Below are positions 1-27,099 of a stretch of 27,099 nucleotides of DNA, piece by piece. Each line of letters begins with the position of its first letter. Within the stretch, counting starts at the first letter, position 1. The position numbers and the translations under genes are program-made. The stretch is taken from positions 1 to 27,099 of IMG/VR virus record IMGVR_UViG_3300021197_000644. The stretch is one strand, 5' to 3'. The notes under the pieces were generated by a model. It searched no databases. It was not told the origin of the DNA and saw nothing but the letters and a program-made list of their open reading frames with translations. The stretch comes from a virus.

Positions 1-235
1 TGATCACTTCGACGAGATCTCTGGAATTTCGTTCTTGCCGCATAGTGATCACTCATATCGTCAAGCACCCTATCAGGATTGTACTTGGAATGAGTACGAA
101 GAAATGCTCAAGAAAATGCCAGTCGATGTTGACTGGAGCGGTCTCGGAGAGTACGAGAAGGAAGATAACACTTCTGGATCTCAGACAATGGCTTGTTCTG
201 GGAACTCTTGCGAAATCGTAGACTTAACAAACTGA
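1..235 (+). CDS. nrdJ: C-terminal fragment of adenosylcobalamin-dependent (class II) ribonucleotide reductase
   Basis: The frame is open from the left edge, with codons starting at base 2, so this is the last 77 residues of a gene that begins outside the window. The text resembles the C-terminus of monomeric B12-dependent ribonucleotide reductase: FDEISGISFLP, then QAPYQDCTWNEYEEML, DVDWSGLGEYEKED and the tail ACSGNSCEI. In that family the C-terminal cysteine pair, here C-x4-C, re-reduces the active site after each turnover. The enzyme makes deoxynucleotides for phage DNA synthesis and needs adenosylcobalamin but no oxygen. The catalytic core is not visible. The porin gene follows after 21 bases. 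A methionine at base 35 is internal and is not the start. Confidence rests on the tail motif and surrounding text. Confidence 0.85.
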   Translation, partial: DHFDEISGISFLPHSDHSYRQAPYQDCTWNEYEEMLKKMPVDVDWSGLGEYEKEDNTSGSQTMACSGNSCEIVDLTN

Positions 236-256
236 TCAAATCATAAGGAGAAAAAT

Positions 257-1294
257 ATGAATAAGATCAACGCTATCGTAACATCACTAGTTTTTGCCGG
301 CGGAGTCGGAACTGCAAGTGGAATGGATACCTACGACATGGTATCACAAGAAGTTCAGGTTGCCGCTGCACAGCACGCATCCTTAAATGGAGAGCATCTC
401 TCCGTAAATGTTGGTGGTTTCATCCAAACTGGATGGAGTTACAACAATGCTGGCGGCAATTCTGCCCTCAGTGGATTTGGTGTAGATCGCGCCCGTCTTA
501 TCATCAGTGGTGATATGGGTGACGAATCAATGTCCTACCTTGTCTCGGGACAATGGAGTGACACCACCAACTCTTTCGATCTTCTCGACGCACGAGTTGA
601 TCTCAGAATGTTTGATTTTGCAAACATTCGCGTTGGACAGTTCGTTCCTGGCTTTTATGCAGGTTATGTTACTGATCCTCGCAGTCTCACTACTCTGAAC
701 TATAGTGTTTCGGCACTTACTTTCGGTCAGGGTCGTGGACAGGGTGTCGAACTTTCTCGACACTTTGGTGATATCCATGTAAGTGGATTTTACAACAACG
801 GTTTTGATGATACCAGCGGTGTAGGCAGCAATGACTACGCATTCGGTGGTAGAGTTGAATGTGCTGCTGTTGCTGATTGGGTGTTTGGTGCAGGACTTGG
901 TTACAACAATGATGTTGTTGACTTTGTTACCTACACTGTTGATGCATCCTATGTTGGTAATGGTTGGCACGCTGATGCCGCTTGGGTCGCAAATGACTCA
1001 AACGACACTTGGCAAAACTACTCACTCGTTGGTACTGTCGGTTATGATATTGCCAAGGATTGGGAAGCATTTGGCCAGTATGAGTATGGTGTTCTTTCTG
1101 GAGCATCAGACGATCTGAGCCTATTGACTGTTGGTGGTAATTATGCCCTCAACAGTGCAGTTACTTGGACGACTAGTCTTGGATATTCATTCAATGCTAT
1201 CGATTCAGGGTTTGATACGGACACTACTGGTTGGAGAACTTCATCAGAAGATGGACAGTTCCTCATTCGCAGTGGTGTTACCGTTAGTTTCTGA
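257..1294 (+). CDS. Outer-membrane porin with signal peptide
   Basis: A 345-residue protein preceded by AAGGAG (246-251) at ideal spacing. The N-terminus MNKINAIVTSLVFAGG is a Sec signal peptide, with cleavage likely around residue 22. The mature part is rich in alternating Gly, Asn, Tyr and Phe of beta-barrel type. The segment around residues 50-175 (GGFIQTGW, FGVDRARLIISG, LLDARVDLR, VRVGQF-like IRVGQFVPGF) recalls phosphate-selective or OprO/OprP-type porins. The last residue is Phe in SGVTVSF, the outer-membrane beta-signal read by the Bam machinery. It is therefore probably a host-derived channel inserted in the host outer membrane during infection. It may alter nutrient uptake or surface receptor properties; that role is inference. 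It sits between nrdJ and a small membrane protein and appears intact. A capsid or tail protein is unlikely given the signal peptide and terminal Phe. Confidence 0.85.
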   Translation: MNKINAIVTSLVFAGGVGTASGMDTYDMVSQEVQVAAAQHASLNGEHLSVNVGGFIQTGWSYNNAGGNSALSGFGVDRARLIISGDMGDESMSYLVSGQWSDTTNSFDLLDARVDLRMFDFANIRVGQFVPGFYAGYVTDPRSLTTLNYSVSALTFGQGRGQGVELSRHFGDIHVSGFYNNGFDDTSGVGSNDYAFGGRVECAAVADWVFGAGLGYNNDVVDFVTYTVDASYVGNGWHADAAWVANDSNDTWQNYSLVGTVGYDIAKDWEAFGQYEYGVLSGASDDLSLLTVGGNYALNSAVTWTTSLGYSFNAIDSGFDTDTTGWRTSSEDGQFLIRSGVTVSF

Positions 1295-1322
1295 AAAACC
1301 ATTTATTAAAAGGAATATAAAA

Positions 1323-1571
1323 ATGGCTAATAAAGTAGATTCACATTGTTCGACAAGTTGCTGTCCCTTCGGATGGCTCAACAAGCGAGTCCTTGGACTC
1401 ACCCTCGGAGTTTGGCTCCTAGTTTTCGCAATCCTTCCAATGTCTGCCCGTGGCATGGCATGGAGTGTCCGAAGTGTCGGAGGCCTCTGGGATGGTGGTG
1501 CTAAGGTTGTCGGTTTCGACGGCCCTCGTAGTGAGCGGCCCGCCGCTCGCCGCGAACGCTCCGCAGACTGA
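1323..1571 (+). CDS. Small membrane protein with Cys-rich N-terminus and Arg-rich tail
   Basis: An 82-residue protein with AAAAGGAA just upstream, 28 bases after the porin and probably co-transcribed with it. The N-terminus carries HCSTSCCPFGW, a C-x3-CC cluster. It is followed by one hydrophobic helix (about residues 26-42, VLGLTLGVWLLVFAILP) and a second weaker hydrophobic stretch. The tail is very basic (PAARRERSAD). The start at 1323 is preferred over the longer open frame from 1131, because that extension runs inside the porin gene and the ribosome site fits 1323. I do not recognise a family. Sharing a transcript with the porin suggests an envelope role, which is inference. A terminator follows at 1603. 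Confidence 0.65.
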   Translation: MANKVDSHCSTSCCPFGWLNKRVLGLTLGVWLLVFAILPMSARGMAWSVRSVGGLWDGGAKVVGFDGPRSERPAARRERSAD

Positions 1572-1602
1572 TAATTAACATTATCAAAAACTAAATTAGA
1601 AC

Positions 1603-1632
1603 AAGGAAGGGTAGCAATACCCTTCCTTTTTT
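1603..1632 (+). terminator. Rho-independent terminator after the porin operon
   Basis: An 11-bp perfect stem (1603-1613 with 1618-1628) closes a GCAA tetraloop and is followed by a T run. It ends the nrdJ-porin-small-membrane-protein transcript. The T run merges into a TATACATA late-promoter motif that serves the next gene. Confidence 0.9.
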
Positions 1633-1639
1633 ATACATA
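1632..1639 (+). promoter_or_regulatory. Putative phage late promoter (TATACATA)
   Basis: TATACATA is one change from the T4 late promoter TATAAATA and lies directly after a terminator, 38 bases before the next start codon. The same or a closely similar octamer recurs at several gene starts in this window. T4-like late promoters need only this -10 element, read by a phage sigma factor with a sliding clamp. Confidence 0.55.
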
Positions 1640-1677
1640 TAGAGCATTTGTTATATTGATTTATAGAAAGAGACACT

Positions 1678-3405
1678 ATGCCAAAATCACAGGGATCGCT
1701 AGGAAAAGAAGTAACTGTATCCAGCGATGGTTTGGTAAGTAGTGAAGAAATTGTTAAAGGAAAAGGACGTGTTTCCTCACCACGTCCTAATGTAACAACT
1801 CCACCAAGACCAATATCTGCAAATTTTGGTGAAATTAGTGGTCTGTCTTTTTCTCCTAATCCTGTGATAAGGGGTGGTACTGGTAATGCAACAATTGAAT
1901 TTGCAGCGGGTGCTACTAATGGTTTGAGTCTGATTCAGTATAAGTTTAGTTATGTAACTACTGGTGGTAATAATTATAATAATCGTTGGACTAGTATCCC
2001 TTTAAATAATAATACTTTTCAGTTTTTTCCAAATATAAACGCCTTTCGAGGCGCACTTGAAGTAAGAACAGTATTTAATAATACACCTGTCGATAGCAAA
2101 TCAATATCCATTAAACTAACAGATCAACCAGTTGCTCCATCCTTTAGTTCTAATCCAACTATTAACGATGTGACTGCTGCCTCTGGAGATACAATTACTG
2201 TAGGTTCCTTCACTATCGCTGGAAACCCAACACCCACCATTACATATCAATGGTATCTTAACTCGTCTGCCGTTGTTGGAGGAACTAATAGTTCCTATAC
2301 TACAACAGCAGTTGGTGGTGTGAGTGCAGCAGTAATTCTAACGAATAGTCAAGGTACAGTAAGTGCAACCGCAGAAGGACAAGTTGGCCTTGTCCCAACA
2401 TTCACTGGAACACCTAGTGCCTCGGCTACTGGTGTAACCGTTGGTAATGCAGTAACTATTAATAATGTTGGTGCTACTGGAACTGCTACTATTGTTACGT
2501 CTTACATTTGGACTCAGAATTCTAGTGTAATCTCTGGTGCAACTCTACAATCCTATACAACATCTGCAACTGGACCACTTAGCGGTAAGGTAACTATTAC
2601 CAATAACTTTGGTACAAATAATGCAACTGTTAGTTTCGGTACAATTGCCCCGATTGGTTCGAGTAACTTTGCTCCATACTTCACAGGAACCCCCGCAGGA
2701 TCCACTACGAACCCAGATGTAGGAGAACGCATGACGTTCCTTACCTACGGTTCTACGGGTCTTCCTGCTCCTACCACGACCTTCCAGTGGTACGATGATG
2801 GTGCTGCTATCTCTGGTGCTACTGGATATGCCTACGTTCTCGGTTCGACTGGTGGACTGGAAGATGCAGAAGTTGCCTACGTTGTTACGAACAACGGCGC
2901 TAGTAACTATATCATCGATGGTGCTGCACAGCCAGTCCTATCCATGACTAGAGGTGTTCAGTATACCTTTGATCTCTCTGGAGTTTCGACAAGTCACCCA
3001 TTCAGAATTGCCACTACCGAAAATGGTTCGGGTGGTCAATACACAGATGGTTGGACAACCAATGGAACACAAGGTCAAGCAGGAGCAAATGCAGTGTTCA
3101 TTGTTCCTGCGGACGCCCCTGCGACTCTGTACTACTACTGCGGTAACCACAATGGAATGGGCAACAGCATCAATGTCAGAACCGTTCCTGCCACTGATGT
3201 GACTATGACTGGTAACCTCACAGGTGTCGTGACTCTCACTAACAGTGAGGGAACCACAGGTGCTACTATAGACTACGGTACGATGCTCAACGCAGACATC
3301 ACTAACCTCTCACTTAGTAATGTCGTAGCGGGTGCAACACTAACCGCAACCGTAACATACGGTGGTACATTCGATAGTATAACATGGACAGGAGTTACTG
3401 CATAA
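1678..3405 (+). CDS. Ig-repeat structural protein carrying a cupredoxin-like domain
   Basis: A 575-residue protein, probably a virion surface or tail protein. After a low-complexity N-terminus (1-50) come Ig-like repeats marked by QW or IW and a closing strand such as VILTNSQGTVSAT, KVTITNNFGTNNAT or VVTLTNSEGTTGAT (about residues 150-235, 240-320, 333-405 and 505-575). Residues about 405-503 form a cupredoxin-like domain. It has His440 (TSHPF) and then Cys488, His491 and Met494 in YYYCGNHNGMG, the ligand set of a type 1 copper site. This module appears to sit before the last strand of an Ig repeat, as an insertion. Ig-like domains on phage surfaces usually give weak adhesion to carbohydrates. 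The gene follows a terminator and a late-type promoter and precedes a giant fibre gene by 31 bases, so the two probably work in the same structure. Confidence 0.75.
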   Translation: MPKSQGSLGKEVTVSSDGLVSSEEIVKGKGRVSSPRPNVTTPPRPISANFGEISGLSFSPNPVIRGGTGNATIEFAAGATNGLSLIQYKFSYVTTGGNNYNNRWTSIPLNNNTFQFFPNINAFRGALEVRTVFNNTPVDSKSISIKLTDQPVAPSFSSNPTINDVTAASGDTITVGSFTIAGNPTPTITYQWYLNSSAVVGGTNSSYTTTAVGGVSAAVILTNSQGTVSATAEGQVGLVPTFTGTPSASATGVTVGNAVTINNVGATGTATIVTSYIWTQNSSVISGATLQSYTTSATGPLSGKVTITNNFGTNNATVSFGTIAPIGSSNFAPYFTGTPAGSTTNPDVGERMTFLTYGSTGLPAPTTTFQWYDDGAAISGATGYAYVLGSTGGLEDAEVAYVVTNNGASNYIIDGAAQPVLSMTRGVQYTFDLSGVSTSHPFRIATTENGSGGQYTDGWTTNGTQGQAGANAVFIVPADAPATLYYYCGNHNGMGNSINVRTVPATDVTMTGNLTGVVTLTNSEGTTGATIDYGTMLNADITNLSLSNVVAGATLTATVTYGGTFDSITWTGVTA

Positions 3406-3417
3406 TAAATGCTCAGT

Positions 3418-3425
3418 AATAAATA
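3418..3425 (+). promoter_or_regulatory. Putative late promoter variant (AATAAATA)
   Basis: AATAAATA lies 11 bases before the start codon of the giant fibre gene and differs by one base from TATAAATA. It is the least certain member of the set, because AT-rich text of this kind arises easily by chance. Confidence 0.35.
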
Positions 3426-3436
3426 GGTAACTTTTT

Positions 3437-6400
3437 ATGCCAACACAAACCTTTCAATATTTCGTTCCAGTAGGTTCTACTAATGTTTCTATCACTGCTG
3501 CAATGTTTGGGGCTGGTGGTGTGACTCTAGACACACTAGCATTAACACAAGCAGTATCAACGGGATACATAACTCCTACTGGTTCTCTTACCATGCTAAA
3601 GGCACTGATTGATTCTAAATCAGATGGTCAGGTTCTTGATTTATATACTGGTCATTATAGTTTGATGGGAACAACTCAAGCAGCAGCATATGGATTTAGT
3701 GCAGACTTTGGTCCAGGCGTTGGTGATTGGAATGGAATTGATGTTTATAATTCAATCACAATAAAGAATGGTACGGTTTCTTTCTATGAATTGCACCAGC
3801 CCGCTACAGGATCAGCAGCAGGCACATTCACAGTTCCAAACACTACTCAAGAAGATTTCATTCAGATGTTTGATCCTGATTCTACACAGGAAGCAATACG
3901 TCTGGCAACATATCCTCCACAATTCGGTGATCGTGTGACTACATTCAAGGTAGACGCTCGATCATTCGTCTTGGGAAGCAATGCAGCAACACCCAGCGGC
4001 ATACTTAGTGTTACTTATGATAGTGGAACATCAAGATATTATAATAGTGGTTTTACTGTCACTGGTGTTACCCTAGTAAATGATATAAAGACCATGCTTA
4101 ATAGTGTTGTCTCCGCAGAATCATCATACTCAGGAAGAACTGCGGCAGCAACTGGTATTGGTTTAGTAATGAATATTAATCCAAATGCAATACAAGTAGT
4201 TACAGTATCAGATTACAGTGAAGGACTCAGTGGAAGTGATCCCATAATAGGAATCACGTTTGCTGGTGGTACTAGTTCTTGGCCATCTAGGAGTAGTGAT
4301 TCCTTTTACATTAATGAACTAAACTTCTTCGGTAGATATTCATTCGGTACTACGGGTGCTAGTGGAACATATTACACATATGATAGTAATACAGTTACAT
4401 ACAAACCATTATCTGGCACTTGTAAGAATCTTTATCTGCCAAGAGTTTCAGATCAGGCAGGTCATGGTCTAAAGTTTCATTCAAATGGTTTAAACCTAAT
4501 AGATGGTGTAACATTTATTGGTGCAGGTAAATATGATGCGACTCACGCGGGTAATATGTTCTACGACGTTGCACGGGCGGGTTCTATCCTTAGATTGCGA
4601 AATGTAAACACTTTCATGGGTAGTGGAGTATATAATACTCAGACAAATGGAACATGGTTTGATGCAGAAGATTGTAGGTTTATTGCTCCTGCTATGAGAG
4701 CAGTCACCACTGCTACTGAAGATAGAATAACAATCAACAGATGTGAATTTATAAACGGATTATATACCAACAGTGCGATCGGTAGACTCAATTCAGATCG
4801 TGGCCCCCATGCGTTCTATAATGGTATGCCTGAGTGTAGAATTACCAATTCTGTTTTTGACTTTGACTCAAACCACGGACAAGCAATTTCTGCATACGCA
4901 GGTAGTTTTATAAACACCACAATCACTGGCAATATCTTCCGTAACCTGCCAAGACCTGTCTCTCTTCAATGGTCCACCAACTTAGAAGCAAATGTAATAA
5001 ACCAATTAGAAGATTATCCCGGATATGAATTCTCAAACAATCTAGTATATGTCGATCAGTTACCAGCCAAAGCAGCAACAGGACAGTCCGGCCTTGCTTA
5101 CAATGGACAGGCGCCGCAATCGATTGCTTTTAAACTTCAGGGTGTAATTCCAGGCGGACCAACACTTGATGGAATCTATGGCATCACAGGTGCATTTGCT
5201 GTTGATGATAATTCTACAAAATACTATATCAGATTATCCGCTGATCAACTACCCCGTGTTAAAGTACCTATGATAAAGTATGGATATCGTATCCTAGATG
5301 GTGTTGGTTACTTAATAGGCACTATTGATAGATGGGATAATGTAAATAATCAGGAAAATTATCTCACTTCTACTTTTGAAATACTAGGTAGAACAGGGCC
5401 GACTGGTTCTGAATTCAATGGAGCAATAGAAATATATCTTGGTGCTTCTGGTTCAACATCAGATACCATTACTGGCGGCATAACCTGTGGCGAAACTCTA
5501 TTAATGAGAAACATACCACCGATTACACTCAAAAATAATACAATAGTACTGAGTAGAGATCTCATAGAAAACGAGGGGTCAACAGGACACTATGTATCCA
5601 ACACGGTAAATTTAACATTCGGTGGTGGAAGTAGTGGTCTTGCTGCGGGTGTGGCAAGTGCAGGGCCGATGGAATTCAGAAACAACATAATTTACGCGAC
5701 AGGCAATCTACAAACAACAAAGCGAGTAGGTTTGTCTGGTGGATATGATATCACCACTGGTGCTACATTAGATATTGGTGCTAATGGTGTGTATAAAGGC
5801 ACTATTAGTATACAGAATGGAAGAAGTATAGTAAGTGAGAACGTATTCTTTGAATACGCTTGGAATGCTGAAGGTTTCGTGGATGGATATAGTGGTGGTG
5901 CAGATATACAGAGAAAGAACTGTCTATCAAAGTCTCTGGGATCTACTTTAGATAATGTATATAATGGCGGCCTTTTAACAAACAGGAGTGATCAATTATC
6001 AGCATTTGATAAAGTATTTACATGGAATGGCGGAACAGGTACAGTATCACCTAATGCTGGATATTCTGGTATCGGTCTGAACTGGAGTCAGTATCCAAAA
6101 TGGGAAGACATTAAAAACTTAGGATATACATTCTCGGATGTTTATAATCCTCTTGGTGTTCCCGTAACGCCTGGATCTGGTTACAATGTTGAATTTAAAA
6201 ATGATTACACTTGGGGTGTTACTTTCTTTGGACAGACAATAAATAAAGGTTATCACACACGAACAGGAACTACTCTCGGCGAGAAAAATACACAAACAGG
6301 TATTGCCGATCTCTTTGCCAGTCGATCTAATCCTACACTACACTTAGGACAACCCGACGTATATAATATGGATTCTTCTGGGTTTACTCTAGACGCATAC

Positions 6401-8380
6401 TCTTTCCATGCCGGCGGCGTGAGGAGAGTAGTGGTTCAGGTAGATCGTGGTGCTGCTTCAGAGATGACATATACGGGCAATTTGGGTGGTTACACTGGAA
6501 CTGGATACTACCAACACTACTTTGATCCCACAGGATTTAGTGCAGGAACTACACATGAAGTTCGCGTAACATCAATTCCTACCAACGGTATAACCAGAAC
6601 TAAACAAATGCTACTCTCATATGTTAGTGGAGAGAATAAGGTAACGATTGGTACAACACAAGGAATTAGTGCTGGTTGGGATGCCATACGATCTACTTGG
6701 GATCCTCGCAAGAGAAATATAATTGAACTTGGTGTGAGTGGTGATTACATTATGGGCGAAAATCCCATAACCACTGAAATATATCCTTATGGTTGGGTTG
6801 AAGTTATACCAGCAGCAGGTGTTTCTGCGTCAATAAATTTATCAAGATTCCTTTCGGGTACTACCACAGATAATCCTAATTGGGTGGAAAACAGGCCTTG
6901 GATGCATCAAATGAAGTTTAAAAACATCACATTCACAAGTATGATTCAGCAAGGTATGACACAGACTAATGCCGGTGTGAATTTAGAAGATGCTGCATTC
7001 ACAACTAGATGGTGGATAGATGGATGTACTTTACAGAGTAACTGGTATAGTGGAACTTCGGGTGCAACAGCCTACTGGGCCTTCCCCAACGAGACGCCAG
7101 TTATTGGTGTAAGTAATATGTTCCGTAACGCATATTATCAGAGATTATATTTTACTAATAGTTTTGGATCAGAAAATCAGGGTCAAATGTGTGGTGCTGT
7201 GTTAGTCAGAGGATGTACTCAGGATTTAAATTTCCAAGATTCGTACACAAATACAATGGCATTAATTGATTCATCTTCAACCAGAAAATTAACTCCGGTC
7301 GCCACCAACCTACATGCAGATCATTGGCAACTATTTAATGGATTGAGCGGACCTTTCACAAACAACGATGGTGTAACCTTCGCTCACCCAAGCGTATCAG
7401 CAACAGGTCCCGTGGCCGTTGTGATGAATTTTTTGTTGTATAACTATTATGGTTTTGATTATGCTCCAGCAGGATTTACTCTATCAATGGTACAACCTTT
7501 TGGATTTTTTGGTACGCGGAGTGAGTATTATAAGGATGTCGCTCATATTATAGGTAAATGGGGTGCGGGGGAGACTTCATCCTCGGGAGCAAACGCAAGC
7601 GCCTCAATCGCTGTAAGATATGATCATGTAATGTTGTTAGGAATTACATTAGACACTAATCGCGTGCTTGATTTTAGAGCCAATTCCGTGGGAGATATAA
7701 CCAAACAATTTGGCCCTGTTCTGATGCAGGGTGTAAGTGCGTTAAATATTACTAATGGTAATCAAAATCTTCTTAATCCTGATAATCAGCCTGGAACTAT
7801 AAATCAGTTCAAAGCAATAGAACCAATAACACCTGATGTTATATTCAGTGGTCCTGCTACAGATGATAGTTTACTGGTAACACAATACCAATGGCACATA
7901 CCAGGCGCCTCTATGGCAAATCGTTCCTTTGATAACTTCTATACCCAACATTCGAGTTCGTCCTCAACCCTTAATTGGGGTATAACTGCTCAAAACGGGC
8001 CAGGTGTAAGTGGATCTCCAATCAAGACAATCGTGGCATTAGGTGGATGTGGTGACACTTGGAACAACGATGCGAGATTTGCCTATAGTAACACCAGCAG
8101 CGGCAATGTTAGTAGTATATCATTAACCCATTTTGGTGCTGGTGAGACCGCCGAAGCAAACGCATGGATCGATTTGGCTGGAGAATCAGGATGGTGGTTC
8201 AGAATAACCACCGATGAAGGATTCATGTATAATAGTACTAAACTAAAGAAGAGAGAAGAGAATAACATAATTGATATCAGTGGGTGGAATGCTCTTCAGT
8301 TTGGTGGTATAACAATGTCGCCTGCCGGTATTACTGGTTCATCAACAGGTGTGACGTTTGAAATAAGGAGAATGACATGA
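3437..8380 (+). CDS. Giant beta-helix tail fibre or tailspike (first of two)
   Basis: A 1647-residue protein, very rich in Gly, Ser, Thr and Asn. Residues 13-32 (GSTNVSITAAMFGAGGVTLD) match the second giant protein at 18555-23492 almost exactly, so this is likely a shared attachment or assembly module. Beyond residue about 330 there are repeated strand-turn patterns such as LRNVNTF, DAEDCRFIAP, INRCEFIN, ITNSVFDF and TTITGNIFRN. These are typical of right-handed parallel beta-helix proteins, including phage tailspikes that bind or cut surface polysaccharide. A similar pattern returns around residues 1160-1280. No catalytic residues can be assigned by eye. The gene follows the Ig/cupredoxin gene and overlaps the next gene by ATGA (8377-8380). 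It probably recognises the host surface. Nearly equal length to its partner (1647 versus 1645) is striking. Confidence 0.75.
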   Translation: MPTQTFQYFVPVGSTNVSITAAMFGAGGVTLDTLALTQAVSTGYITPTGSLTMLKALIDSKSDGQVLDLYTGHYSLMGTTQAAAYGFSADFGPGVGDWNGIDVYNSITIKNGTVSFYELHQPATGSAAGTFTVPNTTQEDFIQMFDPDSTQEAIRLATYPPQFGDRVTTFKVDARSFVLGSNAATPSGILSVTYDSGTSRYYNSGFTVTGVTLVNDIKTMLNSVVSAESSYSGRTAAATGIGLVMNINPNAIQVVTVSDYSEGLSGSDPIIGITFAGGTSSWPSRSSDSFYINELNFFGRYSFGTTGASGTYYTYDSNTVTYKPLSGTCKNLYLPRVSDQAGHGLKFHSNGLNLIDGVTFIGAGKYDATHAGNMFYDVARAGSILRLRNVNTFMGSGVYNTQTNGTWFDAEDCRFIAPAMRAVTTATEDRITINRCEFINGLYTNSAIGRLNSDRGPHAFYNGMPECRITNSVFDFDSNHGQAISAYAGSFINTTITGNIFRNLPRPVSLQWSTNLEANVINQLEDYPGYEFSNNLVYVDQLPAKAATGQSGLAYNGQAPQSIAFKLQGVIPGGPTLDGIYGITGAFAVDDNSTKYYIRLSADQLPRVKVPMIKYGYRILDGVGYLIGTIDRWDNVNNQENYLTSTFEILGRTGPTGSEFNGAIEIYLGASGSTSDTITGGITCGETLLMRNIPPITLKNNTIVLSRDLIENEGSTGHYVSNTVNLTFGGGSSGLAAGVASAGPMEFRNNIIYATGNLQTTKRVGLSGGYDITTGATLDIGANGVYKGTISIQNGRSIVSENVFFEYAWNAEGFVDGYSGGADIQRKNCLSKSLGSTLDNVYNGGLLTNRSDQLSAFDKVFTWNGGTGTVSPNAGYSGIGLNWSQYPKWEDIKNLGYTFSDVYNPLGVPVTPGSGYNVEFKNDYTWGVTFFGQTINKGYHTRTGTTLGEKNTQTGIADLFASRSNPTLHLGQPDVYNMDSSGFTLDAYSFHAGGVRRVVVQVDRGAASEMTYTGNLGGYTGTGYYQHYFDPTGFSAGTTHEVRVTSIPTNGITRTKQMLLSYVSGENKVTIGTTQGISAGWDAIRSTWDPRKRNIIELGVSGDYIMGENPITTEIYPYGWVEVIPAAGVSASINLSRFLSGTTTDNPNWVENRPWMHQMKFKNITFTSMIQQGMTQTNAGVNLEDAAFTTRWWIDGCTLQSNWYSGTSGATAYWAFPNETPVIGVSNMFRNAYYQRLYFTNSFGSENQGQMCGAVLVRGCTQDLNFQDSYTNTMALIDSSSTRKLTPVATNLHADHWQLFNGLSGPFTNNDGVTFAHPSVSATGPVAVVMNFLLYNYYGFDYAPAGFTLSMVQPFGFFGTRSEYYKDVAHIIGKWGAGETSSSGANASASIAVRYDHVMLLGITLDTNRVLDFRANSVGDITKQFGPVLMQGVSALNITNGNQNLLNPDNQPGTINQFKAIEPITPDVIFSGPATDDSLLVTQYQWHIPGASMANRSFDNFYTQHSSSSSTLNWGITAQNGPGVSGSPIKTIVALGGCGDTWNNDARFAYSNTSSGNVSSISLTHFGAGETAEANAWIDLAGESGWWFRITTDEGFMYNSTKLKKREENNIIDISGWNALQFGGITMSPAGITGSSTGVTFEIRRMT
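3473..3533 (+). repeat. Left copy of an inverted repeat shared by the two giant fibre genes
   Basis: This 61-base block matches the reverse complement of 23381-23441 at about 54 of 61 positions. It includes 26 identical bases in a row (3500-3525 against 23389-23414). It encodes the shared N-terminal module of both giant proteins. Confidence 0.9.
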
Positions 8381-8547
8381 TATCATTCAAACAATATATA
8401 ATAGAGGTCTCCCCACCAGGCTTCAAAGGTACAGTCAAGGCGATGAAGAAGCATAAAGAGATTGACAATCCATATGCTTTGGCATGGTACATGAAGAACA
8501 AGGGCTATAAGTCAAACTACGATGCTGATGGAAAGAAGAAGAAATGA
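8377..8547 (+). CDS. Small basic protein with capsid-targeting-like leader
   Basis: A 56-residue gene with AAGGAG (8365-8370) six bases before its ATG. The ATG overlaps the stop of the fibre gene and its own stop overlaps the next ATG. The first ten residues, MISFKQYIIE, match in length and pattern the capsid-targeting leader of T4 internal proteins (MKTYQEFIAE), which is cut after (L/I)-x-E by the prohead protease. The remainder (GFKGTVKAMKKHKEIDNPYA, then LAWYMKNKGYKS) is lysine-rich and resembles short modules seen in marine T4-like phage proteins. If cleaved, it would leave a 46-residue basic protein that could be packed with DNA. Packaging and cleavage are inference; the gene itself is well supported by its ribosome site and overlaps. 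Confidence 0.75.
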   Translation: MISFKQYIIEVSPPGFKGTVKAMKKHKEIDNPYALAWYMKNKGYKSNYDADGKKKK

Positions 8548-9980
8548 AAGCGTTCAAACAATATCTCGGCGAGAAGATTGACCGTGATTCCTTTCGGAAA
8601 CACTGGAAAAAGGCACCCATTCTGACTACGGGTGGTGGCGACTTGAAGAAACGTGCTGCTTTCTGGAACTCATACTTCAAACACTTTGAAAACAAATATG
8701 GAGAGATTCCAAATCGCATCAAGAATGCCATGCAAATGGCAGACATGAAACCCAATCCAACTATCACATACAAGGGACGAAAGTTCTCCATGCGGACTGG
8801 CATGGATGAGATGGATCTTCTGTATCATGTGCTGAACGAAAGTGTAACAGATCTACATGAAGCCCGTTTAGTGAATGTCAAGGGTTGGGCAAATGGTCAG
8901 AAGAGAAAACTTGTCCTATGGAAACCCAAGTCTAGTCATGACATCAGACCATACCATACTCAACATCTAACAAACAATCCAAAAGACTATGGTCTGAAGG
9001 AAGAGGACTTTCTGAAAGTCTTGGCGAGATCCTATGGGTTTGATCCCGAGGACATGGAGACACTCCGTGCGTTGGATGGTATTAAGTCTGGTAAATATGA
9101 TCGTGATAAAGACATCGACAACTTCATGTACGGTCAAGGATGGGCCCGCATTGTGTTGAATGATGGAATAGGTTCTATCGAAGGACCAATCAAGGCGAAT
9201 CTACACTCCGCTGCGAAACTCATCGCAAAGAAGTATACATGGTCGCAGATTGACTTCATGGAAATCGGTGACGTTCTCAAGGATAACGCCGAATCGATCG
9301 GCGATGAGGACACATGGAAGAGTTATCTCAAGACAGGTAGAGTTCCAAAGCGAACCACCATTGGCTCTACAATGGCACGATTCCGCGAACACGTTGATCT
9401 ATCAGAGGCATACAAAGGTGACATGCTCATTGGGTGGGTGGACCCCAAGAACAAACTAATCCTGCACCCCGAGGGTGGTAGGATGGGCAGGTTCCACACT
9501 CAGGTTCTCACCAACAAGATGTCGGCAGAAGAGTTCCGCAAGTTCCAGCCAGACAGAATCGGTGTGGGTATCGCAAAGGATATGGTCAAGTTCGTGAAGA
9601 GTGGTGACATGACCGAAGCACAACTCAAGCACATCATTGACAAGTCATACGAAAACATCTATAATGCACTCAAGACAGGTAGGTCTGATGGTGACTATGA
9701 TACTGAGTTGAATCTAGAGAAAGCAGGATGGGTCAAGGTCCGCATTGATAGAAAACCCAATGGTCGTTCTTCTGTTCTTGGTGATCTCGATCGATGCCAA
9801 GCAGCAGCGAAAGTGATTGACAAGAAACTCGGTGGTTGGCAGGGTATCAACACCGATCAGTTCTGGGTCAGAGACGGCGGTACAATGGTTGCAGATGAGA
9901 AAACATGGGACACATACGTCAAGACAGGTCGAGTGCCAAAGCGAACTGATATTGGTAGAACAATGTCACAGTTTAGATAA
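8544..9980 (+). CDS. Duplicated-domain protein with capsid-targeting-like leader
   Basis: A 478-residue protein that starts by ATGA overlap with the small basic gene. The leader MKAFKQYLGE again has ten residues ending L-x-E. Further L-x-E sites occur at residues 97-99 and 104-106 (LNE, LHE), just before ARLVNVKGW, so processing could free a mature chain beginning near residue 107. The rest consists of two related halves. PYHTQHLTN (136-144) pairs with RFHTQVLTN (316-324), and TWKSYLKTGRVPKRTTIG (from 257) pairs with TWDTYVKTGRVPKRTDIG (from 454). I recognise no catalytic motif or named domain. It is likely a head-internal or core protein of the phage, with function unknown. A long stem terminator follows. 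Confidence 0.7.
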   Translation: MKAFKQYLGEKIDRDSFRKHWKKAPILTTGGGDLKKRAAFWNSYFKHFENKYGEIPNRIKNAMQMADMKPNPTITYKGRKFSMRTGMDEMDLLYHVLNESVTDLHEARLVNVKGWANGQKRKLVLWKPKSSHDIRPYHTQHLTNNPKDYGLKEEDFLKVLARSYGFDPEDMETLRALDGIKSGKYDRDKDIDNFMYGQGWARIVLNDGIGSIEGPIKANLHSAAKLIAKKYTWSQIDFMEIGDVLKDNAESIGDEDTWKSYLKTGRVPKRTTIGSTMARFREHVDLSEAYKGDMLIGWVDPKNKLILHPEGGRMGRFHTQVLTNKMSAEEFRKFQPDRIGVGIAKDMVKFVKSGDMTEAQLKHIIDKSYENIYNALKTGRSDGDYDTELNLEKAGWVKVRIDRKPNGRSSVLGDLDRCQAAAKVIDKKLGGWQGINTDQFWVRDGGTMVADEKTWDTYVKTGRVPKRTDIGRTMSQFR

Positions 9981-9982
9981 AC

Positions 9983-10078
9983 CCTCAGACTGGCACTATG
10001 GCAGGTAGAGTGTTTTTGATAGCATTCCCATACGCCTATTCTCTGCGCCCCACGGAGAGTGTCAGTCTGAGGTTTTTT
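9983..10078 (+). terminator. Long-stem terminator or structured RNA
   Basis: A 15-bp stem with one G-U pair (9983-9997 with 10058-10072) encloses about 60 bases and is followed by six Ts. Ordinary terminators have loops of 3-8 bases, so the enclosed segment probably folds further or is a small RNA. No tRNA T-loop signature (GTTCRA) is present. It ends transcription of the fibre operon. Confidence 0.65.
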
Positions 10079-10083
10079 GTTTA

Positions 10084-10091
10084 TATACATA
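10084..10091 (+). promoter_or_regulatory. Putative phage late promoter (TATACATA)
   Basis: TATACATA directly follows a terminator T run and lies 30 bases before the next start codon. The arrangement is the same as at 1632: terminator, octamer, ribosome site, gene. Confidence 0.55.
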
Positions 10092-10121
10092 CTTTACTTG
10101 GAATCAATTAGGAGTCCTATA

Positions 10122-10742
10122 ATGGAAATCACACGCAAAGTAACTGAACAAGATCTACAGGAGCGTTCCGATCACGAAGAGCGAGAACTTCATCTATATG
10201 CTGATAACCACGCTGATCTACATAGACAGCGTACTTCTATGGTTCACAAGAACCTTCGTAACAAAATGGCAAGTGGTAAGTATGACAGCAACAAGGCACA
10301 CCGTGCCTTCGTTCACGTTGCCAAGGATGCTGCGGATCGTTACGACAAGGCTCACTCCTCACCAGGCACGAAAACCTTCAGCAAGGATCACATTCATAAC
10401 GTCGCCAAGAAGATGAGAGATCAGTTTGAAGACGAAGCAAAGGATGGTCATCACGATGGCCTTCTCCACAAGAAGTATCAGAAGACTAAGAAAGAAGACG
10501 TAGAACTAGACAACGATGCCCTCGTTGAAACAGTAGAACTAACTCAATATGAAGCATTGGCAATGAGAATCATCGAAGATCGAGAAGAAAAGTATCTTGA
10601 TGATCTCATTGAAGCAGAGATCGCAGAAGAGGAAGTTGAAGTAGAACTAGACGAAGATGCCGTAATCGAGAAGATGATTGAAGCAGGATACAGTGACGAA
10701 GAAATCGCAGAAGCGATTGAAGACTTATCAAAAACTGAATAA
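10122..10742 (+). CDS. Conserved-type phage protein of unknown function, acidic C-terminus
   Basis: A 206-residue protein. The start is set by AGGAG (10110-10114), seven bases before ATG; an upstream in-frame ATG at 10077 lies inside the terminator tail and late promoter. Residues 20-120 are charged and helical (LYADNHADLHRQRTSMVHKN, GKYDSNKAHRAFVHVAKDAA). They recall a segment common in marine T4-like phage hypothetical proteins (N-x-x-LYRQ, KNL, G-x-YD-x-x-KA). From residue 123 the chain becomes strongly acidic (EAEIAEEEVEVELDEDAV), ending in a UBA-like helical pattern IEAGYSDEEIAEAIEDL. No enzyme motif is seen. A head core or scaffold role is possible, because such proteins are often acidic and helical, but this is a guess. 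Confidence 0.65.
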   Translation: MEITRKVTEQDLQERSDHEERELHLYADNHADLHRQRTSMVHKNLRNKMASGKYDSNKAHRAFVHVAKDAADRYDKAHSSPGTKTFSKDHIHNVAKKMRDQFEDEAKDGHHDGLLHKKYQKTKKEDVELDNDALVETVELTQYEALAMRIIEDREEKYLDDLIEAEIAEEEVEVELDEDAVIEKMIEAGYSDEEIAEAIEDLSKTE

Positions 10743-10775
10743 GTATACGAAAATATAATATATGTTGTGAATGCG

Positions 10776-10800
10776 GGAGGGCTTCGGCCCTCCTAATTTC
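10776..10800 (+). terminator. Terminator hairpin with UUCG tetraloop
   Basis: A GGAGGGC/GCCCTCC stem (10776-10782 with 10787-10793) closes a very stable TTCG loop. The T tract after it is poor (TAATTTC), so termination may be partial, or the hairpin may protect the 3' end. Confidence 0.7.
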
Positions 10801-10803
10801 ATA

Positions 10804-10811
10804 TATAAATA
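10804..10811 (+). promoter_or_regulatory. Phage late promoter with perfect T4 consensus (TATAAATA)
   Basis: This is a perfect TATAAATA, 19 bases before the next start codon and just after a terminator hairpin. It gives a short leader with AAGGAG at 10819-10824. Confidence 0.7.
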
Positions 10812-10830
10812 TAGTAACAAGGAGAAAGTT

Positions 10831-11481
10831 ATGCAACCAGGTCCATTTAATAAAAACATACAGAATCAAGATTTTTACAATAGTATCGCTGACATTGTAT
10901 CTAAGATCAATGTTGATATAGAGCAAGCAAAAATTGATAATAGTCCTATCTCCGAACTAAAGATGCCTGCAAAGGACGCAAAGGGTAACATCAAGAGCCG
11001 CAAGGTTCGTGGTGCATATGCTAAGGGTGCAGACAAGGCACAAGCCGCAGGTGATAAAGCAATGGATAAGGCTACCGACATAAAGTCTGATATTGACGAT
11101 ACAATCAAGAACATCGACAAGTCTCTCGACGCAGAAGACAGACGAGACGATCGGAAGCGAAAGGCTCGTAAGGAAGAAGTCGAGCATGTCGAAGAGGCAG
11201 TCACCACAACCTTGAAGTTTAAGAAGGATGCCGATGGTGCAGCAGCAGTCGGATCTGAAACAGGAAGAACTGGACTTCTACACAGTGGAAAGAAAGTCAA
11301 ACCCGGTGAGTATAAACTGACATTCAAGAACGATCGGCATATGATGAAGTTCATGGACAAGCACGCCGATCGTGTCGCAGAAGATACCGAGGTCGAAGAA
11401 GGCAAGTTAGTGGATCGTATTATGCGAAAGCGTAAGCAAATGAAAAACAAGGGGACTATCCCCGGATCGGATGGTTATTGA
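10831..11481 (+). CDS. Charged phage protein of unknown function
   Basis: A 216-residue protein with AAGGAG six bases before the ATG and a consensus late promoter upstream. Residues 45-120 are rich in Lys, Asp and Ala with heptad-like helices (KGADKAQAAGDKAMDKAT, SDIDDTIKNIDKSL), suggesting a coiled coil. The following stretch is acidic (KEEVEHVEEAV) and then passes into a more folded-looking C-terminal part (TLKFKKDADGAAAVG, MMKFMDKHADRV). I recognise no family. Position among head-core-like genes and promoter type suggest a late structural or core protein. The open frame from 10771 is rejected because it starts inside the terminator. Confidence 0.65.
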   Translation: MQPGPFNKNIQNQDFYNSIADIVSKINVDIEQAKIDNSPISELKMPAKDAKGNIKSRKVRGAYAKGADKAQAAGDKAMDKATDIKSDIDDTIKNIDKSLDAEDRRDDRKRKARKEEVEHVEEAVTTTLKFKKDADGAAAVGSETGRTGLLHSGKKVKPGEYKLTFKNDRHMMKFMDKHADRVAEDTEVEEGKLVDRIMRKRKQMKNKGTIPGSDGY

Positions 11482-11482
11482 A

Positions 11483-11677
11483 ATGGATATGAGAAACTTC
11501 TTTGGTTGGGTTCAAGGAGTCAGGTCAAATGGTGTTGGTAAAGACAACTATCAGGCTGCTCAGAATATGAATGGCGAAATGTCAGACAAAGGCTGGCGAC
11601 CTGAGGCTAAAAGCGTCGGAGATGTGTATCTAAAGATGCAAGGTTTAGATAAACCAGTTGACAAATCTACAGAATAA
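11483..11677 (+). CDS. Small protein of unknown function
   Basis: About 64 residues (MDMRNFFGWVQGVRSNGVGK, later KSVGDVYLKMQGLDKPVDKS). The start is uncertain: ATG codons at 11471, 11483 and 11489 are in frame and none has a clear ribosome site. 11483 is chosen because it begins one base after the previous stop, which suits coupled translation. The last codons overlap the sigma70-type promoter of the next gene. No domain is recognised; reading-frame context and tight spacing are the main support. Confidence 0.55.
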   Translation: MDMRNFFGWVQGVRSNGVGKDNYQAAQNMNGEMSDKGWRPEAKSVGDVYLKMQGLDKPVDKSTE

Positions 11678-11685
11678 GGTATAAT
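11658..11685 (+). promoter_or_regulatory. Consensus sigma70 promoter with predicted leaderless start
   Basis: TTGACA (11658-11663) and TATAAT (11680-11685) are both perfect, separated by 16 bases. Counting seven bases past the -10 puts +1 at 11692, the A of the next gene's ATG. It would be read by host RNA polymerase, so the gene is probably expressed early. Confidence 0.8.
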
Positions 11686-11691
11686 ATTTAC

Positions 11692-12366
11692 ATGATGTAT
11701 CAAGGTAACTTTACGCACGATATGGTTGAGGACATTGAGCCTCTTTCCACAGTGCAGGATGAAACGGGTCGGTTCTACAATACGCCACATGGTAAAATGG
11801 CAAGTGTGACGACCGTAACAGGCTGGGAAAAGCAAAAGTTCTTCGCAAAGTGGAGACGGGAAAACCCCGAAGAGTCTAAGCGTGTATGTTCACGCGGCAA
11901 CTATCTCCACGATGCGATTGAACAGTATCTTCTCAACAACGAGGTGTCAGAGGATCAACTGCCAGGTGGCAGTAAGTATCTCTTTGCACAGATGAAAGAA
12001 AGTCTAGACAAGATCAGCAATGTTCGTGCCTTGGAGGCTCCTCTATGGAGTCAGGCTACGTCTCTCGCTGGTCGTGTTGACTGTGTTGCTGATTATGAAG
12101 GTGAACTATCGATTATCGACTTCAAGGGTTCGACTCGCAAGAAGAGAATCCGAGACATCGACAACTACTTCATGCAGGCTACTGCTTATGCAATCGCATG
12201 GCAGGAGCGAGTGGAACAGCCAGTGAATCAGATTGTGATTCTCATTGCGTCGGAGGAGGGAACCAATCAGGTTTTCAAATCCACTCCACAACTACATACA
12301 AAGCCTCTTCTAGAGGCAATCAAGAAGTATAATCAACACTTCGCTCAACAGGGTCAACTATGGTAA
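11692..12366 (+). CDS. PD-(D/E)XK nuclease of MGME1/RecB type
   Basis: A 224-residue protein. Motifs appear in family order: RGNYLHDAIEQYL (His73), GRVD with Asp130, IIDFKGS with Asp143 and Lys145, and QATAYA with Gln162. This is the RecB-like PD-(D/E)XK exonuclease arrangement, closest by eye to the MGME1-like phage exonucleases that trim single-stranded ends. A role in phage recombination or DNA processing is therefore likely. The ATG lies at the predicted transcription start of a consensus sigma70 promoter, so the message may be leaderless; a second ATG follows directly at 11695. The stop overlaps the next gene's ATG (12360-12366), implying coupled expression with the ligase-like protein. 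Confidence 0.8.
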   Translation: MMYQGNFTHDMVEDIEPLSTVQDETGRFYNTPHGKMASVTTVTGWEKQKFFAKWRRENPEESKRVCSRGNYLHDAIEQYLLNNEVSEDQLPGGSKYLFAQMKESLDKISNVRALEAPLWSQATSLAGRVDCVADYEGELSIIDFKGSTRKKRIRDIDNYFMQATAYAIAWQERVEQPVNQIVILIASEEGTNQVFKSTPQLHTKPLLEAIKKYNQHFAQQGQLW

Positions 12367-13568
12367 ACTTCACTTCCTTTCTCAATGAGGGTAAGAACAC
12401 ACATCTTACTCATGCAGCCGATCTAGTCTTTGAGGGTTATGCGAGGACTAACTTGGCTGTTAACTTCATTGAAAGCGTGGCTACCATGCTGGAAGGAAAC
12501 TCCAAGTCTAAACTAAACGTCACACGCAAGTGGGACGGCGCACCCGCAGTGTTTGTGGGGATCAACCCAGAGAACGGCAAGTTCTTCGTGGGAACCAAAA
12601 GTGTCTTCAACAAAGGCACACCCAAGATCAACTACACGAACGCAGATATCACCCGCAACCACGGACACGCTCCTGGCCTCGTAGAGAAACTCAAGGTTGC
12701 TCTCAAGGATCTCAAGAGCGTCGTGGTGGGTGGTATCTATCAGGGTGATATGCTCTTCATCAAGAGTGATCTAGAGACGAAAGAGATCAACGGAGAGTCG
12801 TTCATTGCGTTCACACCAAACACGATCACCTATGCTATTCCATCTGACTCTGATATGGCAAAGAAGATTACCAAGTCTTCTATGGGTATTGCGTTTCATA
12901 CCAAATACACTGGTAAAGATATGGCGAGCATGAAGTCATCCTTCAACGTAACCAAGAAGAGTTTCAAGAAGAGCAGCAAGGTTCTAGTCGAGGATGCCAC
13001 ATACTTTGATCAAAGTGGTAGAGTCACATTCACTGCTGGTGAGATGAAGAGTGTAACAAAAGAGGTAGCAAAGGCCCGTCAACTCACAGACTCCAACAAG
13101 GCTGGACTGAACTGGCTCGCGGGCGAGAACAAGATCGTCGCATTCCTCAACATCTACGCGAACTCTACGGTAAAGGCTGGTGATCTCACCTTGCGTTACA
13201 CAGACTTTGTTGCGATGATCAAGGAGCGATACGAAGCAGACGCAGCGAAACTCAAGCGAGAAGCCAATCAGAAGAACAAGATAGCACAGGGTAAGCAACT
13301 GATCTCAATCATCCAACGCAACAAGAAAAGTATGGATGGAATATTCAAACTACACTCAGTGCTAAACAAGGCAACTCTACTCTTGATTAATAAACTAGAG
13401 GGTATCAAGAGTTATAAAACATTCCTGAAACGTGCTGATGGCTTTGAAGTCACTGGCGAAGAAGGATTTGTAGCGAGTGATCATTTAGGTAATGTAATTA
13501 AACTAGTCGATCGTCTTCAGTTCTCTAGAGCAAACATGACGATTGACAAAAACTGGATAAAGGGTTGA
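12360..13568 (+). CDS. Nucleotidyltransferase/ligase-like phage protein with capsid-targeting-like leader
   Basis: A 402-residue protein. Residues 57-60 are KWDG in VTRKWDGAPAVF, the K-x-(D/N)-G lysine motif of RNA/DNA ligases and capping enzymes. Further candidate motifs follow in order: YQGDMLF (127-133), FTPNTITYAIP (151-161), EEGFVASD (367-374, like motif IV) and VIKLVDR (379-385, like motif V with Lys381). I recall a cyanophage family of unknown function (DUF6267) with the same KWDGAP and GKFFVGTKSVFNK text. Ligase activity is inference from motifs. The first ten residues, MVNFTSFLNE, fit a T4 capsid-targeting leader cut after L-x-E, so the protein may be packed in the head and ejected, as T4 Alt is. 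It overlaps the upstream nuclease gene by seven bases. Confidence 0.75.
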   Translation: MVNFTSFLNEGKNTHLTHAADLVFEGYARTNLAVNFIESVATMLEGNSKSKLNVTRKWDGAPAVFVGINPENGKFFVGTKSVFNKGTPKINYTNADITRNHGHAPGLVEKLKVALKDLKSVVVGGIYQGDMLFIKSDLETKEINGESFIAFTPNTITYAIPSDSDMAKKITKSSMGIAFHTKYTGKDMASMKSSFNVTKKSFKKSSKVLVEDATYFDQSGRVTFTAGEMKSVTKEVAKARQLTDSNKAGLNWLAGENKIVAFLNIYANSTVKAGDLTLRYTDFVAMIKERYEADAAKLKREANQKNKIAQGKQLISIIQRNKKSMDGIFKLHSVLNKATLLLINKLEGIKSYKTFLKRADGFEVTGEEGFVASDHLGNVIKLVDRLQFSRANMTIDKNWIKG

Positions 13569-13569
13569 T

Positions 13570-13917
13570 ATGTACAATAAAGAAGATGCTCATATAGTAA
13601 ACACTAGAACGTGGGTCCTACTTAACCACGATACACACGGAGTAGCACATAGAAAAAGATTCCTTGAGGAATATGGTGGTTCCTTTATAAAGGTCTATTC
13701 TGGCTACGCATGGCGTGATATTCCTGAAGAAACTGAAGTTGCTGCCGAACCAAAGACAATCTATGTAATAGTTGATCCAGAAGGTAATGAGATTATTCCT
13801 GACAATTTTCAGGGGTTTTGTAGAGAAAACAACCTAAATAAGAGTGCGTTGTATGGCGTTGCAAATGGTCTTAGGGCGCATCATAAGAAGTATACTTGTT
13901 ATAGAAAGGAAGTATAA
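13570..13917 (+). CDS. Small protein with NUMOD-like C-terminal DNA-binding motif
   Basis: A 115-residue protein starting one base after the previous stop. Residues 80-109 (FQGFCRENNLNKSALYGVAN, then GLRAHHKKYTC) resemble the short helix-turn-helix modules found beside HNH and GIY-YIG homing endonucleases: FC-x-E-x-x-LN-x-SAL, followed by G-x-x-x-HHKKY. A nuclease motif is not seen in the N-terminal 75 residues, which contain HGVAHRKRFLEEYGGSF and SGYAWRDIPEE. It may therefore be a DNA-binding relic of a homing endonuclease or a small regulator. Confidence 0.6.
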   Translation: MYNKEDAHIVNTRTWVLLNHDTHGVAHRKRFLEEYGGSFIKVYSGYAWRDIPEETEVAAEPKTIYVIVDPEGNEIIPDNFQGFCRENNLNKSALYGVANGLRAHHKKYTCYRKEV

Positions 13918-13918
13918 T

Positions 13919-14044
13919 ATGGAAGCATTACAATCAGCATTAGGTACGGTCTTTTATAGTATCGTGCTATTCGTCGCAGGAGCAGTCATTGGCGTTCCTG
14001 CGTGGGCCTGGGTAAGAAAGTTCTTTCCTTGGAATCGAGATTGA
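13919..14044 (+). CDS. 41-residue single-span membrane protein
   Basis: ATG at 13919 follows AAAGGA at a normal distance and overlaps the tail of the previous gene's TAA region. The protein has one membrane helix (about residues 11-33, VFYSIVLFVAGAVIGVPAWA) and ends with RKFFPWNRD. Such tiny membrane proteins are common in T4-like phages and mostly unassigned. A very strong hairpin begins immediately after the stop. Confidence 0.6.
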   Translation: MEALQSALGTVFYSIVLFVAGAVIGVPAWAWVRKFFPWNRD

Positions 14045-14046
14045 TA

Positions 14047-14116
14047 ATGATCCGTGTTTCCACGGAGGATACTCTTAAAATAAACAAAGAGTATAATATA
14101 AAGAAACACGGATCAT
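14047..14116 (+). other. Nested inverted repeats, probable structured RNA element
   Basis: A perfect 14-bp outer stem (14047-14060 with 14103-14116) and a perfect 8-bp inner stem (14069-14076 with 14087-14094) are separated by symmetric 8-base internal loops and capped by a 10-base loop. It starts three bases after the 41-residue gene and abuts a separate terminator. GGAGG lies in the internal loop. A 23-codon open frame (14047-14118) runs through it but lacks a clear ribosome site. It could protect the 3' end, act as a small RNA, or bind a protein. Confidence 0.7.
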
Positions 14117-14145
14117 AGGAGGGGACAACCCCCTCCTATCTTTTT
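14115..14145 (+). terminator. Rho-independent terminator
   Basis: A 10-bp stem ATAGGAGGGG/CCCCTCCTAT (14115-14124 with 14130-14139) is followed by CTTTTT. It ends the operon starting at 11692 and merges into a TATACATA motif for the next gene. Confidence 0.9.
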
Positions 14146-14152
14146 ATACATA
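14145..14152 (+). promoter_or_regulatory. Putative late promoter abutting the start codon (TATACATA)
   Basis: TATACATA ends only four bases before the ATG at 14157. T4 late transcription starts about six bases past the octamer, so the message would begin at or within a base or so of the start codon and lack a ribosome-binding leader. Confidence 0.5.
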
Positions 14153-14156
14153 AAGT

Positions 14157-14813
14157 ATGGCAAAAGCAGCATTCACATTTGGACGTATGAACCCACCCCA
14201 CATCGGTCATGAACTGGTAGTGGAGGCTGTTCGTAAAGCAGGAGGAAGAAATTCATTCCTCTTCACTTCTCATTCAAATGATACAAAGAAAAATCCTCTA
14301 AACTACCGAAAAAAGATCACATACCTTCGTAAGATGTTTGGTAAGAAAATTAAGATTGTAGATGACGCCGGCATTCGTGACGTTCATGCCGCACTTGAAT
14401 ACCTTAGCGATAAGGGATTCACAGAACTACGCATGGTAGTAGGATCTGATCAGGTAGAAGGATTCAAAAAGGCCATTCTTCCATATGTCGATGACTATGG
14501 TATTACATTCTTTGAGGTTGTGTCTGCTGGAACAAGAGATCCTGATGGTGAAGGTGTCTCTGGTATGTCAGCATCTAAACTAAGGAAGATCGTGGCTGCT
14601 GGCGACTTCGACGCCTTTCAAGTAGGAATGCCTAGGACAATATTACCAAAAGATCAAAAGAAACTATACAATGATCTTCGCGTTGGTATGGGTCTAAACG
14701 AAGATACAGAAACCTATTGGTTTGATCACGATGAATTTGTTCTGTTTGAAAAGATGTATAATTTATCTGAAGATAAAGACATACTAAAACACGTTACAGA
14801 TTTTATCGATTGA
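14157..14813 (+). CDS. HxGH-type nucleotidylyltransferase (NMN adenylyltransferase/cytidylyltransferase-like)
   Basis: A 218-residue protein. The N-terminus FTFGRMNPPHIGHELVVEAV has the HxGH nucleotide-binding motif (His15-Ile-Gly-His18), RMVVGSDQVEGF follows at 92-103, and GMSASKLRKI (136-145) matches the C-terminal S-x-S/T-x-x-R motif of the family. These enzymes join a nucleotide to NMN, phosphopantetheine, glycerol phosphate or similar with release of pyrophosphate. T4-like phages often encode such a protein, in some cases as part of NAD salvage. The substrate cannot be read from sequence alone. The last 45 residues (EDTETYWFDHDEFVLFEKMY) extend past the catalytic domain. The gene has its own late-type promoter and a shared bidirectional terminator. 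Confidence 0.8.
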   Translation: MAKAAFTFGRMNPPHIGHELVVEAVRKAGGRNSFLFTSHSNDTKKNPLNYRKKITYLRKMFGKKIKIVDDAGIRDVHAALEYLSDKGFTELRMVVGSDQVEGFKKAILPYVDDYGITFFEVVSAGTRDPDGEGVSGMSASKLRKIVAAGDFDAFQVGMPRTILPKDQKKLYNDLRVGMGLNEDTETYWFDHDEFVLFEKMYNLSEDKDILKHVTDFID

Positions 14814-14815
14814 TT

Positions 14816-14843
14816 AAAAAACCACCCCGAAGGGTGGTTTTTT
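14816..14843. terminator. Bidirectional terminator between convergent genes
   Basis: AAAAAACCACCC/GGGTGGTTTTTT closes a CGAA loop, so both strands give a stem followed by a T run. It separates the nucleotidylyltransferase gene (plus) from the small membrane protein gene (minus). Confidence 0.95.
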
Positions 14844-14846
14844 GTT

Positions 14847-15131
14847 TCATTCTCTTGTTGTTAGTTTATCTAACTGAATTCGTATCCAAGAAAGATCTGT
14901 CTTGATTCCTGCCAAATCTGTTGCTATCTTCAGCCTCATACCATCAGCCTCATCCATTCGGCTTTCAATTTGTTTCATATCAGTTTCCATCGCTTGAAGT
15001 CTAATGGAATAATTAGCGTCTTTAACTGCTACTGTCCATACCAGTGTTGCGAATGTTAGTAACCATGCTGTTAATGATCCGATCAAGGCGTAACTACTTT
15101 TTCTCTCTGGACTCATTTTCTCGGTGGTCAT
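14847..15131 (-). CDS. Small membrane protein with coiled-coil tail
   Basis: A 94-residue protein. GGAG lies seven bases before the ATG at 15131, which decides this start over ATG 15143, whose own codon provides part of that ribosome site. One membrane helix (residues about 14-36, YALIGSLTAWLLTFATLVWT) is followed by a long charged helix with heptads (IRLQAMETDMKQIESRMDEA, IKTDLSWIRIQLDKL). This layout is seen in phage membrane proteins such as XhlA-like, spanin-like and superinfection-related proteins, but none can be assigned. It is the only minus-strand gene in the left half and has its own late promoter. Confidence 0.65.
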   Translation of the reverse strand: MTTEKMSPERKSSYALIGSLTAWLLTFATLVWTVAVKDANYSIRLQAMETDMKQIESRMDEADGMRLKIATDLAGIKTDLSWIRIQLDKLTTRE

Positions 15132-15153
15132 TATTAACTCCATTAATGTAATA

Positions 15154-15161
15154 TATGTATT
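15154..15161 (-). promoter_or_regulatory. Possible late promoter variant (AATACATA on minus strand)
   Basis: AATACATA on the minus strand lies 23 bases upstream of the 15131 start. It differs by one base from TATACATA. It is weaker than the perfect TATAAATA at 15219 and could be chance in AT-rich text. Confidence 0.3.
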
Positions 15162-15218
15162 ACTTATTGATTCTTGCTAGGAGGTATATACCCCACTTTA
15201 AATACCAAGGAACTACTC

Positions 15219-15226
15219 TATTTATA
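15219..15226 (-). promoter_or_regulatory. Late promoter, perfect TATAAATA on minus strand
   Basis: A perfect T4 late consensus faces the minus-strand gene ending at 14847, with a leader of roughly 80 bases. It is back to back with a plus-strand TATACATA at 15250, making this intergenic space a divergent late promoter pair. Confidence 0.55.
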
Positions 15227-15249
15227 AAAAACCCCGAAAACCTTTGACA

Positions 15250-15257
15250 TATACATA
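15250..15257 (+). promoter_or_regulatory. Putative late promoter (TATACATA)
   Basis: TATACATA lies 26 bases before ATG 15284, with AAGGA at 15271-15275. It is expected to drive the conserved block 15284-17245 and perhaps the lysis genes beyond it. Confidence 0.6.
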
Positions 15258-15283
15258 TAGAGGTTAATTTAAGGAACAATCTA

Positions 15284-15925
15284 ATGAGATACAAAGAACT
15301 GCTTAGCCTTTTAGAGAGTGAATACGACGTAGAAGTCGGGGGTGCCTCTGGCGTCCTAAGAACTGCACAGAGTGACTTCGGTACATTCCGTGTTGAGAAT
15401 GCTGCCATGATTACAAGAATAAATGCCTTTATTCACAACTATCTAAAGGAAGCATGTCTCGATCCCAAGCAAACCGTTTTTGGTCTTCGACAGAAGTTAA
15501 ACCAAGTTGGTCTTGACTTTGAGTTTTCAAATAAAAACAATGTCACTGAAGGTGCCATGGATCTCAAGTTGACTCGCTTCGGTGGTATCTTCGGCAAGAG
15601 TGACACAACTCCATTCGACGAGTTCGATAACGAAGATGGTCTTGAGAAGTCAATCGGTCATGGACTCACTCTTAAACTAGAAACTACCATCAACGAGAGA
15701 GGTCTATACAAGATGGAAGGTAAGGTTGTTCCCACCATCTCCGAGACTTCAGAAGAGGTTGAGGTAGAAGAAGCAATAGTTGGTCGGACCAAGCCAAAGG
15801 ACGCAAAACACTCTACCATGCGTAAAGACTACGATGGTGATGGTAAGGTAGAGTCTGGAACTGACGAGTGGAAGGGTTCTAGGGATAAGGCCATCAAGAA
15901 GGCAATGGCTGCAAGAAAAAGGTGA
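15284..15925 (+). CDS. Conserved-type T4-like phage protein with EF-hand-like loop
   Basis: A 213-residue protein with AAGGA eight bases before the ATG. The text SDFGTFRVENAAMITRINAF, then LDPKQTVFGLRQKLNQVGLD and LTRFGGIFGKSDTTPFDEF resembles a family conserved among marine T4-like phages, usually of unknown function. The leader MRYKELLSLLE could be a slightly longer capsid-targeting sequence ending L-L-E. Near the end, DYDGDGKVESGTDEW (182-196) has Asp at positions 1, 3 and 5 and Gly at 6 of a calcium-binding EF-hand loop, though Thr replaces the usual Glu at position 12. This tail is followed by a basic helix (KGSRDKAIKKAMAARKR). A head-core or neck role is possible; I cannot assign one. 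Confidence 0.7.
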   Translation: MRYKELLSLLESEYDVEVGGASGVLRTAQSDFGTFRVENAAMITRINAFIHNYLKEACLDPKQTVFGLRQKLNQVGLDFEFSNKNNVTEGAMDLKLTRFGGIFGKSDTTPFDEFDNEDGLEKSIGHGLTLKLETTINERGLYKMEGKVVPTISETSEEVEVEEAIVGRTKPKDAKHSTMRKDYDGDGKVESGTDEWKGSRDKAIKKAMAARKR

Positions 15926-15945
15926 GTTAAACCAATTTAATTATT

Positions 15946-16323
15946 ATGAATTTTCCTTTACTTGATGATGACAATTTTATGATGTATGCAATGAAGATGT
16001 ATGATAATCCTCAGTGTACCGAACTTTCTGAGTTCTATGAGGATTTGAATAGAATTAAATATATCAAGAGGTTACTCGGAAGATATCATACGAAGGGAAA
16101 TCTGAAAGATAGGTTGATACTAAATCATATTATAATTTTGGGAAATGTATTCACTCCATCGGGTACTTCTCGAATGCTCTTTCTGAAGGTAGAACCCCAT
16201 TTACACTCGTATTTAAAGACCTTTCTAGTGTTCTTGAATTATCTACCAAACAGCGTACCAGAAGTCCAATTTGAAGACATTCCATTCGACGGAAAAATAA
16301 TACGGATTCTTAGAGAGAGTTAA
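15946..16323 (+). CDS. Conserved-type T4-like phage protein, unknown function
   Basis: A 125-residue protein. The text LLDDDNFMMYAMKMYDNPQC, then EFYEDLNRIKYIKRLLGRY and LKDRLILNHIIILGNVF strongly recalls a small protein found across cyanophage and pelagiphage T4-like genomes and annotated there as hypothetical. It is mostly helical and has no obvious catalytic motif. No good ribosome site is seen near ATG 15946, so it may be translated by coupling with the upstream gene, 20 bases away. The stop is followed one base later by the next ATG. The order with its neighbours also matches what I remember of those phages. Confidence 0.7.
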   Translation: MNFPLLDDDNFMMYAMKMYDNPQCTELSEFYEDLNRIKYIKRLLGRYHTKGNLKDRLILNHIIILGNVFTPSGTSRMLFLKVEPHLHSYLKTFLVFLNYLPNSVPEVQFEDIPFDGKIIRILRES

Positions 16324-16324
16324 A

Positions 16325-17245
16325 ATGAATAGACTAGTAAACGCCTTTGTCATCTACCAATTCATTCGCCTACTGATCAAGCCATTTGATAAAACAGATG
16401 CCTTCAAGTTGGGAATCATCGATAAGGATGGTAACTACTTAAAGAAGCAAGGCGACCTCAAAACAACAGAAGAGAAGAAGGCAAGTAACATCTTCACTCG
16501 TCTTGTCTGGAACATCAAGAAAATCTTAATGAAGGTTCCTCTAGTCAGAAGTAAACTTGGTACGTTTGCAACTGCTCTATATCTTGTAAGAGAACAAGCC
16601 GAATATATTGGCGCCGATGGTGATGACATTGAAGAAATTCTAGTTGAGTATTTCAAAACTACTCACCCCGCAATTATTGATGAAATCTTTTCTATGGACT
16701 TCACCGAAGAGAGTAAAGGTTATATCATTGAAGGACTAGAACTTGAACCTATTGGTTCTTTTATGAATGTGCCAATGTATAGATTAAATGAAACTGTTGT
16801 TTCTGCTATTGATCTTAACGAAATTCTAAATGTTGCTGGTGGTAACATCGGTGGAGCAGAAGTTCCTAACCCATCACCAAACATCAAGGGTTATAGTAAA
16901 CCTTTGATGAAGGGTGTTGAAGGTATCACATACGGAACTCCAATCAGCAAAACTGCTCTTCACAGAAGAGACAATCCTATGTTGGTTGGTGGTAAGAAAA
17001 TGTCTTTCAAAGAGGGTCGTGATATGTTCTTGGGCAAGAAGATATATGAAATGGATAATGGCGACTATTACAAATGTATCAATGGTCGAAAGAAGTATGA
17101 GCGATGGTCTAATAAGATCAACGCTGAAGAGATTGAACACATTGAACTCAAACGACATATTCAAAAGTTTGGGGAAGCGATTATTAAGAATAAGATGACA
17201 GGTGAAATGTGCTTCTTTAAGAATGTCGATATTCAGGAGGATTGA
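16325..17245 (+). CDS. Conserved-type T4-like phage protein, unknown function
   Basis: A 306-residue protein. The N-terminus MNRLVNAFVIYQFIRLLIKP, then FDKTDAFKLGIIDKDGNYL and LKTTEEKKASNIFTRLVWNI, matches from memory a protein conserved in marine T4-like phages and always next to the 125-residue protein. A middle region has GSFMNVPMYRLNE and VPNPSPNIKG, and the C-terminal part is rich in charged residues (YYKCINGRKKYERW, EDGE-like acidic strands). No catalytic site is evident. It begins one base after the previous stop and ends inside the ribosome-binding region of the holin-like gene, so this is one transcript. A virion or head-assembly role is plausible but unproven. Confidence 0.7.
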   Translation: MNRLVNAFVIYQFIRLLIKPFDKTDAFKLGIIDKDGNYLKKQGDLKTTEEKKASNIFTRLVWNIKKILMKVPLVRSKLGTFATALYLVREQAEYIGADGDDIEEILVEYFKTTHPAIIDEIFSMDFTEESKGYIIEGLELEPIGSFMNVPMYRLNETVVSAIDLNEILNVAGGNIGGAEVPNPSPNIKGYSKPLMKGVEGITYGTPISKTALHRRDNPMLVGGKKMSFKEGRDMFLGKKIYEMDNGDYYKCINGRKKYERWSNKINAEEIEHIELKRHIQKFGEAIIKNKMTGEMCFFKNVDIQED

Positions 17246-17247
17246 TT

Positions 17248-17700
17248 ATGTTGGAAACCTTCCTAACCACCGAGTTTCTTTCACTCATAGGTGGTAGCGT
17301 AGCAGGCTTTATTTTTAAGAGCCTTGCGGAGAAACGCCAAGATGAAAAAGAAAGATTCGAGAGAACAATTCAACTCATCGACAAAAAGAAAGAAGTCGCT
17401 GATGCCGCCGTTAAGAGAGTGCCACTCGAAGCAGGTAAGGTTGTCAGGCGGACTATCGTGCTATGCATACTCTTTGGAACGATCATCGCCCCATTCATAC
17501 TGCCTTTCTTTTCCATACCAACAGTAGTAGAATTAGAAGAAAGTCGGTACGCACCCCTTGACTTCTTCGGACTTTTCGGTAAGAATACTTATATCTCGTT
17601 TCAAACTATTAACGGGTATCTGTTCACAACAGAAAACAGGCAGATTCTCGTCACAATCGTCGGTTTTTACTTCGGACAAGCATCCGCGAGAGTTAAATAG
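17248..17700 (+). CDS. Three-span holin-like membrane protein
   Basis: A 150-residue protein. AGGAGG at 17235-17240 sits seven bases before ATG 17248 and decides this start over TTG 17242. Membrane segments are at about 8-27 (TEFLSLIGGSVAGFIFKSL), 69-91 (RTIVLCILFGTIIAPFILPF) and 131-146 (RQILVTIVGFYFGQAS). A charged helix at 28-60 lies between the first two. The layout and the closing GFYFG recall the 3TM holin family found in phages and gene transfer agents. Holins form the inner-membrane lesion that times lysis. It is followed by a lipobox protein, which strengthens a lysis-module reading. No endolysin is visible nearby. The alternative is a non-holin membrane protein. Confidence 0.6.
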   Translation: MLETFLTTEFLSLIGGSVAGFIFKSLAEKRQDEKERFERTIQLIDKKKEVADAAVKRVPLEAGKVVRRTIVLCILFGTIIAPFILPFFSIPTVVELEESRYAPLDFFGLFGKNTYISFQTINGYLFTTENRQILVTIVGFYFGQASARVK

Positions 17701-17702
17701 GG

Positions 17703-17710
17703 TTTAAATA
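17703..17710 (+). promoter_or_regulatory. Weak late promoter candidate (TTTAAATA)
   Basis: TTTAAATA lies 11 bases before ATG 17722 and is one base from TATAAATA. It could give the lipobox gene a short separate transcript. Confidence 0.25.
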
Positions 17711-17721
17711 AAGGTTAAATT

Positions 17722-17982
17722 ATGATCAGACGAATGTTACACCATTTTACTATTCAAATCGCTCTATGGAGTGTTCTCGTCCCTCTCACGGGATGTGCAG
17801 GTAATCAGGTACTTTTAGGTAAAAACGACGACAAAACAAGGGAACCTATCCCTTCTCCTGCCGTAATTGCAGATCACGAGTCGTGGTATCCCGCAGCAGG
17901 CTTCACTATTTGGTTGGTTTTGATTACTGCCTTGGCAGGATTTTGGTGGTGGTCAGGAAGACGATCCCATAGTTCTAAATAG
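17722..17982 (+). CDS. Lipobox protein with C-terminal membrane segment (u-spanin-like)
   Basis: An 86-residue protein. The N-terminus is a lipoprotein signal peptide: RR, then a hydrophobic run, then the lipobox LTGC with Cys25 as the acylated residue. After about 30 polar residues there is a membrane helix (about 60-77, GFTIWLVLITALAGFWWW) and a basic tail RRSHSS. A lipid anchor in the outer membrane plus a C-terminal inner-membrane helix is the plan of a unimolecular spanin, which fuses the two membranes at the end of lysis. The linker here is short compared with phage T1 gp11, so the call is tentative. It follows the holin-like gene by 21 bases. Its last 30 bases overlap the convergent RuvC-like gene. 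Confidence 0.6.
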   Translation: MIRRMLHHFTIQIALWSVLVPLTGCAGNQVLLGKNDDKTREPIPSPAVIADHESWYPAAGFTIWLVLITALAGFWWWSGRRSHSSK

Positions 17983-18522
17983 GTACTTACAGATATAATA
18001 TGAATCTACAATATCACCAACAGGCGATCCAATCGCCTTTTTGTTTGGTGTCATTATTCTTTTGATATCAACGCCAGTTTCCATGAAGAATGATTTGTAC
18101 ATGTCATCTTTCGATGCGTTTCCCTTACCAGTGGCTAATTTCTTTATTGTGGTTGGTGGAACTATCTCAAGAGGCTTTCCAGCCTTCCATAACTTATATT
18201 TTAATACACCTGTATTTTCAGCAATCTGAAATACACGCCCAGTAGCATTAAAGGCATAACCTTCGAGTGCTATCTGATCGCAAGCAAGAGTCTTCTCTTC
18301 GGCCCAATCAGCAATAGATTCATATCTTTGCTCTTGTGTGTCCCAGTCAATGAAACCTTGTCCAAATATATTAGATCTATATGTTCTGGCATGACGCTTC
18401 GTTTCCGTTAGGAAGTAGAAACTACAACCACCAAACTTAAAGTCGTCAGTGTCATTATACGACGCAAATACGCAAATTGCTGGACAAGTCAGAGAATAAT
18501 CTATACCCGCAATAATCTTCAT
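17953..18522 (-). CDS. RuvC-like Holliday-junction resolvase family protein
   Basis: A 189-residue protein. Acidic residues expected of the RNase H fold RuvC family are in order: Asp8 in IAGIDYSLT, Glu87 in IALEGYAF, and Asp170 and Asp173 in SPVGDIVDSYYICKY. The loop LATGKGNASKDDM (129-141) matches the family's TGKGNA/SK signature. Such enzymes cut branched DNA made by phage recombination and replication before packaging. The start at 18522 is preferred over 18549, because a CATAAATA promoter lies between them; transcription would begin at the start codon. The 3' end overlaps the convergent lipobox gene by 30 bases, so the two messages can pair. Confidence 0.8.
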   Translation of the reverse strand: MKIIAGIDYSLTCPAICVFASYNDTDDFKFGGCSFYFLTETKRHARTYRSNIFGQGFIDWDTQEQRYESIADWAEEKTLACDQIALEGYAFNATGRVFQIAENTGVLKYKLWKAGKPLEIVPPTTIKKLATGKGNASKDDMYKSFFMETGVDIKRIMTPNKKAIGSPVGDIVDSYYICKYLFRTMGSSS

Positions 18523-18527
18523 ACAAG

Positions 18528-18535
18528 TATTTATG
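18528..18535 (-). promoter_or_regulatory. Putative late promoter (CATAAATA) with leaderless start
   Basis: The minus strand reads CATAAATA, then five bases, then ATG at 18522. With +1 about six bases past the octamer, the transcript would start at the A of the ATG. Confidence 0.45.
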
Positions 18536-18554
18536 CGGGCATTAACCACTCACA

Positions 18555-21500
18555 TTAGTTCTCTTCTATCTTATACTTTGGAGTGGCACCAAATCTAGCA
18601 TATAAATCGGTCCAGTTATTATCCCATGTAGTACCAGTGGTTTCGTTGCTGCCTCTAACAAAAACAGTGTCTTGGTTCCATTGTTCCCAACCACCAGTCC
18701 AACCATATGTGTATGTTACACCTGCGGTAGATACTATTTCCAATGTTACTCCGGGATTTGCTGTTTGGAAGTTATTCTTATCCAATGTAGTACCAAATGT
18801 AAGTTGAAGTCCCCTATTTGATGCGGTGAGTGGTTGCAATGATATCTTAGACATATTTGCACCAGTAATACCAGTGGCAATTTGACTAGTTCTTGGTGCG
18901 AATGTATTCACGAATGAACCACTTGAATCTGTTCTATAAAAGGAATTGTCAGTATCAGCAGCAAAAATTCCATACTCGGGCGCGGGATACACATACACAT
19001 TAGACCAAGTTATTCCTGCACCATATCCTTCTGTTGTTACACCATTGAGGTAGGAACTAATATCATTCGTATTAATAACATTAACATAACTATGAACCTG
19101 ATCTAGATCAGCGACTTGGTATGCAAAGGATACAGTATCGGTAGTTATTCCGTTAACGTAGAAGTGATCGAATGATGCACCATCATATAAGTTTTCATTT
19201 CTATCGTACTGTACGTTTAGTGCTGATGGGCTTTGCGGTATTCCACCCAATGATATGTTATTCAAACCAATATGATGCCAATATCCAGCAAACTGAATCC
19301 AGTTATTCGTAGTATAACTAGTTACCCTTGTAACGCTGTCTCTTATGAATATGTAATTGTTGTCTGTGTATGTCGCAAAGCCATTTTTAGGTGCGGATCG
19401 GTCAAACAATATGGTTTGTAATTGAGTATCGCCTGTTCCTCCACCTGAATTTTCAACTAGATGGCCACCATAGTAGAAGTTCTGGTGTTGAAATGTATCA
19501 TGACTTTCAGGATTACCCCACCATTGATGCAGATCAACGTGTGTATATGATGAACCATAAGTATCTGCTGCATGTCGGTATGGTTTAACATTTGTTGCGT
19601 AGTTGTTTATTGAACACAAAGCACCAGTCGCTATATCGACTCTTAGTCCAGACATACGACAATCACGCATTAAAGAACACCATGAGTGGCCGGGTGTACT
19701 AAGATTAACAAAGTTACAATCAACATATCCTCGCCACGGTTGATTATCCGCAGACCCACCGTCCCAGTTCTGTTCTATTCTCGTTCGTTTTAAAGGCGCC
19801 CCAGCAGTACCATCATCATTCAATGACTGAGCATCACCACCTACAAGAGTTGTATAACTTTCAAGTGTAAATCCTCTTATGTTACCTGTTGTAACTCCTA
19901 AACTCTGGTTAGAGTTATATGCAATATTTAATGTTGCACCCGCGACGTATGTACCACTGACGCCTGTGCCTTGCTTTTGTCCGTATACATTAAACTGACC
20001 AAAACTAACACCAGCACTAGTACCAGTTATCCATTCGTTTATCGAATTACCTGTTCCATAAACATCACCTATCTGTATTCCAAGATAACCAAAGTTTGTT
20101 GATGTAGTTGGTGCAGAATCACCAGTAGGTCCACCATTTCCTTGATAGACGTATTCACCAGCAACAATACTGGCAATATCAGCACTTGACCCTAGAATAG
20201 TCGCACGAATGCCGGGAGGTCTTTGTATGTTTGTGTAGTCTGTATCATTATACCTACTCTCAAAGGTACAACCATCAAAGAGTAAATTAGCGTATTTTTC
20301 TTGGTAGTAGTTACCACCAATATAACTATCAGAACTAGAACCAATAAGACAATTCTTATATCGAATGTAGGTTAGGTTAGTTCTAACATCATTCGTCATG
20401 CCTTCCATACCACTCCAATATACTGAATTTCCTCCAGTGGGCGCCACTGTGATCCAAGATCTTCTTGAAGTATTTTCTGTAGTTGATTTCGCAAGACCCT
20501 GAAGATTCCATACATTATTCAAGGTGCAATTGTAGTTGACATGAATCTCGTCGAGTGTAAGTCCAGAAAGTGTATACCCACCATCAAGTGCGGCCGCGAA
20601 CTCAGCATCATTTGCTACTGTTACAATATTGAGAGAAGGACGTTGAAGAATCTTAATTGTTTGTGTGTCTGTAGCATTTCTTCTGAGTGTAAATGTATTC
20701 ATCGAATCAGGAACTAATTCAATTTCCTTTCTATACACAAAGGAAGAGGTAGTTCCCTTATCAGGGTACGTTAGAAACGTCTTAGTACCAACATGGGCAG
20801 TGACGCCATTGTGTATTATGGTAGGAGCCGTAGTTAAGTATTCTGCTGGATTAACATTCTCTCCCACATAGTCAATAATATATGTGGATGCCGTAGTTAC
20901 CATACCAGAAGGAATGGCAAAGCGAGCCACATCGATATCTGCAACCGAAGCCCCAGGCCCGATTATAGAATCAATCAAACCACCAGTCGCGGCCGTTAAT
21001 GACCAACTATCACTGGTTGGATTAAACGATGCAGAAATTCCACTAGCACTGAGAGTTAGTCCTGTACCACTCCAATTGACAGGCATACCAGTTGTAGATC
21101 CTGTTCCTTCATAATTTCTTGTAGTATCGATTGCGTCTACAAGATACTCTTGACTGAGTGTGAGTCCTGCATAGTCAATAAGTTGAAGACCGTTATAGTC
21201 ACCACTTGCAAATACTCTTAGTTTGATTGCTTCTTTATATCCAAGAGGAGTATCGTTTAATTCGTATGCACCTATCTCCCGACTCGCAGGCCTTATTGTG
21301 CCACCGATACTATATGGTAGTCCCTTGGTTGTAGATTTTCCTATAGAGGAATAACCCACACCATATCTGTTGATGTTTCCACCTGCACCTTGATCACCGA
21401 CATTATCAAAGTAGTTACTTGAGAGTTGAGTTGATCCATGCGTCGTCGCTCCTGGCATAAGTTGCCAAGCACTATACGCAGAATTCCTCACATCTACTAG

Positions 21501-23492
21501 ACCAGTAAATGTTACTCCTCCAACATCAGTGCCTATCTGTTTGAACACAGATGAGTCCGCAATAAATCTTATTGGTTGGATGAAGTCCGAGGCTCCGTTT
21601 CTGAAACTAAAAGATAGAGTAGTTGGGAAACTACAATACTTGAGAGCCATCCTCCTCGGCCCATTTTTTATTTGTGCCAGAAGACCCATTCTAGGTCTGG
21701 TATATTGCTCAAAGGAACAATTACTAAACACTACGTTATCAATTCCAAGAGTAGGGCCGCCCTGAAAGAGCATCGGTTGCTCATCTTGGTATATACGATA
21801 GTCTTGTACAAGAATGTTATCCATCGTGAGTCCTGTGATTTCCGTGGCTCCTCCGACTTGGAAACCATCTGGGTGTGCCCAGATTGCCATAAACAATTCA
21901 GTACCTACTGGTAGTTCATTGGTATAATCTATGTCCCTGAATACTATCTTCTTATCAGCAGTAGCAGAAGTTCCCCATAACTGTGTTTGCTTGTATTGAG
22001 AATATAGACGTTTGCGGTTGACTACACTATGTTCCTCACCCGACTTCCAGTATCCACAAAGGAAGTCAGATCGTTGCATATACCGATCACTAGGATCTAC
22101 ACCGCCTGCTGTTGATAAGTTTGTTGGCCAACTGAATGTCCTTCCGGCACTGGCACCCGACACTACATTAATAATCGTCTCACCACTTGCACCCAAGGTA
22201 GAACCCGTAACTACAAGGTAATCCTCTGTTGATGTGGAAGTTTGAAAGAGAGCCTTATCTCCGCCAATAGATTCCATCTTATTGATGGTCATTCCTGTTT
22301 CAAGAACAGAGAGTCCTGCACTTGATCCGTTTTGAAGAAACGACCACGACAAATACATGGGATCGAATGAACAATTGGCCGTTACGTTCATATACTCACA
22401 AGCACCACCAGCAACCATAGAATTCAAGTGAGTATTGTGAACTTCGTGCCTTGCTACTCTATTGCCATTAGTGGAGTAGTCATAGAAACTAGTTTGGGTA
22501 AGTTCATGAGACTTAATACCATATGTTCTTCCCCCATCTTCTTCATTCCACCAACTATCAGTGATAGTGCAATTGTTATATCCAGAATACTCTCCGTTGA
22601 TGGTGATAGTCGGCTGTGAGTTCTTTAGATCAAGGGTCACGCCCTCCCATACAACATGCTCAATTCGTAATTCAGGTCTGTTGTAATTGCTCCACGTTCC
22701 AGCACTATATGTACCTTCTCTACTCTGTGTTATACCCCCATCAACCCTGTATGGTGAAATCACAACATCACTTGTATTACCTGCTTTGGCCTGAACCTCA
22801 TTCCAAAAACCATTCGTAGTACCAAGCCCACCTTGTTTGAAGGTATAATTACCTCCACGAAGTTTCAATATTCTGTTGTCTTCATATGTACCACCACTCG
22901 AATAACCAATAAGACCAGAGATATCTGCATTCTCATCAAGATCCTCGGGGCCTTTCTCTAGCACAACAGGAACAACACATCTTATGTCTTTATTAATGAT
23001 ACGACTATTCCCATTAACGGGAACTAGTTTTGCGTAGACTGTTGTGGTTCCATTTGAAGTCACGCCGGCGGGGAAGAACATGTCAAAGTTATAACCCTGA
23101 ACACCAACAGCATTTTTCGATATAGTAGATGAAGATGCACTTGAACCATGACACCAGACTTCAACATGATCTATACCTGCGGGATCAACCACATCTGCCG
23201 CCACCATGAAGTTTTGTGTGGTGCCTGGTGAATACAGACGAGAGAGCATATGCAATCGTCCAACCGCTGTATCACCATAGTCTATGCCGTGAGTCGAATT
23301 AGATGGTGCAGTATTTGCCAGAGCAAAGTTTGGAGTGACGATCGGTGCTGTAATACCAACCGAAGCCGCAGTCGTCTCTATGTCTAGTGTCACACCACCA
23401 GCCCCAAACATTGCCGCAGTGATTGAAACACTGGTTGAGCCAGGAGCGATATAAAACTGATAACTTGCAGTCGGGTGATAGAGAATAGGCAT
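18555..23492 (-). CDS. Giant beta-helix tail fibre or tailspike (second of two)
   Basis: A 1645-residue protein, the same size as the fibre at 3437 but on the opposite strand. Residues about 18-37 (GSTSVSITAAMFGAGGVTLD) match that protein at 19 of 20 positions, and the DNA there is also nearly identical; downstream the two differ. The chain is rich in Gly, Ser, Thr and Asn with beta-helix-like strand runs (MTINKMESIGG, ITGLTMDNILVQDY, IDNVVFSNCSFEQY, ALKYCSFPTTL, YANLLFDGCTFES). It is probably a second host-recognition fibre or spike using the same attachment module. The C-terminus (TYTYGWTGGWEQWN, then WTDLYARFGATPKYK) may be a receptor or trimer tip. The start has only a weak GGGG ribosome site 26 bases after the upstream gene's stop. 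Confidence 0.75.
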   Translation of the reverse strand: MPILYHPTASYQFYIAPGSTSVSITAAMFGAGGVTLDIETTAASVGITAPIVTPNFALANTAPSNSTHGIDYGDTAVGRLHMLSRLYSPGTTQNFMVAADVVDPAGIDHVEVWCHGSSASSSTISKNAVGVQGYNFDMFFPAGVTSNGTTTVYAKLVPVNGNSRIINKDIRCVVPVVLEKGPEDLDENADISGLIGYSSGGTYEDNRILKLRGGNYTFKQGGLGTTNGFWNEVQAKAGNTSDVVISPYRVDGGITQSREGTYSAGTWSNYNRPELRIEHVVWEGVTLDLKNSQPTITINGEYSGYNNCTITDSWWNEEDGGRTYGIKSHELTQTSFYDYSTNGNRVARHEVHNTHLNSMVAGGACEYMNVTANCSFDPMYLSWSFLQNGSSAGLSVLETGMTINKMESIGGDKALFQTSTSTEDYLVVTGSTLGASGETIINVVSGASAGRTFSWPTNLSTAGGVDPSDRYMQRSDFLCGYWKSGEEHSVVNRKRLYSQYKQTQLWGTSATADKKIVFRDIDYTNELPVGTELFMAIWAHPDGFQVGGATEITGLTMDNILVQDYRIYQDEQPMLFQGGPTLGIDNVVFSNCSFEQYTRPRMGLLAQIKNGPRRMALKYCSFPTTLSFSFRNGASDFIQPIRFIADSSVFKQIGTDVGGVTFTGLVDVRNSAYSAWQLMPGATTHGSTQLSSNYFDNVGDQGAGGNINRYGVGYSSIGKSTTKGLPYSIGGTIRPASREIGAYELNDTPLGYKEAIKLRVFASGDYNGLQLIDYAGLTLSQEYLVDAIDTTRNYEGTGSTTGMPVNWSGTGLTLSASGISASFNPTSDSWSLTAATGGLIDSIIGPGASVADIDVARFAIPSGMVTTASTYIIDYVGENVNPAEYLTTAPTIIHNGVTAHVGTKTFLTYPDKGTTSSFVYRKEIELVPDSMNTFTLRRNATDTQTIKILQRPSLNIVTVANDAEFAAALDGGYTLSGLTLDEIHVNYNCTLNNVWNLQGLAKSTTENTSRRSWITVAPTGGNSVYWSGMEGMTNDVRTNLTYIRYKNCLIGSSSDSYIGGNYYQEKYANLLFDGCTFESRYNDTDYTNIQRPPGIRATILGSSADIASIVAGEYVYQGNGGPTGDSAPTTSTNFGYLGIQIGDVYGTGNSINEWITGTSAGVSFGQFNVYGQKQGTGVSGTYVAGATLNIAYNSNQSLGVTTGNIRGFTLESYTTLVGGDAQSLNDDGTAGAPLKRTRIEQNWDGGSADNQPWRGYVDCNFVNLSTPGHSWCSLMRDCRMSGLRVDIATGALCSINNYATNVKPYRHAADTYGSSYTHVDLHQWWGNPESHDTFQHQNFYYGGHLVENSGGGTGDTQLQTILFDRSAPKNGFATYTDNNYIFIRDSVTRVTSYTTNNWIQFAGYWHHIGLNNISLGGIPQSPSALNVQYDRNENLYDGASFDHFYVNGITTDTVSFAYQVADLDQVHSYVNVINTNDISSYLNGVTTEGYGAGITWSNVYVYPAPEYGIFAADTDNSFYRTDSSGSFVNTFAPRTSQIATGITGANMSKISLQPLTASNRGLQLTFGTTLDKNNFQTANPGVTLEIVSTAGVTYTYGWTGGWEQWNQDTVFVRGSNETTGTTWDNNWTDLYARFGATPKYKIEEN
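23381..23441 (-). repeat. Right copy of the inverted repeat shared by the giant fibre genes
   Basis: Its reverse complement matches 3473-3533 at about 54 of 61 bases, with a 26-base perfect core at 23389-23414. The two copies are in opposite orientation about 19.9 kb apart. Confidence 0.9.
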
Positions 23493-23517
23493 AATGACCC
23501 CATGTTAATGTTATACT

Positions 23518-23847
23518 CTATGTAGTTATCTTAAAGCCCTTACGCTCCAATGAAGAGATAAACTTATCACGCCCAACCTTACGCACATTTACAATGTTAA
23601 TGCCAGTGAGTCCACGGATAGCAAGGTATGCCTTAACGTAGGGAATGCAAGGAGGAGCAACTATTATCAAATGCTTATGCTTCAAGTAGCCAATATCATG
23701 GATAATCTTATTAAAACGCTGCATTTCATATGGAAGGGTATACTTATGTAACTTACGAGGATGAATGGTTTCACCCTTACGAATAAGAGATTTACCTTTG
23801 TTGGTAAAGATACACGAATCAAATTCAAAGAGAGAAATGTATTGCAT
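23518..23847 (-). CDS. Small protein of unknown function, HAD-like appearance
   Basis: A 109-residue protein. The start SLFEFDSCIFTNKG has an Asp followed by an aromatic and TN, as in the first motif of HAD phosphohydrolases. HLIIVAPPCIPYVKAYLA could be the second-motif strand, and VGRDKFISSLERKGFKI is near the end. The second Asp of the HAD DxD is missing (Ser-Cys instead), so activity is doubtful. No clear ribosome site precedes ATG 23847. The 26-base gap to the giant fibre start suggests co-transcription with it. I do not assign a function. Confidence 0.5.
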   Translation of the reverse strand: MQYISLFEFDSCIFTNKGKSLIRKGETIHPRKLHKYTLPYEMQRFNKIIHDIGYLKHKHLIIVAPPCIPYVKAYLAIRGLTGINIVNVRKVGRDKFISSLERKGFKITT

Positions 23848-23946
23848 GGTAGGTTTGTATTCTAAAACACCTATTTTGATAGGATTATGGTGAAGTGTAT
23901 TAATGTGTGGCTAAATGGGGTAATGTGGGGAGAGAGGGAGAGAATG

Positions 23947-24237
23947 TTAGTTATTTCCCCAGATGGATCCATTGTGGTTAGATGTGCGATCTAACGTGTC
24001 ATGATATGATTTAGGGGTGCCACGTTTGATCTTGTCGATCATCTGCGAGAATTGTCCTCCAGTGGCACGATCAGGCGTCAATAGCGTATCAACGGCACCT
24101 AATGCCCCAGTAATATTCCGAGAGCATTCGTTATGCTCGCATTCAGGACAATCAATAGGAGAATCTCGGGAATCAATGGATCGCATGGAGTCATGGACAT
24201 GATTGCATTGTTTACATGTGTATTCATAGATTGGCAT
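23947..24237 (-). CDS. FmdB-type zinc-ribbon protein
   Basis: A 96-residue protein starting MPIYEYTCKQCNHVHDSMRS, the hallmark of FmdB/CxxC-CxxC zinc-ribbon proteins. The zinc ligands are Cys8, Cys11, Cys30 and Cys33, with an extra Cys38. The C-terminal half (LLTPDRATGGQFSQMIDKIK, YHDTLDRTSNHNG) is polar. Phages commonly carry such small ribbons; roles in transcription or assembly are suggested but not established. AAGGA (24246-24250) is eight bases before the ATG, and the gene overlaps the end of the upstream gene by 14 bases, so translation is probably coupled. Confidence 0.75.
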   Translation of the reverse strand: MPIYEYTCKQCNHVHDSMRSIDSRDSPIDCPECEHNECSRNITGALGAVDTLLTPDRATGGQFSQMIDKIKRGTPKSYHDTLDRTSNHNGSIWGNN

Positions 24238-24511
24238 CGGTTTGTTCCTTAGCGGTTAGTTCTGTTATGTTAACGATAAAGCCAGAAGGGATCTTCTCTA
24301 TGGTAGAGCAATGATCTTTATTCCATGTAGAGAGTAGGGTAATGTGATCCTTATCTCTATGGATGCAGTAGCCTATGCTGTGCATCTTAGGGCATGGCTT
24401 CTTGGCTTCTCTGAGTATATCTTTAGTGGAATTCCAACCAGTTTCGCCATACTCCTCGGCGTCTATCCATATCACCTCTAGGATGGGATAGTCTGGTTTC
24501 GATTGTTTCAT
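24224..24511 (-). CDS. Small conserved-type phage protein, unknown function
   Basis: A 95-residue protein (MKQSKPDYPILEVIWIDAEE, then GYCIHRDKDHITLLSTWN). The start at 24511 is chosen because GGAG sits eight bases upstream and a perfect TATAAATA sits 16 bases upstream; the longer open frame from 24562 would run through the promoter. The text PILEVIWIDA and the closing strand pattern (KIPSGFIVNITEL) resemble small beta-rich hypothetical proteins of marine phages. It overlaps the FmdB-type gene by 14 bases. Confidence 0.65.
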   Translation of the reverse strand: MKQSKPDYPILEVIWIDAEEYGETGWNSTKDILREAKKPCPKMHSIGYCIHRDKDHITLLSTWNKDHCSTIEKIPSGFIVNITELTAKEQTDANL

Positions 24512-24527
24512 AGTGAATCTCCGTAGG

Positions 24528-24535
24528 TATTTATA
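24528..24535 (-). promoter_or_regulatory. Phage late promoter, perfect TATAAATA
   Basis: The minus strand reads TATAAATA, then a 16-base leader with GGAG, then ATG 24511. It follows the terminator of the CobT-like gene, the same terminator-promoter layout as at 10804. Confidence 0.7.
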
Positions 24536-24564
24536 CCATAGCAGGGCAATGTATGAATGCAAGT

Positions 24565-24590
24565 AAAAACCCCTTATTTCTAAGGGGTTT
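24565..24590 (-). terminator. Terminator of the CobT-like gene
   Basis: On the minus strand AAACCCCTTA and TAAGGGGTTT (24581-24590 with 24567-24576) flank a GAAA loop, followed by TTTTTAC overlap. It lies 22 bases past the stop of the CobT-like gene. Confidence 0.9.
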
Positions 24591-24611
24591 CAGTGCCTGA
24601 TTATGAGCGGA

Positions 24612-26729
24612 TCAGGCGATCATGTCGATGAAGCGGTTGAGGACGACTCGGCTGGTGGATCGACCCTTCATGCTCTTGAGGAAGGCATTCTTCTTCTTGG
24701 CAGTGGTATCGGTGTCCTTCACTGAATCCATGGCGTCGGAAGTGTCGATCTTGACGGTACGGATCAGGTACTGTTCATCCCATCCCATGCTATCGCTCGT
24801 GGCGATGGCGTAGTTATCCGACTTCCAAGTCTTAAGACCATCGTACATCTTATCGTGGTCGCGGAAGTAGTGGTAGGAGTGGCGCTCGAACTTCGCAGGA
24901 GTCCAGTCGGTGAGGAAGAAGTTAACGACCTTGGAACCAGTACGCTCCTGAAGCATCTTCGTGAGCAGGTTCGTGGCGTTCTGCTGGTTGACGCGGGTTC
25001 CGATGCGGTCTCCCTCAATCTTGAGCGTACCGTTGTAAGGAACGTGCATCCCGTTACCACTACCGTCCGTGAGGAAGACAGTGTTGACAATCTGGACATT
25101 GTTGTTCTTCTTGAAGGAAGGAACGATGTCGATGGCAGCAAGAACCGCTTCGTTCAGAGGAGTACCACCGAGACCGAATTCTCGTCCCACGGTCGGCAGC
25201 GTGTCTCGGGAGTTCCATGTCTGCGACTTGGCGAGAGCGTAGCACTGCGGAAGAGCAGCGTCGAGTTCTCTCTTGTTCATACGGCTGGAGAAGAGATTCA
25301 GCAGCGTGAAACGGTAATCAGTAGAAGCATAAGATTCGCTATCCGACTCCCTAGTACGATTCTCATCGAATTCGTGCGGCATGATACTGGAGAAGGCATA
25401 GACCTCGAACGGAATGTTAACCTTCTTGCAGAAGAGAACCAACTGCATGACCTGTTCCATCGTCTCGGTAATCTGGTCGCACATGCTACCAGACCAGTCG
25501 AGGAACATAACCAGCCCGTGGTTCTTACCCTCACGAACCGTGGCATTCTTGCGGAAGACATCTTCGGACCACTTGTAGTTCATCATCTTCACGGTATCGA
25601 GGACACCCGACTTCGAGATCTGGACTCGCTTGTGGGCATCAGCCTGCTTTTTCATCTCGAATTGCTTCACCAGTACATTGACCGTGGGCTTGGATCGGAC
25701 GATGAACTGGCGGCATTCTCGATCGCTCGTTTCCTTCGCAGCATTCACCAGCAGCGAACCAGCAAGAAGACGATGAAAACGCTTGTAGTCAAGGATATGA
25801 CGTTCGAGGTCAATCCGCTTCAAGGTTTCCTCACGAGTATCATAGTTATCCGAGATTCCGTCTCTCATAGCGTCTGCCACCTTCGAGAAGGCAGATTCGG
25901 TGATCGACTCGGGCACGTTCGTACCCTGCTGGACAGTAGAATCTCCGTCAGATTCATCGCCACCCGCATCGGGCGAGGAATCAGCATCGGCACCGTCATC
26001 GGTGTCGTCGTCTCCGGCTGAACCGGAGCCCTGCTGCTGATCCTCACCCGAATCGTCATCCGAATCGTCGGAAGACTCGGGCGAACCTTCGCCCTCACCG
26101 TCGCCCGACTCGGATTCGGTGGATTCCTGCTCCTGCTCCTGCTCCTCGTTATCGTCGATGATCGACGCGAGGAGGTCGTTCACGATGTCGAGAACGTCGG
26201 AGAAGGTATCGGCGGACTTGATTCGGTCAATCCACTGCGATTCAGCAGGGGCGAACGGAATCGTCTCACCAGCATGGATTCCAACCTTGAATTCGAGATT
26301 CAGACGGTCGATGAGACCGAGATCGGACATCGATCGACCTTCGAGGCTGAAGAGATCGCGGTTCATAAGATCCACATACGCATCGAGGAAGTCTCGGCGC
26401 AGTCCGGGGAACTGCTTCTTAATCAATCGCTCGATTCGTGCATCCTCGACCACGTTAACGTACTGCTGAACGAGGGCATAGGGAAGACCATGCATCGAAG
26501 ACAACTCTTCAATGTTCGACTTCCAGCCTTCGCATGGAGTATGCAGGGCGTGAGCCACTTCGTGACCGACGAGCATATCGTACAGACTGTTCGACATGTC
26601 CTGCCAGACTGGCAGCGTAAGAACTCGGTTCTTGAGGTCGAAGGAAGCAGTTTCGGCGGCTGGATCATGCACTACCGAGAGATTCTCGGTTGCGAGGAGA
26701 CCCGCGAGGATGGTTTTCGTGTTGCTCAT
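24612..26729 (-). CDS. CobT-like protein with HExxH metallopeptidase motif and VWA domain
   Basis: A 705-residue protein. The N-terminal part has VGHEVAHAL (His56, Glu57, His60), a zinc metallopeptidase motif, then VVEDARIER with Glu95 as a possible third ligand. Residues about 192-265 are an acidic low-complexity linker. The C-terminal part is a VWA domain with a complete MIDAS: DWSGS (411-415), GGTPLNE (Thr523) and the later TDGSG. This plan resembles CobT-like partners of MoxR/CobS AAA+ ATPases, which phages often carry. The real target may be protein remodelling rather than cobalt chelation. Start 26729 is chosen over the open frame to 26846, because the latter crosses a consensus promoter whose predicted +1 falls exactly on this ATG. 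Codons look more GC-rich than in neighbouring genes. Confidence 0.8.
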   Translation of the reverse strand: MSNTKTILAGLLATENLSVVHDPAAETASFDLKNRVLTLPVWQDMSNSLYDMLVGHEVAHALHTPCEGWKSNIEELSSMHGLPYALVQQYVNVVEDARIERLIKKQFPGLRRDFLDAYVDLMNRDLFSLEGRSMSDLGLIDRLNLEFKVGIHAGETIPFAPAESQWIDRIKSADTFSDVLDIVNDLLASIIDDNEEQEQEQESTESESGDGEGEGSPESSDDSDDDSGEDQQQGSGSAGDDDTDDGADADSSPDAGGDESDGDSTVQQGTNVPESITESAFSKVADAMRDGISDNYDTREETLKRIDLERHILDYKRFHRLLAGSLLVNAAKETSDRECRQFIVRSKPTVNVLVKQFEMKKQADAHKRVQISKSGVLDTVKMMNYKWSEDVFRKNATVREGKNHGLVMFLDWSGSMCDQITETMEQVMQLVLFCKKVNIPFEVYAFSSIMPHEFDENRTRESDSESYASTDYRFTLLNLFSSRMNKRELDAALPQCYALAKSQTWNSRDTLPTVGREFGLGGTPLNEAVLAAIDIVPSFKKNNNVQIVNTVFLTDGSGNGMHVPYNGTLKIEGDRIGTRVNQQNATNLLTKMLQERTGSKVVNFFLTDWTPAKFERHSYHYFRDHDKMYDGLKTWKSDNYAIATSDSMGWDEQYLIRTVKIDTSDAMDSVKDTDTTAKKKNAFLKSMKGRSTSRVVLNRFIDMIA

Positions 26730-26734
26730 GCGTA

Positions 26735-26768
26735 TATTATACCACAACCACGCCCCAAGGCAACCCAT
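26735..26768 (-). repeat. 34-bp inverted repeat, left copy, with outward promoter
   Basis: A perfect reverse complement of 27033-27066. On the minus strand it has TTGCCT (26758-26763), a 16-base spacer and TATAAT (26736-26741). The predicted +1 is 26729, the A of the CobT-like start codon, so the transcript would be leaderless. Confidence 0.9.
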
Positions 26769-26788
26769 ATGGAAGATATTTCTCAAAA

Positions 26789-26808
26789 TGTGGATAAAAT
26801 GTGGAAAA
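26789..26808 (-). promoter_or_regulatory. Two tandem DnaA-box-like sites
   Basis: Read on the minus strand, TTATCCACA (26789-26797) is a perfect DnaA box and TTTTCCACA (26800-26808) fits the looser consensus. The ten-base unit AAAATGTGGA repeats with an 11-base period (26785 and 26796), one helical turn. Confidence 0.6.
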
Positions 26809-26946
26809 CCAAGGAAATCCGGTGAAAAATGGACTATTTTTCCCATTTTTGTCGAAATCCGGTTGACAAGCAGCCGATTTTATGGTATTCGCGTGCGTGC
26901 GGGCGCGTTCCTTCTATAGTCGCTCCCTCCGAACGTCCGATATCCT

Positions 26947-26955
26947 TGTGGATAA
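26947..26955 (-). promoter_or_regulatory. Third DnaA-box-like site
   Basis: A second perfect TTATCCACA on the minus strand, about 150 bases from the tandem pair and in the same orientation. Single boxes occur by chance; the cluster of three in one non-coding region is what matters. Confidence 0.55.
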
Positions 26956-27032
26956 CTCTTTTCGACCCATAACTGCTGATTCGGCAAGGGTTTACGTCAA
27001 AATCTCACTAATCTGGGCAATATATCGCATCA

Positions 27033-27066
27033 ATGGGTTGCCTTGGGGCGTGGTTGTGGTATAATA
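27033..27066 (+). repeat. 34-bp inverted repeat, right copy, with outward promoter
   Basis: A perfect reverse complement of 26735-26768. It contains TTGCCT (27038-27043), a 16-base spacer and TATAAT (27060-27065), reading out of the window to the right. A short open frame from ATG 27070 (MSRKRSSKFR) continues past the edge, but too little is visible to call a gene. Confidence 0.9.
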
Positions 27067-27072
27067 CTTATG

Positions 27073-27091
27073 TCGAGGAAACGATCCTCGA
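27073..27091 (+). other. Hairpin at the predicted 5' end of the rightward transcript
   Basis: TCGAGGA and TCCTCGA (27073-27079 with 27085-27091) pair perfectly around an AACGA loop. It would form at the very start of the rightward RNA, where hairpins can slow decay or regulate translation. Confidence 0.55.
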
Positions 27092-27099
27092 AATTCAGA

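Follow-up and report, generated by a model that had tools for sequence, protein, structure and literature searches.

An inverted head module shared by two giant fibre genes of an uncultured T4-like phage, and a probable 20-kb inversion between them

Invertible fibre systems served by dedicated recombinases are well known. In phages Mu (gin), P1 (cin) and p15B (min), fibre genes invert at short inverted repeats, as summarised in PMC6109161, which also describes a bifidophage Rin shufflon and an inverted locus without a recombinase, with receptor-binding-protein variation at very short repeats. Pelagimyophages and cyanomyophages have a hypervariable host-recognition cluster, an island with tail-fibre genes that differs among syntenic T4-like relatives (PMC7029224). 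In T4-related phages, mosaicism extends to the fibre genes and is ascribed to rearrangement, with inversions and recombination between marginally similar sequences invoked (PMC2993671). Further background is found in PMC3945230 and PMC8042965. Among the titles listed in searches of open-licence PMC papers, none concerns a module-mediated 20-kb inversion between T4-like fibre genes.

The window analysed here is an entire viral record of 27,099 bases, free of N, from an uncultured T4-like phage; its gene content is common to T4-like cyano- and pelagiphages at identities below 60%. Two giant fibre genes lie on opposite strands (Table 1), and the coordinates and near-equal lengths that the sequence-only reading had given for them are correct. 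The near-equality looks like a coincidence, since the module-bearing fibres of relatives have 881 aa from a conserved ATG (open frame 887 aa) and 1576 aa. A scan of viral contigs with the whole of each, and comparisons with PHROGs, Pfam, NCBIfam and PDB sequences, gave no match, and tblastn against 50,697 phage records gave none for either fibre, for the 48-aa head or for gene 8544 (genes are cited by window coordinate). Fibre 1 also matched none of six records in a search run without a positive control. AlphaFold2 returned a mean pLDDT of 36.0 for fibre 1 residues 1-670 and of 31.8 for fibre 2 residues 1-1000, too low for a usable model.

Table 1. Features of the 27,099-base window
Feature	Position	Strand	Remarks
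3' end of the gene upstream of RuvC in relatives, probable ribonucleotide reductase (named by eye)	2..235	+	left outer flank
Porin-like phage protein	257..1294	+	left outer flank; 54% identical to L026 homologue
Fibre/baseplate connector-like protein, upstream of fibre 1	1678..3405	+	phrog_677 and phrog_30742 matches
Fibre 1 = head A + body 1	3437..8380	+	ORF, 1647 aa; residues 178-615 homologous to G005 B-headed fibre
Module arm, head A	3473..3533	+	inverted repeat; perfect core 3500-3525; proposed crossover region
Conserved block (exonuclease, DUF6267, cytidyltransferase, RuvC etc.)	8375..18539	+	inverted vs relatives
RuvC-like Holliday junction resolvase, adjoins fibre 2	17953..18549	-	phrog_159, E 1.3e-32
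Fibre 2 = head B + body 2	18555..23492	-	ORF, 1645 aa; no match found for body
Module arm, head B	23381..23441	-	inverted repeat; perfect core 23389-23414; proposed crossover region
109-aa gene directly upstream of head B	23518..23847	-	right outer flank
Peptidase family gene of T4-like phages	24612..26846	-	right outer flank; phrog_459, E 4e-181

The two fibres share an N-terminal module with the motif GST-x-VSITAAMFGAGGVTLD. The earlier description of its DNA as an inverted repeat holds (61 nt, 89% identical, with a 26-nt perfect core), and it is the longest inverted repeat in the window (BLAST within the record, E 2.8e-18). Equally borne out is the claim that the bodies differ: past residue 60, fibres 1 and 2 are not significantly similar (Smith-Waterman z 1.8, 100 shuffles), and the bodies of fibre 1, fibre 2 and the module-bearing fibre of relative G003 are mutually unrelated or nearly so (fibre 1 vs G003, z 4.5, residues 979-1148). 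A constant N-terminus thus stands before unrelated bodies, across five heads and these three bodies. The module is an N-terminal piece held constant while bodies vary, and is probably the dock onto the baseplate or another fibre. A degenerate DNA pattern for the module recovered the three known loci (G001, G003 and G005) and one extra match in G006, which was judged to be chance, as the window proteins have no match in that record. One weak match in a scan of genome contigs, to a Solobacterium MAG, was dropped.

One line of evidence for rearrangement is gene order. The peptidase, RuvC, gene 10077 and the 109-aa gene 23518 served to find related IMG/VR contigs, and the window genes were mapped onto them, BLAST pieces below 150 nt being dropped in the comparison of block orientation. 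From the peptidase side, relatives read peptidase 24612, 24224, 23947, 23518, one or more fibres, 8544, 10077 and onward to 17722; convergent with this run are the porin-like gene 257, gene 1131, one or more fibres and RuvC. The window has its outer flanks in the usual places and the ~10-kb block between the fibres reversed. Block orientation was opposite to the window's in all nine informative records of 14 compared, which are not independent (G002 and L008 are near copies by look, L028 and L029 are close). G001, G002, G003, G005, L008 and L025 inform on the right side and G005, L026, L028 and L029 on the left; G005 covers both sides in a single 51-kb record. G004, L030, L048, L051 and L052, with the block only or one flank only, were left out of the count. 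The same arrangement recurs further afield, in L034 at the peptidase end and in L035 and L039 at the RuvC end; for the distant loci L033-L040, gene order was taken from these three alone. The window is the sole record with its orientation, and since informative and more distant relatives all show the opposite one, its gene order is, by sequence comparison, the derived state.

In the left flank, the product of 2..235 is 99% identical to residues 577-653 of a 653-aa L029 protein, and window DNA 1-807 is 75% identical to L026/L029. The peptidase gene has matches in 463 of 50,697 phage records, mostly cyanophages. In G001 and G005 a B-type head follows the 109-aa gene, which is found upstream of the block in these two and in G002, G003, L008 and L025. 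Both a PD-(D/E)XK nuclease and the RuvC-like resolvase are encoded inside the block. The L026 homologue of the phage-borne porin-like gene matches PF07396 (Porin_O_P), and the window copy has no Pfam match. A 34-nt promoter-like element (TTGCCT..16 nt..TATAAT) forms a perfect divergent pair at 26735-26768 (-) and 27033-27066 (+), 264 nt apart and flanking the peptidase start; the pair is kept in G002, G003, G004 and G005, three of which (G002, G004 and G005) have a further, diverged copy elsewhere. The proteins at 8378, 8544 and 12360 start with MxxFKQYLxE or similar, presumably resembling T4 capsid-targeting sequences. Gene 8544 carries a 76-nt direct repeat (75%; 9303-9378 and 9894-9969), and the N-terminal part of its product varies among relatives.

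The limits of the reversed segment were bracketed by similarity to relatives. On the right, this similarity spans 23518, enters head B as far as 23357-23374 (G001, G005) and resumes at 18533-18539; on the left, DNA similarity to relatives ends at 1573 and resumes at 8375-8377, and fibres occupy both gaps. The module falls within both intervals, 1573-8375 on the left and, at its margin, 18539-23441 on the right, the latter extending to the module because similarity to relatives fades within it. No other inverted similarity linking the fibre loci comes close to the module in strength, the rest being 36 nt at 75% and 22 nt at 86% among the 25 longest listed. A breakpoint upstream of 1678 is disfavoured, since G005 and G001 share the order of 23518 followed by a B-type head. 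The 1678 protein may be native to the left flank, but its N-terminal similarity to the first RuvC-side fibres is weak (z 2.0-3.0) and gave no match in a profile search.

The pairing of heads and bodies also differs from that in relatives. With the first 60 residues removed, body 1 aligned with the B-headed fibre of G005 at a score of 143 (shuffles 54.5 +- 8.1; z 11.0), the single strong match among 21 body pairs, the next being fibre 1 vs G003; the phmmer E-value was 1.5e-6, compared with 0.24 for the best of 2000 shuffles. Directly behind VTLD the two fibres are alike in the first 60 residues (1 of 1000 shuffles as high) and not detectably alike in residues 12-145 (335 of 1000). The G005 gene lies between 23518, which it directly follows, and 8544, from which one further fibre gene separates it. 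Body 1 is still upstream of 8544 in the window, yet it stands behind head A, the re-pairing that an inversion through the module predicts. Body 2 matched no other fibre body in body alignments or a profile search, and fibre 2 was not significantly similar to G003 behind VTLD (77 of 1000 shuffles as high); the sequence VTLDIETT behind the core, common to fibre 2 and the G003 A head, is a weak hint of a former pairing of body 2 with head A. The swapping of bodies behind a constant head, proposed from the sequence alone, is therefore supported by fibre 1, a G003-type head on a G005-like body, and is unconfirmed in its body 2/head A half.

Head DNA, compared among the window's heads A and B, G003 A, G005 B and G001 B, is mosaic in the window. 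Upstream of the core, head A agrees with G003 A at 55/60 nt and with head B at 36/60, and head B agrees with G001 B at 53/60 and with G005 B at 43/60. Within the core, heads A and B are identical (26/26), and they match G003 A at 22/26 and G005 B/G001 B at 17-18/26; the G005 and G001 B heads read IFNLGG or IFNVGG where the window has MFGAGG. A quartet test gave the no-exchange pattern upstream of the core (13:1 with G005, 17:0 with G001) and the swapped pattern downstream (3:1 and 8:5). The shift is significant (two-sided Fisher p 0.019 with G005 and 0.0002 with G001) on few sites, with adjacent sites not independent, a core picked as the longest perfect run and a G001 head that is a remnant ended by a stop.

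We consider it fairly probable that the window is the product of a rare, homology-driven intramolecular inversion between the inverted head modules, in which heads and bodies were re-paired. The ancestor would have had the order of the relatives, with 23518, head B plus body 1 and the run from 8544 to 17722 in one direction, converging with 1131, 1678, head A plus body 2 and RuvC in the other. Crossing over within the 26-nt core or next to it would have inverted ~19.9 kb, placing body 1 on head A and body 2 on head B, and the A-like core in head B would require conversion of the core besides the crossover. One crossover at the module could then account by itself for the reversed block, the mosaicism of the heads and the homology of body 1, with the module acting as a short homology for shuffling fibre genes. 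The route would be phage homologous recombination between inverted modules, a suggestion kept conditional because a UvsX-like recombinase (phrog_97) was matched in none of six records, all fragments.

Exchange at these loci goes beyond inversion. At the 23518 side of G003 stands a head of the A type, preceded by a leader similar to that of window head B, so heads also move by non-inversion routes. G001 retains only a remnant of a B head, ahead of another fibre, and G002, L008 and L025 lack a fibre at the 23518-side site. The window's gene 23518 is a mosaic too, G003-like in its first half and G005/G001-like in its second. By these sequence patterns, heads, bodies and whole cassettes are exchanged often, the inversion being one event among several. 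Immediately after its head, the G003 head-A fibre (L017 7699-12429, -) has a domain of the FAD-binding oxidoreductase type (PF01565, E 1.3e-12, EncM-like), which is odd in a phage fibre.

Such mobility lends some weight to an unlikely alternative, in which the block was inverted at other breakpoints, for instance at the fibre 3' ends near 8375/18540, while horizontal exchange and gene conversion replaced fibres or heads in separate events. Cassettes are replaced whole, homology stopping at 23519 in some relatives and starting at 8375-8377; three relatives have no fibre there at all, and the G003 leader and head show head movement without inversion. This account nevertheless needs several events instead of one, the remaining inverted repeats are far weaker and none of the 25 longest listed joins 8375 to 18540, and the fibre that body 1 resembles in G005 is on the 23518 side and not the RuvC side. 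An artefact is decidedly unlikely: assembly or amplification could have swapped two junctions at the module, a repeat of the type prone to false joins, and the order is seen in one record only, but two reciprocal false joins would be required in a window without N whose exact repeat is just 26 nt. An exact repeat of that length is normally shorter than a sequencing read and than the last k-mer that common assemblers use.

The sequence-only reading had offered the module DNA as an inversion site, with paralogy as the simpler account. The inversion survives as a past event, on the evidence of a block reversed in nine of nine records and head A with a G005-like body, and not as a switch. A programmed, reversible phase variation of fibre bodies would fit the Gin/Cin/Min-like geometry of constant heads, variable bodies and inverted repeats within coding sequence. 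It is nonetheless highly unlikely: serine and tyrosine recombinases (PF00239, PF00589) were each found in none of nine records, all fragments (controls positive in 10/14 and 14/14), the core is not palindromic (3/13 base pairs symmetric, counted by eye), and no relative compared has a second inverted module or a module at the RuvC side. Since there is a head at either outer flank, the two bodies would both be expressed whichever way the block lies, and on/off switching is not the outcome of this geometry. Of the proposed exchange of promoters, what remains is that the head, leader and promoter of each body would change, with no on/off effect expected from the layout. Plain paralogy of two fibre genes with a common, selected docking module and no inversion is scarcely credible; unrelated bodies do stand behind the same module in G003 (FAD-binding oxidoreductase-like) and the window, but by itself it leaves the inverted block (9/9) and the identical A and B cores unexplained.

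If the inversion through the module is accepted, one short coding module is linked to an extensive change of gene order in a T4-like phage, and the conserved N-terminus of a fibre can serve as recombination homology that re-pairs heads and bodies without a dedicated invertase. A bolder version, which we regard as quite unlikely, is a recurrent, invertase-free exchange device, in which convergent loci with near-identical inverted modules let the phage's own recombination flip the 20-kb block, homogenise the cores and re-pair heads and bodies. Were such inversion recurrent, fibres would have a third way to vary, in addition to site-specific invertases and diversity-generating retroelements.

One likeness is to Mu, P1 and p15B, in which a constant fibre N-terminus receives alternative bodies via short inverted repeats in coding sequence; here, too, short inverted sites (61 nt, 89%) lie inside the fibre genes, in both heads. 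A dedicated recombinase was seen in none of the nine fragmentary records, and could sit elsewhere in the genome, and the core lacks the dyad symmetry of a crossover site (3/13 base pairs, by eye). Unlike those systems, the window has a segment of ~20 kb with conserved genes and a head at each end, so that both bodies would be expressed. The bifidophages resemble it in inversion-driven variation, one of their loci being without an adjacent recombinase; in PMC6109161 these are small prophage loci with sites of 8-11 bp, whereas the window has a 61-nt module in a T4-like phage. For the host-recognition cluster, PMC7029224 reports variation in gene content, and the window adds a specific, probable inversion with a head-body swap. 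Compared with the mosaicism of T4-related phages, as outlined in PMC2993671, the window ties a single event to a single defined module.

Follow-up and report, generated by a model that had tools for sequence, protein, structure and literature searches.

The capsid-targeting sequence (CTS) has been dissected genetically in the T4 internal protein IPIII, where residues 4 and 7 of the leader act mainly in targeting and residues 8 and 10 in cleavage; a T4 leader with Asp at position 10 lost its cleavage but kept its targeting, indicating that the two functions are separable (PMC9026906). Several of the N-terminal propeptides described in head proteins of SPN3US and phiKZ exceed 100 residues (PMC5694885). 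Enzymes are also found among the virion proteins of the T4-like cyanophage S-CREM2, and contamination was left open by the authors as their source (PMC10665884). In the literature searched (most subscription journals lay outside its coverage), no description was found of capsid-targeting leaders on marine phage enzymes, nor of the protein family DUF6267 by name.

The DNA analyzed here (the window), 27,099 bases long, is part of virus record IMGVR_UViG_3300021197_000644 and a fragment, whose source is a marine T4-like phage. As claimed in a preliminary description, three of its ORFs begin with ten residues ending in (I/L)-x-E: ORF 8377-8547 (56 aa, N-terminus MISFKQYIIE/VSPPG, the slash marking the predicted cut), ORF 8544-9980 (478 aa, MKAFKQYLGE/KIDRD) and ORF 12360-13568 (402 aa, MVNFTSFLNE/GKNTH). 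The start MKTYQEFIAE, attributed there to T4 internal proteins, was seen in ipII and ipIII, and all three window leaders fitted T4 at the four functional positions (4, 7, 8 and 10; Table 1). The starts of the three ORFs are credible because an AAGGAG ribosome site lies upstream of 8377, starts 8377 and 8544 each overlap the preceding stop as ATGA, and start 12360 overlaps the stop of ORF 11692-12366. Leaders 1 and 2 have the 12-mer TTCAAACAATAT (FKQY) in common, and no Pfam or PHROG family is common to the three proteins. Leader-bearing ORFs were likewise spread over many unrelated clusters in the fetched loci and reference genomes.

Table 1. Leaders, predicted products and neighbouring features in the window.
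Feature	Coordinates	Strand	Remark
Leader 1, MISFKQYIIE	8377..8406	+	Predicted cleavage after Glu10; F4, Y7, I8 and E10 at T4 CTS positions
Predicted mature 46-residue basic peptide, VSPPGF...KSNYDADGKKKK domain	8407..8544	+	SPPGF domain recurs inside other phage proteins
Leader 2, MKAFKQYLGE	8544..8573	+	Predicted cleavage after Glu10; F4, Y7, L8, E10
Segment between leader and repeat 1 (8544)	8574..8861	+	Residues 11-106; ends LHE/A
Repeat 1 (8544)	8862..9407	+	Residues 107-288; ends MARFREHVDLSE/A
Repeat 2 (8544)	9408..9977	+	Residues 289-478; homologous to repeat 1
Leader 3, MVNFTSFLNE	12360..12389	+	Predicted cleavage after Glu10; F4, F7, L8, E10
Mature DUF6267 protein (predicted)	12390..13565	+	Probable RNA/DNA-ligase-like nucleotidyltransferase
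Cytidylyltransferase/NMNAT-like protein	14157..14810	+	Leaderless in window phage; leader on homologues in other phages
Fourth leader candidate	15284..15922	+	Leader not supported

When applied to T4 as a positive control, the same pattern recovered ipII, ipIII, Alt and the gp21-cleaved gp24, plus gp2 and gp61.1; false positives exist, UvsX being one example. In the fetched loci and reference genomes the pattern followed 56 of 15,699 internal Met codons (0.36%), and against this control the three matches among approximately 24 credible window genes gave P ~9e-5. Looser patterns (any LxE with Glu at positions ~9-13) were not significantly enriched at gene starts or among virion proteins; the specificity of the leader pattern comes only from its aromatic positions. 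Mere chance similarity of three short N-termini is suggested by the length of ten residues and by a loose pattern that was partly defined after the finding had been seen, for which reason conservation is a better test than the chance P value; such a coincidence is very improbable in view of the internal-Met control, and for the 12360 protein it is excluded by conservation in distant homologues. The leader was retained in homologues ranging from near to very distant relatives.

The pattern and its conservation could be followed directly in the product of ORF 12360, which belongs to DUF6267 (Pfam PF19782, E 1.7e-100). Among 168 DUF6267 entries examined (loci plus reference genomes, with some duplicates), 80 had a leader, 85 had none and three were cut or unclear. 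Across 48 non-redundant leaders, conservation at the four key positions was 96-100% (Glu in 48/48, L/I at E-2 in 47/48, F/Y at E-3 in 47/48 and F/Y at E-6 in 46/48), while the remaining positions were variable. Leader-bearing forms read ...E/(A/S)KNTHLEHLED, and the leaderless clade starts M-(A/S)-KNTHLEHLED, one residue past the predicted cleavage Glu of its leader-bearing relatives; the leader is therefore a discrete module, as the leaderless clade begins at the predicted cut. The DUF6267 tree, whose root is weakly supported, requires at least one change of the trait, so that repeated gain or loss of the leader is not shown. A strict alternation, with the leader either on DUF6267 or on the neighbouring cytidylyltransferase, was rejected, since 12 entries have both.

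A gp21 gene was found neither within the 27 kb window nor in its nearest longer relative (51 kb), both of which are fragments. The gp21 family (PF03420) was present in 11 of the 11 searched records of at least 64 kb, namely T4, six isolated relatives and four metagenomic records, and seven of these 11 have a leader-bearing DUF6267; every DUF6267-bearing relative of at least 64 kb that was searched encodes a gp21-type protease. An S78 protease was considered as a substitute in gp21-less records, and none was found. Together with the DUF6267 alignments, these data bear on the possibility that the leader is an uncleaved tag which targets the prohead and leaves mature N-termini intact. The Asp10 variant of T4, blocked in cleavage and not in targeting, gives a precedent for such a tag, yet we consider it unlikely here: the processing residues are kept (Glu in all 48 leaders and L/I at E-2 in all but one), leaderless homologues start at the predicted cut, and the long relatives have gp21.

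Presence in virions was taken from published mass spectrometry of related phages. In S-CREM2 (virion proteome from Table 3 of PMC10665884; genome OR473000), five proteins detected by MS have leaders: gp6, a SAM hydrolase (MKDFDSFLEE), gp13, gp14, a kinase (MKRFDAFLTE), gp136, and gp154, a cytidylyltransferase (MKNFSSFLTE); a sixth leader protein, of 55 residues, was undetected. Leaders thus occurred in 5/52 detected vs. 1/167 undetected proteins (Fisher P 0.003, 219 proteins) under a definition tightened to the T4 positions after a first look, and in 4/52 vs. 2/167 (P 0.029) under the regular expression written before the data were seen. In S-SZBM1 the virion-detected cytidylyltransferase starts MRFRQFIIE, and its neighbour is a leaderless DUF6267 protein that was undetected in virions. 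This phage alone gave P 0.36, with leader proteins 191 and 192 undetected in a proteome of little depth (30 proteins), and pooling S-CREM2 with S-SZBM1 gave P 0.002. The virion NMNAT of S-SCSM1 starts MKSFLQFLKE. A kinase has been reported in virions of S-CRM01, and it is likely the product of the S-CRM01 kinase gene that starts MISFDQFLSE. This enrichment among virion-detected proteins also bears on a reading that has nothing to do with the head, in which the N-terminus simply forms an amphipathic helix of the folded protein or binds some other partner. A short helix is indeed predicted at residues 4-9 of the 12360 protein, but the leader is common to unrelated protein families, is missing in one piece throughout a clade in which the next residues are unchanged, and is modelled with low confidence beside a well-folded body; taken with the enrichment, this makes an ordinary helix slightly less probable still than an uncleaved tag.

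The leader of the 8377 protein keeps the pattern in its homologues (MRSFKQYLNE, MISFKKYITE and MKSFIQYLNE). The SPPGF domain behind it also occurs inside many larger phage proteins, where Glu precedes it in 49 of 49 distinct contexts and (I/L/V/M/F)-x-Glu in 88% of distinct contexts vs. a background of 2.2%. As far as the sequence goes, the residues preceding the domain fit release by a prohead protease, and the Glu may also simply belong to the domain. In some phage records of 100-160 kb with the SPPGF domain, neither an S77 nor an S78 protease was found.

The two repeats of the 8544 protein, homologous over residues 107-281 and 289-478, share 31% identity (E 2e-18), and both begin directly after L-x-Glu/Ala. 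In the relative L163, which is 94% identical to the 8544 protein over the common part, the leader (variant MKAFSKYLSE) is joined straight to repeat 1, the intervening ~95 residues being absent. A shorter ORF in L002 has the N-terminus MKRFNEYVNLHE/A, which is similar to the junction MARFREHVDLSE/A that precedes repeat 2. We infer from this arrangement that the protein is a fusion of leader-bearing units, and it may well be cut into several pieces at the LxE/A domain borders. Homologues of the 8544 protein were fewer and closer than those of the 12360 protein, and tblastn searches for isolated-phage relatives of the 8544 and 8377 proteins gave none that was convincing.

The preliminary description had also put forward the protein at 15284 (MRYKELLSLLE) as a possible fourth leader. 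This suggestion did not hold, as E-6 is Glu and E-3 is Ser, neither of them aromatic, and the pattern is not matched. The N-terminus was conserved among close relatives only; a distant relative (L260) starts MKTFKNFAED, with the targeting residues present and the cleavage residues absent. Two close, longer relatives of the window phage have one more leader protein, which starts MKSFTDYLNE and ends in a DUF6321 domain.

The cargo behind leader 3 contains KWDG (residues 57-60), EGFV (368-371) and Lys381, whose order is that of motifs I, IV and V in ligases. In 83 sequences K57, D59 and G60 (motif I, KxDG, whose Lys bears the nucleotide in ligases), and E368, G369, V371 and K381 (motif IV, EGxV, and the Lys of motif V), were invariant. 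The AlphaFold model of the protein (pLDDT 83.9, pTM 0.74) aligned structurally with ligases in 49 of the 50 matches listed, with a best Z of 7.3 over 179 residues; a first, shallower model had given only partial ligase matches, which a deeper alignment improved. Foldseek returned nothing under E 0.1 for the model (best ligase, E 0.77), and DUF6267 had no meaningful match by sequence in the PDB. Motifs and model point to an RNA/DNA-ligase-like nucleotidyltransferase, an identity that is probable, rather than shown, because the significance of any single match is low. In T4, RNA ligase 1 mends tRNA that a host defence has cut. A ligase arriving together with the DNA could, speculatively and by analogy, act earlier, and DUF6267 might repair or modify nucleic acid of the host or of the phage as infection begins.

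With high probability, the leaders of the 8377, 8544 and 12360 proteins are T4-type capsid-targeting sequences. The proposal of a T4-type CTS, to be cut after Glu by a gp21-like protease, is well supported for these three proteins and not supported for 15284. It is carried by the match at four positions, by deep conservation, by leaderless homologues starting at the predicted cut, by gp21 in all long DUF6267-bearing relatives, and by the finding that leaders are enriched among the proteins detected in virions of related phages. We give a rough probability of 0.82 to the full reading, in which the three proteins would be docked in the head, cut after Glu10 by a gp21-type protease and delivered into the host. 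By analogy with T4, aromatic residues 4 and 7 would dock the protein in the prohead scaffold core during head assembly, a gp21-type S77 prohead protease would cut after Glu10 within (I/L)-x-Glu, and the mature protein would be released inside the head and then accompany the DNA into the host. For the proteins of the window itself, packaging, cleavage and delivery are expected on the same grounds. The cargo would be swappable, comprising in the window phage a small basic peptide, a tandem-repeat protein and the ligase-like nucleotidyltransferase (DUF6267).

A broader and more tentative proposal, to which we give somewhat less than even odds, is that marine T4-like phages pre-load nucleotide- and RNA-handling enzymes via one swappable leader, so that these could act on the host within the first minutes of infection, before phage gene expression, e.g. 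in RNA repair or in countering NAD-depleting or SAM-using defences. The enzymes concerned would be the ligase-like DUF6267, the NMNAT-like cytidylyltransferase, SAM hydrolase, kinases, and adenylate-kinase-like and HAD-like proteins. The capsid-targeting system itself is already known from T4; what is new is its apparent reach over marine T4-like phage enzymes, the match to virion proteomes already published, and the occurrence of one family both with and without the leader. If the proposed function is correct, a ten-residue pattern would predict particle-borne proteins of very abundant marine phages together with their mature N-termini, and would account mechanistically for the kinases, cytidylyltransferases and SAM hydrolases that recur in cyanophage virion proteomes and that authors could not tell from contamination. 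DUF6267 would gain a probable activity, predicted from motifs and model, and a site of action, and the DUF6267 clade without the leader would constitute a natural experiment.

Among known systems, the propeptides of SPN3US and phiKZ resemble the leaders in their N-terminal position and in their removal by a related prohead protease, which for the leaders is predicted, and differ in length, several exceeding 100 residues vs. about ten in the window leaders. The RNA/DNA ligase superfamily (T4 Rnl1, Rnl2 and Naegleria RNA ligase) has KxDG, EGxV and a conserved Lys in the same order and provides the best structural neighbours of the predicted 12360 model, whereas the 12360 protein has a large helical insert (residues 226-347), its overall fold score is weak (the best Z given above) and its activity is only predicted. 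The virion papers on the T4-like cyanophages S-CREM2, S-SZBM1, S-SCSM1 and S-CRM01 describe neither the leader nor a packaging route, and DUF6267 is not reported in virions; the likeness lies in enzymes that are in, or reported from, purified particles and that have the same leader type. The CTS of T4 (IPI-IPIII and Alt) differs in its cargo, which in the window consists of a ligase-like enzyme, a tandem-repeat protein and a small basic domain, known here from their sequences. It is alike in occupying approximately ten N-terminal residues, with hydrophobic or aromatic residues at positions 4 and 7, I/L at 8 and Glu at 10, in serving several unrelated cargos, and in the gp21-type protease, found here in relatives of the window phage.

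Leaders 1 (MISFKQYIIE) and 2 (MKAFKQYLGE), the capsid-targeting-like N-termini of two neighbouring window proteins, share an identical 12-mer, TTCAAACAATAT (window 8386-8397 and 8553-8564), and this nucleotide identity suggests that the leader was copied at the DNA level.

Leaders were also carried by further enzyme-like proteins, namely a P-loop, adenylate-kinase-like protein (16 loci) and two clusters of HAD-like proteins, these enzyme names being our interpretation of the motifs. The cytidylyltransferase homologues of the cyanophages S-CREM2, S-SZBM1 and S-SCSM1 and of the compared loci L274/L275 bear a leader, whereas that of the window does not. PHROG 455 covers DUF6267, the family of a leader-bearing window protein, together with the cytidylyltransferase domain; a number of phages therefore encode both as a single fusion protein.

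Among the other window proteins, the predicted secreted one found no match in Pfam and PHROG searches. The two very large ones begin similarly (GSTxVSITAAMFGAGGVTLD).

Location of the features discussed (slash, predicted cut)
Feature	Location	Strand	Remarks
Predicted secreted, porin-like protein	window 257-1294		signal-peptide-like N-terminus
Very large protein, ~1,645 residues	window 3437-8380	opposite to next	
Very large protein, ~1,645 residues	window 18555-23492	-	
Cytidylyltransferase	window 14157-14810		without leader
Adenylate-kinase-like/HAD-like proteins	L041 12579; L011 10628; L076 2774		leader-bearing
Cas9-like gp12	S-CREM2 (L099) 7704-10313	-	virion-detected; ...LRFASFMAE/A close to N-terminus
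gp61.1, hypothetical, 54 residues	T4 (L372, NC_000866) 18966-19130	-	N-terminus MKTFKEFIKE

In S-CREM2, the leader-like stretch of gp12 ends 25 residues inside the annotated start, which may be wrong. In T4, the N-terminus of gp61.1 matches the capsid-targeting pattern.

Follow-up and report, generated by a model that had tools for sequence, protein, structure and literature searches.

What keeps two candidate divergent promoters of one phage identical over 34 bases is the question raised by the right-hand end of a virus record of 27,099 bases, which by gene content comes from a T4-like myovirus and which was analysed here at its full length (the window). Positions 26735-26768 and 27033-27066 form a perfect inverted repeat, with 34 of 34 bases complementary and 264 bases between the arms. 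The repeat is probably a matched pair of divergent sigma-70-type promoters that serves a CobS-like/CobT-like AAA+/VWA module and is kept alike by recombination.

The inverted repeat and its promoter elements

The repeat is the sole perfect inverted repeat of at least 24 bases in the window. Each arm reads ATGGG-TTGCCT-N16-TATAAT and points outward, with a TG one base before the -10 element, and its hexamers agree with the sigma-70 consensus at 10 of 12 bases at a spacing within the 16-18 bp of such promoters; the pattern occurs twice in the window, whereas none is expected from 100 shuffles. The left arm (26735-26768, minus strand) has its -35 TTGCCT at 26763-26758 and its -10 TATAAT at 26741-26736 and is the candidate promoter of a CobT-like gene, the ATG of which (26729) is the predicted left start. 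The right arm (27033-27066, plus strand), with TTGCCT at 27038-27043 and TATAAT at 27060-27065, is the candidate promoter of a CobS-like gene, and both arms are retained in four relatives. Identical 34-base arms acting as divergent promoters had been proposed in the original prediction and are borne out at exactly these positions, although the spacer, there quoted as 15 bases, lacked its first T and in fact has 16 (TGGGGCGTGGTTGTGG). Further copies of the repeat, a search for which had also been proposed, do not occur in the 27,099-base record. A near-identity search of annotated phages returned no match, an Rfam search returned no family, and the one match from a more distant search covered only 25 bases and was discarded as fortuitous.

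The window ends 33 bases past the right arm, and this position at a contig end is what might speak for an assembly artefact, a concern raised at the outset. It is answered by relatives that carry the same arms: the repeat is no artefact, since G003, a 51 kb contig (IMGVR record 3300025168_000126) found by an exact-pattern match in the viral collection, holds both arms well inside it at the same spacing and is 98% identical over the region. With no matches expected in the shuffles either, the probability of artefact or chance appears negligible.

The two genes next to the arms

The left gene (24612-26729, minus strand) encodes a CobT-like VWA protein of 705 aa that matches phrog_459 (E 4e-181), a family also called 'peptidase', and more weakly phrog_5298 (E 2e-5), and that contains HExxH and MIDAS-type DWSGS motifs. 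Its match to Pfam CobT stays below the cut-off, at 10 bits against 26.1. The predicted structure is poor overall (mean pLDDT 48), and Foldseek searches with this low-confidence model gave VWA matches that include the MDN1 MIDAS domain and NorD. The right-hand gene lies outside the window and was identified in the relatives as CobS-like, with matches to phrog_249 (E 7e-101), to CobS in the PDB (E 4e-28) and also to NorQ; its product has an AAA_5 domain and scores 87.7 bits against the curated equivalog TIGR01650, whose cut-off is 558.55. As neither protein reaches the curated cut-offs for cobaltochelatase subunits, the names CobS and CobT describe resemblance only. An AAA_5 ATPase gene nevertheless adjoins a gene for a VWA fold, the latter read from the low-confidence model, as in AAA+/VWA partner pairs. 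The proposed co-regulation of the CobT-like gene and the then unseen gene to its right is supported by the relatives, in which the latter is CobS-like.

Marine T4-like phages widely carry cobS- and cobT-like genes, and cobS tends to be catalogued as a vitamin B12 gene; no demonstrated role was found in the literature searched. True CobS and CobT assemble into a two-tiered hexameric complex (PMC7689651).

Elsewhere in the window lie two oppositely oriented ORFs, each of about 1646 aa (3437-8380 and 18555-23492), which have only their N-terminal ~50 residues in common (52% identity) and contain a 61-bp inverted repeat (3473-3533/23381-23441); the arrangement is like that of phages in which two tail-fibre-like proteins have a common attachment end. 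A porin-like outer-membrane ORF lies at 257-1294. Searches of Pfam, PHROG and NCBIfam gave no match for it, none of the genome contigs contained a relative, and an attempt to infer the host from it failed.

The arms in close relatives

Besides G003, the layout is kept in G001, G002 and G004 at 82-85% identity, so that the window family has five members. The two window arms differ from each other at 0 of 34 positions and from the orthologous arms of G001, G002 and G004 at 3 to 8. In these three phages the spacer varies both between phages and between the arms of one phage, while ATGGGTTGCC is kept apart from a first-base change in one arm and TATAAT is constant. The suggestion that a regulator reads the spacer is not supported: with this drift the spacer is no conserved operator. 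Duplication or gene conversion had been offered as well, and that part fits arms that are alike within a phage and unlike between phages; a single recent duplication, however, falls short as an account, given that two arms are present in each of the four close relatives. Homogenisation by gene conversion or by re-duplication fits the arm pattern best.

Inverted repeats flanking a short core are typical of inversion sites and mobile elements, and the locus has this general shape. Even so, neither the place nor the orientation of the core varies among the five family members, its 264 bases hold no recombinase gene, and in each of the five the arms read as promoters at an unchanged distance from cobT, so a site-specific inversion site or a pair of mobile-element ends is very improbable.

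Gene order and matched arms in other phages

Among 77 viral loci with both genes, a count that includes a few overlapping views of one contig, 63 are collinear (both genes on one strand, cobS after cobT) and 14 are divergent. The cyanophage and pelagiphage isolates S-MbCM7, HTVC008M and Mosig belong to the collinear group. A search with the N-terminal part of CobS yielded additional divergent loci, and divergence of the two genes seems characteristic of a clade of uncultivated phages. One further contig (L035, IMGVR 3300007512_000009) has cobT with the same leaderless promoter style and no adjoining cobS, a relative of which lies elsewhere on the contig (L207).

In 19 non-redundant divergent loci, the similarity between the two arms of one locus averaged 21.6, compared with 12.4 when the cobS arms were dealt out anew among the loci (z 9.7, p about 1e-5). 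Two loci were kept out of this test: L231, whose region is so short that the test stretches would overlap, and L259, where the cobS start is not mapped and the stretch includes coding sequence. In control comparisons, which used the direct orientation, the middle of the region or shuffled sequences, z was 0.9, -0.1, 2.1, 3.1 and 1.5; the values 2.1 and 3.1 show a small general similarity within a phage. The -10 hexamers, a few of them assigned by eye, are identical in 12 of the 19 pairs against 4.3 expected (p 1.5e-5), and the agreement extends to unusual elements such as TAGCTT/TAGCTT, TAGCCT/TAGCCT and TACAGT/TACAGT.

The matched ends differ in sequence from phage to phage and also in extent. 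L197 has about 47 matched bases with few differences, L205 has 24-base matched ends that include the start codons (read by eye), L040/L206 has a 21-base match in addition to a mirrored control region, L041/L199 has 17 bases, and G005 has 13 at the -35 element; the match is weak in L201, and the arms of L218 and L226 have none. A promoter dialect common to the whole phage was considered as the cause of the matching and set aside: in G003, G006 and G009 the best contig-wide match to the cobT arm is the cobS arm, and nothing elsewhere is as good, although the pair is weak in G010 and is rivalled by a third promoter in G004 and G001. The matching thus appears to be mostly specific to the cobS/cobT pair.

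A third promoter and the transcript leaders

The third promoter is of the same type and lies about 5.5 kb away on the cobS side in close relatives within the window family (L018:19930-20000 in G003, L021:9520-9600 in G004 and L024:16740-16850 in G001). In G004 and G001 the cobT arm is closer to this promoter than to the cobS arm, and for this reason the cobS/cobT module is not strictly a pair. A TTATCCACA box lies upstream of the site, the 5' hairpin reads GTCCC-AGCG-GGGAC, and a small gene (75 aa in G003) comes next.

A regulator from the phage or the host could in principle bind identical operators in both arms and by its selection alone keep them identical. ATGGGTTGCC does exceed a normal -35 element and is invariant or nearly so in the ten arms of the family, and ATGGGTTG recurs at the third promoter. 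Nevertheless, the spacer that is identical in the window drifts in the relatives, so that an operator does not explain identity over all 34 bases, and in other phages the matching stretch sits elsewhere, on the start-codon side in L205 and on the -35 side in G005; a regulator of this kind is accordingly judged distinctly unlikely.

At nearly all loci six to eight bases separate the -10 element of cobT from the ATG (six in the window), hence a leaderless cobT mRNA is probable. In many cases the cobS leader opens with a hairpin of variable sequence, predicted in the window as TCGAGGA-AACGA-TCCTCGA (27073-27091, plus strand) at the 5' end of the leader of the gene identified in relatives, while in some phages cobS looks leaderless too. 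Because cobT seems leaderless and many cobS leaders carry a hairpin, equal transcription need not mean equal protein. More broadly, of 34 TTG-type promoters with TATAAT in the contigs of G003, G004 and G001 (L018-L025), 33 have a spacer of 16 bases, several promoters there have an ATG six bases after the -10 element, and leaderless mRNAs are suggested to be widespread in these phages.

The region between the arms

The core contains several further elements. First, an imperfect dyad related to TAAGTCCTTG-N5-CAAGGACTTA at 26970-26994 is the best site of the window, and the same holds for the contigs of G001, G003, G004, G009 and G010, which with the window makes six of the seven scanned; in G006 a strong dyad is missing. 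The dyad is found in 23 of 25 intergenic regions against 1.4 expected, with a matrix whose seeds were drawn from some of the 25 regions and did not include the window or its close relatives. An RNA hairpin was considered for the dyad, and inspection of the sites argued against it; a protein site is likelier, because changes in the half-sites suit either strand equally. Next, tandem DnaA-type boxes, TTATCCACA and TTTTCCACA, lie at an 11-bp pitch at 26789-26808 (minus strand), and another box forms part of a 24-base block, TTATCCACAAGGATATCGGACGTT (26932-26955, minus strand), that is invariant among the five close relatives making up the window family. A block of 44 bases with the GC-rich centre CGCGTGCGTGCGGGCGCG (26878-26921, plus strand) is nearly invariant in the same five. 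Finally, an inner promoter-like element, TTGACA-N17-TATTCG (26863-26891, plus strand), points towards cobS and is kept in the window, the four close relatives, L193 and L194; it shows no consistent RNA fold.

These core elements suggest a control region or an origin: probably the region serves as joint control for both genes, and it may be a replication origin as well. A stronger form, compatible with the matched promoter pair, is that the whole intergenic region is the phage replication origin with outward promoters, the arms being conserved through transcription or symmetry in initiation. The recurrent dyad, the conserved blocks, the inner promoter-like element and the tandem DnaA-type boxes, which occur in the G006 and G009 regions as well as in the window family, would agree with this. 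DnaA-type boxes are, however, present beyond the family in L197, L199, L203 and partly L201 and absent from many other members of the clade, the dyad fails in G006, GC skew does not single out the region, and part of the module, a box together with the promoter, recurs at a distance of about 5.5 kb. T4 itself is not known to depend on DnaA, which also counts against an origin, and we regard this form as unlikely, though less so than the regulator discussed above.

About 460 bases between cobS and cobT form a mirrored region in L040 (521-983; also L206), which contains GATATCAGGAAGG many times over and, in tandem, GTTAGGGT/CTTAACA units spaced at an 11-base pitch.

Proposed model and comparison with known systems

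The promoter reading and the pairing statistics are well supported by the sequences compared, whereas the stoichiometry, the recombination mechanism and any role as an origin are inferred. In the matched promoter pair, host RNA polymerase would read cobS and cobT at the same time and with similar strength, and the two subunits would thereby be made in step. The arms would be kept alike by recombining with each other, through gene conversion or re-duplication, and the matched promoters would replace the shared operon by which sister phages keep cobS and cobT together. A broader version, to which we would give somewhat less than an even chance, is that homogenisation has recurred across the clade and taken in non-consensus -10 elements and start regions, so that concerted promoter evolution, rather than an operon, holds the subunits in step at a locus that may also be an origin. 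Co-evolving matched promoters are independent evidence that CobS and CobT act together as one AAA+/VWA machine, and the clade offers a clear case in nature of concerted promoter evolution inside one genome. A literature search, of incomplete coverage, found no paper on concerted or matched divergent phage promoters.

Three known systems invite comparison. The early promoters of T4, read with host sigma-70, likewise place host-type TTG-- and TATAAT hexamers on phage genes, whereas the window arms, as predicted promoters, have TTGCCT, a 16-bp spacer, an extended -10 element and a matched copy facing the opposite way. S-MbCM7, HTVC008M and Mosig have the same two gene families as genome neighbours; there cobT lies upstream of cobS in collinear order, in contrast to the divergent order with matched promoters in the window clade. 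MoxR-type AAA+/VWA pairs such as CobS-CobT and NorQ-NorD are also encoded side by side as an AAA_5 ATPase and a VWA protein, while the phage proteins score far below the CobS cut-off (87.7 against 558.55 bits) and below that of Pfam CobT, and the phage CobT-like protein additionally carries HExxH.
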